Assembly: GCF_019973775.1 (NCBI RefSeq) | Contig: NZ_AP025032.1 | Coordinates: forward strand, 3,410,001-3,474,000 | Direction: 5' to 3' | DNA: 64,000 nt | Source: Aureimonas sp. SA4125 | GTDB taxonomy: Bacteria > Pseudomonadota > Alphaproteobacteria > Rhizobiales > Rhizobiaceae | Shown here: positions 1 through 64,000 of the stretch, in pieces | How positions within the stretch are numbered: position 1 is the first letter of the stretch | Layout: the number at the start of each line of letters is the position of its first letter | The notes under the pieces: generated by a model | What the model was told of the DNA's origin: nothing | Databases searched by the model: none | What the model saw: only the letters and a program-made list of their open reading frames with translations | Made by a program: the position numbers and the translations under genes

Positions 1-775
1 TGCGGCCGGCGGGCGTCGCCGCCAAAGCCGGCTGCGACAGGATCGCGTCGACATCGTGCGAGGACCCGGCCCGCACCATGGACAAGACGACGTCCGGCTG
101 CAGCGCGGTCACCGCCTCCCAGGACAGCGCCTTGTAGCCCGTCATCCCGGACAGGACATTGTCGCCGCCGGCCAGGGCGATCATCGCATCGGCTGCGGTG
201 CCGGCCCCCGCCGCCATCGGCCGACCATCCACCAGCGACAGGACGAAGAGCACGCGCTGGCGGCGTCCGACGCCGGCAAGGTCCGTCTTCAATGCCGCAA
301 GCTCCGTCTCGATCGTTCGGGCAAGCCGGATGCCCTCGCTCTCCTCGCCGACGGCCCGCGCCACGGCCTCGATCTTCGCCGGCAGACCGGCCGCGTCGTA
401 GCCCGAGGGCACATGCACGACGCGCACCCCGGCCTGGTCGAGCAGCGACACGGCCTCCGGCGGCCCTGCCCCCTCCTCCAGAAGGATGAGATCGGGTGAC
501 AGCGCCAACACGCCCTCCGCCGAGAGCGCCCGGATATAGCCGACATTGGGATGGGCGGTCGCCGCAGTGGGATAGATGCTGGTCGAATCCACCGCGGCGA
601 TCTCGTCGCTCTTGCCCAGTTCGTACAGCACCTCCGTCACCGCCCCGCCGACGGAGACGATGCGCTCGGCCTCGGCGGCATCCGCGTCGACGGTCTCGCC
701 CAGCGCCATGACCAGCATCATGCCCAGAAGCGAGCGCGTCACCACCCGGCAGGCCATTGCATCACGATCAATCAT
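1..775 (-). CDS. hmuT: Heme ABC transporter periplasmic substrate-binding protein (partial)
   Basis: This gene runs off the left edge, so only about the first 258 residues are visible, read on the minus strand from an ATG at 775. The N-terminus has a hydrophobic export segment ending near a DADAAEAERIVSVGG stretch. It then follows the type III (helical-backbone) metal-chelate binding fold: RIVSVGGAVTEVLYELG, a SPDLILLEEGAGPPEAV stretch and a GDNVLSGMTGYKALSWEAV stretch, all typical of HmuT/BtuF-type heme-binding proteins. HmuT would carry heme in the periplasm to a HmuUV permease/ATPase, expected just outside the window. It lies 11 bp downstream of hemP on the same strand, so the two are probably co-transcribed from the iron-responsive promoter near 990-1050. 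Confidence 0.85.
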   Translation of the reverse strand, partial: MIDRDAMACRVVTRSLLGMMLVMALGETVDADAAEAERIVSVGGAVTEVLYELGKSDEIAAVDSTSIYPTAATAHPNVGYIRALSAEGVLALSPDLILLEEGAGPPEAVSLLDQAGVRVVHVPSGYDAAGLPAKIEAVARAVGEESEGIRLARTIETELAALKTDLAGVGRRQRVLFVLSLVDGRPMAAGAGTAADAMIALAGGDNVLSGMTGYKALSWEAVTALQPDVVLSMVRAGSSHDVDAILSQPALAATPAGR

Positions 776-786
776 GGTCAGATTCC

Positions 787-978
787 TCATTTTGTCAGGA
801 TCAACTTGCCCGATCGGGTCAATCTCAGCCGGTACAGCGCGCCATCATGCACAAGCCCCACCTCCCGTTGATCACCCAGCAGTTCAGATGCCTGGAAGAG
901 TCGCAGAGGATAGTGCTGCGACGGCTCGCCGATGGCGTCCAGGTCTTTCAGCGGCGACCGATCGATGGGATCACTCAT
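787..978 (-). CDS. hemP: Hemin uptake protein HemP
   Basis: This 63-residue protein carries the HemP family signature: SELLGDQREVGLVHDGALYR followed by the conserved C-terminal RLRLTRSGKLILTK. HemP/HmuP proteins are small factors encoded with heme uptake genes; in rhizobia and Bradyrhizobium HmuP acts as a co-activator of heme receptor expression. Length and C-terminus fit the family exactly. It is transcribed divergently from the TonB-dependent receptor and immediately precedes hmuT. The promoter region between 979 and 1185 contains Irr- and RirA-like motifs, so regulation by iron is likely. Confidence 0.85.
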   Translation of the reverse strand: MSDPIDRSPLKDLDAIGEPSQHYPLRLFQASELLGDQREVGLVHDGALYRLRLTRSGKLILTK

Positions 979-992
979 TAGAACTATTCCGA

Positions 993-1009
993 TTTAGAAG
1001 AATTCCGAA
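993..1009. promoter_or_regulatory. Irr/ICE-like motif
   Basis: TTTAGAAGAATTCCGAA is a near-palindromic sequence resembling the iron control element bound by Irr in Rhizobiales (TTTAGAA-N3-TTCTAAA type). A second similar half site, ATTAGAACTATTCC, lies just before it (about 977-990). The position between divergent hemP and the heme receptor supports a regulatory role. The right arm is imperfect. Confidence 0.45.
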
Positions 1010-1035
1010 GTAAGTCCTGACTTCTTCTTTAATGT

Positions 1036-1050
1036 TGACTCTCATATTCA
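1036..1050. promoter_or_regulatory. RirA-type IRO box (TGA-N9-TCA)
   Basis: The sequence TGACTCTCATATTCA fits the TGA-N9-TCA iron-responsive operator recognised by RirA in rhizobia. It lies about 140 bp upstream of the TonB-dependent receptor start and about 60 bp upstream of hemP, the expected place to repress both heme-uptake units when iron is sufficient. The motif is short, so confidence rests mainly on context. Confidence 0.45.
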
Positions 1051-1185
1051 TGTTTGGATAGGACCGTCAACAGCGGCGCGGAACATCCTCGACAGAGCAA
1101 GTTTCCGCCGCGGCAAAGCCAGCCATTCCGCCGAACCGGCGCCAGCCAGCCATGCCTGTCTCACTTCGAAAACAGGAGAATCTCC

Positions 1186-3396
1186 ATGGCTTGCCGCGGG
1201 CGCCTTTTGGCCGGACTTGGGTCCAGCCTCATGATTTCATGCGCCTTCATCGCGCCTGTCCTGGCGCAGGACGCTCAAAGCGACGCCATCGTGCTGCAGC
1301 CGGTGACGCTCGTCGGCGGCACCAAGCCCGCGACCGCGACGACCGCCGAGACGCCGCTGACGACGCGCGTCACCCGCGAAGAGCTGGACGCCGCGCAGAT
1401 CGAGGACGCCGACGACATCGGACGGCTCGATCCGGCGATCTCGTTCAGCGAGGGCTCGCAGAGCTTCAACATCCGCGGCCTCGACAGGAGCCGCACGTTG
1501 ACGACGATCGACGGCATCCGCGTGCCCTGGATCGAGGACGGGGCCCGCGGCGTAACGGGCGGCGTCTCCGCCTTCGACTTCGACACCCTCTCCACCCTCG
1601 ACATCGTCAAGGGCGCCGATTCCAGCATCTACGGTGCCGGCGCGCTCGGCGGCGTCGTCAACCTGCGGACGCTGAATCCAGAAGATCTTCTGCCGGGCAA
1701 CAAGACGTTCGGCGGGCTGTCCAAGGGCAGCTTCGACTCGAAGGATCAGAGCTGGAGCGTCGACCAGGCCATCGCCGCGCGCATCGACCAGACCTTCATG
1801 CTGCTTCAGGGTGGTTATCGCGACGGCCGCGAGATCGAGAACCAGGGCGACATCGGCGGCATCGGCCCGACGCGCAGCGAAAAGCTGCCGCTCGACTACG
1901 ACAATACCAACGTCCTGGCGAAGATCCGCCAGCATGTCGAGGGCGGCCACGTCATCGGCATCACCGGAGAATCCTACGACCGCGACGATGACATCGAAGC
2001 CCTGACGGAATCGTCCGCGACCTACGACTACACGGCCAGAACCCCGACCCGCGACAAGAGCAACAAACGCGAGCGCCTTTCGGCCAATTACGAGTATGCG
2101 CCAGAAGAAACCGACGGCACGATCAAGGCGGCGGAGGCGATCATCTACTGGCAGCGCCAGTCGATCGACGATGATTTCTCGGCCTATCGGCTGAGCACGC
2201 CGGCGGGCGATTACCGACGCAACAGCCAGCGGGAGGAGACGACCTACGGCATCAATGGCAGCCTGCTCGCCGGCTTCGACACAGGCAGCATCTCCCACGG
2301 CGTCAGCATCGGCGGCGAGATTTTCGGCAGCGAGGCGTCGCAGTTCTCGAGCGGCGAAGACACGTGCCCTGCACCACCTTATCCGCCGCGCTTCTTCACC
2401 TGCAATTTCCTGCATACCAACCAGGCCGACATGCCGGAGACCGACGGGGCAACGGTCGGCCTTTTCATCCAGGACGAGATCGCCCTCCTGGACAGCAAGG
2501 TCCGCGTGACGCCGGGGCTGCGTTACGACTGGTATCGCCAGACGCCTCAGGAGACCGACGGCTTTCTCGCCAACGCGACCTATACGGGACTGCCGGAGGA
2601 ATCCAGCGACTCTGCCCTGTCGCCGAAACTGCGGGCCGAATGGGACGCGGCCGATGCGGTGACCCTCTTCGCCCAATGGGCGCAAGGGTTCCGCGCGCCA
2701 ACCGCGACGGAGCTCTACCTCAGCTATGGTGGCCCCGGAACCTATCTCTCGCTCGGCAATGCCAGCCTCGAGCCGGAAACGAGCAACGGCTTCGAGATCG
2801 GCGCCAAGCTCGGTGACGAGACCTTCGGCGGCTCGGTCAACGCCTTCTACAACCGCTATGAGAACTTCATCGACACTGTCTCGGTCTCCCCCGCCAGTGT
2901 CGGCCTTCCCGCCGGCCTCTATCCCTTCGGCATCACCGGCTACGTCAACCGCGCCAATGTCGAGATCTACGGCGCCGAGGCCTCGGCCCATTTCCGGCTG
3001 GAATCGGGCTGGCATGCCTCGGCCTCGCTCGCCGCCTATGTCGGTCGCGACCGCGACACCGACGAGCATCTCAACTCGATTCCGGCGGTGAAGGGCATTC
3101 TCGGCCTCGGCTATGCCACCGACATCTACGGCGCGGACGTGATCCTCACCGCCGCCGCCAAGCGCGACAAGGCCGAGAACGACTTGTCGAAGACGCCGGC
3201 CTACGGCATCGTCGACGTCACCGGCTGGTGGGCACCCGACCAGCTTGCCGGCGCCAAGGTCAAGGCTGGAGTCTACAACCTGTTCGACGAAACGTATTAC
3301 GACGCGCTCGACATTCCGGACTCGACCACGCTGCCGAAGGAATACTTCACCGAGGCGGGCCGCACGTTCAAGGCGACCGTCAGCTTCCAGTTCTAG
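1186..3396 (+). CDS. hmuR: TonB-dependent heme/hemoglobin outer-membrane receptor
   Basis: The 736-residue product takes heme across the outer membrane using TonB energy. A signal peptide (SSLMISCAFIAPVLAQDAQ) is followed by a plug domain (about residues 45-150, with SQSFNIRGLDRSRTLTTIDG and IYGAGALGGVVNLRT) and a C-terminal beta barrel. Typical barrel strands are present, including LFAQWAQGFRAPTATELYL and GNASLEPETSNGFEIGAKL, and the protein ends in ATVSFQF with the terminal aromatic residue needed for outer-membrane assembly. I chose the ATG at 1186 because AGGAGA precedes it at a good distance and the signal peptide begins there. The FRAP and NPEDL-type motifs match the heme/hemoglobin receptor group (HmuR/ShmR/BhuA). 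It faces hemP across an iron-regulated region. Confidence 0.88.
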   Translation: MACRGRLLAGLGSSLMISCAFIAPVLAQDAQSDAIVLQPVTLVGGTKPATATTAETPLTTRVTREELDAAQIEDADDIGRLDPAISFSEGSQSFNIRGLDRSRTLTTIDGIRVPWIEDGARGVTGGVSAFDFDTLSTLDIVKGADSSIYGAGALGGVVNLRTLNPEDLLPGNKTFGGLSKGSFDSKDQSWSVDQAIAARIDQTFMLLQGGYRDGREIENQGDIGGIGPTRSEKLPLDYDNTNVLAKIRQHVEGGHVIGITGESYDRDDDIEALTESSATYDYTARTPTRDKSNKRERLSANYEYAPEETDGTIKAAEAIIYWQRQSIDDDFSAYRLSTPAGDYRRNSQREETTYGINGSLLAGFDTGSISHGVSIGGEIFGSEASQFSSGEDTCPAPPYPPRFFTCNFLHTNQADMPETDGATVGLFIQDEIALLDSKVRVTPGLRYDWYRQTPQETDGFLANATYTGLPEESSDSALSPKLRAEWDAADAVTLFAQWAQGFRAPTATELYLSYGGPGTYLSLGNASLEPETSNGFEIGAKLGDETFGGSVNAFYNRYENFIDTVSVSPASVGLPAGLYPFGITGYVNRANVEIYGAEASAHFRLESGWHASASLAAYVGRDRDTDEHLNSIPAVKGILGLGYATDIYGADVILTAAAKRDKAENDLSKTPAYGIVDVTGWWAPDQLAGAKVKAGVYNLFDETYYDALDIPDSTTLPKEYFTEAGRTFKATVSFQF

Positions 3397-3455
3397 CGGG
3401 CCGGCCCCAGGCCAGACATTCCCGCCGAGACCACATACCCTAAGGGAGAACACCC

Positions 3456-3797
3456 ATGTTCATCGCCATGAACCGCTTCAAGGTCGCCAAGGACTCGACC
3501 GAGGCCTTCGAGAAGATCTGGCTGGAGCGCGAGAGCCATCTGCAGGGCCTGCCGGGTTTTGCCGAATTCCACATGCTGCGCGGCCCGGACCGCGAGGAAT
3601 ACGTGCTCTACGCCTCGCACACGCTCTGGCACACCAAGGCGGATTTCGAGGCCTGGACGAAGTCGGAAGCGTTCCGCGCGGCCCACGCGCGCGGCAACAC
3701 GCGCGATCGCGCGCCGACATACATCGGCCATCCCGAGTTCGAGGGTTTCGAGGTGTTCCAGCACATCGTCGCCAAGCCGGCCGCCGACGCGGCCTGA
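3456..3797 (+). CDS. IsdG-like heme-degrading monooxygenase (ABM family)
   Basis: The 113-residue product starts MFIAMNRFKV and contains the antibiotic-biosynthesis-monooxygenase ferredoxin-like fold found in HmuQ/HmuD/BhuO-type heme oxygenases of Rhizobiales. These enzymes open the porphyrin ring in the cytoplasm and release iron. The conserved core includes WLERESHLQGLPGFAEFHML, a LYASHTLWHTKADFEAWTKS stretch with the axial-ligand-type histidine, and a GHPEFEGFEVF tail. A strong ribosome site (AAGGGAGAA) precedes the ATG. It lies 59 bp after the heme receptor and before a strong hairpin, which places it as the last gene of the receptor transcript. Confidence 0.82.
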   Translation: MFIAMNRFKVAKDSTEAFEKIWLERESHLQGLPGFAEFHMLRGPDREEYVLYASHTLWHTKADFEAWTKSEAFRAAHARGNTRDRAPTYIGHPEFEGFEVFQHIVAKPAADAA

Positions 3798-3816
3798 TCG
3801 ACGGCACTGTCAGCGC

Positions 3817-3850
3817 AAGCGGCGGCGGGGGTCGGCCCCGCCGCCGCTTT
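3817..3850 (+). terminator. Strong hairpin terminator after the heme operon
   Basis: A perfect 14-bp GC-rich stem (AAGCGGCGGCGGGG paired with its complement) closes a 5-nt loop, GTCGG, and is followed by only a short T run (TTTG). It sits 20 bp after the heme monooxygenase stop and ahead of the convergent sugar permease, so it probably ends the heme receptor transcript. Confidence 0.7.
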
Positions 3851-3930
3851 GTCATGAGGGTGCGCGATACAAACGCTCGCGTCGCCGGCGCCCGCCTGAC
3901 CCCACCGGGCGGGAAGCCCTGCCCGCCGGC

Positions 3931-4933
<1,003 letters not shown>

Positions 4934-4947
<14 letters not shown>

Positions 4948-6529
4948 GATGCCGTCCCTTTCTGCCGTCCAGCGCCATCAGCGCCATCAGTCGGTCCTCG
5001 CTCGCCTCGGCTGCCGCCATCTCGCCGGTGATCTTGCCCGCCCGCATGGTGACGATGCGGTCGCTGACGGCGAGGATCTCCGGCAGTTCCGAGGAGATCA
5101 CCATCACCGCGATGCCGCGCGCGGCGAGCTGGACGAGGATCTGGTGGACCTCGGCCTTGGCGCCGACATCGACCCCGCGCGTCGGCTCGTCGACGATCAA
5201 AACCTTCGGATCGCGCGCCAGCCAGCGGGCCAGGATCACCTTCTGCTGGTTGCCGCCGGAGAGGCCGTCGATGCGTTGGCCGGCATGGGCCATCCGGATG
5301 TTGAGGAGCTTGCGGTAGCTGCCGAGCTCATCCTGCTCGCGCCTTTCCGCCATGACGCCCATCCAGTTCGAATAGGCGTTCAGCGACGCGACGGAGAAAT
5401 TGGCCAGAATGCCGAGGGCGGGAAAGATCGCCTGGTGCTTGCGGTCTTCCGGCACGAGACCGATGCCGAGCGCGATCGCATCGGCCGGGGACCGCGGCGT
5501 GATCGCCTCGCCGTCGAGCCGGAGCGTGCCGGCGGCGATGGCGTCGGCGCCGAAGATGGCGCGCGCGAGCTCCGTCCGCCCGGAACCGACGAGGCCGGCG
5601 ATGCCGAGGATCTCGCCGGCGCGCAGGTCGAGGTCGACGCCGTCGAGAACGATGGCGTGCGGCGCTTCGGGGTCGCGCACGGTCTTCAGGCCGCGGACCT
5701 CGAGCCGCACCGCGCCCGCCGCGCTGCGCTGTGCCGGCCGGGCATAGAGTTCGGACGCCGCCCGCCCGACCATCTTCTCGATGATCGCCGGCAGCGGAAT
5801 CGGCGCGCCGTCCCGCACGAGTTCGCCGGCAAGGCGTCCGTCTCGCAACACCGTCATCCGGTCGCAGATGGTGGACGCCTCCTCCAGCCGGTGCGTCACG
5901 AACATGATCGCGACGCCCTCGCCGCGCAGCCGGTCCATGATGGAGAGAAGCCGCGTGACTTCGCTTTCCGACAGCGCCGAGGTCGGCTCGTCCATGACGA
6001 TGATGCGCGAGGACAAGGACAGCGCCCGGGCGATCTCCACCATCTGCTGCTCGGCGACGGAGAGGGCCGAGACCGGGGTCTGGGGGTCCAGCGTGAGGCC
6101 GACGCGCGCGATGATGTCGCGGGCGTCGGCGCGCATGGCGCGCCAGTCGACCAGTCCCAGCCGTCCGAGCGGCGCGCGGCCGATGAAGATGTTCTCGGCG
6201 ACCGAGAGCGTCGGAATCAGGCTGAGCTCCTGGTAGATCGTGACGATGCCGAGCCGCCGCGCCGCCTGGGGGCTTTCGATCTCGACCGGCTGGCCGTCCA
6301 TCAGGATGGTGCCGCTCGACGGCGGCTGCACGCCGGAAAGGATCTTCAGAAGCGTCGACTTGCCGGCGCCGTTCTCGCCCATCAGGCCGAGGATCTCGCC
6401 ACCGTTCAGGGTCAACGAGACGTCGTCGAGCGCGGTGACGCCGGAAAAGTGCTTGGCAATGCCGCGCATCTCGAGCAGCGGCCGATCCGGCCGGACGGCC
6501 AAAGGCACCGCCGTGGCGGGTGAAGTCAT
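4934..6529 (-). CDS. Ribose-type sugar ABC transporter ATPase (double nucleotide-binding domain)
   Basis: The 531-residue RbsA/MglA-type ATPase holds two fused ABC domains. The first has Walker A GENGAGKST, the ABC signature ALSVAEQQMVEIARAL (degenerate in the first Ser-Gly-Gly) and a Walker B ending in MDEPTSALS. The second has a modified Walker A (GLVGSGRTEL), signature LSGGNQQKV and Walker B IVDEPTRGVDVG. This pattern of a degenerate second Walker A is normal for the family. It powers import through the adjacent permease and is preceded by the substrate-binding protein gene, with a hairpin in between. Confidence 0.9.
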
Positions 6530-6557
6530 GGGCGAAAGCCTCGATGGAGCCGCAGGG

Positions 6558-6582
6558 GGGCGCGCCGAAAGGCGGCGCGCCC
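6558..6582 (-). terminator. Intra-operon hairpin between binding protein and ATPase
   Basis: A 9-bp stem (GGGCGCGCC with GGCGCGCCC) and 7-nt loop lies in the 70-bp gap between the substrate-binding protein stop and the ATPase start. There is no T run. Such hairpins commonly stabilise the upstream message so that binding protein exceeds the membrane components; that role here is inference. Confidence 0.45.
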
Positions 6583-6599
6583 GGCAGGCCAGGCTGCGG

Positions 6600-7553
6600 C
6601 TAGGTCGTCTCGCCGATGCGCTCGGCCTTGTCGAGATTGTCCTTGCCGATCACGATCGGGGTGAGGAGAATCACCGCTTCCGCCGGCTTCGTGCCGGACT
6701 TGGCGAAGTCGACGGCGATGCGCAGCGCCTGGCGCGACTGTTCGCCCGGAAACTGCTCGACCGTGCCGGCAAGCTTGCCGTCGCGGACCGCCACGAGTGC
6801 CTCGGGCAACGCGTCGAAGCCGTAGATCTTGATGTCGGTGAAGCCGGCGCTCGCCGCCGCTTCCATCGCGCCGAGCGCCATGTCGTCATTGGCGCAGACG
6901 ATGACGTCGGGCTTGCCATTGGCCGCCAGCCCCGCCTCGGTCACCGACAACGCCTCGGCGCGGGCGAAATTGGCGGTCTGCTCGAAGACGATCTTGTACT
7001 TGTCCTGGCCGTCGAGGATGGCATGGACGCCCTTGTTGCGGTCGATGGCGGGGCCTGCCCCCGGCTGCCCCTGCAAGTGGAAGATCGTCGCCCCGTCCGG
7101 GAAGGCCGCCATGATGGCTTGCGCCTGCGCCTCGCCGCCCTTGGCGTTGTCGGCACCCACATGGGCGAGGATGCCCTCGACGCCGTCGACGCGCCGGTCG
7201 ATGGTGACGACCGGGATGCCGGCGGCGACCGCCTGCTCGACCGCTGGCGCCAGCGAGTTGACGTCGAGCGGCGAGATGACGATGGCGCCGACCTTCTGGA
7301 CGATGGCCGCCTCGACGTCGCCGGTCTGCTTGGGCGCGGAATTCTGGCCGTCGCTCTCGATCAGGTTGATGCCACCGATCGAGGTCGCCTCGACCTTGAT
7401 CTGGTTCAGCATGTGGACGAAGAACGGAAAGCTGAGGCTCGGCACGGAAGCCAAAACGCTCAGTTCACCGTCGGCGGCATGGGCGACGGCGCCGGTTGCG
7501 GCGAGAGCGCCGACGGCAACCGAAGACAGCAGGAATGTACGCCTGTTCAACAT
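6600..7553 (-). CDS. Ribose-type sugar ABC transporter substrate-binding protein
   Basis: The 317-residue periplasmic protein is of the RbsB/peripla_BP_4 family. The N-terminus MLNRRTFLLSSVAVGALAAT is a cleavable export signal with a twin-arginine-like NRRTFLL. The mature part shows the expected hinge-domain motifs: PFFVHMLNQIKVEA, a QKVGAIVISPLDVNSLAPAV stretch, GIPVVTIDRR, and VIVCANDDMALGAMEAA before the C-terminal domain. The start at 7553 is chosen over a longer upstream reading because GGGGAGGAAAATCC precedes this ATG and the signal peptide begins here. It is the first gene of a leftward operon with the ATPase and permease. Confidence 0.9.
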   Translation of the reverse strand: MLNRRTFLLSSVAVGALAATGAVAHAADGELSVLASVPSLSFPFFVHMLNQIKVEATSIGGINLIESDGQNSAPKQTGDVEAAIVQKVGAIVISPLDVNSLAPAVEQAVAAGIPVVTIDRRVDGVEGILAHVGADNAKGGEAQAQAIMAAFPDGATIFHLQGQPGAGPAIDRNKGVHAILDGQDKYKIVFEQTANFARAEALSVTEAGLAANGKPDVIVCANDDMALGAMEAAASAGFTDIKIYGFDALPEALVAVRDGKLAGTVEQFPGEQSRQALRIAVDFAKSGTKPAEAVILLTPIVIGKDNLDKAERIGETT

Positions 7554-8124
7554 GGATTTTCCTCCCCTGATGGACCGGGGCGCGCTCTTCGGCGGGCCTC
7601 TCATGTCCTTTCGGAAGGTTATCGGGGGGCGAAGACCTCGGCAAGTGCAGCCTGGAGCGAGAGCCGGGACCGGCACGACAACCTGCGATTTTGCTGCCTT
7701 GTCGAAATCCCGGACGCTGTCGGCTTTCACTGTGTATCCCGCTCCTGAGTATTTACGAAATCATTGCGCAGTTCATGCGCACCGCCTGCCCCAAAGCAAT
7801 CACCGTGCCCATGCCGCAGGCGGAGGTTCCTGAATTTGTGTTGGCTGCGGCTGATCACCTGCGGAAATGCTGATTTGCCGCCGACCGGCCATTGCGGATG
7901 ATTACTGATGGTATATAAATTTTCTTCGGATGAATGTCGCGGCGGCCGGCGGCCCGGTTTTCTCGCTCCATCGGCACCGCGGGCGACTGCGCAGGATTCA
8001 TGTGGCGTTGCAACAATGTGGATTTCGCAACGGGTTTCTGAAGACAATACTGCGGGTTCAGTAAAAAGCCGGCAATTGAGGAGATTGAAGACTACCGACA
8101 CGGGAATGAACGTCAGTTTGCACC
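7554..8124. other. Intergenic region between divergent ABC operons
   Basis: About 570 bp separate the leftward sugar operon from the rightward betaine-type operon. It must hold both promoters. The part from about 7740 to 8070 is noticeably richer in A and T than flanking genes, including GATGGTATATAAATTTTCTT near 7905-7925. I found no convincing gene, repeat or RNA in it. Confidence 0.5.
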
Positions 8125-9111
8125 ATGGGGAAATCTGGTATGTCGAGCATCTGCAAGTCTCTGAAACTCTCTCTTGGCGCTCTGGGGTTTGCTGCCGCCA
8201 TGAGCCATGGCCCGGCGCAGGCGCAGGTGCCGGAGTCCCCCGATCCGATCAAGATCGCGCTGTTCGACTGGACCAGCGTCAACCTCAACGCCAAGATCAT
8301 GGGCGGCATCCTGGAAAAGCTCGGCTATAGCGTCGAATATCCGACCGCCGACTACCTCTCGAGCCTCACCACGGGCCTCACCAACGGCGACCTGACGCTC
8401 GGCGCCGAGTTCTGGGCGACCACCGCCGGCGAGGCGATGGCCGCCTCCGACGCGACCGGCGAAACCGAGAATCTCGGGCCTCTCGGCCCGAAGGCCAAGG
8501 AAGAGTGGTGGTTTCCCGAATACATGAAGGAGAAATGCCCTGGCCTGCCGAACTGGGAAGCGCTGAAGGACCCGGCCTGCGCGGAGGCCTTCTCCACCGC
8601 CGAGACCGCACCGAAGGGCCGCTATCTCGGCGGGCCCGTGACCTGGGAAGGGTTCGACGACGAGCGCGTCGTCTCGCTCGACCTGCCCTTTACCGTCATC
8701 CACGCCGGTACGGACGCCGCGATGTTCGCCGAGCTCGACTCGGCCTATCAACGGAAGGCGCCGATCATGCTCTGGGTCTACTCGCCGCACTGGGCGCCGG
8801 CCAAGTACAAGGGCGAGTGGGTTGATTTTCCCGAATACACCAAGGAATGCTACACCGACCCGAAATGGGGCAGCAATCCCGACGCCCAGTATGATTGCGG
8901 CAAGCCGTCCGGCGATATCTACAAGTATGCCTGGGCGGGCATGAAGGAAAAGTGGCCGGTCGCCTACAAGGTCGCCAAGGCCTATACTGTCGACACCGAC
9001 ACGCTGAACAGGATGAGCGGCGAGATCGACCTCGACGGCAAGGCGCCGGAAGACGTCGCGGCCGAATGGATCGCGGCCAACGAGGCCACATGGAAGGCCT
9101 GGGCGCAATAG
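8125..9111 (+). CDS. Glycine betaine/proline-type ABC transporter substrate-binding protein
   Basis: The roughly 328-residue product belongs to the OpuAC/ProX family. It has a signal peptide (LSLGALGFAAAMSHGPAQAQ), then a binding domain opening with IKIALFDWTSVNLNAKIMGG and containing FWATTAGEAMAAS and the aromatic-rich WVYSPHWAPAKYKGEWVDF stretch expected for caging a quaternary ammonium group. An in-frame ATG at 8140 has GGGGAAA just upstream and may be the true start. It is followed by matching ATPase and permease genes. The ligand could be glycine betaine, choline or a related betaine; the nearby Rieske oxygenase makes a methylated amine plausible, but that is inference. Confidence 0.85.
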   Translation: MGKSGMSSICKSLKLSLGALGFAAAMSHGPAQAQVPESPDPIKIALFDWTSVNLNAKIMGGILEKLGYSVEYPTADYLSSLTTGLTNGDLTLGAEFWATTAGEAMAASDATGETENLGPLGPKAKEEWWFPEYMKEKCPGLPNWEALKDPACAEAFSTAETAPKGRYLGGPVTWEGFDDERVVSLDLPFTVIHAGTDAAMFAELDSAYQRKAPIMLWVYSPHWAPAKYKGEWVDFPEYTKECYTDPKWGSNPDAQYDCGKPSGDIYKYAWAGMKEKWPVAYKVAKAYTVDTDTLNRMSGEIDLDGKAPEDVAAEWIAANEATWKAWAQ

Positions 9112-9212
9112 CGTCCGCAAGGTCGCCGGCCTCTTGCGGAGACCGGCGGCCAGAGCAGCATCCGCCCCTCCCGGCCATCCCTTCCGGAAAGCGAGATCCG
9201 CGTGTGACCGTC

Positions 9213-10286
9213 ATGATCGATCAGTCCCGCCTTGAGGAATCGCCGACGGCCGCCGTGCGCCCGGTCAAGCTCGCCTGCCGAAATGTCTGGAAGCTCTACG
9301 GCGAGACGGACGGCAAGGCGTTTCTCGCCGCGCGCGACGGCACCGCGAGCGCCGCCGATCTTGCCGAGGCCAAGCTGATCGGCGCCGTGCGCAAGGTCGA
9401 CCTCGAGATTCGCGAGGGCGAGATCTTCATCATCATGGGCCTCTCGGGATCGGGAAAATCAACCCTCGTGCGCTGCATGTCGCGCCTGATCGAGCCGAGT
9501 TTCGGAAAGGTCGAGTTCGAGGGCCGCGACCTGATGACGATTTCGCCGGCCGAACTGATCGAGATGCGCCGCCACCGCATGGGCATGGTCTTCCAGAACT
9601 TCGCTCTTCTGCCGCATCTTACCGTTCTCGAGAACATCGCCTTTCCCCTGGCGATGCAGGGCGTGTCCCGCTCGACCCGCCTGGCGCGGGCCCGCGAAAT
9701 GATCCAGATGGTCAGTCTCGGCGGGCGCGAGAATTTCTACCCGCGCGAGCTCTCCGGCGGCCAGCAGCAGCGCGTCGGCATCGCCCGGAGCCTCGCCACC
9801 AATCCCGAGATCTGGTTCCTCGACGAGCCCTTCTCCGCCCTCGATCCGCTGATCCGGCGCGAGATGCAGGACGAGCTGCTGCGGCTGCAGGCGATCCTGC
9901 GCAAGACCATCGTCTTCATCACCCATGATTTCGACGAGGCGATCCGCATCGCCGACCGCATCGCCATCATGAAGGACGGTGAGATCATCCAGATCGGCAC
10001 GCCCGAGGAACTGGTCGTGCGCCCCGCCACCGACTATGTCGCCGCCTTCACCCGCGACGTGCAGCGCGCCAAGGTCGTGTCGGCCCGCCATCTGATGCAG
10101 CCGTGCAGCGGCGTCGCCCATGCCGGCACCGTCACGCCCGAGGCGCGCATCGCCAGCTTCTCGGCCGGCATCGTCGCGGCCGGCTCCCCCTTCGCCATCG
10201 TGGATGCCGGCGGCACGCGCCTCGGCGAAGTGACGCCGCAGGCGGTGATCTCCCTCCTCGCCGGCATCGAGGGCGCCCCGGCATGA
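9213..10286 (+). CDS. Betaine-type ABC transporter ATPase (ProV-like)
   Basis: The 357-residue ATPase has Walker A GLSGSGKST near residue 76, signature LSGGQQQRVGIARSLA near residue 179, Walker B IWFLDEPFSALDPLIRREMQ and an H-loop FITHDFDEAIRIADRIAIMK, all typical of ProV/OpuAA. An insertion near residues 25-50 (FLAARDGTASAADLAEAKLI) before the Walker A is common in this subgroup. The C-terminus holds a shortened CBS-like tail. GTG at 9204 is an alternative start three codons upstream. The stop overlaps the permease start (ATGA), showing translational coupling. Confidence 0.88.
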   Translation: MIDQSRLEESPTAAVRPVKLACRNVWKLYGETDGKAFLAARDGTASAADLAEAKLIGAVRKVDLEIREGEIFIIMGLSGSGKSTLVRCMSRLIEPSFGKVEFEGRDLMTISPAELIEMRRHRMGMVFQNFALLPHLTVLENIAFPLAMQGVSRSTRLARAREMIQMVSLGGRENFYPRELSGGQQQRVGIARSLATNPEIWFLDEPFSALDPLIRREMQDELLRLQAILRKTIVFITHDFDEAIRIADRIAIMKDGEIIQIGTPEELVVRPATDYVAAFTRDVQRAKVVSARHLMQPCSGVAHAGTVTPEARIASFSAGIVAAGSPFAIVDAGGTRLGEVTPQAVISLLAGIEGAPA

Positions 10287-12268
10287 CGGTGATGGCCGGC
10301 AGCCCGAGCGTTTCGTGGCGACCGGCCCCGCCCTGGCCGGTCGTCTGGATCCTGGCTCTCCTTTCCGTGGCGGGGCTCCACCTCGCTCGCGACCACCTCC
10401 CCTTCGCCACCGCCTATCCCGCCGACGCGATCGTCCCCCTGGCCGAGTGGATCGGCGCCGTCATGGCCTGGCTGAAGACGAACCTGACCTGGCTGACGCG
10501 CGGGCTGACCGCCGTTCTCGGCGTGCCGCTCGACGCCGCGCTCGATCTCCTCGCGAAGAACGTCAAGATCGGCCAGGGCCCGACCGCGACGACGCTGCCG
10601 CGCCTCTCCTGGGTCGGCGTCGTCGCAGCCGCCTTCCTCGCGGGCCGTGCCTATGGCGGCAACCGTCTCGGCTGCCTCGTCGGCGGCTGTTTTCTCTACA
10701 TCGCGCTGTTCGGCAAATGGACGAGCGCCATGCTGACTCTCGGGCTCATCGCCATCGCCGTGCCCTTCTGCATCGCCACCGGCGTGCTCGTCGGAATCTG
10801 GGCCTTTCGCCACCCTGCTGCCCAGCGCACCGTCGTCGCGCCGGCGCTCGACCTGATGCAGACGATCCCGACCTTCGCCTACCTCATCCCGATGCTCCTC
10901 CTCTTCGGCAACAGCCCGGTCTCGGCGATGATCGCCACCGCGATCTTCGCGACGCCGCCGATGGTGCGCGCGACCATGCTCGGGCTTTCGCGCGTGCCTG
11001 CCGAGATCGGCGACTTCAGCGACATGGCCGGCTGCACGCCGCGCCAGAAACTCTGGCGCGTGCTTCTTCCCTCGGCGCAGCCGACGCTGATGCTGGGCGT
11101 CAACCAGGTGATCATGCTGGCCCTCAACATGGTGATCATCGCCTCGATGATCGGTGCCGGCGGGCTTGGCTACGACGTGCTGCTGGCACTCCGGGCGCTG
11201 AAGGTCGGCGCGGCGATGGAGGCGGGCCTCGCCATCGTCGCGCTCGCCGTCGCGCTCGACCGGTTGAGCCAGGCGATGGCCGCCCAGAACGCCCGTGGCC
11301 ATGTGCACCAGAGCGAGTCCGGCCTTTTCGGCCTGCGGTCTCCGAACCTCGTCGCCGCGATCGTCATCCTTGCCGTCACCACGGGCGCGAGCCTTTTCAT
11401 CCCCGCCTTCGCCGCCGTGCCGAAGGCGCTGACGCTCACCACCGCTCCGCTCTGGACCGGCGCGGTGAACTGGATCACCGTCAATTTCTTCGACGCCATC
11501 GAGGTTTTTCGCGTCACCCTGATCCTCAACGTCCTCAACCCGCTGCGCGCTTTCTGCGAGGGGTTTCCGTGGCTTGGCGCCGTCTCGCTTCTCGGCCTTG
11601 CCGGCTACCAGCTCGGCGGCTTCAGGCTGGCCGCAACCGTCGCCCTGCTCACCTCCTTCTGCGCCGTCACCGGCCTTTGGGACAAGACCATGGCAACGGT
11701 TTATCTCTGCGGCATCTCGGCCCTCGTCGCCTGCCTCATCGGCATTCCAATCGGCCTCTGGGCGTCGCGCAGCGACAGGGTGGCGCGCGTGGTCACGCCC
11801 GTCATCGACACGCTGCAGGTGATGCCGTCCTTCTGCTTCATCATTCCAGTGGTGATGCTGTTTCGCGTCGGCGACGTCACCGCGATGATCGCGACCATCG
11901 GCTTCGCCGTCGTGCCGGCGGTGCGCTATACGAACCACGGCCTCAGGAACATCCCGCCGGCACTACTGGAGGCCGCCGTCGTCTCCGGCTGCACCCCGCG
12001 CCAGACCTTCTGGCGCGTGCAGCTGCCGATGGCGCTGCCCGAGATCATGCTGGGCGTCAGCCAGACCATTTTGATGGCGCTCGCGATGATCATCATCTGC
12101 GCCATGATCGGCACGCGCGATCTCGGCCAGGAAGTGTTCATCGCCTTGTCCAAGGCCGATGCGGGTCGCGGCATCGTCGCGGGTCTGGCCATCGCCTTCA
12201 TCGGCATCATCGCCGACCGCCTGTTCGGCGCCTGGAGCGCAAAGGCAAGAGCCCGCGTCAGCGCATAG
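10283..12268 (+). CDS. Betaine-type ABC transporter double permease
   Basis: The 661-residue protein is about twice the length of a usual ProW/OpuAB permease. It contains two binding-protein-dependent permease domains in tandem. Both carry the EAA-loop sequence that contacts the ATPase: AGCTPRQKLWRVLLP near residue 250 and SGCTPRQTFWRVQLP near residue 569, each followed by MLGV-Q and a long helix. The fusion probably supplies both transmembrane halves of the transporter in one chain. It overlaps the ATPase gene by 4 bp and closes the SBP-ATPase-permease operon. Confidence 0.87.
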   Translation: MTVMAGSPSVSWRPAPPWPVVWILALLSVAGLHLARDHLPFATAYPADAIVPLAEWIGAVMAWLKTNLTWLTRGLTAVLGVPLDAALDLLAKNVKIGQGPTATTLPRLSWVGVVAAAFLAGRAYGGNRLGCLVGGCFLYIALFGKWTSAMLTLGLIAIAVPFCIATGVLVGIWAFRHPAAQRTVVAPALDLMQTIPTFAYLIPMLLLFGNSPVSAMIATAIFATPPMVRATMLGLSRVPAEIGDFSDMAGCTPRQKLWRVLLPSAQPTLMLGVNQVIMLALNMVIIASMIGAGGLGYDVLLALRALKVGAAMEAGLAIVALAVALDRLSQAMAAQNARGHVHQSESGLFGLRSPNLVAAIVILAVTTGASLFIPAFAAVPKALTLTTAPLWTGAVNWITVNFFDAIEVFRVTLILNVLNPLRAFCEGFPWLGAVSLLGLAGYQLGGFRLAATVALLTSFCAVTGLWDKTMATVYLCGISALVACLIGIPIGLWASRSDRVARVVTPVIDTLQVMPSFCFIIPVVMLFRVGDVTAMIATIGFAVVPAVRYTNHGLRNIPPALLEAAVVSGCTPRQTFWRVQLPMALPEIMLGVSQTILMALAMIIICAMIGTRDLGQEVFIALSKADAGRGIVAGLAIAFIGIIADRLFGAWSAKARARVSA

Positions 12269-12376
12269 CGACCGGAGCGCAAGCGGCCGGCTATAGCCAT
12301 TCCTTTGTCGTGGAACACCCGCATGGGCAGTTACCGCGCGGCTGCGGGCTGCGAGCCTCAACCACCAATCTGCTTT

Positions 12377-13615
12377 TCACCCCAGCAGCATACGCACATG
12401 CTCGTTGAGAAACCGCCCTTTCGGATCGAGCTTTCGGCGCAGCGCGCGAAAATCATCGGCGCGGGGGTAGAGCGTCGTCACGTCCTCGGTGTCGAGAAAG
12501 TGCAGCTTGCCCCAATGCGGGCGGGAGTGGAACTGGCGCAGGATCGCATCGACGTCGCGCAGAAAGTCCCAGTAGTCGAAGCCGGGATGGCCGGAGACCG
12601 AGACCGTGACTGAATCCTGCCGGTAGAAGGGGCTGAGCCAGGCGGCGTCGCCCGCGGTGAAGCGGTATTCGATCGGGAAGATGCACTTGGTGTGCTTGGT
12701 CAGCATCAGCTCGCGCACGGCCCGCACCGCCGCCTTGCCGTGCTCGACCGGCACTGCGTATTCGAGCTCGTGGAAGTTCGGCACGTATTCGATGGGATAG
12801 ATGTCGGAGGAGTAGGCGATCTTCTCGAAGGGCGACTGCATTTCCGGCTGCTCGGTGATGTCCATCACCTTCATCTCGCAGACGTCGGCCGTGTTCGTCG
12901 TCGTCGTCAGCGGCGCGTCCGCGGTATCGCCGAGGCAGTAGAGATACCGGCTTTCCGGCATGGGGCACCAGAAGAAGCCGAAATGCCGGTGGGTCGCGGC
13001 GAGTTCGTCGTGCCGCTCCATGCAGGTCTCGAAATCGTCGCGCCACAGCTTTTCGTGCAGGTTGTAGGCCGGCATCGTCTCCAGCGTCATCTCGGAGATG
13101 ACCCCGAGCGTGCCGAGCGAGACCTGGGCGGCGGCGAGCAGTTCCGGGTCCGAGCCGTCGACGACGAGGATGCTGCCATCCGCCTGGACCAACCGCATGC
13201 CTGAAACCTGCGAGGCGAGGCAACCGAGTGTCGCGCCGGTGCCGTGCGTGCCGGTGGAGAAGGCGCCGGCGACGGCCTGCGTGTCGATGTCGCCCTGGTT
13301 GGCGAGCGACAGGCCCATCCCCTTCAGCGCCCTGCCGATGTCGCCGATCCGGGTCCCCGCGGCGACCGTGACGCGGTTGCCCTCGCGGCCGAGGATGCCG
13401 CTCATGCCGGCGAGCGACAGGCGCAGTCCGCCGGTGCCGACGACGGGGGTGAACGAGTGGCCGGAGCCGGCGACGCGGATCGGCAGATCCAGCGCATCGG
13501 CCTCGCGCACCATCGCGACGAGCTGTTCCTCGCTCGTGGGCGCCGCCTTGTAGCGCGAGATGCAGGACTGGTTGCCGACCCAGTTGCGCCAGTGGCCGCC
13601 CTTTTCGAACTCCAT
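12377..13615 (-). CDS. FAD-linked sugar lactone/alditol oxidase (D-arabinono-1,4-lactone oxidase family)
   Basis: The 412-residue flavoprotein has an N-terminal FAD-binding PCMH domain with IRVAGSGHSFTPVVGTGGL (pyrophosphate-binding and likely covalent-FAD histidine) and GAFSTGTHGTGATLG. The C-terminal ALO domain ends in the characteristic HWGKLHFLDTEDVTTLYPR and LDPKGRFLNEHVRMLLG. Family members oxidise aldonolactones, alditols or similar polyols with oxygen, giving hydrogen peroxide. The start at 13615 is favoured by GAGGGGAC just upstream and by the PCMH domain beginning soon after. It is 10 bp downstream of an SDR gene on the same strand. The exact substrate is unknown. Confidence 0.8.
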   Translation of the reverse strand: MEFEKGGHWRNWVGNQSCISRYKAAPTSEEQLVAMVREADALDLPIRVAGSGHSFTPVVGTGGLRLSLAGMSGILGREGNRVTVAAGTRIGDIGRALKGMGLSLANQGDIDTQAVAGAFSTGTHGTGATLGCLASQVSGMRLVQADGSILVVDGSDPELLAAAQVSLGTLGVISEMTLETMPAYNLHEKLWRDDFETCMERHDELAATHRHFGFFWCPMPESRYLYCLGDTADAPLTTTTNTADVCEMKVMDITEQPEMQSPFEKIAYSSDIYPIEYVPNFHELEYAVPVEHGKAAVRAVRELMLTKHTKCIFPIEYRFTAGDAAWLSPFYRQDSVTVSVSGHPGFDYWDFLRDVDAILRQFHSRPHWGKLHFLDTEDVTTLYPRADDFRALRRKLDPKGRFLNEHVRMLLG

Positions 13616-13625
13616 GCTTGTCCCC

Positions 13626-14393
13626 TCAAACTGCCGTGAAGCCATTGTCGACGAAAAGATGCGTGCCGTTGATGAAGCTTGCGGCATCGCTGAGCAGGAA
13701 GAGCGCGGCCTCGGCGACTTCCTCGGGTCGGCACATGCGCCCCTGGGCTGCCGCGATGGCGGCGTCGGAGACGTCGACGCCCAGGCGCGAAAGCGCCTCG
13801 ACCTCGCGATTGCCGTGCGCGGTCTGGATAAAGCCGGGGCACACCGCATTGCAGCGGATGTTGCGGTCGCGGAACTCGACGGCGATGGCGCGCGCGAACA
13901 TGTGCACCGCGCCTTTCGTCGTGGCGTAGAGGACTTCCATGGGTGTTGCCGCGACGGCCGAGATCGAGGAGGTGCAGACGATGCGCCCGCCGCCCTGCGC
14001 CAGCATGCCCGGCAGCACCGCGCGCGTCATCAGGAACATCGACCGGACGTTCACGTCCATCAGCCCGTCATAGTCCTCATCGGTGGTCTCGAGAAAGGGT
14101 TTCACGACGATCGTGCCGGCGTGGTTGAAGAGGAGCGTCGGCGGCCCAAAGGCTTCGCTCGCCTGCGCCACGGCCGCCTCGACCTCCGCCCGCTGCGAGA
14201 CGTCGGCGCGCGCAAACCGCGCCTGACCTCCCGCGGCGACGATCGCGTCGGCCAGTGCCGCACCCGCCTCATCCTGCCGGTCGACGATGGTCACGCGCGC
14301 GCCCTCGGCGGCGAACAGCCGGGCCGCTGCGCCGCCGCAGCCGGTCGCGCCGCCGGAAATCAGGGCGCTGCGCCCGTCCAGTCGTCCGGGCAT
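13626..14393 (-). CDS. SDR-family NAD(P)-dependent oxidoreductase
   Basis: The 255-residue classical short-chain dehydrogenase has the cofactor motif ALISGGATGCGGAAARLFA (TGxxxGxG variant), an NHAG motif (LLFNHAGTI), the catalytic Ser in CTSSISAVAATPMEVLYATTKGA with the Y-x3-K pair (YATTK), and the C-terminal NGTHLFVDNGFTAV. Asp in TIVDRQ after beta-2 suggests NAD preference. The ATG at 14393 follows GAGGGAAG. It sits ahead of the FAD lactone/alditol oxidase and divergent from an FAH-family gene, which hints at an aldose or polyol dehydrogenase; this is inference from context. Confidence 0.85.
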   Translation of the reverse strand: MPGRLDGRSALISGGATGCGGAAARLFAAEGARVTIVDRQDEAGAALADAIVAAGGQARFARADVSQRAEVEAAVAQASEAFGPPTLLFNHAGTIVVKPFLETTDEDYDGLMDVNVRSMFLMTRAVLPGMLAQGGGRIVCTSSISAVAATPMEVLYATTKGAVHMFARAIAVEFRDRNIRCNAVCPGFIQTAHGNREVEALSRLGVDVSDAAIAAAQGRMCRPEEVAEAALFLLSDAASFINGTHLFVDNGFTAV

Positions 14394-14624
14394 CAGAGCT
14401 TCCCTCGCAAGATGACGAAGCGCTACTCTGACGGGATTGTGACCGGACTTCAACCGAGGTCACGGGTCTGCGGCATCGGGACGTGCAGCGTTTGCGTGAT
14501 CGCGATCTGCCGCCCAATGCGCGGCAAGCTATGCGCTTCGACCGAAGACGAGGACCGAGAGCGACGTCGGCCTCTGGACGCCAGGCCTGCTGCAGGGAAT
14601 AGTCGCCCTCCCCAGACCGGCGCC

Positions 14625-15827
14625 ATGGGCGCCGACCCGTGGCACACCAGCACAGGCAGATTCACATTGACCCCAAATGACATTCTTCCCCACGACGCCA
14701 GCCAGGCCGTTCTCGTCGGCCGCCTCTACGACCCGGAAGTGCAGGGCCCGAGCGTCGTCGTTCTCAAGGGCGACCGGCTCGTCGACATGTCCGCGCTCGC
14801 GGCCACGATGGCCGACCTCCTGGAGGCGGGCGATCCCGTCGCGCTTCTGAGGGATGCGACGGGCGGCAAGAGCTGGGATCTCGCCACCGTTCTTGCAGCG
14901 ACGCCATCGGACCTGTCGGCCCCGCATCTGCTGGCCCCTTGCGACCTGCAGGCGGTGAAGGCCTGCGGCGTCACCTTTGCCCGCTCCATGATCGAGCGCG
15001 TCATCGAAGAGCGCGCCAAGGGCGACTCGGCCAGGGCCAATGAAATCCGCGAGGAGATCGGCCGGATCATCGGCGGCGCGCTGTCCGACATCAAGGCCGG
15101 CTCGCCCGAGGCGGCCAAGGCCAAGGAAGTGCTGATCAAGGGCGGCTACTGGTCGCAATACCTGGAGGTCGGCATCGGGCCGGATGCTGAGGTCTTCACC
15201 AAGGCGCCGGTTCTCGCCTCCGTCGGTCATGGCGCCGAAATCGGCATCCTGCCCTCCTCGGCCTGGAACAATCCGGAGCCGGAGGTCGTGCTGGCGGTGG
15301 ATTCCACGGGCCGCGTCCGCGGCGCGACGCTCGGCAACGACGTGAACCTGCGCGATGTCGAGGGTCGCAGCGCCCTCCTCCTCGGCAAGGCCAAGGACAA
15401 CAACGCGTCCTCCTCGATCGGGCCGTTCATCCGCCTCTTCGACGAGACCTTTACCATCGATGACGTGCGCACCGCCGAATTGACGCTGACGGTGACCGGT
15501 CCCGAAGGGTATGTGCTGGAGGGCCGCAGCTCGATGAAGGAAATCAGCCGCGATCCGCTCGATCTCGTCGGCCAGACGCTGAGCCGTCACCATCAGTATC
15601 CCGACGGATTCTTGCTCTTCCTCGGCACGCTGTTTGCCCCGACCGAGGACCGCGACGTCAAGGGCCAGGGTTTCACCCACCGGATCGGCGACGTCGTCGA
15701 AATCGCCAGCCCCAAGCTCGGCCGCCTCGTCAACACGGTGACGCACAGCGACAAGGCTCCGGAATGGCGTTTCGGCATCCGCGACCTCATGCGCAATCTT
15801 GCGGGCCGCGGTCTCCTGAGCCGGTAG
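14625..15827 (+). CDS. FAH-family 2-keto-3-deoxy sugar-acid dehydratase/hydrolase
   Basis: The roughly 386-400-residue product belongs to the fumarylacetoacetate hydrolase superfamily in the long form seen in 2-keto-3-deoxy-pentonate dehydratases (XylX/KdxD-like). The N-terminal part reads RLYDPEVQGPSVVVLKGDRL. The C-terminal FAH core contains EVFTKAPVLASVGHGAEIGI, the metal-binding WNNPEPEVVLAVDSTGRVRG and GNDVNLRDVEGRS, then SSSIGPFIRLFD. The start is uncertain: ATG at 14625 gives 400 residues, while TTG at 14667 gives 386, closer to family length. With the divergent SDR and oxidase it could form an oxidative, non-phosphorylating pentose route, but direct evidence is lacking. Confidence 0.72.
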   Translation: MGADPWHTSTGRFTLTPNDILPHDASQAVLVGRLYDPEVQGPSVVVLKGDRLVDMSALAATMADLLEAGDPVALLRDATGGKSWDLATVLAATPSDLSAPHLLAPCDLQAVKACGVTFARSMIERVIEERAKGDSARANEIREEIGRIIGGALSDIKAGSPEAAKAKEVLIKGGYWSQYLEVGIGPDAEVFTKAPVLASVGHGAEIGILPSSAWNNPEPEVVLAVDSTGRVRGATLGNDVNLRDVEGRSALLLGKAKDNNASSSIGPFIRLFDETFTIDDVRTAELTLTVTGPEGYVLEGRSSMKEISRDPLDLVGQTLSRHHQYPDGFLLFLGTLFAPTEDRDVKGQGFTHRIGDVVEIASPKLGRLVNTVTHSDKAPEWRFGIRDLMRNLAGRGLLSR

Positions 15828-16027
15828 GACGGGACGCCATCCCTGTCTCAGGCGAAGGAAGGGCCGGCCAAACGCGCACCCCACGCCCCCCGGCGCACGT
15901 AGCCGGCACCTTGGAGGGCGGCGGCTTCGGCGTGATCGAGGACGGCGTCGTCCTCATCGGCTGGGTTGGTCTGCAGGGCGGAGGTACTGCCGCGCGTCCC
16001 GGGCTGAGGCTGACGCTCTGCGACAAC

Positions 16028-16058
16028 GGCTTCCTCTCCCCGGCGGGGAGAAGAAGCC
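16028..16058. terminator. Bidirectional hairpin between convergent genes
   Basis: GGCTTC(C)TCTCCCC pairs with GGGGAGA(A)GAAGCC around a 3-nt loop, a 13-bp stem with one mismatch. It lies between the FAH-family gene, ending at 15827, and the convergent Fae-like gene, ending at 16071. There is no T run on either side, so it may act as a transcript-end stabiliser or an intrinsic terminator of moderate strength. Confidence 0.5.
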
Positions 16059-16070
16059 GGCCTTCCCGCC

Positions 16071-16619
16071 TCAGATCTTCCCGTCGAGACCCATCTGGTG
16101 GTAGCGGTGCATGATCTTGTCCTGGTTCTCGAGAAGCCAGTCGATCGAGGGCTCGTTCATCATCGCCTTGCGGATCGCCTCGGTGGTGCCGCGGCGGTGG
16201 AGGTCGAAGAGGATCTTGTGGTCGAGCGCGTCGTCGTCGACGACACTGGGCGCGAGCCAGACCGAGCAGATGATGCCGAGCTCGTTCGCCTGCTCCTTCG
16301 GGATGTAGCCCGCGCGCACCGCGTCGAGAACGCCGTTGGCGATGGCGAACTGCACCGTGCCCATCAGGATGTTCGTGTAGCGCAGGCTGGTGACGGTGAC
16401 CTTCGAGACGCAGAGCGTCACCGGGCGGACCATGATGTCGGTGTTGAGGAGCGCGAAGACGCGGGTGTGGCCGGCGACCTGGTCGCCCGTCAACGTCGCC
16501 AGCGCGATGCCGACCGGGCCGTCGAGCGCGCCGATGACGATTTCGGGCTCGGCCGCCGTGCCGGGAGGGCCGCCGGCGACGAGGGCTTCGCCGGTCCGCA
16601 TGACAATACGCTCGCTCAT
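16071..16619 (-). CDS. Formaldehyde-activating-enzyme (Fae) family protein lacking the usual histidine
   Basis: The 182-residue protein is recognisable as Fae family by RTGEALVAGG near the start, IVIGALDGPVGIALA, VRPVTLCVSKVTV (the NTLMFNKVT region of Fae), the central QFAIANGVLDAVRAGYIPKE helix pair and ATEAIRKAMMNEPS-like C-terminal part. Classic Fae condenses formaldehyde with tetrahydromethanopterin and has a conserved histidine in an EVAHIDLIIG segment. Here the matching stretch is AAEPEIVIG, with Glu at the histidine position, so the classical activity is doubtful. A good ribosome site (GAAAGGAAC) precedes the ATG. No tetrahydromethanopterin pathway genes are nearby. The XRE-cupin regulator is divergent. 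Confidence 0.75.
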   Translation of the reverse strand: MSERIVMRTGEALVAGGPPGTAAEPEIVIGALDGPVGIALATLTGDQVAGHTRVFALLNTDIMVRPVTLCVSKVTVTSLRYTNILMGTVQFAIANGVLDAVRAGYIPKEQANELGIICSVWLAPSVVDDDALDHKILFDLHRRGTTEAIRKAMMNEPSIDWLLENQDKIMHRYHQMGLDGKI

Positions 16620-16863
16620 GGATGTTCCTTTCGAGACATGACGCTCATGGCTACGCGCTCAGGAACGCCGGGCCAAGCCTGATTGCGCCCTATCGCTGCG
16701 CATCGCCGTTCCATGCCGTCGGCAGACCCGGCGCCCGTCGCGGCAAGACCGCGCCGCAGCTTGCCAGCCCGGCGGCCTCCGCGTATTTCATGGCGATGAA
16801 ATGCACCCCTCAGAAAGGCTGCGCCGCCCTCCTCGGAGATCCCTGCGCACAGGCTTCGGCCCC

Positions 16864-17502
16864 ATGAGCGAAAGCGGCGATGACACCGCTCTCCTCTTGT
16901 CGGCCAGCGCAATCTCGCGCCCCGAAGACGGCGAAGATCCCGTTGCCGCGCTCGGGCCGCTGATCCGCGAGCGGCGCAAGGAGCAGGGCCTGACGCTCGC
17001 GGAGGTCGCCCTGCGCACCGGCCTCTCCGTCGGCCACCTCTCCCAGGTCGAGCGCGGCCTGTCGACGCCGACGATCCGGCAGCTGCAGCAGATCGCCGAG
17101 ACCATGGGCGTCACCATCGGCTGGTTCTTTCGCGCCGATGCGCCGGCTGCCGCCGACGACGAGAACCGCGTCGTCGTGCGCGCCGGCCAGCGCCGCAAGA
17201 TGGCGATGTCGCAGGCCGGCATCGTCGACGAACTGCTGGTGCCGAGCCTCGACGGCGCGCTGGAACTCCTGTTCTGCACGCTGCAGCCGGGTGCCGGGGC
17301 GGGTCCCGAGCCCTATGCCCATGCCGGTGAGGAAGCGGGCCTGGTGCTCGCGGGCGAGATGGAGCTCTGGGTCGAGGACGAGCGCTACCATCTGCGCACC
17401 GGCGACAGTTTTGCCTTCGCCAGCACCCGCCCGCACCGCTACCGCAACCCCGGCAGCACCGAGCTGAAACTCGTCTGGGCGATCACGCCGCCGAGCTATT
17501 GA
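16864..17502 (+). CDS. XRE-family regulator with cupin sensor domain
   Basis: The 212-residue product has an N-terminal helix-turn-helix (LIRERRKEQGLTLAEVALRT then GLSVGHLSQVERGLSTPTIR, about residues 32-75) and a C-terminal cupin_2 domain with PYAHAGEEAGLVLAGEMELW and a FASTRPHRYRN metal/ligand-type histidine motif. Such HTH-cupin proteins bind DNA and sense a small metabolite. I chose the ATG at 16864; an in-frame ATG at 16801 would add 21 arginine-rich residues. It is divergent from the Fae-like gene and lies beside the Rieske gene, so it is the likely local regulator of both. Confidence 0.85.
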   Translation: MSESGDDTALLLSASAISRPEDGEDPVAALGPLIRERRKEQGLTLAEVALRTGLSVGHLSQVERGLSTPTIRQLQQIAETMGVTIGWFFRADAPAAADDENRVVVRAGQRRKMAMSQAGIVDELLVPSLDGALELLFCTLQPGAGAGPEPYAHAGEEAGLVLAGEMELWVEDERYHLRTGDSFAFASTRPHRYRNPGSTELKLVWAITPPSY

Positions 17503-17534
17503 TTCCTGTTTTGATTGAAGGGTGTTCGGCTGTT

Positions 17535-17652
17535 CACCCCCCTCTGCCCTGCCGGGCATCTCCCCCTCAAGGGGGGAGATCGGCAGCTGCGACGCCGGCG
17601 AGGATCGATCTTCCCCCCTTGAGGGGGAGATGGGCGGCAGCCCAGAGGGGGC
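17535..17652. repeat. Long palindromic intergenic repeat (rhizobial mosaic type)
   Basis: Two inverted arms of about 45 bp (near 17535-17583 and 17607-17652) contain CATCTCCCCCTCAAGGGGGG and its near complement, with CCTCTGCC and GGCAGCCCAGAGG at the outer ends. Each arm also holds its own small palindrome. This resembles the dispersed intergenic palindromes common in Rhizobiales genomes. It lies between the convergent XRE-cupin and Rieske genes and could serve as a transcript end. Confidence 0.7.
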
Positions 17653-17693
17653 GAGCTGCCCCGGCCTTTGAACAAGGCCCTCTGGAAAGCAGA

Positions 17694-18827
17694 CTACTCA
17701 GCCGCGACCCTATGCGTCTCCGGCGCCGGATCGGCCAGCGCCTCGCGCACCATGGTTTGAAAAGCCAGCACCCCGTGCTCGTATTTCGGCGAGATCGGCC
17801 CGCGCGTGTAGATTCCGGCCTCGAGATTGCGCTGGACGCCGAGGATGATGTCGATGTCCTCTGAGACGATCTGCGCCGACCATTCCGCCGACTGCCGGTT
17901 CGCCTCCGCCTTTTCCGGGCTGACGTCGGTGAAGAAGTACCAGTTGATGTGGCGGATCTTGCCCGGCCCGATCGGTTCGACCGTGGCGATCGAGGAGCCC
18001 CAGTCGTAAAGGTTCAGCATCAGGACGGGGAAGCGATAGAAGTAAAGGCCGCGCGTCAGGCCCCCTTCCCGCGCCGGCGCATGCAGGTGGAAGAATTTCT
18101 CCTCGGCATGGACGTCGACCCGGTACCGGTCGATGTCCATCGAGGCGCACAGGCCGGGATGCATGGTCTGGCAGTGATAGCATTCCAGATAGTTGTCGCC
18201 ATAGGTCTTCCAGTCGACGGCGACGTCCCGGTCCTTGGACATGAAATAGTGCTGGTCCTCCAGCGGATAGTCGGCGGCCATGGCGTCGATGGCGCCGAGC
18301 CACTCGCGCAGCGTCTCGCCGCCGCGCTCGATCTTCAGGAAGACGAATCCGCGCCATTCCTCGGCGTCGACCGGATGCAGGCCCCATCCGGCCGGATCGA
18401 ACGTCTGCGACCCGCCGAAATCGCGGGCGCGCTGCAGGAGGCCGGCGCGGTCGTAGCCCCAGGAGTGATAGGGGCAGACGAGGAGCTTGCCGCAATGGCC
18501 GCTCTCCTCGCCGACCATTTCCGCGCCGCGGTGCCGGCAGACATTGTGAAAGGCGCGCACCTTTCCGTCGTCGCCGCGGATGGCGAAGACGGAATAGCCG
18601 GCGACCGTCCCGCGAACATAGTCGCCGGGGTTCGGGATCTTCGCCGACCAGGAGAACAGCATCCAGTTCCGGGTGAAAATGGTCGCGCGCTCGCGGCGAA
18701 AGATCTCCTCGCTCGCATACCACTCGGCTGGCAGCGTCCAGGCGTGTCCGCCACCCGACGCGTCGCCCCCGTCACACCCCGGATCCCGGGCCGAAGGAGG
18801 GGCGGCGGAGACGGCGGTGACGGTCAT
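17694..18827 (-). CDS. Rieske non-heme iron oxygenase, catalytic subunit
   Basis: The 377-residue protein is an aromatic-ring-hydroxylating-type oxygenase alpha subunit. The Rieske [2Fe-2S] ligands are C97-x-H99 (VCRHRGAEM) and C118-x2-H121 (CPYHSWGY). The mononuclear iron site is in DNYLECYHCQTMHP (H218 and H223), with the bridging acidic residue just before and a third ligand expected in SEDIDIILGVQRNLEAG. This organisation fits the group containing glycine betaine, stachydrine and carnitine oxygenases as well as aromatic oxygenases. No ferredoxin or reductase gene is adjacent. It is 10 bp downstream of the class II aldolase gene, implying one operon. Substrate unknown. Confidence 0.85.
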   Translation of the reverse strand: MTVTAVSAAPPSARDPGCDGGDASGGGHAWTLPAEWYASEEIFRRERATIFTRNWMLFSWSAKIPNPGDYVRGTVAGYSVFAIRGDDGKVRAFHNVCRHRGAEMVGEESGHCGKLLVCPYHSWGYDRAGLLQRARDFGGSQTFDPAGWGLHPVDAEEWRGFVFLKIERGGETLREWLGAIDAMAADYPLEDQHYFMSKDRDVAVDWKTYGDNYLECYHCQTMHPGLCASMDIDRYRVDVHAEEKFFHLHAPAREGGLTRGLYFYRFPVLMLNLYDWGSSIATVEPIGPGKIRHINWYFFTDVSPEKAEANRQSAEWSAQIVSEDIDIILGVQRNLEAGIYTRGPISPKYEHGVLAFQTMVREALADPAPETHRVAAE

Positions 18828-18837
18828 GGCGGTGCCC

Positions 18838-19599
18838 TCAGTGCTGGTAGGACGGATCGATGCGGTCGAGCAGTCTGAGATGCGCCGCCCATTCGAGCAG
18901 GAGGTCGCCGTCGTCGAAGGCCATCTGGTCGAACTGCTCGGTCACCCGCCGGCCGATGGCGTCGGGAACGGCGACGAGCGGCCGGCCCATCGACAGGGTC
19001 GCGACCTGGATCTCGCAGGCGGCGTTGAGATAGAACATGGTGTTGAACATCTCGGCCGCCGACCGGCCGACGCCGATCAGTCCGTGATTGCGCAGGACGA
19101 GCGCCGGGAAATCGCCGAGATCGGCGACGATGCGCGACCGCTCTGAAGGATCGAGCGCGATGCCCTCGAAGTCGTGATAGCCGACGCGGCCGTAGAACTG
19201 CAGCGCGATCTGGTTCAGCGGCAGGAGGCCCTCCTCCAGCGCCGAGACGGCGACGCCGGCGCGGGTATGGGTGTGCATCACCCAGGCGGCATCGTGGCGG
19301 GCGGCATGGACCGCGCTGTGGATGGTAAAGCCGGCCGGGTTCACCCGCGCCGCCGAGCCGTCGATCTTGTTGCCGTCGACGTCGATCTTCACCAGCGACG
19401 ACGCCGTGATCTCCTCCCAGCGAAAACCGTAGGGATTGATCAGGAACTGCCCCTCGGCACCCGGCACGCGGGCGGTGATGTGGGTGTAGATGAGGTCGGT
19501 CATCCTGAAATGCGCGGCGAGGCGATAGCAGGCGGCCAGTTCCACCCGCGTCTGCCATTCTGCAGCGGACTGGTCCGCATGGGGGACCTGCAACGTCAC
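18838..19599 (-). CDS. Class II aldolase/adducin family protein (GTG start)
   Basis: The 253-residue protein has the class II aldolase head domain: YTHITARVP, zinc-binding HTHTRAGVAV, and a LVLRNHGLIGVGRSAAEMFN stretch containing the third histidine. Members are fuculose/ribulose-phosphate aldolases or decarboxylases, though many are uncharacterised. An ATG at 19617 exists, but GGAGG lies inside that extension, six bases before a GTG at 19599 (TGGAGGTGCCCCGTG), which makes the GTG the better start. It is first in a leftward operon with the Rieske oxygenase. Pairing of these two families suggests turnover of a hydroxylated or keto intermediate; inference only. Confidence 0.8.
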   Translation of the reverse strand: MTLQVPHADQSAAEWQTRVELAACYRLAAHFRMTDLIYTHITARVPGAEGQFLINPYGFRWEEITASSLVKIDVDGNKIDGSAARVNPAGFTIHSAVHAARHDAAWVMHTHTRAGVAVSALEEGLLPLNQIALQFYGRVGYHDFEGIALDPSERSRIVADLGDFPALVLRNHGLIGVGRSAAEMFNTMFYLNAACEIQVATLSMGRPLVAVPDAIGRRVTEQFDQMAFDDGDLLLEWAAHLRLLDRIDPSYQH

Positions 19600-19847
19600 G
19601 GGGCACCTCCACTTCATCAGCGTGAAATTAGTTCATCATGTTCTGCGGAGCGCAGCAAGGGCCGGATTTCGTGAAATCCCTTCCTTTGCTGCGGACTATG
19701 AGCGCCGTGCCAACATGAGAGCGTTCTGCGGCCGATGTCGCCTGCAGGGCTCCGACGATCTTGCGTCGCCGCGCGGCCGGTGGCTTACTGTTCACGCTGA
19801 TGAAATCAGTGCGACGATCATACACGCTGCGCCGGAGGAGAAGACCG

Positions 19848-21479
19848 ATGCCGAAAGTCTACGACGCCATCGTCATCGGTGCCGGGCACAACGGCCTCGT
19901 CTGCGCCAACTATCTGGCCAAGGCCGGACTGTCGGTGCTGGTGCTGGAGCGGCGCAAGGTCGTCGGCGGGGCGGCGGTGACCGAGGAGATCTGCCCGGGC
20001 TTCAGGGCCTCGACCTATTCCTACCTGATGAGCCTCCTCCACCCGCGCATCATCCGCGACTTCGACCTGAAGCGCCACGGGCTGGAAGTGCTGCCCTGTT
20101 CCAACATGATCTCGCCGGTCGGCGGCGACGACTACATTCTCTTCTCCGACGACACGAAGAAGACGCAAGCCTCCTTCGGCAAGTTCTCGAAAAAGGATGC
20201 CGCCGCCTATCCCGAATTCGACAGGTATCTGATGGAATCGACCGACATTGTGCGAAAGCTCCTGTGGGAGACGCCGGTCGATCCGTCGAAGGGTGACTGG
20301 AAATCGTTCAGGGACAGCGCGCAGCTGCTCTGGAAATACCGCAAGGTCGGCGACAAGATGCACCGCATCGTCGACCTGATGACCATGAGCGCCTACGATT
20401 TCCTGAAGGAATGGTTCGAGGACGACCGCATCATGGCCGTGCTCGCCTATTATGCCTCGATCGGCACCTTCGCCGGGCCGAAGACGCCGGGCTCGGCCTA
20501 TGTGATCATGCACCATGTGATGGGGGAGCACGAAGGCGCCGGCGGCTGGGGCTTCATCAAGGGCGGCATGGGCATGATCACCCAGTCGCTGGCCTCGGCC
20601 GGCAAATCGCTCGGCGTCGAGATCGTGCTCGAGGCCGACATCAGGGAGATCCGCGTCTCCGGCAACGAGGTCACGTCGGTCGTCACCGCCAAGGGCGACA
20701 CCTATTCGGCGAAGACCATCGCTTCGAACGCCAATGCCAAAGTGGTCTACCAGCAGATGCTGGATCCCGCTCTGGTGCCCGGCGGCGTGAAGCGCGAGAT
20801 CGACAACTACCGGACTTTTTCGACCGCCTTCAAGATGAACATCGCCTGCGAGCGGCCGCCGCAATATACGATCCTCGACAAGGTCAGGCGCGATGGTTCG
20901 CTCGGGAAATTCCCCTATCCGACCTACATGCACATCGCCCCGGATATCGACTATCTCGAGCGGGCCTATGACGACGCGAAATATGGCGGCTATTCTCGCC
21001 GGCCCTTCATTACGCCCGTCGTGCCGACCATCGTCGACGACACGCTGGCGCCCCCCGGCAAGCACGTCGTCAACCTCTTCGGCGGCCATGCGCCCTACGA
21101 GCTGAAGGGCAAGGACTGGGCGGACGAGAAGGAGAATTTCAAGAAGGTCGTCCTCGACACCATCGAGGAATGGGCGCCGGGCTTCAGCGCCGACGTCATC
21201 CAGGCGAACCTCATCATCGCGCCGGATATCGAGAACGTCGTGAACATGCCGCAGGGCCATATCTTCCACGGCGAACTGTCGGCCGACCAGCTGTTCTTCC
21301 AGCGGCCGGTCTCCGGCTATGCCGACTACCGCACGCCGATCAAGGGCCTCTACATCTGCGGCTCGTCCATGCATCCGGGCGGCGGCGTCTCCGGCATTCC
21401 CGGTGCCAACGCCGCGCGCGAAATCCTCAGGGATTTGAAGCACAAGCCGAAGCGGCAGAAGGAGCGGGAGCCGGCCTGA
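19848..21479 (+). CDS. Phytoene-dehydrogenase-like NAD(P)/FAD-dependent oxidoreductase
   Basis: The 543-residue flavoprotein begins with a dinucleotide-binding motif, AIVIGAGHNGLVCANYLAKA (about residues 7-26), followed by LVLERRKVVGGAAVTEE. The C-terminal FAD motif is present in GLYICGSSMHPGGGVSGIPG. This arrangement is that of the CrtI/phytoene-desaturase-like superfamily, many of which are not carotenoid enzymes. No carotenoid genes are near. The ATG at 19848 has GGAGGAG at the right spacing. It is divergent from the class II aldolase/Rieske pair, so it may act on the same pathway, for instance as a flavin oxidase or dehydrogenase. Confidence 0.82.
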   Translation: MPKVYDAIVIGAGHNGLVCANYLAKAGLSVLVLERRKVVGGAAVTEEICPGFRASTYSYLMSLLHPRIIRDFDLKRHGLEVLPCSNMISPVGGDDYILFSDDTKKTQASFGKFSKKDAAAYPEFDRYLMESTDIVRKLLWETPVDPSKGDWKSFRDSAQLLWKYRKVGDKMHRIVDLMTMSAYDFLKEWFEDDRIMAVLAYYASIGTFAGPKTPGSAYVIMHHVMGEHEGAGGWGFIKGGMGMITQSLASAGKSLGVEIVLEADIREIRVSGNEVTSVVTAKGDTYSAKTIASNANAKVVYQQMLDPALVPGGVKREIDNYRTFSTAFKMNIACERPPQYTILDKVRRDGSLGKFPYPTYMHIAPDIDYLERAYDDAKYGGYSRRPFITPVVPTIVDDTLAPPGKHVVNLFGGHAPYELKGKDWADEKENFKKVVLDTIEEWAPGFSADVIQANLIIAPDIENVVNMPQGHIFHGELSADQLFFQRPVSGYADYRTPIKGLYICGSSMHPGGGVSGIPGANAAREILRDLKHKPKRQKEREPA

Positions 21480-21583
21480 CGGCGCCTCGCCTGGGATCGT
21501 CGGCACGTCTTGGCGTCACGCGGCGCAGTGCGCCGGCCGCGTGTGGCCGACGTCGCGCGGGCGAGCGACATTGCCCGACTGTG

Positions 21584-22780
21584 TCAGCCTTGGCCGTGCT
21601 GCCCGTCGCGCCAGGAAAGCGCCGCGGCGACGCCGCGCAGTTCGGCAAGCCCCTTCAGCCGGCCGATCATCGAATAGCCCGGATGGAAGGGGCGGCCGAT
21701 GTCGCCGAGGAGTTCGTGGCCATGGTCCGGGCGCATCGGGATCGCCCTGCCCCCGGTCGCCAGGCGCTTCGCTTCGGCGTCGAGAAGGGCGGCGGTGACG
21801 GCGACCATGTCGGTGTCGCCGCCAAGATGCGCCGCCTCCTGGAAACTGCCGTCCGGCTCCTTGGCGACATTGCGCAGATGGGCGAAATGGATGCGGCCCG
21901 CAAAGCGCCGGGCGATGGCGACGACGTCGTTGTCGGGACTGGAACCGAGCGAGCCCGAGCAGAGCGTCAGGCCATTGGCCGGCGAAGGCACGCGCTCGAA
22001 GATATCGGCGAAGTCGGCCTCGGTCGACACCACGCGCGGCAGGCCGAAGACGGGCCGTGGCGGATCGTCGGGATGGATGGCGAGGGATATGCCGCACGCT
22101 TCGGCCGTCGGGCAGACGGCGTCGAGAAAGCGGACGAGATTGGTGCGGAGCTGTCCCGGCTCCACCGCGCCGAACCGGGCGATGAGCGGGCGCAGTCGCT
22201 CGACGCTATAGCGCTCGTAGGCACCGGGAAGCCCCGCCATGATGCTGGAGAGAAGACGGTCGCGGTCGGCCTCCGTCGAGGCGTCGTGCCAGGCCCTTGC
22301 CCGGGTCAGGACGTCGTCGCTGTAGTCGGCCTCCGCACCGGGGCGCTGCAGCATGAAGCAGTCGAAGGCGGCATGTTTCTCGATGGCGAAACGCACGGTG
22401 CGCCCGCCGCCCGGCAGGACCACCGCCAGATCGGTGCGGATCCAGTCGAGAAGCGGCATGAAGTTGTAGCAGATCGTGGTGACGCCCGCGGCGGCGAGGT
22501 TGCGCATGGAAATGCGGTAGTTCTCGAACAGGGGTTCGAGATCGCCGTCGCCGAGCTTGATCCGCTCGTGCACGGGCAGGCTCTCGGCGACATTCCAGGC
22601 GAGGAGGCCGGCCGAACCCGCGTCGATCAGGCGACAGCGCTCGGCAATCGCCTCGGGCATCCAGACCTCGCCATAGGCGACGTCATGAAGGGCCGTGACG
22701 ACGCCCGTCGCACCGGCCTGGACGATATCGGGAAGCGTGACAAGGTCACCGGGACCGAACCAGCGAAAGCTTTCTTGCAC
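21584..22780 (-). CDS. uxuA: Mannonate dehydratase
   Basis: The 398-residue product matches UxuA, which dehydrates D-mannonate to 2-keto-3-deoxy-D-gluconate in hexuronate breakdown. Visible features are MQESFRWFGPGDLVTLPDIV at the start, GVTTICYNFMPLLDWIRTDL, the metal-site stretch SLAIHPDDPPRPVFGLPRVV, LTLCSGSLGSSPDNDV and the C-terminal MRPDHGHELLGD with GYSMIGRLKGLAELRG. Length equals the usual size. It stands alone here without uxuB, uxaC or kdgK, so the rest of the pathway must be elsewhere. Confidence 0.92.
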   Translation of the reverse strand: MQESFRWFGPGDLVTLPDIVQAGATGVVTALHDVAYGEVWMPEAIAERCRLIDAGSAGLLAWNVAESLPVHERIKLGDGDLEPLFENYRISMRNLAAAGVTTICYNFMPLLDWIRTDLAVVLPGGGRTVRFAIEKHAAFDCFMLQRPGAEADYSDDVLTRARAWHDASTEADRDRLLSSIMAGLPGAYERYSVERLRPLIARFGAVEPGQLRTNLVRFLDAVCPTAEACGISLAIHPDDPPRPVFGLPRVVSTEADFADIFERVPSPANGLTLCSGSLGSSPDNDVVAIARRFAGRIHFAHLRNVAKEPDGSFQEAAHLGGDTDMVAVTAALLDAEAKRLATGGRAIPMRPDHGHELLGDIGRPFHPGYSMIGRLKGLAELRGVAAALSWRDGQHGQG

Positions 22781-23368
22781 GTCGCCTCACATCAGAAGAG
22801 TGGGAAGGAAGAGCACCGGACCCGGCGTGAGGGCGAAGATGGCGAAAAAAATCCGTCTGTTGAAGTCCTGGTGGACCGTGAACAGTGTCTTTCTTTCATC
22901 TTCCATGAGGCGAGCCGTAACCAGCCGGGTTGCACCCGCAGCGCCCCTCCAGGAACGGTTGCCGTGACGATCACGTGATGCCCGCCGTCGCAGCCGATGG
23001 CATGCGGCTTGGCATTCCGCCCCAAAGAGCGAAGGGTCCGGCGGCGGCTCTGACGCAAATCGGCGTTCGATCGTTGTGGTCCCGCCGCCGGTCCTGCATG
23101 GCCGCCCCCGTCACGATGCCCGCCGGCTGCCCTATCCGGCAACCACCACTCGCGCCCGCGGTCCGGCATGCCGTAACCGAGGACCTGATAAACCGCGCAA
23201 GGGTCGAAAAGGGGATGCAAAGCGGGTCGCCGCCACGACAGGCGGCAACGACGCCTGCCCATCCGGCCTCGTCAGCCCGCTTCAGTTCGAGAGACTGATC
23301 GCATAGGCTGAAACGCTCTCCACTTTATCGGAGCAAACGCGACAGCAAAGCCAATGAGGGACGGAGCA
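22781..23368. other. Intergenic region between uxuA and aioX
   Basis: About 590 bp between divergent genes. It should hold the uxuA and aioXSR promoters. Several open frames cross it, but none has a convincing ribosome site, composition or recognisable protein. I see no clear repeat or RNA. Confidence 0.45.
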
Positions 23369-24277
23369 ATGTCGGCAGGAGCGAGAGGGCCTGGCAAGGC
23401 GCAGGTTACGGCATCCGTTGGGATCGATCGTCGGACGCTTCTGGGCGGGCTCGCAGTTTTGCCTCTGATGGCACCGGCCATCGTCTCCGCCGCTCCACGG
23501 GCGAGCCTCGCTTTCGGCCTGACCCCGGTTTTCCGAAACTCCGACCTCGCCCTTCTCGAACGTCTTCAGGCCTATCTCGAGGCCTCGACCGGCAGGCCGG
23601 TCGAATTGGTGACGCGCCGCACCTATCAGGAGATCTCGGCGCTCGTCGTCTCGGGGCAGGTCGACGCCGCCTGGATCTGCGGCTATCCCTTCGTGCAGTA
23701 CCGCCGTGAACTGGCACTGGTGGCGGTCCCGCTCTGGCGGGGAACCCCGAGATACCAAGCCTACATCATCGTCGATCGCGATCGGCCGGGCGATGACTGG
23801 CACCGGCTGGGCGGGGACATCCACGCCTTCTCCGATCCCGATTCCAACTCCGGCTATCTCGCGACCACCGCGCTGCTCGCGGCGGAAGGCCTGTCCGCGT
23901 CCTCCTTCTTCCAGAGCAGCTTCTACACCTACGGCCACCGCAATGTGGTGCGCGCGGTCGCCTCCGGCCTTGCCCAGTCCGGCAGTGTCGACGGCTATGT
24001 CTGGGAGGTGATGGCCGAGCTCGAGCCGGCCTTGACGGACCGCACGCGGATCCTTCGCGCATCGGAATGGCTGGGCTTTCCGCCGATCGCCTGCGCCCGC
24101 CGATCGGCGGACAGCCCGGAGACATCGCTGCTGCGGGAAGCCCTGTTGGGGATGTCCACCGATCCAGTCGGGCGCGAAGTCCTCGCCATGCTTCGTCTGG
24201 ACGGCTTTGCGGTGGAGGATGAAGGGCTTTTCGACACGATCGCGGCCAAGATCGACATCGTCAGGCGATCGACATGA
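23369..24277 (+). CDS. aioX: Periplasmic arsenite-sensing protein AioX
   Basis: The 302-residue protein belongs to the PhnD-like periplasmic binding family and has an export signal (DRRTLLGGLAVLPLMAPAIV). Its placement directly before a histidine kinase and sigma-54 activator and next to arsenite oxidase genes identifies it as AioX, which binds As(III) and triggers AioS. A single conserved Cys, at about residue 104 in DAAWICGYPFVQY, fits the cysteine required for arsenite sensing in Agrobacterium AioX. I chose the ATG at 23369, preceded by GGGACGGAG, over 23354. Its end overlaps aioS by 4 bp. No transporter permease is nearby, which argues against a phosphonate transporter. Confidence 0.85.
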   Translation: MSAGARGPGKAQVTASVGIDRRTLLGGLAVLPLMAPAIVSAAPRASLAFGLTPVFRNSDLALLERLQAYLEASTGRPVELVTRRTYQEISALVVSGQVDAAWICGYPFVQYRRELALVAVPLWRGTPRYQAYIIVDRDRPGDDWHRLGGDIHAFSDPDSNSGYLATTALLAAEGLSASSFFQSSFYTYGHRNVVRAVASGLAQSGSVDGYVWEVMAELEPALTDRTRILRASEWLGFPPIACARRSADSPETSLLREALLGMSTDPVGREVLAMLRLDGFAVEDEGLFDTIAAKIDIVRRST

Positions 24278-25728
24278 GGCGCGCGCTCTCCGTCGCTTCC
24301 TGGCCTCTGACGGTCCAGATCCCCCTCCTCGTCGTGATTCTCATGGTGGCTCTGAGCCTCACCGTTTCGCAGCAGGTCCTCGGGCGTTTGCAGGCGACGC
24401 AGGAACGCCATCTCCAGGAACTCGGCAATGCCTATCTCGACGGCCTGTCCTCCTCGCTGATCCCCGCCGTTCTCAGGCGCGATGTCTGGGAGACCTTCGA
24501 TACCGTCGATCGGGCCAAGGGGATGTACCGGGGCCTCGCGGCGGCGGGCACCATCGTTCTGGATCCTGCTGGCCGGGTTCTCGCGGCATCCGACCCCCGG
24601 ATGTTCCCGACGGGGAGCAACCTGCCGCCGGACGTGACGTCGAAATTTGCCAAGGGCGGAGGGTTCCGGACCGAGGAAGGCGGAACGCTGGCCTTTCTCA
24701 GCCGCGATCTCGTCTATGAGGATCGCAAGCTCGGATCGGTCTATGCGAGCTTCGACACCACGCATCTGGCGGCCGAGAGACAGGAAGTGCTGATGACCCT
24801 CGTCGCGACCAACATCGCGATCACCATCGTCCTGGCAGGCCTCGGCTATTTCGCCGTCGGCCGCATGGTTCGCCCCATCCGGCTCCTGACCGATCATCTC
24901 CAGCAAAGCGCCAAGGCGGAGGTCATGCCGCTATCGCCGGAGTTTCGTTCGGCCGTCGGGGAAACCGGGCGGCTCTTCCGCTCCTATGGGCGGCTGGTCG
25001 ACGCCGTGCGCGACCGCGAGAACCTCGCCCGCCGGCTGGCGGAAGAGGAGAGGCTCGCCAGCCTCGGGCGTCTGGCCTCCGGTATGGCGCACGAGATCAA
25101 CAATCCGCTCGGCGGCCTCTTCAACAGCCTCGACACCCTGAAGCGCCACGGCGACAAGCCGCTGGCCCGCAAGGCGTCGATCGACCTCCTGGAACGAGGC
25201 CTGGCGGGCATCCGCGACGTCGTCAAGACGGCACTCGTCAGCTACCGGTCGGGCGGAGAAGCCCGCGCGCTCCACCCGGCCGACATTGCCGACCTCAGGC
25301 TTCTCCTGCATCCCGAGGCCGAGCGGCGGTCTCTGACGATCGCCTGGACGAGCGCCATCGGCGGCGACATACCGGTCGATGCGACCATGGCCCGCCAGAT
25401 CCTGTTGAATCTTCTCCTCAATGCCTGCGCGGCGTCGCCGCCCGGATCGGTCGTCACCTTTTCCGCGCGGCGATCGGGAGAGACCTTTGTCGTGACGATC
25501 GACGATAGCGGGACCGGCATGCCCGAGGAGGCGGCCGCCTATCTCCGGTCGAGAGACGTGCTGACGACGTTGTACGAACCGAACGCCGGCCTCGGGCTCT
25601 GGCTCGTGCGGCGACTGCTGATCGAACTCGGCGCGGCCGCGGCGATCGAACCAAGCGCCCTCGGCGGCACCCGCATCGTCGTCACCTTTCCCTTCAATCA
25701 CGAGGAGGCATTCGCCGATGTCGCTTGA
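24274..25728 (+). CDS. aioS: Sensor histidine kinase AioS
   Basis: The 484-residue membrane kinase has a first transmembrane helix near residues 12-35, a periplasmic sensor region, a second helix near 175-195 (ATNIAITIVLAGLGYFAVGR), then a linker, the dimerisation/phospho-acceptor box ASGMAHEINNPLGGLFNSLD near residue 270, and an HATPase domain with an N box (NLLLNACAASPPG) and G boxes (DDSGTGMPEEA and NAGLGLWLVRRLL). This fits the AioS partner of AioX. Its ATG overlaps the aioX stop and its end overlaps aioR, so all three are translated as a unit. Confidence 0.87.
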   Translation: MRRALSVASWPLTVQIPLLVVILMVALSLTVSQQVLGRLQATQERHLQELGNAYLDGLSSSLIPAVLRRDVWETFDTVDRAKGMYRGLAAAGTIVLDPAGRVLAASDPRMFPTGSNLPPDVTSKFAKGGGFRTEEGGTLAFLSRDLVYEDRKLGSVYASFDTTHLAAERQEVLMTLVATNIAITIVLAGLGYFAVGRMVRPIRLLTDHLQQSAKAEVMPLSPEFRSAVGETGRLFRSYGRLVDAVRDRENLARRLAEEERLASLGRLASGMAHEINNPLGGLFNSLDTLKRHGDKPLARKASIDLLERGLAGIRDVVKTALVSYRSGGEARALHPADIADLRLLLHPEAERRSLTIAWTSAIGGDIPVDATMARQILLNLLLNACAASPPGSVVTFSARRSGETFVVTIDDSGTGMPEEAAAYLRSRDVLTTLYEPNAGLGLWLVRRLLIELGAAAAIEPSALGGTRIVVTFPFNHEEAFADVA

Positions 25729-27028
25729 GCACCGTCGCATCGCCATCGTCGAGGACGATCCCATCATGGGCGAATCGCTCTTCCAGCGTCTTTCCATCGA
25801 GGGCGGGACGGTACGTTGGTGGAAAGACGGCGCTTCCATCTCGGACGAGGTGGCCCGTTTCGATCCCGACATCGTCGTCTGCGACATCCGCCTGCCCGAT
25901 TGCTCCGGCGAGGACGTCTTCCGCGACACCACGGACAAGACGGCGGCGCCCTTCCTCTTCATCACCGGCCATGGCGACGTCGACCAGGCGGTCCGGCTGA
26001 TGCGGGCGGGCGCGGGCGACTATCTCACCAAGCCTTTCCAGATGGACACCTTCCTCGCTCGCCTCGACGGTCTGCTGCGGCCGGCCCAGCAGAAGGCGGG
26101 CGGCGTTCTCGGTCTTTCACAGGGTATGCAGGGCATCGAGACCTTGCTGCTGCGGCTGGCGGACCGTCCGGCCCCCGTGCTGCTCACGGGTGAGACGGGG
26201 GTGGGCAAGGAGGTCTGCGCCCGCTTCCTTCATGCCCAGTCAGCCAATGCCCAAGAGCCTTTCGTCGCGGTGAATTGCGCGGCCATCCCCGACGACCTCC
26301 TCGAGAGCGAGATCTTCGGTCACGAGCGCGGCGCCTTTTCCGGCGCCGTCGGCAGGCACCTTGGCTATGCCGAGCGAGCCGAAGGCGGAACGCTCTTCCT
26401 CGACGAGATCGGTGAGATGCCCCTGAAGCTGCAAGGCAAGCTGCTGCGCCTTCTGGAAAATCGGGAAATCGACCGGGTCGGGGGCGTCGCGCCTGTGCCG
26501 TTCCGGGCCCGCGTCGTGACGGCGACCAATCAGGCCTTGCCAAAGGCCGTCGCGGAAGGCCGGTTCCGCGAGGACCTTTTGTACCGCATCAATGTCGTGT
26601 CGGTCGAGGTTCCGCCGCTGCGCGATCGGCCGGAGGATATTCCCTGGCTGATGCACCGCTTCTTCGACGCGCTGACGCAAGACGGGACCTCCCTTCGGGG
26701 GATCAGCTCGCTTGCCGAGGAGGCCGCCATCTCTCACCCTTGGCCGGGCAATGTCCGGGAGCTGCGCAATCGGGTGGAGCGGGCCGTGGCGCTTGCCGAT
26801 GGCCACTGGATTGCCCCGGTCGATCTGTTCCCGGAGCATCAGGTCGCGGCAGGTGCGGCTCCTGCTTTCGTCGCCTCGCTGGCAACGGCAAGGGATGCCG
26901 CGGAACGCCGCGAAATCCTGCGCGCGCTGGATGCCACACGTGGTCAGATCGGGGACGCCGCAAAGTTGCTTCTGGTCTCGCGGACCACCCTCTGGGAGAA
27001 AATGCGCCGGTTCGGCCTTGGGACCTAG
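25718..27028 (+). CDS. aioR: Sigma-54-dependent response regulator AioR
   Basis: The 436-residue NtrC-type activator has an N-terminal receiver (phospho-acceptor Asp in VVCDIRLPD near residue 54, with EDDP at the acidic pocket), a central AAA+ domain (Walker A LLTGETGVGKEVCARFLHAQ near residue 155; the sigma-54 contact loop appears as GAFSGA instead of GAFTGA; EGGTLFLDEIGEMPLKLQGK) and a Fis-type HTH at the end (GQIGDAAKLLLVSRTTLWEK). It should bind upstream of aioB and activate the sigma-54 promoter found there. Two GTTCGG-N4-CCGRAC palindromes upstream of aioB are the probable binding sites. Confidence 0.88.
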   Translation: MSLEHRRIAIVEDDPIMGESLFQRLSIEGGTVRWWKDGASISDEVARFDPDIVVCDIRLPDCSGEDVFRDTTDKTAAPFLFITGHGDVDQAVRLMRAGAGDYLTKPFQMDTFLARLDGLLRPAQQKAGGVLGLSQGMQGIETLLLRLADRPAPVLLTGETGVGKEVCARFLHAQSANAQEPFVAVNCAAIPDDLLESEIFGHERGAFSGAVGRHLGYAERAEGGTLFLDEIGEMPLKLQGKLLRLLENREIDRVGGVAPVPFRARVVTATNQALPKAVAEGRFREDLLYRINVVSVEVPPLRDRPEDIPWLMHRFFDALTQDGTSLRGISSLAEEAAISHPWPGNVRELRNRVERAVALADGHWIAPVDLFPEHQVAAGAAPAFVASLATARDAAERREILRALDATRGQIGDAAKLLLVSRTTLWEKMRRFGLGT

Positions 27029-27048
27029 GGGCAGGCAAAGCTTCGCGC

Positions 27049-27064
27049 GTTCGGATTTCCGAAC
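27049..27064. promoter_or_regulatory. Candidate AioR upstream activator site 1
   Basis: GTTCGGATTTCCGAAC is a perfect inverted repeat with 6-bp arms (GTTCGG-N4-CCGAAC), 21 bp after aioR and about 100 bp upstream of the sigma-54 promoter. Position and symmetry match an enhancer for an NtrC-type activator. Binding by AioR is inferred. Confidence 0.6.
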
Positions 27065-27081
27065 CGACGGCGGCGCAGCAT

Positions 27082-27097
27082 GTTCGGCATTCCGGAC
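27082..27097. promoter_or_regulatory. Candidate AioR upstream activator site 2
   Basis: GTTCGGCATTCCGGAC repeats the site 1 pattern with one arm mismatch. The centres of the two sites are 33 bp apart, about three helical turns, so bound dimers would lie on the same face of the DNA. Confidence 0.55.
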
Positions 27098-27148
27098 GCC
27101 ACGCGCTTTTGGGTACAACGACTTACCGGTTTTGGAGATTTTCTAAAC

Positions 27149-27164
27149 TGGCACACGGCGTGCA
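27149..27164 (+). promoter_or_regulatory. Sigma-54 (-24/-12) promoter of aioBA
   Basis: TGGCACACGGCGTGCA fits the sigma-54 consensus TGGCAC-N5-TTGCA with one mismatch in the -12 element (GTGCA). It lies 32 bp upstream of the aioB start codon and downstream of the two AioR-like palindromes, the standard enhancer-promoter arrangement. Confidence 0.75.
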
Positions 27165-27195
27165 TGGGCCACTCACTACCAAGGGGAGGATTTCC

Positions 27196-27723
27196 ATGCA
27201 GAGATGTGACAAGAAGGTCGATATCGGCCGCCGCCAGTTCTTGCGCGGAAGCGCCGTCGCTGCCGCAGGCGCAGCCGCGACGGCTGCCATGCCGGCGCAG
27301 GCCCAGACTGCGATACCCGCCCAGCTCGCGCGGGTGTCCTATCCGTCGAACCGACTCGGCAATATCAGCGATCTCCAGGCCAACGATCCGCTCTATGTCG
27401 CCTATCCCGACGACGATGCGCCGGGCGTGCTGCTGAAGCTCGGCAAGGCGGTCCCCGGCGGCGCGGGGCCGGACGGGGATATCGTCGGCTTCACCACGAG
27501 CTGCCCGCACCAGGGCTTTCCCCTGTCCTACAGCGCCGACGCCCGCACCTTCAATTGTCCCGGCCACTACTCGGTCTTCGATCCCGAACAGGGCGGCATG
27601 CAGGTCTGGGGACAGGCGACGCAGAACCTGCCGCAATACGTACTGCGCGTCGACGACAAGGGCGACATCTACGCCGAGGGCGTCGATGAGCTGCTCTACG
27701 GTCGTCTGTCCAACGTTCTTTAG
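27196..27723 (+). CDS. aioB: Arsenite oxidase small (Rieske) subunit AioB
   Basis: The 175-residue protein has a Tat signal (GRRQFLRGSAVAAAGAAATA) and a Rieske [2Fe-2S] domain with CPHQGFPL and CPGHYSVFD. It passes electrons from the molybdopterin subunit to the acceptor and carries the folded complex to the periplasm through its Tat signal. Length and motifs match known AioB. A strong ribosome site (AGGGGAGGA) is 5 bp before the ATG. It is the first gene after the sigma-54 promoter and lies 12 bp before aioA. Confidence 0.93.
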   Translation: MQRCDKKVDIGRRQFLRGSAVAAAGAAATAAMPAQAQTAIPAQLARVSYPSNRLGNISDLQANDPLYVAYPDDDAPGVLLKLGKAVPGGAGPDGDIVGFTTSCPHQGFPLSYSADARTFNCPGHYSVFDPEQGGMQVWGQATQNLPQYVLRVDDKGDIYAEGVDELLYGRLSNVL

Positions 27724-27735
27724 AGGGAGGGTCTC

Positions 27736-30282
27736 ATGGCTTACAAACGACAGATCGATCGCCTGCCGATCATCCCCGCGGACGCCAAGGTGCAGACCGT
27801 GGTCTGCCACTACTGCATCGTCGGCTGCGGCTACAAGGCCTATAGCTGGGACATCAACCGCCAGGGCGGCGTCGCCGCCGCCGACAACGCTTTTGGCGAG
27901 GACCTCTCGGTGCAGCAGCCGCCGCAGTCGGCCGCCTGGTATTCGCCCTCGATGTACAACATCGTCAAGCAGGACGGCCGCGACGTGCATCTGGTCGTCA
28001 AGCCCGATCACGACTGCGTGGTGAACTCCGGCCTCGGCTCGCCGCGCGGCACGCGCATCGCCGAGATGAGCTACAGCCGCGCCCGCCAGACGCAGATGCA
28101 GCGCCTCACCGATCCGCTGGTGTGGCGCTATGGGCAGCTGCAGCCGACGAGCTGGGACGACGCGCTCGACCTCGTCGCCCGCGTCACCGCGCGGATCGTC
28201 AAGGACCGCGGCGAGGACGCGCTGGTCGTCTCGGCCGCCGACCATGGCGGCGCCGGCGGTGGCTACGAATTCACCTGGGGCACGGGCAAGCTGTATTTCG
28301 AGGCGATGAAGGTGCGCAACATCCGCATCCACAACCGTCCCGCCTACAATTCCGAGGTTCACGCCACCCGCGACATGGGCGTCGGGGAACTGAACAATTG
28401 CTACGAAGACGCCGAGCTCGCCGACACCATCTTCGTCGTCGGTGCCAATCCTCTGGAGGCGCAGACCAACTACTTCCTGAACCACTGGATCCCGAATCTT
28501 CGCGGCACCTCCGCCAGCCTCAAGGACAGCGAGACCCCCGGCGAAGAGCACCCCCAAGCGCGCATCGTCTTCGTCGACCCGCGGCGCACGGTCAGCGTCA
28601 ATGCCTGCGAAGTCGAGGCGGGGCCGGACAACGTCCTTCACCTTCCGGTCAAGGCGGGCACCGACATGGTGCTCCTCAACGCCCTCTTCACCCACATCGC
28701 CGAACAAGGCTGGGTCGACCAGGACTTCATCGACAATCACACCGCCGTGGCCGGCACCCATTCGGGCGCCGACCAGTCCCAGATGCTGCCGCGAAAGCCT
28801 TCCAACAAGGGCCAGCCGGCGCCGCTGACGACCTTCGCCGACGCCGTCGAGGCCAACCGGACCAGCCTGGAAAAGGCGGCGGAGATCACCGGCCTCTCCA
28901 TCGAGGACATCCGCAAGGCGGCCGAGTGGATCGCCCAGCCCAAGGGCGACGGCAAGCGCCGGCGCACGATGTTCGCCTACGAGAAGGGCCTGATCTGGGG
29001 CAATGACAACTACCGCACCAACGGCGCGCTGGTGAACTTGGCGCTGGCGACCGGGAATGTCGGTCGGCCCGGCGGCGGCGTCGTCCGTCTCGGCGGCCAC
29101 CAGGAAGGCTATGTCCGGCCCGGCGACGGCCATATCGGCCGTCCGGCGCCCTATGTCGATCAGCTTCTGATCAACGGCGAAGGCGCGGTCCACCACATCT
29201 GGGGCTGCGACAACTACAAGACGACGCTCAACGCCATGCAGTTCAAGCGCACCTACAAGGAGCGCAGCGACAAGGTGAAGGACGCGATCAATTCAGTCCC
29301 CTACGGCGACCGCGAGGCGCTGGTGAACGCCATCGTCGCGGCCATCGATGATGGCGGGCTGTTCGTTGTCGATGTCGACATCGTCCCGACCAGCATCGGC
29401 GAGGCCGCGCACGTCATCCTGCCTGCCGCCACCGCCGGCGAGATCAACCTGACCTCGATGAACGGCGAGCGCCGGATGCGCATCACCGAACGATACATGG
29501 ACCCTCCGGGCCAGGCGATGGGCGATGCGATCATCGCCGCGCGGCTGGCCAACAACATGGAACGGGTGCTGCGCGAGATGGGCGACGAGGCCTATGCCGA
29601 CAAGTTCAAGGGTTTCGACTGGCAGACCGAGGAAGACGTGTTCGAGGACGGCTACCGCAAGAACGCTTCCGGCGGCGAGCACGTCACCTACGAGCGTCTG
29701 CGGGCCATGGGCACCAACGGCTTCCAGGAGCCGGCGACAGGCTTCGAGGACGGCAAGATCGTCGGCACCAAGCGGCTTTACGAAGACGGCAAGTTCGGCA
29801 CGGAGGACGGCCGCGCGCTGTTCCTCGTCGCCGAATGGAACGGGCTTCAGGCCGAGGGCAAGGAAGCACAGCGCGAGCGCTTCCCCTTCCTGATCAACAA
29901 CGGCCGGGCCAATCTGGTCTGGCAGTCGGCCTATCTCGACAAGGAGAACGAGTTGGTCATGGATCGCTGGCCCTACCCGTTCATCGACATGCATCCCGAC
30001 GACATGGCGAAGCTCTCGGTCGCCGAGGGGGATCTGGTGGAGATTTGGAACGATGTCGGATCGACCCAGGCGATGGTCTATCCGACTCCGTCGGCACGTC
30101 CCGGCGAGACTTTCATGCTGTTCGGCTATCCGAGCGGCGTGCAGGGCAACGTCGTCAATGCCGGCGTCAACGAGCTGATCATCCCGAACTACAAGAACAC
30201 CTGGGCAAACATCCGCAAGCTGGCGGACAAGCCGGCATCGGTGAACCATCTCACCTTCAAATCGAAGGAGTACCGGGCCTGA
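27736..30282 (+). CDS. aioA: Arsenite oxidase large molybdopterin subunit AioA
   Basis: The 848-residue DMSO-reductase-family enzyme oxidises arsenite to arsenate in the periplasm. The N-terminus has the [3Fe-4S] motif VVCHYCIVGCGYKAY, with three cysteines instead of the four found in [4Fe-4S] relatives, which is diagnostic of AioA. The As(III)-pocket sequences typical of AioA, YNSEVHATRDMGVGELNN and RLGGHQEGYVRP, are present. Length is as expected. It has no signal peptide of its own, consistent with export piggybacked on AioB. A GAGGGAGGG ribosome site precedes the start. Confidence 0.95.
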   Translation: MAYKRQIDRLPIIPADAKVQTVVCHYCIVGCGYKAYSWDINRQGGVAAADNAFGEDLSVQQPPQSAAWYSPSMYNIVKQDGRDVHLVVKPDHDCVVNSGLGSPRGTRIAEMSYSRARQTQMQRLTDPLVWRYGQLQPTSWDDALDLVARVTARIVKDRGEDALVVSAADHGGAGGGYEFTWGTGKLYFEAMKVRNIRIHNRPAYNSEVHATRDMGVGELNNCYEDAELADTIFVVGANPLEAQTNYFLNHWIPNLRGTSASLKDSETPGEEHPQARIVFVDPRRTVSVNACEVEAGPDNVLHLPVKAGTDMVLLNALFTHIAEQGWVDQDFIDNHTAVAGTHSGADQSQMLPRKPSNKGQPAPLTTFADAVEANRTSLEKAAEITGLSIEDIRKAAEWIAQPKGDGKRRRTMFAYEKGLIWGNDNYRTNGALVNLALATGNVGRPGGGVVRLGGHQEGYVRPGDGHIGRPAPYVDQLLINGEGAVHHIWGCDNYKTTLNAMQFKRTYKERSDKVKDAINSVPYGDREALVNAIVAAIDDGGLFVVDVDIVPTSIGEAAHVILPAATAGEINLTSMNGERRMRITERYMDPPGQAMGDAIIAARLANNMERVLREMGDEAYADKFKGFDWQTEEDVFEDGYRKNASGGEHVTYERLRAMGTNGFQEPATGFEDGKIVGTKRLYEDGKFGTEDGRALFLVAEWNGLQAEGKEAQRERFPFLINNGRANLVWQSAYLDKENELVMDRWPYPFIDMHPDDMAKLSVAEGDLVEIWNDVGSTQAMVYPTPSARPGETFMLFGYPSGVQGNVVNAGVNELIIPNYKNTWANIRKLADKPASVNHLTFKSKEYRA

Positions 30283-30353
30283 CGAACGTCCGGCGCGGGC
30301 GGTTTCAGCGGCCCGCGCCGATCTCCGCGGCATCGAACGAGGATACAGGGGAC

Positions 30354-31622
30354 ATGTCTGATCTGCGGCAGGTCGGTGATTGCTTCACCGCTCGCGGCCT
30401 GTTGACCCCGGCCGCGGCCGCGGCCTTGGTGACCGAGGGCCTCGCAGCCATCCAGGGAACGGAGGTCGTCACGCTGGATGCGGCCGCGGGGCGGATCCTT
30501 GCAGAAGCAGTCGTCGCCCCGCGCAGCCTCCCGCCCTTCGATCATTCCGCCGTGGACGGCTATGCTCTGGCCCTCAGGCCCTCCGCCGAGCAGGCGGACC
30601 GGTTCAAGGTGGTCGGCCGCGTGCCTGCCGGTCGCCCGATGCAGAGCGAGGTCGCGCCGGGGAACGCCGTCCGCATCTTCACGGGCGCCGCCCTCCCCGC
30701 AGGCTGCGACACGGTGGTGATGCAGGAACATGCGGAAGTCGCCGACGGCTTTGTCGTGCCGCGGCGCTCCTACCGGGCCGGAGACAATATCCGGCTCGCC
30801 GGCGAGGATGTCGCCGCGGGGGTGACGATCCTTCCGGAAGGGCTGCTTCTCGATGCCCGCCACCTGGCGCTTCTGGCGGCATCGGGGCTCTCGTCCGTCG
30901 TCGTCCGGCGGCGCCTGAGGATCGCCGTGATCTCGACGGGAACCGAGCTGCGGGCGCCGGGGGAAGATCTTTGCGAGGGCGCGATCTACGATTCCAACAG
31001 GATCATGCTTCTCGCTCTTTTGCGCCACCCCGCCGTCGATCTCGTCGATGGCGGAATCATCGCCGACGAGGGTGCCGCGATCGTCGCCGCGATCGATCGA
31101 GCGGCGCGCTCGGCAGACCTCGTCGTGACATCGGGCGGGGTCTCGGTCGGCGAGGAGGACCTTGTCCGATCCTCGGTGGAGGCCGCCGGAGGCTCGCTTC
31201 TCGCACTGAGGATCGGCATGAAACCCGGCAAGCCACTCGCCTTCGGACGGTTGGGCCGAGCGGCGATCCTCGGCCTGCCGGGCAACCCGCTCGCCGCCAT
31301 GATCGGCTTCCTCGTCGTCGCCAAGCCGCTTGTTTCAAGGCTCGTGGGCCTGAGTCCGACCGGCCTGCGCATCCGATCAGCGGTTGCCGGCTTCGACCGT
31401 GACGTCACGCCGGGCCGCATGGAGTTTGCCCCGGCGTCGATCATCCGCAACCCGTCCCCGGATCGCCCGGTCGTCGACACGCTCGGTCGCGGCGGCTCGG
31501 CACGGCTTTTGCCGCTCTCGATGGCCGACGGGTTCTGCGTGATCCCCGCGGATGTGCAGACGGTACGACAGGGCGATGCCGTCGGCTTCGTGCCGATCGG
31601 CGATCTCGATCTGTTTCGCTAG
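30354..31622 (+). CDS. moeA: Molybdopterin molybdenumtransferase MoeA
   Basis: The 422-residue protein inserts molybdate into adenylylated molybdopterin. It has LPPFDHSAVDGYALAL near residue 57, the GAALPAGCDTVVMQEHAEV stretch, VISTGTELRAPGEDLCEGAI, TSGGVSVGEEDLV, and MKPGKPLAFGRLGRAAILGLPGNP, all classic MoeA motifs. A GAGGATACAGGGGAC region precedes the ATG. Placement directly after aioA, 71 bp downstream, indicates a dedicated copy serving the molybdenum cofactor of arsenite oxidase, as in other aio operons. A cytochrome c gene often found between aioA and moeA is absent. Confidence 0.93.
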   Translation: MSDLRQVGDCFTARGLLTPAAAAALVTEGLAAIQGTEVVTLDAAAGRILAEAVVAPRSLPPFDHSAVDGYALALRPSAEQADRFKVVGRVPAGRPMQSEVAPGNAVRIFTGAALPAGCDTVVMQEHAEVADGFVVPRRSYRAGDNIRLAGEDVAAGVTILPEGLLLDARHLALLAASGLSSVVVRRRLRIAVISTGTELRAPGEDLCEGAIYDSNRIMLLALLRHPAVDLVDGGIIADEGAAIVAAIDRAARSADLVVTSGGVSVGEEDLVRSSVEAAGGSLLALRIGMKPGKPLAFGRLGRAAILGLPGNPLAAMIGFLVVAKPLVSRLVGLSPTGLRIRSAVAGFDRDVTPGRMEFAPASIIRNPSPDRPVVDTLGRGGSARLLPLSMADGFCVIPADVQTVRQGDAVGFVPIGDLDLFR

Positions 31623-31724
31623 AGTATGATCCCGGAAGGTGGGTTCCGGCTTTCGGAAAAGATCATGCGAGGACAAGGACCTAAAGCGGGTCGGCGATTC
31701 GAAGAAAAGCCATCCCGCTTTAAC
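31622..31724. repeat. Dispersed ~100-bp repeat, copy A
   Basis: This stretch, starting at the moeA stop, contains GGTGGGTTCCGGCTTTCGGA, ATGCGAGGACAAGGACCTAA and GGTCGGCGATTCGAAGAAAA. A nearly identical copy lies in inverted orientation at 59510-59612, with only a handful of mismatches by eye. It is short, non-coding and palindrome-bearing, typical of a dispersed intergenic element. Confidence 0.85.
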
Positions 31725-32391
31725 GGGCGATCGGCCCGTCGAACACACTTTGGAAGAAGATCGTCGTATCCACGGTCGAAGCGACGGCCGTCCGGCGGGC
31801 CGTCGCCCACAGGAATGCACAGGCGAAAATCACGTCAACCGGGGCGCACGGATCCTCGTGGACACGGTCCAAAGCCCCTCCCGGCCGAGGACATCGCGCT
31901 CTTCGCGCGTCGTCCCGGCTCGGAGCCCGCGACCGCGCTCCGCCTGCCGGACCCAGCCGCGCGGTGTCTCCGCATTGCACCCGATCTTCGGCTCAATCGA
32001 GCCGATTATCCTCCCCCGCGGGGCGGGCTCGCCCGACGTTGAAGGACGGCCCGCCCTGCGCGTTCGCGGACCTCGGGAGAGCACTTCCTGGTCTTCCTGA
32101 TCGTCTTGGCTCCATGCTCTCGGGAGTGAAAGCCTCCGGCGAACCCGGCGCGGCTCCCCTCTCGGCGAATGCGAGCATTCACCGACAGGGCAAGGGGAGC
32201 TCGACCGTCCGCTCAAACCATGAAGAGTTTCCTTGACGACCCTGGCAGGATCAACCGGGTCGAGCCGATCTGCGAAGGGGCGCCGATCGCCCCGTCGACC
32301 GATCACGAGCATGCCGCTCGGCAAGTCGATCCCGGGCGGAAGCCCGACCGCGAACGCCGTGACGTTGGTCTTTACAAAGACATCCACCGGC
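31725..32391. other. Long non-coding region with possible degraded gene fragments
   Basis: About 670 bp between the repeat and the TRAP promoter region hold no convincing gene. On the minus strand, 31725-31850 reads VDVIFACAFLWATARRTAVA then STVDTTIFFQSVFDGPIAR before a stop, which looks like the end of a membrane protein gene (perhaps a VUT/YhhQ-type transporter) with nothing recognisable upstream. Another fragment near 32200-32396 on the minus strand reads VFVKTNVTAFAVGLPPGIDL. Both could be relics; neither is firmly identified. Confidence 0.3.
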
Positions 32392-32554
32392 TGCAACGCG
32401 ATTGCTGCGTTGCATTATTGATTATACTGCAATGCAAAAAAACAATGCTTTCAATGTTTCGATATCATCGTTGATTCAGCGAGTCGCAACGCCTCCTGAA
32501 GCCGTCGTTCGCTTTGATCAGTGGCTGTTGACTTGGGCAGCAATGCAAAAAAAC
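32392..32554. promoter_or_regulatory. Operator-like repeat cluster upstream of TRAP transporter 1
   Basis: An inverted repeat TGCAACGC-N7-GCGTTGCA lies at 32392-32414. A 15-bp direct repeat, GCAATGCAAAAAAAC, occurs exactly twice, at 32429-32443 and 32540-32554. The first copy follows a TATACT hexamer and the second precedes a TACAAT hexamer at 32565. The region is strikingly AT-rich for this genome. These features suggest promoter and repressor sites for the downstream TRAP operon; the regulator is not identifiable. Confidence 0.5.
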
Positions 32555-32681
32555 GCGTATACGGTACAATATTCCACGGAGCCACGCATTGGCACTGATG
32601 TCACTTGCGTATCCAGCCCACATGCTGAATGATCTGGGCAAGTCCACCGATCAATGGATGGATATAGGGGAGGAAGCTGCC

Positions 32682-33809
32682 GTGACGGATAAGGGATTCT
32701 CGCGTCGATCGTTTCTGAAGAACACCGCCCTGGCGGGAGGGGCGACCGCGGGGGCGGCTCTTTATGCGCCGGCCGTGCTGGCGCAGGCGCCGCTGGTCAT
32801 GAAGATGCAGACGTCCTGGCCGGCCTCGGATGTCTGGATGGACATGGCGCGGCAGTATACCGAGCGTGTCGAGAAGATGTCGGGCGGCCGCCTGAAAGTG
32901 GACCTTCTTCCGGCCGGCGCCGTGGTCGGCGCCTTCCAGGTCATGGATGCGGTCAATGACGGCGTGCTCGACGCTGCGCATTCGGTCTCGGCCTACTGGT
33001 ACGGCAAGAACAAGGCGGCCTCGCTGTTCGGCACCGGTCCTGTCTTCGGCGGCAATCCGACCACCATGCTCTCCTGGTTCTATCAGGGCGGCGGCCGCGA
33101 GCTCTATCGCGAGCTGACGCAGGACATGATGGGCCTCAAGGTCGTCGGACTCCTCGGCTTTCCAATGCCTGCCCAGCCGCTCGGCTGGTTCAAGAACGAG
33201 GTGAAGACCGTCGCCGACATGAAGGGGCTGAAGTACCGCACCGTCGGCCTCGCCGCCGACCTGATGCAGTCGATGGGCATGTCGGTCGCCCAGCTTCCCG
33301 GCGGCGAAATCGTCCCGGCGATGGAGCGCGGCGTCATCGACGCCTTCGAGTTCAACAACCCGTCGTCCGACCGCCGTTTCGGCGCCCAGGACGTCGCCAA
33401 GAACTATTATCTCGGCTCCTACCACCAGGCGAGCGAGGCCTTCGAGTTCCTGTTCAACAGCGATTTCCTGGAGGATCTCGAGCCCGATCTGCGCGCCATC
33501 GTCGAGACCGCCGTCGAGGCGGCGTCGACCGTCAACACGGCGCTTGGTCTCGACCAGTACTCCGCCGACCTGCAAAAGCTGCAGAACGAGGACGGCGTCA
33601 ACATCCGCCGCACGCCGCAGGACATCCTTTCGGCCGAGCTCGAAGCCTGGAGCACGATGATCGTCGAGCTGGAGAAGGATCCCTTCATCAAGAAGGTTCT
33701 GGACAGCCAGCGGAGCTGGGTCGAGCGTGTCACCTACTACGAACTTTTGAACGCCCCGGACTATGCGCTCGCCTACGAACACTTCTTCCCAGGCAAGCTG
33801 AAGATGTAA
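32682..33809 (+). CDS. TRAP transporter substrate-binding protein (DctP family)
   Basis: The 375-residue protein has a Tat-type signal (FSRRSFLKNTALAGGATAGA) and the DctP fold, with KMQTSWPASDVWMDMARQYT near the mature start and the family helix sequences VADMKGLKYRTVGLAADLMQ and PGGEIVPAMERGVIDAFEFN. It resembles the mannitol/chloroaromatic or keto-acid binding TRAP subgroup. GTG at 32682 is the likely start since AGGGGAGGAA precedes it by 8 bp and the Tat motif begins soon after. It heads a set with DctQ, DctM, an amidase and a small membrane protein. Confidence 0.88.
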   Translation: MTDKGFSRRSFLKNTALAGGATAGAALYAPAVLAQAPLVMKMQTSWPASDVWMDMARQYTERVEKMSGGRLKVDLLPAGAVVGAFQVMDAVNDGVLDAAHSVSAYWYGKNKAASLFGTGPVFGGNPTTMLSWFYQGGGRELYRELTQDMMGLKVVGLLGFPMPAQPLGWFKNEVKTVADMKGLKYRTVGLAADLMQSMGMSVAQLPGGEIVPAMERGVIDAFEFNNPSSDRRFGAQDVAKNYYLGSYHQASEAFEFLFNSDFLEDLEPDLRAIVETAVEAASTVNTALGLDQYSADLQKLQNEDGVNIRRTPQDILSAELEAWSTMIVELEKDPFIKKVLDSQRSWVERVTYYELLNAPDYALAYEHFFPGKLKM

Positions 33810-33893
33810 CTTCGGCATCCGCGTCCTGGTGCAGATCCCGGCGGTGCAAGCCGCCGGGATCCCCATGTCCATAGTCCTGGAGCCTTGCCGGCA

Positions 33894-34478
33894 ATGCTTG
33901 CCATCATCCATTTTGCCGACTCGCTCTCCGCCTGGTTCGGCAGGGCCTTCGCCTGGCTCATCATCCTGATGACCTTCGGAACCGCCTACGAGGTGTTCGT
34001 CCGATACGTCCTCAACAGCCCGACACCCTGGGCACTCGACGTCTCCTTCATCATGTACGGGACCCTGTTCATGATGGGGGGCGCCTACACGCTGTCGCGC
34101 GGCGGACATGTGCGCGGCGACTTCATCTACCGGCTTTGGCGCCCGCAGACGCAGGCGATGGTGGACCTCGTCCTCTACGTCATCTTCTTCTTTCCGGGCG
34201 TCACCGCACTGATATTCGCCGGCTGGAAATATGCGGCGCGGTCGTGGACCTACCAGGAGGTCAGCATCAACTCGCCCGCCGGCATCCCGATCTTCCAGTT
34301 CAAGATGATCGTCGTGGCCGCCGGCATCCTGTTGTTCATCCAGGGCATCGCCGAGATCTGCCGCTGCCTTGTCTGCATCAGGACGGGTGCCTGGCCGCGG
34401 CCGGAAGATGACGTGCAGGAGACCGAGGACCTGCTCATTCAAGAGGCCAACAAGGCCGAGACCGGAGCCGCAGCGTGA
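33894..34478 (+). CDS. TRAP transporter small permease (DctQ family)
   Basis: The 194-residue membrane protein has four hydrophobic helices and the DctQ features FGTAYEVFVRYVLNSPTPWA and LFMMGGAYTLSRGGHVRGDF. It links the substrate-binding protein to the large permease in the inner membrane. The stop overlaps the GTG start of the large subunit. Start at 33894 has GGAG upstream; a TTG at 33885 is possible but less likely. Confidence 0.85.
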   Translation: MLAIIHFADSLSAWFGRAFAWLIILMTFGTAYEVFVRYVLNSPTPWALDVSFIMYGTLFMMGGAYTLSRGGHVRGDFIYRLWRPQTQAMVDLVLYVIFFFPGVTALIFAGWKYAARSWTYQEVSINSPAGIPIFQFKMIVVAAGILLFIQGIAEICRCLVCIRTGAWPRPEDDVQETEDLLIQEANKAETGAAA

Positions 34479-35893
34479 CCGACCCGCAACTTGCGCTGAC
34501 GATGCTTGGCCTCTTCATCTTCCTCGTCTTCCTCGGCTTTCCCATCGCCTTCACGCTCATGGCGATGGGCATCGGCTTTGGCTACTACGCCTATTTCGAC
34601 GCCGGGCGGATGTGGCGATCGCTGTTCAGGCTGGACGAGACCGCCAGCACCTGGGATACGCTGTCGCTGTCCGTCGAGGGCTTCTTCAACAACCGCATCT
34701 TCGACCTGTTCATCAACCAGACCTTCACGGTCATGTCGAACGAGGTGCTGACGGCGGTGCCGCTGTTCCTGTTCATGGGCTATGTCGTCGAGCGCGCCAA
34801 CATCGTCGACCGGCTGTTCACGACGCTGAACATCGCGTCCAAGAACGTGCCGGGCTCGATGGGCGTCGCCGCCCTCATCACCTGCGCGCTGTTTGCCACC
34901 GCCACCGGCATTGTCGGCGCGGTGGTGACGCTGATGGGGCTGCTGGCCCTGCCGGCCATGCTCAAGGCGCGCTACGACAATTCCTTTGCGGCCGGCATCA
35001 TCTGCGCCGGCGGCACGCTCGGCATTCTCATCCCGCCGTCGATCATGCTGATCGTCTATGCCGCATCCTCCGGCGTCTCGATCGTCAGGCTCTATGCCGG
35101 CGCCCTCCTGCCCGGCTTCCTGCTCGTCGGCCTCTATCTCGTCTACATCGTCGGTCGCTCGATCCTGCAGCCCTCGATCGCGCCGCGACCGACGCAGGAA
35201 GAGGTGCCGGACGTGCCGATGGGCAGGCTGCTCTTCATGATCGCCACCTCCTTCTTCCCGCTCGCCGTCCTCATCCTGTCGGTGCTGGGCTCGATCCTGT
35301 TCGGCCTGGCGACCCCGACGGAAGCGGCTGCGATCGGCGCGCTGGGTGGATTGGTCCTCGCCGTCGCCTACCGGGCCCTGACCTTCCAGCGCCTGCGCGA
35401 ATCCGTCTATCTGACGATGCGCACCACAGCGATGGTGTGCTGGCTGTTCGTCGGCTCCTATACCTTCTCCTCCGTGTTTTCCTATCTCGGCGGCGAGCAG
35501 GTGATCGGCGAATTCGTCATGAGCCTCGACCTGACGCCGCTGCAGTTCCTGATCCTCGCCCAGGTGATCATCTTCCTTCTGGGATGGCCGCTCGAATGGT
35601 CGGAGATCATCATCATCTTCGTGCCCATCTTCCTGCCGCTGCTCGCCATCTTCGACATCGACCCGCTGTTCTTCGGCATTCTGGTGGCACTGAACCTGCA
35701 GACCTCCTTCCTGACGCCGCCCATGGCGATGTCGGCCTACTATCTGAAGGGAATCGCGCCGCCGGAGGTGCAGCTGACGCAGATCTTCAAGGGGGTGATG
35801 CCGTTCCTGGGAATGGTCTTCATCGCCATGGCCATCGTCTACGTCTTCCCGGCCATCGTCTACTTCCTGCCGAATGCCTTCTATGGCAACTGA
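34475..35893 (+). CDS. TRAP transporter large permease (DctM family)
   Basis: The 472-residue polytopic protein, with about twelve helices, is the ion-coupled transport channel. It contains GAVVTLMGLLALPAMLKARY and AAGIICAGGTLGILIPPSIM, the most conserved DctM segments, and TPTEAAAIGALGGLVLAVAY. It uses a GTG start overlapping the dctQ stop (GTGA). Its end overlaps the amidase gene by some 10-20 bp, so all are in one transcript. Confidence 0.9.
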   Translation: MTDPQLALTMLGLFIFLVFLGFPIAFTLMAMGIGFGYYAYFDAGRMWRSLFRLDETASTWDTLSLSVEGFFNNRIFDLFINQTFTVMSNEVLTAVPLFLFMGYVVERANIVDRLFTTLNIASKNVPGSMGVAALITCALFATATGIVGAVVTLMGLLALPAMLKARYDNSFAAGIICAGGTLGILIPPSIMLIVYAASSGVSIVRLYAGALLPGFLLVGLYLVYIVGRSILQPSIAPRPTQEEVPDVPMGRLLFMIATSFFPLAVLILSVLGSILFGLATPTEAAAIGALGGLVLAVAYRALTFQRLRESVYLTMRTTAMVCWLFVGSYTFSSVFSYLGGEQVIGEFVMSLDLTPLQFLILAQVIIFLLGWPLEWSEIIIIFVPIFLPLLAIFDIDPLFFGILVALNLQTSFLTPPMAMSAYYLKGIAPPEVQLTQIFKGVMPFLGMVFIAMAIVYVFPAIVYFLPNAFYGN

Positions 35894-37208
35894 CAGACTG
35901 GCCGGTCTCGGGGCCGGACTCCTCGGCGAGCGGATCGCCACGGGTGGGTTGCGCAGCGCCGACATGGCCGCAAGAGCGGTCGGCCGCATCGCGGCTTGCC
36001 ACGAAGCCGCCGCGGGGTTTGCCTGGTTCGATGCGGCCTATGTCACGCGGCAGGCGGAGGCGCTGGATCGCTACCGCGGCACCGGCCGCGCGATCGGACC
36101 GCTGCATGGCCTGCCCGTCGCCATCGGCGACCTGATCGACACGCGCGGCATTCCGACCGGGCTCGGCACGGCCCAGGAAGCCGGCCGTGTTCCCGAGCGC
36201 GACGCCTTTCTCGCCGAGCGCCTGCGCGCGGCCGGCGCGGTGCTCGTTGGCAAGACGGCCGTGGCCGAACTCGGCGTCACCCTCGGCGAACCCACGCGCC
36301 CGGCCGCTGGAGCCGACGCCCGCTCGTCCCATTTCTCCGCGGCCGCGGCCGCCGTCGCGACCGACCTCGTGCCGCTGGCGGTCGAGGCCGACACGGCCGG
36401 TGTCAGCATCCGGGCTGCGGCCGAGGCCGGTGTGGTCGGCTATCTCCCGAGCCGCGGCAGCTTCTCGCGGCGCGGCTGCTTCTCCCCCTCGCCCACGCTC
36501 GCCGGCATTGCATTTTTCGCCCGCAGCGTCGCCGATGTGGCCCTGCTGGGTGACGCCCTCCACGGCGATGACGACACCGAGCGGTCGCCTGTACCGCCGC
36601 CCCGGCTACGCGCCACGGCCACATCCGCGCCGCCGTCACGGCCGATCTTTGCCCTGGTGCGCACGCCCTTCTGGGATGCGGCCAGCGCCGATACGCAAGG
36701 CGCCTTCGAGGAATTTGCCGCGCTCGCCGGCGATGCCGGTTTCCCCGCCGACCTGCCGCCGCCGTTCGCCGAGGCGCTGGCGATCACCGAGACGATCCGG
36801 CTCGCCGAGCTGTCGAAAACTCTTTTCCCCTATGCCCGCCGTGGCGGCCTCTCGGACGGACTCACCGCGACCATCGCGACGGGCGAACTCATTCTCGCCC
36901 GCGACTATCTCGCCGCGCTCGACTGGCCGATGGTCCTGGGTGCCGGGCTCGACGCCCTCTTCGCCCGCTGCGACGCCGTCGCCACGCCAGCCGCGCCGGG
37001 CGCCGTCGACGACACGCCAGAGGCCCGCGGCTTCAACAGCCTGTGGTCTCTGCTAGGACTGCCGACGATTACGCTCCCTGCCTTCGAAGACCGGCATGGC
37101 AATCCCATCGGCTTGCAACTTGTCACCCGGCGTGGCGACGACGCACGTCTTTTGCGCAACGCGCACTGGCTCGAGCGCCAACTCGCCGACCCACACAGGG
37201 AGGAATGA
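35883..37208 (+). CDS. Amidase-signature family protein with altered catalytic loops
   Basis: The roughly 441-residue protein is of the amidase signature family. The N-terminal region has GPLHGLPVAIGDLIDTRGIP (normally PLHGVPVAVKD) and LVGKTAVAELGVTLGEPTRP with the usual LVGKT-x-E stretch. The Gly/Ser-rich core is changed: GGSSGGS becomes RSSHFSA and GTDTGGSIR becomes EADTAGVSIR, with an extra residue before the presumed nucleophilic Ser. The lysine usual in VAVKD is Gly. These changes make amidase activity uncertain. The start may be 35874 or 35883; both lie inside the end of dctM. Linkage to the TRAP genes suggests handling of the imported compound. Confidence 0.75.
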   Translation: MATDRLAGLGAGLLGERIATGGLRSADMAARAVGRIAACHEAAAGFAWFDAAYVTRQAEALDRYRGTGRAIGPLHGLPVAIGDLIDTRGIPTGLGTAQEAGRVPERDAFLAERLRAAGAVLVGKTAVAELGVTLGEPTRPAAGADARSSHFSAAAAAVATDLVPLAVEADTAGVSIRAAAEAGVVGYLPSRGSFSRRGCFSPSPTLAGIAFFARSVADVALLGDALHGDDDTERSPVPPPRLRATATSAPPSRPIFALVRTPFWDAASADTQGAFEEFAALAGDAGFPADLPPPFAEALAITETIRLAELSKTLFPYARRGGLSDGLTATIATGELILARDYLAALDWPMVLGAGLDALFARCDAVATPAAPGAVDDTPEARGFNSLWSLLGLPTITLPAFEDRHGNPIGLQLVTRRGDDARLLRNAHWLERQLADPHREE

Positions 37209-37211
37209 CGC

Positions 37212-37391
37212 ATGTTCGACAAGATTCTCGCCGCTTTCGCCTTCGCCACTCTGGTCGGATTTCTTGGCATCCTGCTCCTCTGGGTGCCACGCCTCGATCT
37301 CGGCCTCGTGATCGGAGCGACGGTGCTCCTCGCCTTCATCGACCTGTTCCTGCTTCGGCCCCAGCTGAAATCTGCCGACCCGCGAAAATAG
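37212..37391 (+). CDS. Small membrane protein, 59 residues
   Basis: A 59-residue open frame begins 4 bp after the amidase stop, with a strong ribosome site (AGGGAGGA) 8 bp upstream. It encodes two hydrophobic helices: LAAFAFATLVGFLGILLLWV and LGLVIGATVLLAFIDLFLLR, with a short charged tail. The composition is convincing for a real inner-membrane peptide. I do not recognise a named family. It is probably the last gene of the TRAP-amidase operon and may modulate the transporter. Confidence 0.7.
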   Translation: MFDKILAAFAFATLVGFLGILLLWVPRLDLGLVIGATVLLAFIDLFLLRPQLKSADPRK

Positions 37392-37663
37392 GACGGCGAG
37401 GGGCGGCCTGCCGCCAATCGTTTGTGTCACCTTGCCACGCGGGCTGATTCGGGCGACCGACAGGGTCGGTGTGTCGCCATCGCGGCAGTTGCGCCGCATC
37501 CCGCGCGCCGATCGCTTTGCGCGTAGCCCTGTCAAACCGCTCAAGCCCCACGCTGCATTCGAGGGCGCCGCGGCGGAAAGAGAACGCCGCCGCAGGCATC
37601 GTTCTGCCAGACCGTAGTCGTGCTCATGGGCGGATGCCTATGCCAGCTGTGTCACCCGTCGGG

Positions 37664-38506
37664 TCAAACGGGGTGCGCTCCAGCCTCCAACTCGCCGACG
37701 AAGGCGAGCGAGGACGCCAGGGCCCGGCGCAACTGCGGCAGATCCAGGGGCTCCCGCCGACGGACCGGGTCGCACCGCCCGGGCCGTTCGAGGCGGAGAG
37801 GCAGCTCGATTCCGACCGGGCAATCCTTCGGGAGAACTTCCCAAACCGCGGCATAGTCGATGGCCCCCTCCCCGATCGACGTGAAGCGCCAGCCTTCTGT
37901 GGACGAGGCAATGTCCTTCACATGCACGTGCACGATCGCGCCGGAGTCGCCGGCAAGATCGTCCTCGGGCCGAATGGCCTCGCCGCTGTAGGTGACGACA
38001 TTGCCGATGTCGTAGTTCAGCCGCACGAAGGGCGAGCCGATCCGCGCGATGAGCGCGGACCCGGCAGCGCGACCGGGCAGGAGGTCGCCCGCACCGTGAC
38101 CTGGATTTTCAAGCGCAACCGTGATGCCAAGGGCCTCGCAATCGGGAAGCACGGCTTCGAGACAGTCGAGCACCGCGGCACGGCCACTGGCCGGTCCGGC
38201 ATTGCTGATCACGATGGGCGCGCCGATCTCGGCGGCGAACGCGATCCGCCGCCTCAGCATCGCCCGCGCGTCGGCACCGGACAGATCCATATGGGCCGAG
38301 ACCGCCTGTGCCCGGAGCCCGTTCGCCTCGATCATCCGGCGGAGCGTTCGGGCACTGTCCACCGCGAAGTCGCTCTCGTCGAAGTCGACATAGCCCTTGA
38401 TGAAGGCGGGTTCGACGGCATGGGCGCCGGCGCGGGCGATCTCGTCCATGGCCGTCGCCATGTCGTATCCGTCGAAGAGAGCGGTGGAGACCGACAGGGG
38501 ATGCAT
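37664..38506 (-). CDS. oiaC: 3-oxo-isoapionate decarboxylase-like TIM-barrel protein (OiaC)
   Basis: The 280-residue AP-endonuclease-2/xylose-isomerase-like TIM barrel has metal-site features HMDLSGADARAMLRRRIAFA, VALENPGHGAGDLLPG, VRLNYDIGNVVTYSGE and VHVHVKDIASSTEGWRFTSI with GEGAIDY. In D-apiose loci a member of this family, OiaC, decarboxylates 3-oxo-isoapionate to L-erythrulose. The assignment here rests on neighbours: ApnO lies 7 bp upstream and the RuBisCO-like OiaX is next, all in one leftward operon. A sugar epimerase role cannot be excluded by sequence alone. Confidence 0.68.
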   Translation of the reverse strand: MHPLSVSTALFDGYDMATAMDEIARAGAHAVEPAFIKGYVDFDESDFAVDSARTLRRMIEANGLRAQAVSAHMDLSGADARAMLRRRIAFAAEIGAPIVISNAGPASGRAAVLDCLEAVLPDCEALGITVALENPGHGAGDLLPGRAAGSALIARIGSPFVRLNYDIGNVVTYSGEAIRPEDDLAGDSGAIVHVHVKDIASSTEGWRFTSIGEGAIDYAAVWEVLPKDCPVGIELPLRLERPGRCDPVRRREPLDLPQLRRALASSLAFVGELEAGAHPV

Positions 38507-38513
38507 CGGGCGA

Positions 38514-39359
38514 TCAGGCGCCCTTGCCGTAGACGATCAACTCGGAGGCCTCCTTCACCTTCTGCGGCGATAGCGCCTCGCGCCAGTCCTCGCGTACGAC
38601 CACGCCCTTGGCAAAGCGCATCAGACGCAAGGCGGCATCTGACGGCACCTTCGGAGAAAAGCCGAACCACATGGCGATCTCCACATTGAGATGGCCGATC
38701 AGAAAGTCCATCGCCGCGCCGCGGGGGATGCCGTACTTCGCCACGCATTCCTCCACCGCCTCGACCATCGTATCGACGAACGGCATGGCGACCATTTCCG
38801 ACAGCCCGGGCTCGAGAATGGCGAGTTGCTCCAGCGTCACGCGATAGGCCTCGATGATCGGCGACCACATCGCCCGGCAGATCTCCTCCCCGAGCGCATA
38901 GTGCTCTTCCGGCCCCTGCATCAGGGCGCAGACGATCGACTGGCGCGCGATTCCGCCGTGATAGTCGCGGCGCGCGTCCCAGTCCGTCTCGTCGTTGAAC
39001 AGCGGCGGGTGGCATGGGTGGCCGACGAAATAGGTGAGGTCCGGCCGGTCGTCGGGCAGCGCGGCGGCATAGGGGGCGGCCGCGTCGAGGATCAGCACCA
39101 TGGTGCCGGCGCCGAGCATCGGCGAAAGCTGGCGCATCACGTCCCCGATGATGTTGTCGGGCAGCGCCAGAACGACGACCGACGCGCCGGCGACCCCCGC
39201 CTCCACCGAGATCGGCGCGATGCCGGCCTCGGCAAGCCGCGCCCGGCCGACGTCCCCGATCTCCACCGCACGCACGTCGTAACCGGCCTCGATCAGCTTC
39301 TTCGTGACGCGAAACCCCATCTTGCCGCCGGATCCCAGCACTGCCACCGGTTTCGTCAT
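38514..39359 (-). CDS. apnO: D-apionate oxidoisomerase (ApnO), copy 1
   Basis: The 281-residue NAD-dependent protein starts with a Rossmann motif AVLGSGGKMGFRVTKKLIEA and contains VVVLALPDNIIGDVMRQL, the conserved GHPCHPPLFNDETDWDARRD and ALMQGPEEHYALGEEICRAM. This fits the ApnO/phosphogluconate-dehydrogenase-like group. ApnO converts D-apionate to 3-oxo-isoapionate by coupled oxidation and rearrangement. A GGGAGGAC ribosome site precedes the ATG. It sits between oiaX and oiaC. A second, clearly related copy lies at 46342-47169. Confidence 0.78.
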   Translation of the reverse strand: MTKPVAVLGSGGKMGFRVTKKLIEAGYDVRAVEIGDVGRARLAEAGIAPISVEAGVAGASVVVLALPDNIIGDVMRQLSPMLGAGTMVLILDAAAPYAAALPDDRPDLTYFVGHPCHPPLFNDETDWDARRDYHGGIARQSIVCALMQGPEEHYALGEEICRAMWSPIIEAYRVTLEQLAILEPGLSEMVAMPFVDTMVEAVEECVAKYGIPRGAAMDFLIGHLNVEIAMWFGFSPKVPSDAALRLMRFAKGVVVREDWREALSPQKVKEASELIVYGKGA

Positions 39360-39395
39360 GTTCAGTCCTCCCTTTTGTTCTTGTCTGGCTGCCCG

Positions 39396-40658
39396 TCAGC
39401 CGAAGGTTTCCAGCGCCTGGGCAAGCGCCGGGTGATCGAGGGCGTATTGCTTGGCGGAAATGCCGGCCGCGGCCGCATCCCAAGCCTCCCGGACGCTGGC
39501 GACGCCGGCGGCGATGCCGCCCGGATGGGTGATGATGCCTCCGCCGCAGCAGTAGATCAGATCGTTCGATCCAAGCCTGCGATAGGTTTCGGCTGCCTGC
39601 ACCGCCGTCTGCGCGGAGGAGAAAACCGGCATGACGGTGTCAGGCCGCGCCGCATCCTCGAACATCGGTGTCAGGCAGGCGCGGGCCGAGGCGATGACGC
39701 TGTCGTCCTCCTCGCAGAACTTGTTGGAAAGCCCGTTGACATGGAGATGGTCGACGCCGATCAGGCGCCAGAACTTCTGGTACGCGACGTAGCTCATGCC
39801 CAACATCGGGGAGCGGCCATAGAGGCCCCACCCTGCGCGGTGGCCGTGTAGGGCGACGCCCGAGAGGCGCCGGACCTCTGCGACACCGGCAAGACCGACG
39901 GAGTTCAAGACAAGCATGGCGCATGTGCCGCCGCGCTTCTCGACGATGTCGAGCTGACGGCGCATGGCATCGATCTCGCCGGAAATATTGACCGCATACA
40001 TCGCCTTGCGGCCGGAACGGTCGGCATGGCGGTCGACCACCTGCATGACAGCCTCGAAACGCTCGGCGAACGGCGAATGCGGCGGGTCGCCCATCAGCTC
40101 GTCGTCTTTGATGAAGTCGAGCCCGGCTTCGATCAGGGTATCGACAAGTTCGGCGGTCGCCACCGGCGTCAGGCCTACGCTTGGCTTGACGATGGTGCCG
40201 ATGACCGGGCGGCCGAAAACGCCAGTCAGCGTGCGCGTCCCTTCCACTGCAAAAGCGGGACCGGGATAAGCCTGCGTGAAAACCTCGGGAAAGTGGATGT
40301 CGATGAGCTTCAGACCGGAAAAGTGGTGCAGCTCGAACAGGTTGCCGAGAACAGTCGACCAGACGGTGGGAAGGCTGATCCCGGTGTTGCCGACGGCCCA
40401 CGATATCTGGACCTCGGCCTGGCGGATCGGCATCCCAGGCGGCGACGGTGAACGAGCGCCGGGCAAAGAAGGGATCGCAACCTCACCAATCTCCCGGAGC
40501 GACTCGACCCTCGCACCGTACTGACGCAGCAGTTCCGGAGTTTCACCCGGCGTCGCCCGAAAGGTTCCGCTCGACTGTTCTCCGGCCAGAGCGGCAACGG
40601 CAACCTCCAGGGGATAGGCCGTCTCGACCAAGTAATGCGCGACAATCCGGTCCGACAA
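39396..40658 (-). CDS. oiaX: RuBisCO-like protein, 3-oxo-isoapionate-4-phosphate transcarboxylase/hydrolase (OiaX)
   Basis: The 420-residue protein is a form IV RuBisCO-like protein. The large-subunit core is evident: GTIVKPSVGLTPVATAELVD, the activator lysine region AGLDFIKDDELMGDPPHSPF (K-D-D-E metal site), GVALHGHRAGWGLYGRSPML (the HxHRA motif) and CCGGGIITHPGGIAAGV. In apiose catabolism OiaX cleaves 3-oxo-isoapionate 4-phosphate to glycolate and 3-phosphoglycerate. Loop 6 reads VDHLHVNGLSNKF, lacking the RuBisCO LGKLEG lysine, so it is not a CO2-fixing enzyme. Start is TTG at 40658 with GGGGAG upstream. Neighbouring apnO, oiaC and the distant oiaK support the role. Confidence 0.82.
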   Translation of the reverse strand: MSDRIVAHYLVETAYPLEVAVAALAGEQSSGTFRATPGETPELLRQYGARVESLREIGEVAIPSLPGARSPSPPGMPIRQAEVQISWAVGNTGISLPTVWSTVLGNLFELHHFSGLKLIDIHFPEVFTQAYPGPAFAVEGTRTLTGVFGRPVIGTIVKPSVGLTPVATAELVDTLIEAGLDFIKDDELMGDPPHSPFAERFEAVMQVVDRHADRSGRKAMYAVNISGEIDAMRRQLDIVEKRGGTCAMLVLNSVGLAGVAEVRRLSGVALHGHRAGWGLYGRSPMLGMSYVAYQKFWRLIGVDHLHVNGLSNKFCEEDDSVIASARACLTPMFEDAARPDTVMPVFSSAQTAVQAAETYRRLGSNDLIYCCGGGIITHPGGIAAGVASVREAWDAAAAGISAKQYALDHPALAQALETFG

Positions 40659-40706
40659 TGCGGTGACTCCCCAAAGATGACCAAGCGCGTAGCATCTTCA
40701 GTCAGT

Positions 40707-40722
40707 CATGTCATCATATGAG
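40707..40722. promoter_or_regulatory. Operator-like site upstream of oiaX
   Basis: CATGTCATCATATGAG contains ATGTCATCATAT, the exact reverse complement of ATATGATGACAT found upstream of gntR and the ABC transporter (41552-41563). The shared core has a TATG-N4-CATA-like symmetry. It lies about 50 bp before the oiaX start, between oiaX and the gntR stop. It probably binds the adjacent GntR regulator. Confidence 0.6.
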
Positions 40723-40731
40723 TTGGTGAAC

Positions 40732-41457
40732 TTAAACCGCCTTCGGAAACTCGCTGTCCCGCTGCAGCTGGACGTAGAGGCCGTTGGCCCGCGTAATATG
40801 CTCGGTCATGGCGGCGGACGCCGCTTCCGCGTCGCCATTGGCAATCGCCTTGTAGATCCGTTCGTGCTCCAGAATGGTGACCCGCTCAGCGCCGGGTACA
40901 GAGACCAGATCGCGCTTGAACCGGGACAGCCATTCCAAGATTCCCTTGGTCACCGCAGCTATCAGCGAATTGCCGCTCATCTCCGCGATAACGCCGTGAA
41001 AAGCCATGTCGGTGGCGACAAAGGCGGCATGATCGCCTCGCGCCTCGTGCAGAGCGCGAATGCATTCCTCCAGGCGCAGCAGGTCCTTCTCGGTGGCCTT
41101 GCGGGTGGCCATGCTCACCAGCGCCGACTCCAGTAAGAGCCGCGCCTCCTTGAGTTCTTCCATGCCGCGGACATTCGTTGCCAGCATCATGATCATCGCA
41201 CTCGAGATCTGGTCGACGATCACGTCCGGCGTCGGGTTGATCACGCGCGCCCGTTCACCGTGCGAGATGAGGATGAGGCCCTTCTGATGCAGCGACTGCA
41301 TCGCCTCGCGGATCGCAGGCCGGCCGACCCCGATCATTGCCATCAGCTCACGCTCGGAGGGCAGCTTCGAACCCGGCGGAAACTCGTTGGACGAGATCGC
41401 CCCAATCAGTCGATCAAGCACTTCCTGATAAAGCTTCCGCTTTCGCACCGGCTCCAT
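40732..41457 (-). CDS. GntR-family (FadR/FCD) transcriptional regulator
   Basis: The 241-residue regulator has an N-terminal winged helix (KLYQEVLDRLIGAISSNEFP then PGSKLPSERELMAMIGVGRP) and a C-terminal FCD ligand domain (MEELKEARLLLESALVSMAT; HEARGDHAAFVATDMAFHGV; ITRANGLYVQLQRDSEFP). FCD regulators respond to small organic acids or sugar acids. It is divergent from the sugar ABC importer and just upstream of the oiaX operon. Identical operator-like sites flank it on both sides, so it most likely represses both apiose units and itself. Confidence 0.88.
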   Translation of the reverse strand: MEPVRKRKLYQEVLDRLIGAISSNEFPPGSKLPSERELMAMIGVGRPAIREAMQSLHQKGLILISHGERARVINPTPDVIVDQISSAMIMMLATNVRGMEELKEARLLLESALVSMATRKATEKDLLRLEECIRALHEARGDHAAFVATDMAFHGVIAEMSGNSLIAAVTKGILEWLSRFKRDLVSVPGAERVTILEHERIYKAIANGDAEAASAAMTEHITRANGLYVQLQRDSEFPKAV

Positions 41458-41547
41458 GGCCTCATTCCAGTCTGAAACAGAGTGACAAGCACCGTCCCTA
41501 ACAAGTCCGCCCGAGGATCGCGACCCGCCGCGGCGACGCTTGACGAT

Positions 41548-41564
41548 ACTTATATGATGACATA
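41548..41564. promoter_or_regulatory. Operator-like site between gntR and the sugar ABC operon
   Basis: ACTTATATGATGACATA matches the inverted site upstream of oiaX at 15 of the 17 positions compared, including the 12-bp core ATATGATGACAT. It lies 90 bp from the gntR start and about 105 bp from the substrate-binding protein start, in the divergent promoter region. Confidence 0.6.
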
Positions 41565-41667
41565 CCGTCTCTTGGCATCGGCCTTCAAGAAATTGATCGG
41601 CACCCTCGAAAAGAGGGGCTTTCGCACGATCGACGTTGCGCCGCGGGCATTGGGGAGGACGGAAAAC

Positions 41668-42675
41668 ATGGCATTGAACAGGCGTGAATTCACCATTTCG
41701 ACGCTGATGGCACTCGCCGCCACCGGCGGGCTGACAGTCGCGGCACGGACACAGGGGACAAAAACCATCGCCGTGCTGTTTGACGGTCTCTATTCCGAGT
41801 TCTGGGTGGCCGGTATCGAGATTATCCGCGAGAACCTGAAAAACCGCGGCTTCGAGATCTTCGAGGCGATCTCGGATCAGGACGACAACAAGCAGTTTGA
41901 GCAGGTGCGCGCTGCCATCGCCCGCAAGGTCGACGGCATCATCATCGTGCAGACCGATTCCAACGCCGTCATTCCGGCGATCAAGGCCGCCAACGAGGCC
42001 AAAATCCCGATGGTTCACTTCAACCGCCCACCGGCGCCCTCGGAAGCTTTCTCGGTCGCGATCCAGGCGGACAACCAGAAGATCGCGCGGGAAACCGTCA
42101 CCTATGTCTGCGAGGTAGCGAAAGCCTCCGGCAAGAAGCATCAGGCGGCGATCATGATCGGCGACCTCGGGGATCCCAACGCGATCCAGCGCCGCGACGG
42201 CTTCCAGGAAGCGATCGACCAGTTCAAGGACTCGGTCGAACTCGTCGCCTCGATCCCGACCGAATGGAACGCCGACACAGCCTTTGCCGGCCTCACCAAC
42301 GCGCTGCAGGCCAACCCGGACATCTCGCTGTTGTTCACGTCATCGGACTTCCTCCTGCCGCAGATCACCCAGGCGCTGAAATCGGCCGACAAATGGGGCA
42401 AGATCGGCGAGGAGAACCACGTCATCCTCGCAGGCTTCGATGGCGCTGCGCCTGCCTACGCCCTAATGCACGAAAGCTACATGGATGCCTGCGGGGTGCA
42501 GAACCTATTCTACGAGGCCGAAATCGCCATTCAGGCGATCGTCGACCTTCAGGACGGCAAGAAGGTGGAGAAGCTGCTCCTCGACCCCGGCTTTGCCATC
42601 ACCCAGGCGAACATGAAGGAAAAGCAGGCCGAGATGTGGGGCTACGTCCTGTGGGCGAAGGACAACCCACAGTAA
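41668..42675 (+). CDS. Sugar ABC transporter substrate-binding protein
   Basis: The 335-residue periplasmic protein of the peripla_BP_4 (ribose-like) family has a Tat-like signal (NRREFTISTLMALAATGG) and the motifs FDGLYSEFWVAGIEIIRENL, VDGIIIVQTDSNAVIPAIKA and IPMVHFNRPP. A GGGGAGGAC ribosome site precedes the ATG, which favours this start over in-frame codons back to 41482. It is the first gene of a rightward operon with two permeases, an ATPase and apionate enzymes. D-apiose or a related branched sugar is the likely ligand, by context. Confidence 0.85.
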   Translation: MALNRREFTISTLMALAATGGLTVAARTQGTKTIAVLFDGLYSEFWVAGIEIIRENLKNRGFEIFEAISDQDDNKQFEQVRAAIARKVDGIIIVQTDSNAVIPAIKAANEAKIPMVHFNRPPAPSEAFSVAIQADNQKIARETVTYVCEVAKASGKKHQAAIMIGDLGDPNAIQRRDGFQEAIDQFKDSVELVASIPTEWNADTAFAGLTNALQANPDISLLFTSSDFLLPQITQALKSADKWGKIGEENHVILAGFDGAAPAYALMHESYMDACGVQNLFYEAEIAIQAIVDLQDGKKVEKLLLDPGFAITQANMKEKQAEMWGYVLWAKDNPQ

Positions 42676-42763
42676 GGGCTCGGACCCGTCCGGGCCACGC
42701 GGCCCGGACCTCCCGCCCATGGCCACCTTTTTGGCTCCCCATTACCTTCATTTGGAGTCGCTT

Positions 42764-43798
42764 ATGACGGCCGTTCCTCCAGCCGACATCAACCAGCGAC
42801 CGTCGGGTGCCGGCAGCCTCGGCCTGTTGCGGCTGGTGCTGTCGGAATATTTCGTCCTTGTCCTCTGCGTTGTATATCTCGCGGCAATCTACCCTTTCGT
42901 ACCGGAAATGCTGTCGCTGGAAGTGGCGTCGAACATTCTCGGGGACATGATGCCGTTGCTCGTCGTGGCGATCGGCCAGACCTTCGTCCTGATCATTGCC
43001 GGCATCGACCTCTCGGTGACAGCGATCATTTCCTTTGCCGCCGTCGTCGGGGCCTCGGTGATGACCGGCTCGGGCGGCTATCTCGAAGGCAGCAATCTCG
43101 CTGTGCCCGGCGCGGTTCTGGCGATGCTCGCCGCCGGCCTCTTCATCGGCCTCGTCAACGGTCTGTCGGTGACGCGGTTGAACATGCCGTCCTTCATCGT
43201 CACGCTGGCGACGCGGATGTTTTTCGCCGGCGCGGCGATATGGTACGTCACCTTCCACTCGCCCTCCTCCTCCATCGCAAACCTGCCAACGGGCTTCACC
43301 GACTTTTCCACGACATCGATGGGCGGAATCCCGTTGACGGTGATCGTCGCCACGGCGATCGGCCTTGCCGCGCACTTCCTTCTGTCGCGCACTGAATTCG
43401 GACGCTGGATCTACGCCGTCGGCGCCAATCCGCAGGCGGCGCGGATTTCCGGCATTCCGGTCTCTCGTACCATCCTGATGGCCTTTCTGATCAGCGGTGG
43501 CTGCGCCGCGATCGGGTCGATGATGTATGTGGCGCGGATGCAGACGGGATCGCCGATCCTTGGCGAGAACATCCTGCTCGACGTCATCGGCGCGGTGGTG
43601 ATCGGCGGCACCAGCCTGTTCGGCGGCAAAGGCAAGATCGTCTGGACGGTATTCGGCGTCCTGTTCCTGATGCTGATCGACACCTCGATGAAAATGCTGG
43701 GGTCGTCGCTCTTCACCATTTTTATCATCAAAGGCAGCGTCATCCTTCTGGCCGCGACGGTGGACACGCTCCGCCACCGCTACTTCGGACGGGGCTGA
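42764..43798 (+). CDS. Sugar ABC transporter permease
   Basis: The 344-residue RbsC/AraH-type membrane protein contains GQTFVLIIAGIDLSVTAIIS, RLNMPSFIVTLATRMFFAGA, WIYAVGANPQAARISGIPVS and VVIGGTSLFGGKGKIVWTVF. It is the first of two permeases around the ATPase gene. The ATG at 42764 has TTTGGAG upstream. The start of the ATPase gene follows within 3 bp. Confidence 0.88.
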   Translation: MTAVPPADINQRPSGAGSLGLLRLVLSEYFVLVLCVVYLAAIYPFVPEMLSLEVASNILGDMMPLLVVAIGQTFVLIIAGIDLSVTAIISFAAVVGASVMTGSGGYLEGSNLAVPGAVLAMLAAGLFIGLVNGLSVTRLNMPSFIVTLATRMFFAGAAIWYVTFHSPSSSIANLPTGFTDFSTTSMGGIPLTVIVATAIGLAAHFLLSRTEFGRWIYAVGANPQAARISGIPVSRTILMAFLISGGCAAIGSMMYVARMQTGSPILGENILLDVIGAVVIGGTSLFGGKGKIVWTVFGVLFLMLIDTSMKMLGSSLFTIFIIKGSVILLAATVDTLRHRYFGRG

Positions 43799-43800
43799 CC

Positions 43801-45333
43801 GTGGCCGCTCCCCTGATCGAGATCGACGGCCTGACCAAGAGCTTCTTCGGCGTGAGGGTGCTGCACGGAGTTGGCCTGACACTGCAGCGGGGCCAGGTGC
43901 TCGGCCTCGTCGGAGAGAACGGCTCCGGCAAGTCGACGACGATGAACATCCTTGGCGGCGTCCACCAGCCGGATGCCGGCACGATGCGGCTGGACGGCAA
44001 GCCCTACGCGCCAGTGGCGCCGGAGGCAGCGATCCGTGCCGGCATTGCCTTCATTCACCAGGAACTGAACCTCTTTCCCAACCTCACGATCGAAGAAAAT
44101 CTCTTCGTCGATGCCTTCCCCCGCCGCAGCCGGCTGTTGCCGTTCATCGATCGGGCAGAGATCCGGGCACGGACGACGGAGTTGCTGCGCGAGGTCGATC
44201 TCGAATTGAAGCCCTCGACGCCGGTGTCGCGGCTCAGCCAGGGCGAGCGGCAACTGGTCGAGATTGCCAAGGCTCTGTCGCGCAAAGCGCGGATCATCAT
44301 CTTCGACGAGCCGACGACCTCCCTGACCAGGCCAGAAGTAACCCGGCTTTTCGCGATCATCGCGAGGCTGAAGGATCGCGGCATCGGCATCATTTACATC
44401 AGCCACGCCCTGGAAGACGTGATGGCGGTGTGTGACAGCATCACCATCCTGCGCGATGGAGTCGTTGCCGGTGCAGGTCCCCGCACGGAGATGACGGTCT
44501 CGCGCGTCGTCTCCATGATGGTTGGCCGCTCGATCGACACGATCTTTCCCGCCCGCACCGCCAGTCCGGGCCGCCCGCCCGTGCTGCAGATCGATCGCCT
44601 CAGTCAGCCTGGCGTCGCGCACGAAATAACGCTTGTTGTTCATGCCGGCGAGATACTTGGCCTTGCCGGCCTGATGGGCTCGGGCCGGTCCGAACTCGCC
44701 CGAATGATCTTCGGTCTCGACCGCTTCGCCACCGGCACGATCCGCATCGATGAAGCGATGCTGAAAAGGCCGACCCCTGGTGCAGCAATGGATGCCGGCA
44801 TTGCCTTTCTCACCGAGGACCGGCGCGGCGAAGGGCTGCTGATGGATTTCAGCATCGCCGACAACGTCGTGCTCGCCTCGCTGCGCGACTTCGCCGGCGC
44901 GTTCGGTGTACTCGACAATGGCCGGATCGAACGCGAGGCGGCGGCGACCGGGCGCGCGGTGCACCTGTCGACCACGCGGGTCGCCGAGACCAAGGTGAAG
45001 CACCTCTCGGGGGGCAACCAGCAGAAGGTGGTGATCGGCAAGTGGCTGCGTCGCGAGCCGAGGCTCTTCATTCTCGACGAGCCGACTCGCGGCATCGACG
45101 TCGGCGCCAAGCAGGAGGTCTACCGCATCATCAACGGACTGACCGAGCGCGGCAGCGCAGTGCTGTTGATCTCCTCCGAGATCGAGGAACTGATCGGACT
45201 GTCCGACCGCATCCTCACCATCCATCGCGGCGAACTGACAGGCGAATTTGCCCGCGAGAGTTTTGACCGTGAGGTCATCATGACGGCGGCCACCGGCACC
45301 ACTTCCGTTCCAAGGGAGCTCGTCGCTCGATGA
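43801..45333 (+). CDS. Sugar ABC transporter ATPase (double nucleotide-binding domain)
   Basis: The 510-residue RbsA-like ATPase has Walker A GENGSGKST in the first domain and a modified GLMGSGRSEL in the second, with the signature RLSQGERQLVEIAKALS in the first and LSGGNQQKVVIGKWLR in the second, plus Walker B IFDEPTTSLT and ILDEPTRGIDVG. It starts with GTG directly after the upstream permease. It is the only ATPase in the 40-56 kb region, so it may also serve the two extra permeases at 51455-53426. Confidence 0.9.
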   Translation: MAAPLIEIDGLTKSFFGVRVLHGVGLTLQRGQVLGLVGENGSGKSTTMNILGGVHQPDAGTMRLDGKPYAPVAPEAAIRAGIAFIHQELNLFPNLTIEENLFVDAFPRRSRLLPFIDRAEIRARTTELLREVDLELKPSTPVSRLSQGERQLVEIAKALSRKARIIIFDEPTTSLTRPEVTRLFAIIARLKDRGIGIIYISHALEDVMAVCDSITILRDGVVAGAGPRTEMTVSRVVSMMVGRSIDTIFPARTASPGRPPVLQIDRLSQPGVAHEITLVVHAGEILGLAGLMGSGRSELARMIFGLDRFATGTIRIDEAMLKRPTPGAAMDAGIAFLTEDRRGEGLLMDFSIADNVVLASLRDFAGAFGVLDNGRIEREAAATGRAVHLSTTRVAETKVKHLSGGNQQKVVIGKWLRREPRLFILDEPTRGIDVGAKQEVYRIINGLTERGSAVLLISSEIEELIGLSDRILTIHRGELTGEFARESFDREVIMTAATGTTSVPRELVAR

Positions 45334-46310
45334 AGATTGGCAGCCGCGTCCTCCTCACCATCCTGCAGAACGCCCCTTACCTCTTGTTCGCCGTGCTGCT
45401 CCTGACCTTCGGGCTGATGTCTGACCGGTTCCTGGCCATCGCCAACTTCCGCAACATCATCATTCAGGCGGCGCCGATTGCCATTCTCGCCATCGGCATG
45501 ACCTTCGTGCTCCTGACCGCCGAGATCGACCTTTCGATCGGCGCCAGCATGTACCTGACGGCCAGCATTCTGGCACTGTACCTGCCCGATGTGGCCTGGC
45601 CGGTCGGCTTCCTGGCGGTGCTGCTGCTGGCTGCGCTGATCGGGGCGGTGAACGGGCTGATCGTCACCCGGCTGGGGGTCGCCTCCTTCATTGTCACGTT
45701 GTCGACGCTGTTCATCCTGCGTGGCATTGCAATGTTCCTGTCGAACACCCGCACGCTGATGTTCCCGGATTCGATCACCACGCTGAACCGGGCAAGTGTC
45801 TTCGGCATCCCCTCGGCGATCGTCATCTTCCTCCTCGTCTTCGCCATCGCCGCGGTCATCCTCCACCAGACGCCGTTCGGCCGGCAGGTCTATGCCGTCG
45901 GCGGCGATCCCGATGCGGCGCGAAAGGCAGGCCTGCCGGTGCAGCGCATCAAGCTGATGTGCTTCGTGCTGGCGGGTGCCTGCGCTGGCATTGGCGGCTT
46001 CGTCTCGATCACCCAGATCGGCGCGGCCGGCCCGAAATACGGCGACGGCATCGAGTTCGCGGCGATCGCCGCCTCGGTGCTCGGCGGTGTCTCGCTGTTC
46101 GGCGGCCGCGGCAGCGTCGCCGGCACGGTGTTCGGCGCGATCCTGATCAAGACCGTCCAGAACGGCCTCAACGTCATCAATGCCGACCCGTATGTCTACC
46201 CGCTGGTAACGGCTGCGATCATCTTCCTCGCGGTGGCGATCGACGGCATCCGCACCCGCATCATCGAGCGTCTGGAGCGGCGGACGATCCGTCCGCTCGA
46301 AGTCGTGTGA
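45330..46310 (+). CDS. Sugar ABC transporter permease
   Basis: The 326-residue RbsC-type permease has GMTFVLLTAEIDLSIGASMY, RLGVASFIVTLSTLFILRGI, QVYAVGGDPDAARKAGLPVQ and SVLGGVSLFGGRGSVAGTVF. It overlaps the ATPase stop by 4 bp (ATGA). With the 42764 permease it probably forms a heterodimeric channel. Confidence 0.88.
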   Translation: MKIGSRVLLTILQNAPYLLFAVLLLTFGLMSDRFLAIANFRNIIIQAAPIAILAIGMTFVLLTAEIDLSIGASMYLTASILALYLPDVAWPVGFLAVLLLAALIGAVNGLIVTRLGVASFIVTLSTLFILRGIAMFLSNTRTLMFPDSITTLNRASVFGIPSAIVIFLLVFAIAAVILHQTPFGRQVYAVGGDPDAARKAGLPVQRIKLMCFVLAGACAGIGGFVSITQIGAAGPKYGDGIEFAAIAASVLGGVSLFGGRGSVAGTVFGAILIKTVQNGLNVINADPYVYPLVTAAIIFLAVAIDGIRTRIIERLERRTIRPLEVV

Positions 46311-46341
46311 GCTTCTGCAACAGCCTTCAAGGACGCATGCC

Positions 46342-47169
46342 ATGACCACAATCGCTCTCGTCGGTGCTGGCGGCAAGATGGGTTACCGTCTGGCCGGGAA
46401 GCTCAAGGAGTCGCGGTTCACTACCCGCTATGTCGAGGTAAGCGAGGCCGGTCGCGAGCGCCTGAAGACGGGTCTCGGGATCGACTGTAGCTCAGTCGAG
46501 GAGGCGGTCGCGGGAGCCGAAGTGGTGGTGCTGGCGGTGCCCGACACGGCGATCGGCAAGGTCGCCGCCGACATCGAACCGAGTCTCAGGCCGGGCACCC
46601 TCATCGTCGTGCTGGATGCCGCAGCGCCCTTCGCCGGCCACCTCCCCAACCGACCCGACCTCACCTACTTCGTCACCCATCCCTGCCATCCGCCGATCTT
46701 CAATGATGAGACCGACATCGAGGCAAAGCGCGACTTCTTCGGTGGCGTTGCGGCCAAGCAGCACATCGTCTCCTCGCTGATGCAGGGACCGGAGGAACAC
46801 TATGCTCTCGGCGAGGAGGTGGCGCAGATCATCTGGGCGCCGGTGATGCGCTCGCACCGGATCAGCGTCGAGCAGATGGCGCTGCTTGAGCCGGGCCTGT
46901 CGGAAACCGTCTGCGCCAGTCTCCTCGACGTGATGCGCGAGGCGATGGACGAGGTGGTGCGGCGGGGCGTGCCGCGGGAAGCGGCACGCGATTTCCTGCT
47001 CGGCCACATGAACGTCTTGGGCGCGGTGATTTTCGAGGAGACGCCGGGCGTGTTTTCCGACGCCTGCAACAAGGCGATCGAGTTCGGCAAGCCGATGCTG
47101 ATGCGCGACGACTGGAAGCGGGTATTCGAGCCGCAGGAACTCGCCGCCTCCATCCGGCGGATCACTTGA
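46342..47169 (+). CDS. D-apionate oxidoisomerase-like protein (ApnO paralogue), copy 2
   Basis: The 275-residue protein has the same architecture as the ApnO at 38514-39359: Rossmann motif ALVGAGGKMGYRLAGKLKES, VVLAVPDTAIGKVAADIEPS, the block HPCHPPIFNDETDIEAKRDF and LMQGPEEHYALGEEVAQIIW. By eye the two are clearly homologous but diverged. It lies directly before a Gfo/Idh/MocA dehydrogenase and apnL in the rightward operon. Two such enzymes in one locus could act on different aldonates or stereoisomers. Confidence 0.72.
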   Translation: MTTIALVGAGGKMGYRLAGKLKESRFTTRYVEVSEAGRERLKTGLGIDCSSVEEAVAGAEVVVLAVPDTAIGKVAADIEPSLRPGTLIVVLDAAAPFAGHLPNRPDLTYFVTHPCHPPIFNDETDIEAKRDFFGGVAAKQHIVSSLMQGPEEHYALGEEVAQIIWAPVMRSHRISVEQMALLEPGLSETVCASLLDVMREAMDEVVRRGVPREAARDFLLGHMNVLGAVIFEETPGVFSDACNKAIEFGKPMLMRDDWKRVFEPQELAASIRRIT

Positions 47170-47180
47170 GGAAACATGCA

Positions 47181-48224
47181 ATGGCACAGCTTCAAGGCGG
47201 CCTGATCGGCTGCGGATTTTTTGCACTGAACCATCTCAATGCTTGGCGGGACCTGTCGCGCGCGCCGGAGGGTGCCGCCATTGTCGCGCTCTGCGACCAA
47301 GACCCGGACCGGCTGGCGAAGGTCGCGGCCGACTTCGGCATCACGCGGACCTATACCGACGCGGCGGAAATGTTCGCGGCCGAAAAGCTCGATTTCGTCG
47401 ACATTGTCACCACCGCGCCGAGCCACCGGGCGCTCGTTGAACTTGCCGCGAGCCATGCCGTCGCGGTGATCTGCCAGAAGCCGATGGCGCCGAGCATCGC
47501 CGACGGTCGCGCCATGGTCGAGGCCTGCGAGGCCGCGGGTGTCCCGATGATGGTGCACGAGAATTTTCGCTGGCAGAAGCCGGTCCTCGCCGTGCGCGAC
47601 GTGCTTCAGTCCGGCGTCATCGGCCGGCCGTTCTGGGGTCGGGTCTCGTTCCGCTCGGGCTATGATGTGATCGCCGGCCAGCCGTACCTTGCCAAGGGAA
47701 AGCGCTTCATCATCGAGGATCTCGGCGTCCACGTGCTCGACACCGCCCGCTTCCTGTTTGGCGAGGTCTCGCGCCTCACCGCGTCGATCGCGACGGTGAA
47801 CCCGAACATTGCCGGCGAGGACGTCGCCACCATGCTTCTCGTCCATGCGGGCGGCGTGACCTCGACCGTCGACTGCAGCTACTCCAGCCGAAGGGCCCGC
47901 GAATTGTTTCCCGAGGTGCTGGTCGACGTCGAGGGAACGGAGGGGTCGGTGCAGCTCGACGCCGGTTACGCGCTGACGGTGACGTCGCCGGGCGGCATCG
48001 AGCGGCGCGACGTGTCGCCGACCCTCCTCGGCTGGGCACAGAAGCCATGGCACGGGGTGCAGGAGAGTGTGCTCAACATCCAGCGCCACTTCGTCGAGAC
48101 GCTCCGGGCCGGCACGTCGCCGGCGACTTCCGGCCAGGACAATCTGAAAACCTTCGCCCTCGTCGAGGCAGCCTATGGCAGCGCCGATAGCGGCAAGACG
48201 GTCGATCCGGAACGGTATGCATGA
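47181..48224 (+). CDS. Gfo/Idh/MocA-family sugar dehydrogenase (D-apiose dehydrogenase candidate)
   Basis: The 347-residue NAD(P)-dependent oxidoreductase has an N-terminal Rossmann fold (GLIGCGFFALNHLNAWRDLS), then the family EKP-type motif as ICQKPMAPSIADGRAMVEAC and a C-terminal substrate domain with IIEDLGVHVLDTARFLFGEV (catalytic His region). In apiose loci an enzyme of this family, ApsD, oxidises D-apiose to D-apionolactone, the substrate of the next gene. The ATG at 47181 is preceded by TGAGGAAAC. Its stop overlaps apnL (ATGA). Confidence 0.78.
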   Translation: MAQLQGGLIGCGFFALNHLNAWRDLSRAPEGAAIVALCDQDPDRLAKVAADFGITRTYTDAAEMFAAEKLDFVDIVTTAPSHRALVELAASHAVAVICQKPMAPSIADGRAMVEACEAAGVPMMVHENFRWQKPVLAVRDVLQSGVIGRPFWGRVSFRSGYDVIAGQPYLAKGKRFIIEDLGVHVLDTARFLFGEVSRLTASIATVNPNIAGEDVATMLLVHAGGVTSTVDCSYSSRRARELFPEVLVDVEGTEGSVQLDAGYALTVTSPGGIERRDVSPTLLGWAQKPWHGVQESVLNIQRHFVETLRAGTSPATSGQDNLKTFALVEAAYGSADSGKTVDPERYA

Positions 48225-50134
48225 TCGCCGGCCGCGCCACCCTGCTGTTTGGAACAGAGGAGGTGCCGCCGCCGATGCGACTGCTGCGCGCCGGCCCTCT
48301 GTCGGCCGAACTCGTCGGCGGCAATCTCGCGAAGATCCGATGGGGCGAGAGCGAAATCCTGCGCGCAATCGCCTTCCTCGTCCGTGACGAGAACTGGGGC
48401 AATTGCCCCGTGGAGATCGACACCCTCTCCGTCGAGGAGACGGCGGAACGCTTCACCGTATCCTATCGAGCTGTCTTTCGCGCGCCGGACGGGGCCGAGC
48501 TGCGATGCGACGCGTCGATCGAGGGAACCCCATCAGCCGGCCTCGTCTTCGAGGTTGTCGCGACGCCGACCGCGGCTTTCGCCACCAATCGCTGCGGGTT
48601 CTGCGTCCTGCATCCGGTCCTCGGCCTTTCCGGCACCCCTGTCCGGATCGAGCACACCGACGGCGTCATCCAGACCGCTGCGCTGCCGGAGCTGATCGCG
48701 CCGGCGCAGCCGTTCAAGGATATCCGCGCCATCAGCCATGCCGTCGCGCCGGGCGTCACGGCCACCTGCCGGATGGAGGGTGACGCCTTCGAGATGGAGG
48801 ACCAGCGCGCCTGGACCGATGCCTCCTACAAGACCTACGTCCGGCCGCTGGCTCTGCCGTGGCCTTACACCCTTCCACCAGGCGTCCCTGAGCGCCAACG
48901 GGTGGCGCTGACGATCGAGGGCGGGCGCGGTGCCGTGGCAGCCGAACCTCGGCCGACAGCGGTGACGGTCACGCTTGGCGAGGCAGCCGGCGTTGTGCCG
49001 GATTTCGGACTGGGCATTGCGCCGGAGGATATCGCGGCGACGCTCGGGGCGATCGACGCGCTGCGCTTCGTCCGCCCGCAGCGTCTCGTCCTCCATTTCG
49101 ATCCGCGCGCGGGGCACGGCCGCGAGGCCCTTGCGGGATTTGCGGCAATTCTTGCCGCCTGCCCCGCCAAGGCGACGCTCGAATGCGTCGTGCCGTGCGT
49201 CAGGGATCCGGCGGTGGAACTGCGCGAGATCGCGAACCTCGTCGACGAAACGGGCCTATCGCTGACCGACATCATGGTCAGTCCGGCACCCGACCTGAAG
49301 TCGACACCGCCCGGCAGCCGCTGGCCCGATTGCCCGCCGCTCGAGACCGTCTACACCGCAGCCCGCGCTGCCTTTCCCGACCTGCCGATTGGCGGCGGCA
49401 TGATCAGCAGCTTCACGGAACTCAACCGCAAACGGCCGCCGGCCGGTCTGCTCGACGTCGTCAGTCACACCACGGCGGCGATCGTTCATGCCGCGGATGA
49501 CCGCAGCGTGATGGAGACGCTGCAAAGCCTTCCCTTCGTCACCCGCTCCGTTCGCGCAATGATCGGGCGGGCGCGCTACCGCATCGGGCCGGCAGCCATC
49601 GGCATGCGCGACAACCCTTACGGCCCGTCCCTCTCCCCCAATCCCGGCGGCGCGCGGATCACCATGACCGATGCGGATCCGCGCCAGCGCGGTCTCTTCG
49701 CCGCCGCGTGGATGATCGGCTATGCTGCAGCGGTCGCCGACGCCGGTCTCGACGCGCTGACGCTCGGCGCCTTCGCCGGACCTTTCGGACTCGTCGATCC
49801 GGATGGCCGGAGGCGCCCCGCCATCCACGCGGCGCGGATGCTCGGCCAGTTGGCCGGACAGGCGGCGCGCCCGGCGAGATCAAGCGAGCCGGCAGCGGTT
49901 CTGGCCGTCTGCGGCGGCGATACCGTGCTCGTGGCCAACCTCACCGGGGAGCGCCAGGCTTGCCGCCTCCCCGGACTCGTCGCGATCGAGCGGCTGGACG
50001 AAGCGGCGCTGTCGCCGCTCCTCGACGGCGAACCGCTGCCGGTCGAACGGGGACCGGTCGAACGGGGAGCAGCCGACGGCTTCGAGCTCGGCGCTTTTGC
50101 CATCGCCATCGCGACGGTCGGGGCCACGCGATGA
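48221..50134 (+). CDS. apnL: D-apionate lactonase (ApnL)
   Basis: The 637-residue protein matches the ApnL family, which hydrolyses D-apionolactone to D-apionate. Recognisable parts are GNLAKIRWGESEILRAIAFL, the RCGFCVLHPVLGLSGTPVRI and IEHTDGVIQTAALPELIAPA stretches, ALPELIAPAQPFKDIRAISH, and FEMEDQRAWTDASYKTYVRP, followed by a C-terminal glycosidase-like TIM-barrel half. It overlaps its upstream dehydrogenase and its downstream kinase by 4 bp each, so lactone formation, hydrolysis and phosphorylation genes are translationally coupled. Confidence 0.8.
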   Translation: MIAGRATLLFGTEEVPPPMRLLRAGPLSAELVGGNLAKIRWGESEILRAIAFLVRDENWGNCPVEIDTLSVEETAERFTVSYRAVFRAPDGAELRCDASIEGTPSAGLVFEVVATPTAAFATNRCGFCVLHPVLGLSGTPVRIEHTDGVIQTAALPELIAPAQPFKDIRAISHAVAPGVTATCRMEGDAFEMEDQRAWTDASYKTYVRPLALPWPYTLPPGVPERQRVALTIEGGRGAVAAEPRPTAVTVTLGEAAGVVPDFGLGIAPEDIAATLGAIDALRFVRPQRLVLHFDPRAGHGREALAGFAAILAACPAKATLECVVPCVRDPAVELREIANLVDETGLSLTDIMVSPAPDLKSTPPGSRWPDCPPLETVYTAARAAFPDLPIGGGMISSFTELNRKRPPAGLLDVVSHTTAAIVHAADDRSVMETLQSLPFVTRSVRAMIGRARYRIGPAAIGMRDNPYGPSLSPNPGGARITMTDADPRQRGLFAAAWMIGYAAAVADAGLDALTLGAFAGPFGLVDPDGRRRPAIHAARMLGQLAGQAARPARSSEPAAVLAVCGGDTVLVANLTGERQACRLPGLVAIERLDEAALSPLLDGEPLPVERGPVERGAADGFELGAFAIAIATVGATR

Positions 50135-51438
50135 CTTCTCCCCTCCTCCTGTCCTACTACGGCGACGACCTGACCGGCTCGACCGACGTCATGGAGGCGA
50201 TGGAACTCCACGGCATCGAGACGGTCCTGTTCATGGACCTGCCGACGTCGGCGCAACGCGAGCGCTTCTCGACCTGCCGCGTCGTCGGGCTGGCCGGCAC
50301 GAGCCGCAGCCAGACGCCGGACTGGATGGACGCGCACCTGCCGGCGGCTTTCCACTGGCTGCGCGAGATCGGCGCGCCGATCTGCCATTACAAGGTCTGC
50401 TCCACCTTCGATTCCGCGCCCGGCATCGGCAGCATCGGCCGCGCGATCGACATCGGTGCGGCGGTATTCGGCCAGGAGGCGACACTCCTGGTGGTCGGTG
50501 CGCCGGAGCTCAAGCGCTACACCGCGTTCGGCGAGCTCTTCGCCGGCTTTCGCGGCGTCAATTATCGCATCGACCGGCATCCCGTCATGCGCCAGCATCC
50601 GGTGACGCCAATGGACGAGGCGGATCTGACGCGCCATCTCGGCCGCCAGACCGACAAGCGCATCGGCCTTGTCGATCTCGTCGCCTTGAAGCGTGCCGAT
50701 GGCGCCGACGCGATCGAAGCGGCCATCGCCGAGAGCGCCGTGGTGATGCTCGACGTGCTCGACACCGAAACGCAGGCGGCGGTTGGTGGCCACCTCTGGC
50801 GGCTGCGCGACCGCATGCCTTTCGTCGCCGGATCGTCGGGAGTCGAGTATGCGCTGGTCGCCCCGGAATCTGGAACCCCGCTCGCGGGGGCGCGCTTGCA
50901 TTTCCCGCCTCCAGGCGCGCGCGGCGCCATCGCCGCCGTCTCGGGCAGCGTCTCCCCGACAACCGAGCGCCAGATCGCCCATGCCTGCGAGCACGGCTTT
51001 GGCGCCGTCGCGCTCGACCCTCTGGCCCTTACCGGAGGCTCGGCGGCCGCCGCGATCGCCGCCGCGGTGGAGGCCGGTTCACGGGTGCTCGAGGAAAGAC
51101 GAAGCGTCGTTCTCTACACGGCCACGGGATCGCGCGATGTCGCGGCGGCAGCGATCGATGGGCACCGCCTGGGCGCGGCACTCGGCACGATCCTCCACAG
51201 CCTGGTGCGGCGGCACGGCCTTCGGCGCGCCTGCGTTTCCGGCGGCGACACGTCCAGCCACGCCATCCGCGCCCTCGGGCTCTACGCCCTCCAATGCGTC
51301 TACCCGCTGCCGAACTCGCCAGGATCGCCCCTATGCCGTGGCTTCAGCGAGGATGCGGCCATCGACGGGCTGGAGATCGCCTTCAAGGGCGGCCAGGTCG
51401 GCACCGATTCTTATTTCTGCCAGGTCCGCGACGGCTAG
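50131..51438 (+). CDS. oiaK: 3-oxo-isoapionate kinase (OiaK, four-carbon acid sugar kinase family)
   Basis: The 435-residue product belongs to the DUF1537/four-carbon-acid-sugar kinase family. The N-terminal substrate domain begins LLLSYYGDDLTGSTDVMEAM, with the conserved D-D-x-T-G-x-x-D motif, and the C-terminal nucleotide domain has RACVSGGDTSSHAIRALGLY and the GLEIAFKGGQVGTDSYF ending. In apiose catabolism OiaK phosphorylates 3-oxo-isoapionate to feed OiaX. It directly follows apnL. The combination with oiaX, apnO and apnL makes this reading stronger than the other family functions (threonate, erythronate). Confidence 0.8.
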   Translation: MTSPLLLSYYGDDLTGSTDVMEAMELHGIETVLFMDLPTSAQRERFSTCRVVGLAGTSRSQTPDWMDAHLPAAFHWLREIGAPICHYKVCSTFDSAPGIGSIGRAIDIGAAVFGQEATLLVVGAPELKRYTAFGELFAGFRGVNYRIDRHPVMRQHPVTPMDEADLTRHLGRQTDKRIGLVDLVALKRADGADAIEAAIAESAVVMLDVLDTETQAAVGGHLWRLRDRMPFVAGSSGVEYALVAPESGTPLAGARLHFPPPGARGAIAAVSGSVSPTTERQIAHACEHGFGAVALDPLALTGGSAAAAIAAAVEAGSRVLEERRSVVLYTATGSRDVAAAAIDGHRLGAALGTILHSLVRRHGLRRACVSGGDTSSHAIRALGLYALQCVYPLPNSPGSPLCRGFSEDAAIDGLEIAFKGGQVGTDSYFCQVRDG

Positions 51439-51454
51439 GACCGGCGGAAGGGTC

Positions 51455-52480
51455 GTGAAGAGCCTTACGGGGCCTGACATCTCGGAGGAAGCGATCGTCT
51501 CCGCCTCGTTCGAAGTCCTTTCGGAAGATAAGGGCGAGAGCCCGTCGGTCAGGCGCAGCGCCCTCAACGTGCTTTTCCGCGCCATCCCCTTCGTCAGCCT
51601 TGTCCTCGTCTTTTCGGTCATGGCCGGTATCAACCCGCGCGTCGCATCGAGTTTCGGGCTGGAACTGCTGCTCGCGCAGGCGGTGACGCTGGTGCTCGTG
51701 GCCCTCGCCCAGATGTTCGTGGTCGGCGGATCGGAGATCGATCTCGGCGTCGGGGCCTTTGCCGGCCTCGTCAACGTCGTCAGCTCGACCTTGCTGGTCA
51801 CAACGCCGGCCTTCGGACTGCTCGCGCTCGTCGCCGGTCTCCTTGGCTACGTCGTCATCGGCCTGCTGATCCAGGCACGCGCCATCCCCGCCATCGTCGT
51901 GACGCTCGGCACCTCGTTCATTTTCGCCGGCATCGGCCAGACGCTGCAACCCTCGCCGGGCGGCGCCAGTCCCGAATGGCTGAGCAGTCTCTATGCGCTT
52001 GCCGTTCCCGGCATTCCGACGCCGCTTCTCCTGATCGGCCTTGCGACCGCTGTCGCCGTGGCGATCGACAGATCACCGACCGGGACCATCCTGCGTGCCT
52101 TCGGCAGTGCACCTTTGGCGCTCACCCGCAGCGGCTGGTCGCCGGTCCGCTACGCCGTCCTGCGCTACGTCATCGCCGGCGCTTTCGCGACCGCCGCCGG
52201 CCTATTCCTCACGGCCAGCAACGGCGCCAGCGACATCAATGCCGGCTCCTCCCTCACCCTGCTCGCCATCGCCGCGGTGGTGATCGGCGGCTGTCAGCTC
52301 GTCGGCGGAACGATCTCCCCCCTAGGGATGGTCGCGGGCGCGGTGACGCTGTCGCTGATCGGTGCGCTTCTGGCGTCGCTCGGCGTCAGCACCGATTTCA
52401 ACGCCGCGGTTCAAGGCGGCCTGCTGATCGCCATGCTCAGCCTGCAGACGCTGGCCGCCTGGAGCCGCCGCCGTGCGTGA
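51455..52480 (+). CDS. Sugar ABC transporter permease (extra copy, GTG start)
   Basis: The 341-residue RbsC-like permease has an N-terminal cytoplasmic extension, then QMFVVGGSEIDLGVGAFAGL, ARAIPAIVVTLGTSFIFAGI, ILRAFGSAPLALTRSGWSPV and AVVIGGCQLVGGTISPLGMV. The GTG at 51455 follows GCGGAAGGG. It overlaps a second permease by 8 bp. Neither an ATPase nor a binding protein is adjacent, so the pair must use partners encoded elsewhere, perhaps the ATPase at 43801. Confidence 0.83.
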   Translation: MKSLTGPDISEEAIVSASFEVLSEDKGESPSVRRSALNVLFRAIPFVSLVLVFSVMAGINPRVASSFGLELLLAQAVTLVLVALAQMFVVGGSEIDLGVGAFAGLVNVVSSTLLVTTPAFGLLALVAGLLGYVVIGLLIQARAIPAIVVTLGTSFIFAGIGQTLQPSPGGASPEWLSSLYALAVPGIPTPLLLIGLATAVAVAIDRSPTGTILRAFGSAPLALTRSGWSPVRYAVLRYVIAGAFATAAGLFLTASNGASDINAGSSLTLLAIAAVVIGGCQLVGGTISPLGMVAGAVTLSLIGALLASLGVSTDFNAAVQGGLLIAMLSLQTLAAWSRRRA

Positions 52481-53426
52481 GGCGATCGGAACGCTCACCC
52501 GGCGGCGGCGCTGGATATGGCCGCTTCTCGGCATCCTTCTGCTCTGGGCGGCGCTGGTGGTGTTGACCGACCGTTTCAGCGTCTACAGCCTGTCCGGCGT
52601 CGCGACGTCCGCTGCCTTTCTGCTGTTGCCGGCGCTTGGGCAGATGCTGGTGATCACCACGGGGCGCGGCAATATCGACCTGTCCCTGCCGAGTGTCGTG
52701 ACGCTCAGTGCCTATCTGACGATCGCCGTATCGGGCGGTCGCGACGCTGGCGTGCTGCCGGCATTTGCGGCGGTGCTGGCCTGTGGCCTTGTCGTCGGCA
52801 CCTGCAATGCGCTGACGGTGCTGGTGCTGCGGATCCCGGCGATGATCGCCACCCTGGCCAGCGGATACATTCTCGCCACCGCGACGCTCGTCCTCAACGG
52901 CGTGATCCGGGCCGCCGGATCAGCCCCAAGTCTCGTATCTGCTACCAGCGGCCGACTGGGCCCGTTGCCCTACATCGCGATCGGCGCCGTTCTGGTCGCA
53001 GCGGCCTGCGCCGTCATGCTGTCGTTCAGCAGTTGGGGGCGAAAGCTTGCCGCCGTCGGACAAAACCCGGAGGCCGCGAGGCTGTCGGGCATCAAGACAC
53101 GGCGCGTCGATGCCTCTGCCTTCATCGCCAGTTCCATTCTCGCAAGCCTGACAGGCTTCCTCCTGTCCGGTTATGCCGGCGACGCGTTCTTGGAAATGGG
53201 AGCGCCCTATCTGCTGCAGTCCGTCGGGGCGGTCGTTCTGGGTGGCACGCTGATTTCCGGCGGCGCCGCGACGACCCTTGGAACCGCCATGGGCGCGTTC
53301 CTGCTGGTGATGATCGTCACCACGATGCAGATCGCGGGCCTGCCGGTACAGGATATCCTGCAGGGCACAGCCATCATCGCTGTCCTGAGCCTTGCAGGCA
53401 ACCGCACGCAACTGAGAGGGCGGTGA
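52473..53426 (+). CDS. Sugar ABC transporter permease (extra copy, GTG start)
   Basis: The 317-residue membrane protein of the same family contains GQMLVITTGRGNIDLSLPSV (an N instead of the usual hydrophobic before IDLS), RIPAMIATLASGYILATATL, KLAAVGQNPEAARLSGIKTR and VGAVVLGGTLISGGAATTLG. It starts at a GTG overlapping the stop of the preceding permease and ends the rightward apionate operon. Confidence 0.83.
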   Translation: MREAIGTLTRRRRWIWPLLGILLLWAALVVLTDRFSVYSLSGVATSAAFLLLPALGQMLVITTGRGNIDLSLPSVVTLSAYLTIAVSGGRDAGVLPAFAAVLACGLVVGTCNALTVLVLRIPAMIATLASGYILATATLVLNGVIRAAGSAPSLVSATSGRLGPLPYIAIGAVLVAAACAVMLSFSSWGRKLAAVGQNPEAARLSGIKTRRVDASAFIASSILASLTGFLLSGYAGDAFLEMGAPYLLQSVGAVVLGGTLISGGAATTLGTAMGAFLLVMIVTTMQIAGLPVQDILQGTAIIAVLSLAGNRTQLRGR

Positions 53427-53510
53427 GACGCCGTCGATTGACCCATATCGGGTCGGCCTCCAATTTGAAAATCGTCGTCCCCCACACCAACCGACAAAGC
53501 CTAGACGTTA

Positions 53511-53538
53511 TTGACCTGCGCAAGTCATTGGATATAGT
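53511..53538 (+). promoter_or_regulatory. Candidate sigma-70-type promoter of TRAP transporter 2
   Basis: TTGACC and TATAGT are separated by 16 bp, in an unusually AT-rich 200-bp gap ahead of the second TRAP operon. The start codon is about 90 bp downstream. The intervening leader also has an ATACTGCACTGCAA stretch resembling ATACTGCAATGCAA upstream of TRAP transporter 1. Confidence 0.4.
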
Positions 53539-53630
53539 TCAATTCGATATAAAAATACTGCACTGCAATATTCAACGCGAGAACGCGCTCTTTTAACTTG
53601 AGATGAACGCGTCCGATTGGGGGGAACGGA

Positions 53631-54638
53631 ATGACTTTGCGATATCTGAGTGGTACGGCCGCCGCACTGCTACTCGGCGTCAGCATTGGTGTCGCAGGTT
53701 GGGCCGCGCCAGCCGTCGCGCAGACCAAACTGGTCGGCGCCAGCCAATTCGACGAGAACCACGCCTTCACCAAGACGATGCGCAAATTCGAGGAATTGGT
53801 ATCAGCCTGCTACACTGAAGAGCCGATTGTTTTCGAGATGCACCTCAACTCCGAGCTCGGGCTGGAGAAGGACTACGTTGCATACATGAATCAGGGCCTT
53901 TCGGTGGACTATGCGGTGGCTTCGCCCGCCCATATGTCGACCTTTTCGAAGATGGCGCCACTGATGGACATGCCGTTCCTGTTCCGGGACGAGGATCACT
54001 GGAAGAAGGTGCTCGAGGCGGACGCGCTGAAGCCGATTGCCGACGACATTCTGGCAAAGGCCGACATCCGGCTTCTGGGCTATGCGGGCGGCGGCACGCG
54101 CAACATCTTCGCGACGCGGCCGGTCACCAACATGGAAGAGATGAAGGGACTGTCGATCCGCATGCAGGGCGCCCCGATCTGGACCAGTGTCTTCGGTGCG
54201 CTCGGCGCGGCGCCGACCGTGATCGCCTACAACGAAGTCTACAACGCCATCCAGACCGGCGTCATCGAGGCCGCCGAGAACGAGGCTGCCGGCGTCGAGC
54301 AGATGAAGTTCTTCGAAGTGGGGCCGGAACTCTCGCTGACAAAGCACGCCATCACCATCCGGCCGCTGATGATGTCCAACAAGATCTATCAGGGCCTGCC
54401 GGAAGCCCTGCAGAAGTGCATCGACGAAGCCGGTCCCAAAGCGGGCCAGCATGGTCGCGACATCGAAAGCAGCGAGGACGGCAAGAAGGTCGACGCCATG
54501 GTCGAAAAGGGCTGGATCAAGACGCACGAATTCACCGACCGCGACGCGATGCTCTCAGCCGCCAGTCCGGTGCTCGAGGCCTATGCCGAGGAACTCGGCG
54601 CAGCCGAAGTTCTGAAGAACATCCAGGCGATCCGGTAG
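53631..54638 (+). CDS. TRAP transporter substrate-binding protein 2 (DctP family)
   Basis: The 335-residue protein has a Sec signal (LRYLSGTAAALLLGVSIGVA, cleavage near APAVAQ) and DctP features: KLVGASQFDENHAFTKTMRK, LMDMPFLFRDEDHWKKVLEA, the conserved arginine segment EEMKGLSIRMQGAPIWTSVF and GAAPTVIAYNEVYNAIQTGV. This is the sugar-acid (DctP/UehA-like) subgroup. It precedes its own DctQ and DctM genes and follows the apionate operon, so an aldonate or sugar acid is a sensible ligand guess. Confidence 0.88.
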   Translation: MTLRYLSGTAAALLLGVSIGVAGWAAPAVAQTKLVGASQFDENHAFTKTMRKFEELVSACYTEEPIVFEMHLNSELGLEKDYVAYMNQGLSVDYAVASPAHMSTFSKMAPLMDMPFLFRDEDHWKKVLEADALKPIADDILAKADIRLLGYAGGGTRNIFATRPVTNMEEMKGLSIRMQGAPIWTSVFGALGAAPTVIAYNEVYNAIQTGVIEAAENEAAGVEQMKFFEVGPELSLTKHAITIRPLMMSNKIYQGLPEALQKCIDEAGPKAGQHGRDIESSEDGKKVDAMVEKGWIKTHEFTDRDAMLSAASPVLEAYAEELGAAEVLKNIQAIR

Positions 54639-54647
54639 GACGCCGCT

Positions 54648-54676
54648 GCGCCGGGGCGGCCCCGCCGCCCCGGCGC
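54648..54676 (+). terminator. Intra-operon hairpin after TRAP binding-protein gene
   Basis: GCGCCGGGGCGG pairs perfectly with CCGCCCCGGCGC across a 5-nt loop (12 bp). It lies 10 bp after the binding-protein stop and before the small permease start, without a T run. It probably raises binding-protein message relative to the permeases. Confidence 0.5.
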
Positions 54677-54717
54677 TTCACAATGCCTCCGCATTTCCCG
54701 CACTTTCGGTAGAATCC

Positions 54718-55197
54718 ATGCATCGCATTCTCGACGCAGTCCACCTGGTCCTCAAGGTGGCGCTCGGCCTGCTTGTTGCCGGCCTCATCATACCCGTGAC
54801 CATGCAGGTGCTGTCACGCTCCGACTACATTCCGCGCTTTATCTGGACCGAGGAAGTGGCCCGATTCTGCTTCGTCTGGATGATCATGATCGGCGCGATG
54901 TGCGCGGTGCGCGATGGCACACATTTCGACCTCGAAATTCTGCCGGAGTCCAGCAATCCCAAGGTTGAGCGGGCGAAACGCATCTTTGTTCATCTGATGA
55001 TCTCGCTCGTTGCACTCATCTTCGTCTGGTACGGCTGGCAGTTTCTCCTCTTCGGCTGGTACCAGACCTCGGAGATCGCCTCGCTGCCGATGAACTGGAT
55101 ATTCGTCGCCTGGCCGCTGATGGGCGTCGTCACGCTACTCTTCATGGCCGAGAAGATCATGCTCGAACTTCGCCGCCCCGCGGGGGAAGCGGCATGA
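54718..55197 (+). CDS. TRAP transporter small permease 2 (DctQ family)
   Basis: The 159-residue protein has four hydrophobic helices and DctQ signatures in IPVTMQVLSRSDYIPRFIWT, the EEVARFCFVWMIMIGAMCAV segment and GTHFDLEILPES. It overlaps the large permease start by 4 bp. No clear ribosome site is visible beyond a weak GGTAGAATCC region. Confidence 0.87.
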   Translation: MHRILDAVHLVLKVALGLLVAGLIIPVTMQVLSRSDYIPRFIWTEEVARFCFVWMIMIGAMCAVRDGTHFDLEILPESSNPKVERAKRIFVHLMISLVALIFVWYGWQFLLFGWYQTSEIASLPMNWIFVAWPLMGVVTLLFMAEKIMLELRRPAGEAA

Positions 55198-56498
55198 CCC
55201 CCGGTTTCGTCGCCGCGCTGCTTTTCGGGCTGTTCCTGCTGTTCATCATCTTGCGGGTGCCGGTCGCCTTCGCGCTCGCGCTCGCCTGCATCCCAGTGTT
55301 CTTCCTAGAGCCCCGGCTGACGCCGATTCTGCTGCTCCAGGAGATGTTTCGCTCCTACAATTCCTTCGTCCTTCTTGCGGTGCCGTTCTTCCTGCTCGCC
55401 GCCAATCTGATGAACGCGGCGGGAATCACCGACCGGCTGATACGATTATCGCGGGCGCTGGTCGGGCACCTTCCAGGTGGTCTCGGCCACGTCAATGTCG
55501 TCGTGTCGATGTTCTTCGCCGGGATATCGGGTAGCTCGACCGCGGACGCGGCCGGCATCGGATCGCTGCTGATCCCGCAGATGAGGAAGGAGGGATTCTC
55601 GGCATCCTTCTCCGTCGCCGTGACTGCCTGTTCCTCTGTCATGGGTGTGATCATCCCGCCGTCCATCCTGATGGTCGTCTGGGGCGGGCTGATGTCGGTC
55701 TCGATCGGTGGACTGTTCCTTGCCGGCATCATTCCGGGCATCCTGATTGCGGCGGCGCAGATGATTACCGTTTACGTCTATGCCAGGCGCAAAGGCATGG
55801 GGCTGCACAGCCGGGCAACGCTGCGCGAACTGGCTGGCGCCGTTCTCGGCGCCGCGCTGGCGCTGTTGACGCCGATCATTATCGTCGGCGGCATCGTCGG
55901 TGGCTTCTTCACGCCCACCGAAGCCTCGGTGATCGCCGCGCTTTATGCGCTCTTCCTCGGCATGGTCGTTTATCGCACGATTGGCCTGCGTCTGTTGACG
56001 CAGGTCCTCTACGACACAGGCCGCTTTGCCTCGATCGCCCTGTTCTGCATCGGCACAGCCAGTGCCTTCGGCTGGATCCTAGCCTATTTCAAGGTGCCGG
56101 CTGCGCTGGTTGCCTATGTGCAGGCGATGGATCTGGGCGTCACCGAGATGGGTTTTGCCGTCGCGATCGCGTTCCTCATCATCGGCTGCTTCATCGACGC
56201 GATCCCGGCCATCATCATCCTTGGCACGGTGCTGTGGCCGGTCACCCAGTCGGTCGGGATGCATCCGATCCATTTTGCCATGATTGGCGTCATCAGCCTT
56301 GCCTTTGGCCTGGTGACGCCGCCCTACGGCCTGTGCCTGCTGATCTCCTGCTCGGTCGCGGGCATTTCGGTGAAACGTGTGCTGCGGGATGTCTCGATCA
56401 TCCTCGCTCCAATGCTGCTCATCCTTGCGCTGGTGATCATCTTTCCCTCGATCAGCCTGTGGTTGCCACGGCTGCTGATGCCGCAATTCGTCAACTGA
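55194..56498 (+). CDS. TRAP transporter large permease 2 (DctM family)
   Basis: The 434-residue polytopic protein has the canonical DctM segments FFAGISGSSTADAAGIGSLL, SVAVTACSSVMGVIIPPSIL and GFFTPTEASVIAALYALFLG, and ends with LVTPPYGLCLLISCSVAGIS. Its ATG overlaps the dctQ stop. It completes a canonical SBP-DctQ-DctM set followed by an AGE-family epimerase gene. Confidence 0.92.
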   Translation: MTPGFVAALLFGLFLLFIILRVPVAFALALACIPVFFLEPRLTPILLLQEMFRSYNSFVLLAVPFFLLAANLMNAAGITDRLIRLSRALVGHLPGGLGHVNVVVSMFFAGISGSSTADAAGIGSLLIPQMRKEGFSASFSVAVTACSSVMGVIIPPSILMVVWGGLMSVSIGGLFLAGIIPGILIAAAQMITVYVYARRKGMGLHSRATLRELAGAVLGAALALLTPIIIVGGIVGGFFTPTEASVIAALYALFLGMVVYRTIGLRLLTQVLYDTGRFASIALFCIGTASAFGWILAYFKVPAALVAYVQAMDLGVTEMGFAVAIAFLIIGCFIDAIPAIIILGTVLWPVTQSVGMHPIHFAMIGVISLAFGLVTPPYGLCLLISCSVAGISVKRVLRDVSIILAPMLLILALVIIFPSISLWLPRLLMPQFVN

Positions 56499-56583
56499 CG
56501 GATCGGTTATGAGGTGGCGCGGCGTCCAGCAGCTGTGCGCTGCGCCGGCAGCTTGGCGGAGCCGCGATCGGAGAGAGAGGCGC

Positions 56584-57771
56584 ATGATAGGCAATGATCA
56601 GCGGCCTGATCGCTGGCTCCATGGCGAAGCGATGCCGTTCTGGATCACGACGGCGCGGGACCGGCAGCATGGCGGCTTCTTCGACCGATTGTCTGCCGAG
56701 GGCCGACCCTACGCGGATGACCAGAAGACGACGCTGACGCAAGCGCGGATGCTGTTTTCTTGCGCCCATGCGCGGCTGCATGGCGGCGGCGTCGAATGCC
56801 GAGAGGGCGCCGAGGCCGCACTGACCTTCCTTGCCGACCATTTGCGAGATGGCGCCGATGGCGGTTTCCATCGCGCGGTCGGCCGCGACGGTGACCCGGC
56901 AGGCCCCGGCGCAAATCGGATCAAGGACGCCTACGACCACAGCTTCGTGCTGCTCGGGCTCGCCGCCTGGCTGCGGCTGGGGCCCTCGGCCAGCGCGCGG
57001 AGCATGCTCGACGAGACCTTCGACTGGTTTCACCGCACACTCTTCGACCCGTCAACCGGCAGCTATCATGAGGACGACCGCATCACGCGGCCGTCCGAGC
57101 CCTATCCGCTACCGCGCCGCCAGAATCCGCACATGCATCTCTTCGAGGCGCTGCTGGCTTTGTACGAGGCGACGGGCGAGCCGCGCTGGCTTGAGCATTC
57201 GCGCCGCATCCTCGATGTCTTCGAAACACATTTCTACGATACCCAGACCGGGTCGCTGCGCGAATTCCTCGACCGCAATCTCGGCGAGGCTCCGCCTCCC
57301 GCCGGCCACATTCGTGAACCCGGCCACCAGTTCGAATGGGTCTGGCTGCTGCACCGCTATGCGGCCCTATCCGGCGACAGGCACTTCGACAGCCATGCCG
57401 CCTCTCTCTACCGGTTTGGCTGGAATCACGGCACCCATCGCGGCGGCGGCCTTGACGGCGGTGTCTATGACGAGATCGCCCCGACGGGCGCGCCGATCTC
57501 AAGGTCAATGCTGTTATGGCCGCAGACGGAAGGCATCAAAGCGCATCTGGCTCGGGCGGAATTCGCTGGCAATCGGGCGGGCCTGGCGCGGGCGCGACAA
57601 TTGTCGACGCTGATGTTCAGGAGTCATATCGCTGCCGACCGCCCGATCTGGCGTAACCAGATCGATCTCGAAGGCAAGACGCTGCAGGCGGACGCTCCAA
57701 CGCGGCTGCTCTACCACGTCGCGATGGCGATCATCGAAGGCCAGCGGCTGGGCGCATGGGAACCGCAATAG
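56584..57771 (+). CDS. AGE-family sugar epimerase/isomerase
   Basis: The 395-residue (alpha/alpha)6-barrel protein matches the N-acylglucosamine 2-epimerase/mannose isomerase family: WITTARDRQHGGFFDRLSAE, KTTLTQARMLFSCAHARLHG, NPHMHLFEALLALYEATGEP, GHQFEWVWLLHRYAALSG and LLWPQTEGIKAHLARAEF. The conserved histidines in HMHLFEA and GHQFEW are present. Which sugar it acts on is unknown. The ATG at 56584 follows GAGAGAGGCGC, and the gene is 85 bp after the TRAP large permease, probably in the same transcript. Confidence 0.85.
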   Translation: MIGNDQRPDRWLHGEAMPFWITTARDRQHGGFFDRLSAEGRPYADDQKTTLTQARMLFSCAHARLHGGGVECREGAEAALTFLADHLRDGADGGFHRAVGRDGDPAGPGANRIKDAYDHSFVLLGLAAWLRLGPSASARSMLDETFDWFHRTLFDPSTGSYHEDDRITRPSEPYPLPRRQNPHMHLFEALLALYEATGEPRWLEHSRRILDVFETHFYDTQTGSLREFLDRNLGEAPPPAGHIREPGHQFEWVWLLHRYAALSGDRHFDSHAASLYRFGWNHGTHRGGGLDGGVYDEIAPTGAPISRSMLLWPQTEGIKAHLARAEFAGNRAGLARARQLSTLMFRSHIAADRPIWRNQIDLEGKTLQADAPTRLLYHVAMAIIEGQRLGAWEPQ

Positions 57772-57940
57772 AGCGGAACGGCCATTCTTCGAACTGCTCC
57801 GCTCCGTTTCTCTGTTCCGCTTGACCTTTCTCGAAGTCGGCATTGAGCTTTCAAGATCATGCTCCAGCGGCACCGAAGCGTTTTGCCCTGGTTTGTCATG
57901 CCCGCGACCGCTGCGTTGGAGATTTTTGCGGGCAGTTCCC
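57772..57940. repeat. Palindromic intergenic element
   Basis: The 169-bp gap between convergent genes contains several interleaved inverted stretches (AGCGGAAC and GTTCCGCT, GGAGC and GCTCC). It shares the short motif GATCATGCTC with the dispersed repeat at 59510-59612. It looks like an intergenic mosaic repeat and may end both transcripts. I cannot see a second full copy in this window. Confidence 0.4.
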
Positions 57941-58983
57941 TCAGGCCTGGTCGGCGGCAACCGCGACCTTTTCCCCTGAACGGCCAGCCTCGATCAGCGC
58001 GTCGATCAAGCGATGCACCTTCAACGCCTCGCGTCCTGAAATGCGCGGCGGGCGTTTCTCGTCCAGTGCATTGAGGAAGTCGGCGATGGCGCTGCGATGC
58101 CAGTCATGGGGGAAATCCATCGGGTTGGCGCCGGTGCCAGCGGCGGTCTCGACCGGCGCGACCCGCTCCGTGTGCCCGTCATGGAAGGTCACGTCGAGGC
58201 CGGTACCGGCCAGCACGGCGGTTCCGTTTCGGCAGATAACCTCGATACGCTCGGCAAAGCCTGGATAAGCGGCCGTCGTGGCGTCGACCGTGCCAAGGGC
58301 GCCGTTTTCGAAGCGGATGCCGGCGGCGACCATGTCCTCGGTTTCCATGGCATGCAGCGGACTGGTGGTGGCGAAACCGCGAACCTCTGCCGCGCGGCCG
58401 GCGAGGCTGAGCATCAGGTCGAGCGTGTGGATGCCTTGGGTGAGGAGTACGCCGCCGCCGTCGCGCGCCAGGCTACCCCGGCCGGGTTCATCGTAGTATT
58501 TCTGGGGGCGCCACAGGCGAATAACGGTCGAGCAGCCGGCGATTTCGCCATTTCGCCGCCGGCCAGCATCCGGGCGAGCGCTTCGCCGGCAGGGCGGAAG
58601 CGATGCTGCAACACGATGCCGAGCGTGATGGCCGCCGCCTCACAGGCCTCGACCAGCCGCGTGGCGCGTTCGGTCGTGATTTCGACTGGCTTTTCAAGGA
58701 GCACGTTCTTGCCGGCCGCAGCGCAGCGACTGACGATGTCGAGATGTGTGTTGGGCGGCGTCAGCACGATGACGCTGTCGACGCTGGGATCCTCAAGGAT
58801 GGTCTCGAGCCGTTCGCAAGTCGGGAACGGGAACCTTGCCGCGAAGGCCTCGCGCCGAGCCGCTGTCGGGCTGTAAGCGTAAGCCAGTTCGACGCGGTCG
58901 GCGAGGTCGATGACGCTGCGGGCATGGGCGCCCACCACCATGCCGAGCCCGACGAGTGCGACCCGTCTTTTCTGGACTGTCAA
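57941..58983 (-). pseudogene. Gfo/Idh/MocA-family oxidoreductase, frameshifted
   Basis: Read leftward from a TTG at 58983 (strong GGGGAGGAGAGGAA upstream), the first part is a normal Rossmann domain: RVALVGLGMVVGAHARSVID, then VIVLTPPNTHLDIVSRCAAA and NVLLEKPVEITTERATRLVE. At 58542-58557 the frame breaks in an 8-bp tandem duplication. Removing one copy restores a continuous protein of about 344 residues through AGGEIAGCSTVIRLWRPQKY and VLLTQGIHTLDLMLSLAGRA into the intact C-terminal domain. The gene is therefore either freshly inactivated, slippage-regulated, or a sequencing error. Position near the TRAP/AGE genes suggests a sugar dehydrogenase. Confidence 0.85.
58542..58557. repeat. 8-bp tandem duplication causing a frameshift
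   Basis: ATTTCGCC occurs twice in direct succession on the plus strand (58542-58549 and 58550-58557; GGCGAAAT twice on the coding strand). Because 8 is not a multiple of three, the second copy shifts the reading frame of the oxidoreductase gene. One copy gives the in-frame sequence GGEIAG. Confidence 0.9.
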
Positions 58984-59163
58984 ATTCCTCTCCTCCCCGA
59001 TGGCGCGGTCAATCTTCCCTTTCGACTGTCGGCGAGATGACAGGGGATGCCAAGGCCCGTGGGTTCCCGGGCGGAGCCAAGTCGCTGATCCCGTGAATTC
59101 CGCCCGCCCAAAAAACGGCTATCACCTTGCTATCCTGGAACGTGACGACGGATGGTTGACGAT
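58984..59163. other. Leader of the frameshifted oxidoreductase and IS flank
   Basis: This 180-bp stretch holds the ribosome site of the frameshifted oxidoreductase (GGGGAGGAGAGGAA on the minus strand) and then sequence leading into the IS3 relic. Nothing else is recognisable. Confidence 0.4.
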
Positions 59164-59415
59164 GAGACCCGTGGCGCGGACGCTTCACGTCGCTCGTTCC
59201 CCCCATCAACGAGCGACGCGGCAGGACGGTGAAGCTGCGGGGGCCGTATCGCAAAGTCGAGGATGCCGAGTTCCTGGCGCCGATCCGTGCCATCGTCGAC
59301 GCCCGCCCGACCCATGGCTATTCCGCTCGCCCCGCGAGTTCATCCGGTTCAGTGCCTATACCCGACCGCCGTCTGTCCGGCGAAATGGGGTCCGGTGCTT
59401 CGTCCATCCGCTGCA
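59164..59415 (+). mobile_element. IS3-family transposase (OrfB) relic with internal deletion
   Basis: In mixed frames this stretch reads VARTLHVARS, then VKLRGPYRKVEDAEFLAPIR and AIVDARPTHGY, the N-terminal region of an IS3-family OrfB, and then jumps directly to RSPREFIRF and CPAKWGP, the OrfB C-terminus. The DDE catalytic middle is missing and at least one frameshift is present. No OrfA, intact ends or target duplication were recognised. It is a dead fragment. Confidence 0.65.
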
Positions 59416-59507
59416 GCAGCCGCAGCCTGATGTTGAAGACACGTCGATGGTCTCGGCCGCCAAATGACATGATGCCCTCCAGGCACGGACGGCGAAGCCC
59501 GCGTCTG

Positions 59508-59612
59508 ACTAAAGCGGGATGGCTTTTCTTCGAATCGCCGACCCGCCTTAGGTCCTTGTCCTCGCATGGTCTTTTCCGAAAGCCGGAACCCACCTTTCGT
59601 GATCATGCTCTA
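59508..59612. repeat. Dispersed ~100-bp repeat, copy B (inverted relative to copy A)
   Basis: Its reverse complement contains GGTGGGTTCCGGCTTTCGGA, ATGCGAGGACAAGGACCTAA and GGTCGGCGATTCGAAGAAAA, all shared with the copy at 31622-31724. It lies between the IS3 relic and the allantoate amidohydrolase gene, touching the stop codon of the latter. Confidence 0.85.
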
Positions 59613-60866
59613 ATGCAGGGCTTCGAGAAAATGGCGCAGTACGACGCCGGCCGTTCCAATGTCGGCAGGGCTCACGGATTCGTCAGGATGATGGCTGACA
59701 CCGTCCTTGCAGCGGACAAACAGCATCGCCATCGGAAAGAGCGCAGCGAGCGCCAGACCATCGTGGCCGGCGCTGCTTTGGATTTCGATGGGATCGAGCC
59801 CCAGTCGGGACAAGGTAGCCGCCAGCCCCGCCTTCAAGGCCCTGTCGCAGACGGTCGTCGGCTGATCGTAGAAAACCTCGTGGTGCAGTTCGAGACCGCG
59901 TCGTCCTGCGATGGCGTCGCAGCGTTCCAGAATTTCGCCGAGCACGCGCCGTCGTTCGGCGTCGCGGAAGGTTCGCAGGTCCAGCGTGAAAGCCACTTTG
60001 CCCGGGACGACGTTCACCGCTCCCGGTTCCGCCACGAGTCGGCCGACCGTCGCGACCACCTGCTCGCAGCCGCGGGCGACATCCTCGATCGCGAGCACCA
60101 TTTCCGCGGCCCCGCAAAGCGCGTCGCGGCGGTCCGGCATGGTCAGCGTTCCGGCATGGCCGCTGACGCCCTCGACAGTGACGCCGAGACGCGTCGCCCC
60201 GCTGATCCCGGACACAAGCCCCACCGCCTGGTTAGCATGTTCCAACACCCGCCCCTGCTCGATGTGAACCTCGATATAGCCAAGGACGTCCTGCGGCCGA
60301 CGAGCGGCCGCGGCGATCGCGGCGGGATCGCTGCCGAAGGCCCGCAAGGCATCGGCGAGAGAGATGCCATCAGCGTCGCGGTCGGCCAGGGTCGAGAGGT
60401 CGAAGCTTCCGGCGATCGCCCGGGACCCCGCCAGCGTGGAAGGGAACCGGATCCCCTCCTCGTCGCCGAAAGCGAGGATCTCGATCGCGAAAGGCAGACG
60501 CCGGTTTCGACGGGCGAGGTTTGCCACGACGGCCAGTGCCACTGCGACGCCGAGCGCTCCGTCGAAACGCCCGGCGTCGCGAACCGTGTCGATGTGCGAG
60601 CCGAGAAGAAGCGCCGGCATGCCGGGCCGGCTCCCCTCATAACGCCCCACGACCGTGCCGGCGGCGTCGATCGAGGTGGCAAGACCCATCTCGATCATCT
60701 GCGCGCGCACGTGGTCGGCGGCACGGCGATGGGACGCCGACAGATACAGCCGCGTCAACCGCCCGGGCTCGTCCGAGATCGCGGCGAGATCCTCGATCAG
60801 CGCCATCGCCTCGGCGGCCATGGCCGCGGCATCCCCATGCATTTCGGCGCGCGGTGCGGCGCTCAT
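59610..60866 (-). CDS. Zn-dependent amidohydrolase of the allantoate amidohydrolase/N-carbamoyl-amino-acid hydrolase family
   Basis: The 418-residue M20-type hydrolase has metal-binding motifs LLLGSHIDTVRDAGRFDGAL, AFGDEEGIRFPSTLAGSRAI and LGYIEVHIEQGRVLE, the lid-domain sequence RLGVTVEGVSGHAGTLTMPD and the C-terminal SSAGHDGLALAALFPMAMLF with VSHHPDESVSPADI. Family enzymes cleave ureido or carbamoyl C-N bonds (allantoate, N-carbamoyl amino acids, beta-ureidopropionate). It overlaps the upstream amidohydrolase by 4 bp and ends exactly at a dispersed repeat. The specific substrate is not clear. Confidence 0.85.
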   Translation of the reverse strand: MSAAPRAEMHGDAAAMAAEAMALIEDLAAISDEPGRLTRLYLSASHRRAADHVRAQMIEMGLATSIDAAGTVVGRYEGSRPGMPALLLGSHIDTVRDAGRFDGALGVAVALAVVANLARRNRRLPFAIEILAFGDEEGIRFPSTLAGSRAIAGSFDLSTLADRDADGISLADALRAFGSDPAAIAAAARRPQDVLGYIEVHIEQGRVLEHANQAVGLVSGISGATRLGVTVEGVSGHAGTLTMPDRRDALCGAAEMVLAIEDVARGCEQVVATVGRLVAEPGAVNVVPGKVAFTLDLRTFRDAERRRVLGEILERCDAIAGRRGLELHHEVFYDQPTTVCDRALKAGLAATLSRLGLDPIEIQSSAGHDGLALAALFPMAMLFVRCKDGVSHHPDESVSPADIGTAGVVLRHFLEALH

Positions 60867-62404
60867 CGTGCCGAGGATGGCGCGTAGAAGGGCGTGCGCG
60901 TCTCGCCATCGAGATAGCCGTCGTAGAAGGCCTTCACGTGCGGGAAGACGTCCTGGCCCATCTGCCGGCGCGCCGTCTCTTCGGCCGTTCGCGGCTGGGC
61001 GTAATGACGGGAGATCTCCTCCAGGATGGCGTCGCGGTCGACATGGGTGAAGCGGCCGTTCTGATAGATCACCGCCCCGTTCACGATGACCGCGTCCACC
61101 GCGTTCTGTTTGGCCCGCTGCATCACCGCGTCCAGCATCGGGATGTCGGGGTCCTGGAACGGGTAGGTGGCGGTCTTCCAGTTGATCAAAACGGCGTCCA
61201 TGCGCCGACCGGGATCGAGCCGGCCGATCTCGCGGCCGAAGGCCGTGGTGTTGGCGCCGCCTTCCGTCGCCATGCGCAGGACCTGCGGGCAGCTCGGCAC
61301 GTCCGCGTCCTCCATGCCGGGCACCCGATGGGCCCGCAGGACGAGACGCAGCTCCTGCAGCATGTCGCGATCGTCGTTGATGCCGGCCTCATCGAGGCCC
61401 ATGCCGACGTTCAGCCCATGCTTCTCGAAGGCGTTCAGCGGCGCGACGCCGGAGCGCAGGCGGAAATTCGACGAACAGTTGTGGCAGATGCAGGTGCCGG
61501 TATCGGCGGCGATTTCGATGTCTTCCTGGTTCAGCCAGACGCCGTGGCCAAGCGTCATGCGCGGCGACAGGACCCCGAGATCGTAGAGGTGGCGGACCGC
61601 CGTCTTACCCGTGCGCCGCCGGGCATACTCCTTCTGATACGCCGTCTCGAGCAGGTGCATGTGCATCGGCACGCCGTGGCGAACCGAGCGGGCATTCATC
61701 TCCACGAGGCTCTCGTCGCTAACCCAATGGAGATTGGCCGGCGCGAGCTGGATGCGGGTCAGGGCCTGCCCTGCGTTTTCCGCCGTCAGCTGGTCGAAGA
61801 GCGCCATGTGCTCGCCGAAGGACAGGACCTGGGACTTGAGATAGGCGGCGACATGGCCGGCGAGCGGCTGCGGCAGGCGGGCGCAGAAATCCTCGTCCGC
61901 CTCGTAGACGAGGCGGTTCTGCTCACGCAGGGCATAGGAGTAGGAAGCGCGCATGCCGATCGTGCGATAGGCGTCCAGCACCTTCGTCGCCGCACCATGG
62001 ACAGCCTCGTAGCCGCCGCTCATCCAGCCATGGATATGGGCGACCGTCGTGACGCCCGAGGCGATCATCTCGAAAGCGGAGTAGAGCGTATCGAGATAGA
62101 GATCGAGCTTGCGACCCGGAATACGGCTGGCGAACCAGAGCTCAAGCGCATGGTCGGGGGAGCCGAGCTGCAGCGGCGTCATGCCGACATGGTGGTGAGA
62201 GTTGACGAAGCCCGGCAGCATGACGTGGTCCGGATAGGCTGTTTCGGCGGCACCCGGCGACAGGCGCCGCATGTCTTCCATCGATCCGACCGCAACGATC
62301 TCGCCGTCCCTCGACAGAACGGCGCCGTCATCGACGATCAGCGGTGTGTGGCGGTCTTGGATACCGGTGACGACCCAGCGTGCGCTCGTGATGTGGTCGC
62401 TCAT
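60863..62404 (-). CDS. Metal-dependent amidohydrolase (cytosine deaminase/chlorohydrolase superfamily)
   Basis: The 513-residue protein is of the AtzA/TrzA/SAH-deaminase-like branch. The first metal motif is PGFVNSHHHVGMTPLQLGSP (H-x-H). Later ligands lie in VPMHMHLLETAYQKEYARRR, TLGHGVWLNQEDIEIAADTG and GMGLDEAGINDDRDMLQELR (Asp). A C-terminal beta domain includes RLDPGRRMDAVLINW. Members deaminate or dechlorinate N-heterocycles. It sits between a nitrilase-like gene and the ureido hydrolase, with 4-bp overlaps at both ends, which implies sequential C-N bond cleavage of one nitrogen compound. Confidence 0.85.
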   Translation of the reverse strand: MSDHITSARWVVTGIQDRHTPLIVDDGAVLSRDGEIVAVGSMEDMRRLSPGAAETAYPDHVMLPGFVNSHHHVGMTPLQLGSPDHALELWFASRIPGRKLDLYLDTLYSAFEMIASGVTTVAHIHGWMSGGYEAVHGAATKVLDAYRTIGMRASYSYALREQNRLVYEADEDFCARLPQPLAGHVAAYLKSQVLSFGEHMALFDQLTAENAGQALTRIQLAPANLHWVSDESLVEMNARSVRHGVPMHMHLLETAYQKEYARRRTGKTAVRHLYDLGVLSPRMTLGHGVWLNQEDIEIAADTGTCICHNCSSNFRLRSGVAPLNAFEKHGLNVGMGLDEAGINDDRDMLQELRLVLRAHRVPGMEDADVPSCPQVLRMATEGGANTTAFGREIGRLDPGRRMDAVLINWKTATYPFQDPDIPMLDAVMQRAKQNAVDAVIVNGAVIYQNGRFTHVDRDAILEEISRHYAQPRTAEETARRQMGQDVFPHVKAFYDGYLDGETRTPFYAPSSAR

Positions 62405-63245
62405 GCAAATGCCCTTTCTGATGCCTGGTGGTTCAGGCGGAGTGTTCGATGGGTGGGGTTGTGTTGGCGGGCTGCAGCAAGGCGCCCCGGTTCGATGTCG
62501 AGGAGGACCGTGCGCCCATCGGCGGGCAGTTCCCCGCCATCCGGGCCGAAGGCGACCGTCTCGCCGGCATGGCGCTGAAGCCGTCCCGTGACTTCTTCAT
62601 TTCCGAAGCGGCAGGCGGCCAAGGCATAGAGCGCGTTGGCGCGCGCATGGGTGCGCAGCTCGGCTTCGAAGAGACCGGGCGGGTCGGCGGTCGGCCCCCC
62701 GACGAGCACCAGCACCATGTCGGCGCCGTCGCGGCCGGCCGATCGCCAGCATTCGGGATAGCGCCGGTCGTAGCAGACCAAGGGGCAGAAGCGGGCGCCG
62801 CGATAGTCGAAGCAGTGCAGGGCCGCCGGCCCTTGCGCGAAGTGATCGGTCTCGCCGAAAGGCTCGCCTGCCGCGGGCGCGAGGTGGATCTTTCGCTGCA
62901 CGACCATCGGGGTTTGGCCCGGTGCGGCGAGAACCACCGCATTGGCCGGTCGCGCGCCGGCCGCATCGGCCAGCGCCATGCCGAAGACGATCGCGGTTTG
63001 CGTCTCCGCGGCCAGGCGGCGCGCCCAGCTGCAGGTCGCCCCTTCGAGATCCTCGGCGGCTTCGCCCCAGCGAAGCGGATCGTCGGCAGCGTAGAACGGC
63101 AGCGCGAAGAGCTCCGGCAGCAGGATGAGCGCCGCGCCCTCTGCGCAGAGCCTCCGGATGCCGCGCTCGGCCTCGTCCAGAAGCTCCTCCGAACTGTTCT
63201 GATAAGCGCCGACACCAAGTGCTGCGACCCGCAACAAAGGCGCCG

Positions 63246-63249
<4 letters not shown>
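62401..63249 (-). CDS. Carbon-nitrogen hydrolase (nitrilase superfamily)
   Basis: The 282-residue protein has the Glu-Lys-Cys triad of the superfamily: E46 in LILLPELFALPFY, K120 in VVQRKIHLAPAAG and C159 in PLVCYDRRYPECWRSAGRDG. Members include omega-amidases, N-carbamoyl-amino-acid amidohydrolases and nitrilases. The start at 63249 overlaps the upstream ABC ATPase by 4 bp. It is the first of three hydrolases behind the transporter. Confidence 0.87.

Positions 63250-64000
<751 letters not shown>

Follow-up and report, generated by a model that had tools for sequence, protein, structure and literature searches.

Results

The window analysed is a stretch of 64,000 nucleotides from Aureimonas sp. 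SA4125, within which a D-apiose/D-apionate cluster occupies positions 37664-53426. Its genes are the following.

37664..38506, minus strand: PF01261 TIM barrel with a ketose-3-epimerase-like fold, partner of ApnO1, candidate OiaC or epimerase/isomerase
38514..39359, minus strand: ApnO1, ApnO-family oxidoisomerase (PF16896) of a second subtype; nearest PDB entry 3c24 (410 bits), with 5t57 at 278 bits
39396..40658, minus strand: RuBisCO-like protein (RLP; PF00016/PF02788) of a separate Rhizobiales clade, by trees and residues probably OiaT-type rather than OiaX
40732..41457, minus strand: GntR/FCD regulator (HMM) beginning with MEPVRKRK, transcribed divergently to the importer operon
41668..42675, plus strand: CUT2 sugar-binding protein; start MALNRREF picked by eye, the listed ORF running from 41482
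42764..43798, plus strand: CUT2 permease (HMM)
43801..45333, plus strand: CUT2 ATPase (HMM)
45330..46310, plus strand: CUT2 permease (HMM)
46342..47169, plus strand: ApnO2, ApnO-family oxidoisomerase (PF16896) of the type common in apiose clusters; 441 bits to PDB 5t57
47181..48224, plus strand: ApsD-like Gfo/Idh/MocA dehydrogenase; PDB 5uhw, 462 bits
48221..50134, plus strand: ApnL, D-apionate lactonase; NF049900, above the curated cut-off
50131..51438, plus strand: OiaK-type DUF1537 kinase (PF07005/PF17042), predicted 3-oxo-isoapionate kinase
51455..52480, plus strand: permease of a second, incomplete CUT2 transporter that has neither an ATPase nor a binding protein next to it
52473..53426, plus strand: second permease of the same incomplete transporter (HMM)

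The best HMM E-values of the intact genes lay between 5e-20 (a permease) and 6e-233 (ApnL), and gene order was conserved in Shinella and Sinorhizobium, so that these gene families are real beyond chance. The reading of 37664-53426 as a locus for apiose/apionate breakdown, entered by oxidation (ApsD-like dehydrogenase, ApnL, ApnO and OiaK), is supported. All the families named in an earlier note on this DNA were found by HMM, but the locus is shorter than the ca. 21 kb given there, since 53631-58983, a TRAP/epimerase/dehydrogenase stretch that was a companion in none of the 128 fetched stretches, is another module and not part of the apiose locus. Similarly, where several Gfo/Idh/MocA dehydrogenases had been listed, one is intact and a second is split between two frames (57941-58983). 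As to the impression of unusually many transporters, the right-hand TRAP importer lies in the other module and one ABC transporter, the CUT2 permease pair at 51455-53426, is incomplete.

ApnL scored 774.7 bits with NF049900 (cut-off 750), and PDB 5uhw and 5t57, the matches of the ApsD-like dehydrogenase and ApnO2, are apiose-pathway enzymes. The kinase fell short of the cut-off of the OiaK model NF042436 (453.6 bits, cut-off 700), as did an Ancylobacter kinase encoded beside an RLP (546.5 bits). In a FastTree analysis it belonged to its own clade of 7 (100), within a 28-row set that included 10 OiaX-side kinases (99), and five distant kinases stood apart. The earlier identification as OiaK is borne out by this grouping with RLP/ApnL-side kinases; a threonate-type kinase was rejected both by the tree and by the OxoTetrKin score (173.7 bits, cut-off 350). 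That the kinase groups with OiaX-side kinases counts, on the other hand, against an OiaT-type reading of the RLP.

With NF042437, the curated OiaX model, the RLP scored 431.9 bits (cut-off 700), while an OiaX control (L005) run against the same library gave 782.3 bits. Rows passing as OiaX scored 730-800 bits, the scores across the 297-genome panel left a gap between 454 and 731 bits, and no protein above this cut-off was found in the genome of Aureimonas sp. SA4125. In a 68-row tree of rows selected by us, OiaX and the Aureimonas RLP clade each formed a single clade (100/100), and forcing the two into a joint clade was rejected (p-AU 0.00027). The protein also lay outside OiaX in a 107-row tree (without L027, L038, L054, L061, L064, L079 and L085) and in a 161-row tree (without ten OiaX rows and rows shorter than 350 aa). 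The 107-row tree placed it in a separate Rhizobiales clade, sister (SH-aLRT 87, stem 0.38) to a group of 68 rows containing seven proteins, six of them near-identical, named "3-oxoisoapionate-4-phosphate transcarboxylase/hydrolase" (OiaT). The RLP is sister to this group and not inside it, and the names are JGI annotation rather than assay results. Of 120 homologues listed for an Ancylobacter RLP, seven bore the OiaT name; of the 120 listed for the Aureimonas RLP, none did. Two further candidates were rejected: a DK-MTP-1-P enolase (MtnW), with 145.7 bits against 409 (NF007095) and 111.5 against 513.6 (TIGR03332), and RuBisCO of forms I-III, with 224 bits against 497 (TIGR03326) and 214 against 438 (NF003252), K177 being replaced by S.

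For the active site, RLP positions were read with RuBisCO residue numbers and roles. E60, N123, H327 and S379 were kept in 17/17 rows of the Aureimonas clade (P0028 and L117 being one protein) and 7/7 JGI-named OiaT rows, but lost in 32/32 OiaX rows, which displayed D60, G123, Q327 and C or G379. Because a third RLP group with a different gene context (the K177N rows) keeps the four residues as well, they exclude OiaX without proving OiaT. The catalytic K175, K201, D203, E204, H294, K334, N123 and H327 were likewise kept in all 17 Aureimonas-clade rows, as in other RLPs. The count included 117 "other" RLP rows, with a few repeats (L110/L014, L111/L015, L113/L016, L168/L144), three rows gapped at the C-terminal positions and one with A at 379.

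These results bear on the OiaK/OiaX branch proposed in the earlier note, in which the RLP would be a diverged OiaX and a plain decarboxylase. Such a view could draw on OiaX being its best-scoring NCBIfam model, and on a cluster that otherwise resembles the OiaX clusters of congeners and whose OiaK groups with OiaX-side kinases. However, curated score, tree and AU test, and the four residues all place the protein outside OiaX, and we consider this view very unlikely. The place within form IV, which the same note had left to a tree, turned out to be another clade, though not that of the DK-MTP enolases. We believe that the RLP is likely of OiaT type, and that it would split its sugar acid without loss of CO2.

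The gene neighbourhood of this clade is also particular. The RLP adjoined OiaK in 0/9 Aureimonas-clade loci versus 82/89 other non-OiaX loci (where the miss at L128 is an effect of the stretch's start, OiaK adjoining the RLP in that genome, G271), and it adjoined ApnO1 in 7/9, with ApnL inside the fetched stretch in 6/9. Moreover, the TIM barrel adjoined ApnO1 in all ten panel genomes having ApnO1, all of which also carried OiaK, and neither the TIM barrel nor ApnO1 was present in any of 12 OiaX stretches. In the Aureimonas clade, the RLP has moved away from OiaK, its companions being another ApnO and the PF01261 TIM barrel. Ancylobacter (Xanthobacteraceae) loci with an RLP of the OiaT-named group had OiaK, ApnO and ApnL in 4/4 cases. 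The lack of any RLP-OiaK adjacency in the clade is an observation that counts against the OiaT-type reading.

Three panel genomes (G108, G112 and G183) carried both OiaX and an Aureimonas-type RLP, which would be odd if both shared one substrate; in G108 the RLP-ApnO1-TIM trio stood alone with a GntR regulator and an ABC transporter, the full OiaX cluster being on another contig. The trio could thus be a separate module for another branched sugar acid, such as hamamelonate or a compound related to apionate, its RLP having its own substrate and borrowing OiaK. The adjacency counts and the constant TIM-ApnO1 pair fit this idea, as does the RLP in the Ochrobactrum hamamelose cluster mentioned in PMC8914248. 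In G230 and G271, however, ApnO1 was the sole ApnO at E<=1e-60, beside ApsD-like, ApnL-like (below cut-off), OiaK and OiaT-type RLP (L127, L128) genes, so that in these two genomes it appears to work in apiose breakdown. Since ApnL also accompanied two thirds of the clade loci, we regard a separate module as rather unlikely.

The TIM barrel displayed metal-type residues (E133, D166, H195, E234) and three arginines (R238, R241, R249) conserved in 30/30 aligned sequences. Its nearest solved folds were ketose 3-epimerases and isomerases, so that an epimerase fits it as well as OiaC. Relative to UlaE, D-tagatose 3-epimerase and Art22 it showed 12-22% identity in the listed matches and a distinctive signature, rich in Arg, at the C terminus. 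The family had no study in the limited literature collection searched. An OiaC-like TIM barrel and an OiaC branch had been proposed previously; the barrel is indeed present, but the likeness came from the fold, no OiaC model among those searched matched it, and no OiaC name occurred among the 120 homologues listed out of 390. Its strict pairing with an ApnO, the maker of a beta-keto acid, keeps the idea alive, and the protein may be OiaC. Both downstream branches would then lie in one locus, the TIM barrel converting 3-oxo-isoapionate to L-erythrulose alongside kinase and RLP, with OiaT in place of OiaX. The conserved residues are consistent with this, and distant kin (28-41% identity) adjoin DhaK/DhaL kinases in L191, L192 and L195, as expected for a ketose-yielding enzyme. 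The genome itself has one DhaK-like gene (376.7 bits, cut-off 406), next to a gene judged by eye to encode DhaL, but outside the locus, and no annotated ApnL or ApnO neighbours the distant kin in L191-L195. Given this and the epimerase-like folds, two branches are a possible, if doubtful, arrangement.

Discussion

Our preferred explanation, to which we assign a probability of about 0.55, is that the locus breaks down D-apiose by way of an OiaT-type RLP, the reactions being predicted from gene families, clades, residues and co-occurrence. D-apiose would be taken up by the CUT2 importer and oxidised by the ApsD-like dehydrogenase to apionolactone, whose ring ApnL would open; ApnO2, and probably ApnO1, would oxidise and rearrange the product to 3-oxo-isoapionate for phosphorylation by OiaK. 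The RLP, as transcarboxylase/hydrolase, would move the carboxylate via a RuBisCO-like enediolate and cleave the product to 3-phosphoglycerate and glycolate, so that no CO2 would be lost at this step. Transcarboxylation/hydrolysis is described for the RLP of Xanthobacter autotrophicus in the review PMC6302742. Oxidation of the glycolate might fall to a glcDEF-like operon outside the locus, for which the genome offers a glcD-like gene with a glcE-like match and an ORF that on inspection by eye looks like glcF. The TIM barrel would play an accessory part, converting the product of ApnO or a closely related compound by OiaC-like decarboxylation or by epimerisation. The last step would differ within the genus, as four of the five congeners in the panel (G001, G003, G004, G005) have OiaX instead.

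It is possible that the locus also breaks down a further related branched sugar acid. A tentative and fairly doubtful version of this is that the trio forms an uncharacterised unit, with an RLP clade of its own substrate or reaction, its own oxidoisomerase and a TIM barrel decarboxylating or epimerising the beta-keto acid, so that a pair of related branched sugar acids would be processed through distinct RLP chemistries at one locus (in three genomes, in one cell alongside OiaX).

Under the preferred OiaT-type reading, congeners would use different RLPs for the same pathway step, a natural case that makes the needs of the RuBisCO-like scaffold for carboxyl transfer directly testable in close relatives. 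Positions 60, 123, 327 and 379 provide a simple test dividing OiaX, a decarboxylase, from RLPs with a RuBisCO-type site, and a small TIM-barrel family is flagged as the strict partner of one ApnO type. The automatic names "ribulose-bisphosphate carboxylase large chain" and "sugar phosphate isomerase/epimerase" mask both the RLP variant and the TIM-barrel family.

Carter et al. reportedly described D-apiose pathways in 2018 (Nat Chem Biol 14:696), including the OiaK/OiaT branch of X. autotrophicus. With that branch the locus shares ApsD-like, ApnL, ApnO and OiaK proteins and an RLP that is not OiaX and has an active site of RuBisCO type, but the Aureimonas RLP, compared with JGI-named and not characterised OiaT, belongs to a separate sister clade in which another ApnO and a TIM barrel, and not OiaK, accompany it. 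With the OiaK/OiaX branch (NF042437; the four congeners above) it shares clustered, homologous ApnL, ApsD, ApnO2, OiaK and GntR, and differs in RLP clade, score, the four diagnostic residues and the position of the RLP, which does not adjoin OiaK. In Ochrobactrum, D-hamamelose breakdown (Kim et al. 2018, as told in PMC8914248), related there to 3-phosphoglycerate and glycolate, likewise has an RLP ending a branched sugar-acid pathway, whereas the Aureimonas locus has ApnL above cut-off and an apiose-type dehydrogenase, a comparison of gene content and not of sequences. What appears to be new here is an RLP clade swapped into a known type of apiose pathway, together with two partner genes, ApnO1 and the TIM barrel, of putative role.

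Gene content and extent of the locus

The ORFs of the window were listed and then scanned with NCBIfam and Pfam, which gave the following genes.

Genes of the locus (positions in the window)
37664-38506, minus: PF01261 TIM barrel (TIM)
38514-39359, minus: ApnO1, an ApnO-family oxidoisomerase
39396-40658, minus: RuBisCO-like protein (RLP)
40732-41457, minus: GntR/FCD regulator
41668-46310, plus, divergent from the minus-strand genes: CUT2 importer
46342-47169, plus: ApnO2, the second ApnO-family oxidoisomerase
47181-48224, plus: apiose dehydrogenase (ApsD)-like Gfo/Idh/MocA dehydrogenase
48221-50134, plus: D-apionate lactonase (ApnL)
50131-51438, plus: 3-oxo-isoapionate kinase (OiaK)-type kinase
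51455-53426, plus: two CUT2 permeases

From the first permease through the last, the plus-strand genes overlap or lie at most 31 bp apart, as in an operon. The final permease pair begins 16 bp past OiaK and has neither ATPase nor binding protein beside it.

The earlier note had proposed an apiose/apionate locus with a form IV RLP, and this was borne out. ApnL scored 774.7 bits (curated cut-off, 750). Against PDB 5uhw the dehydrogenase gave 462 bits, and against PDB 5t57 ApnO2 gave 441; we take these structures to be the apiose dehydrogenase and the ApnO of Carter 2018. Moreover, homologues of ApnO2, ApsD, ApnL and OiaK were clustered in 9 of the 12 fetched stretches (L098-L108 and L119) whose RLP passes the model of OiaX, the 3-oxo-isoapionate-4-phosphate decarboxylase. 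One gene is cut by the stretch's end in L102, one or more are missing within the stretch in L104 and L105, and L108 has the RLP alone. On these grounds the locus is an oxidative apiose/apionate cluster. Its genes are real, and its pathway is of a known kind. Elsewhere in the same genome, a glcD-like gene that scored 532.4 bits against a cut-off of 567.9, an adjoining glcE-like match and a putative glcF (an ORF identified by eye) could provide a route for glycolate.

The extent first proposed, 37664-58983, holds through 53426 but not for 53631-58983, which carries a TRAP importer, an AGE-family epimerase and a split Gfo/Idh gene and does not belong to the apiose locus. The closest structures to its TRAP binding protein are Sulfitobacter 4nx1/4ovp. 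A comparison of 128 stretches turned up neither the AGE epimerase nor the Gfo N-part, and no DctP of at least 40% identity. The 128 stretches comprised the best 80 named loci of a contig scan that matched at least 548 relatives, plus plasmid and panel loci. The Gfo/Idh/MocA gene (57941-58983) is split over two frames, an apparent frameshift or sequencing error. Further right, 59610-63971 (minus) is a nitrogen-compound module (hydantoinase/carbamoylase-family amidase, amidohydrolase, carbon-nitrogen hydrolase, ABC ATPase); left of the locus, a TRAP transporter followed by an amidase (32589-37208) forms a separate module.

Assignment of the RuBisCO-like protein

The RLP had been read as OiaX, a reading rejected here by scores, trees and residues. 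It reached 431.9 bits to model NF042437 against a cut-off of 700, and an OiaX control 782.3; four RLPs of its own clade or of the transcarboxylase/hydrolase (OiaT) side gave 436-458, and a third-group RLP 388. Among 60 relatives, 11 genomes passed (730.6-783.4 bits; next match, 437.4), as did 59 of 297 family genomes, with an empty gap at 453.8-730.6. OiaX was found in four of the five congeners of the panel; the fifth (G002, 65% complete) had none. In the SA4125 genome the model had two matches, neither over the cut-off: the window RLP and L002 (G000:C1:446881-447867). The latter reads as a putative true RuBisCO large subunit, having K177 as well as those catalytic residues that were checked.

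In a 107-row tree, the window RLP fell within an 8-row clade (SH-aLRT 100, stem 0.38) and the 11 OiaX rows formed their own (100). The sister of the window clade was a 68-row group (SH-aLRT 87) including seven proteins named by JGI as 3-oxoisoapionate-4-phosphate transcarboxylase/hydrolase; since six are near-identical, these names amount to about two independent witnesses. Among the 120 homologues listed for the window RLP, none was so named. A larger set (FastTree) recovered the window clade as 17/17 rows with support 100, its named members coming from Mesorhizobium, Sinorhizobium, Shinella, Chelativorans, Aureimonas and Mongoliimonas. Bootstrapping of a 68-row tree gave the window and OiaX clades 100/100 each, and forcing them together cost 38.7 log units (p-AU 0.00027).

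Residues were numbered from motifs, with L002 as reference. E60, N123, K175, K201, D203, E204, H294, R295, H327, K334, S379, G403 and G404 were common to L002, 17/17 window-clade rows and the 7/7 JGI-named proteins, and all 32 OiaX rows had D60, G123, Q327 and C or G379. In RuBisCO, N123, E60 and K334 shape the CO2-holding site; retention of these residues would suit carboxyl transfer, and their loss plain decarboxylation. Because 117 other RLP rows also retain them (three with gaps, one with A at 379), the residues rule out OiaX without proving OiaT. The RLP is accordingly no longer assigned to OiaX but to a sister clade, probably of OiaT type, that has gene neighbours of its own. The residue signature is testable.

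At position 177 the window clade has S, OiaX has A or S, and 13 of the 117 other rows have N (L078, L135, L114-L116, L177, L179-L185). In L114 and L115 the N177 RLP adjoins a divergent DUF1537 kinase, a putative LacI-type regulator (by eye) and the binding protein of a TRAP system; ApnL is missing there, and the genes may serve a different sugar-acid pathway.

Gene company of the RLP, ApnO1 and TIM

The RLP lay within 300 bp of OiaK in 10/12 OiaX loci, 5/5 K177N loci and 82 of the 89 loci that are neither OiaX nor window-clade, and in 0/9 window-clade loci; there it was within 300 bp of ApnO1 in 7/9, and TIM was present in 9/9. Genome G108 has RLP, ApnO1 and TIM with GntR and an ABC transporter, plus a full OiaX cluster on a separate contig; both RLP types also occur in G112 and G183.

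All ten genomes carrying ApnO1 have OiaK. ApnO1 is the only ApnO found in G230 and G271 (the G271 match contains one TGA), where it adjoins ApsD-like and ApnL-like genes (the latter 360 and 387 bits, under the cut-off) as well as an RLP of OiaT type, and OiaK is available too; it therefore seems able to serve the normal apiose pathway. The OiaC (3-oxo-isoapionate decarboxylase) branch also proposed for the locus has in TIM, an uncharacterised partner in the cluster, an unproven candidate. A TIM homologue match at G188:C5:8608-9426 has one in-frame TAG.

Comparison with known systems

TIM kin occur with TRAP genes on plasmids of Rhizobium gallicum (L191), Shinella (L192) and Sphaerotilus (L194), with DhaK/DhaL in the first two and a split transketolase in the last two. 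L191 also has a gene resembling threonate dehydrogenase, at 273 bits against a cut-off of 350. Mutants in rlp are described for Rhizobium etli and R. phaseoli in PMC8914248, which also cites an RLP from a hamamelose pathway in Ochrobactrum. The window arrangement itself is also found in Shinella pollutisoli (L018, where the stretch breaks off within OiaK) and on Sinorhizobium meliloti LMB1 plasmid pA (L117). ApnO1 identity is 82.9% in L117, and just 50.9% for the match listed from the plasmid of S. meliloti 1021 (NC_003078.1). Another CUT2-type ATPase and permease, at 3931-6529 of the window, share about 31-34% identity with the ATPase/permease frame of L117. In that plasmid locus, unlike the window pair, an ATPase precedes the permease, the two sharing one 861-aa frame, and about 1.1 kb more lies between the ATPase and OiaK.
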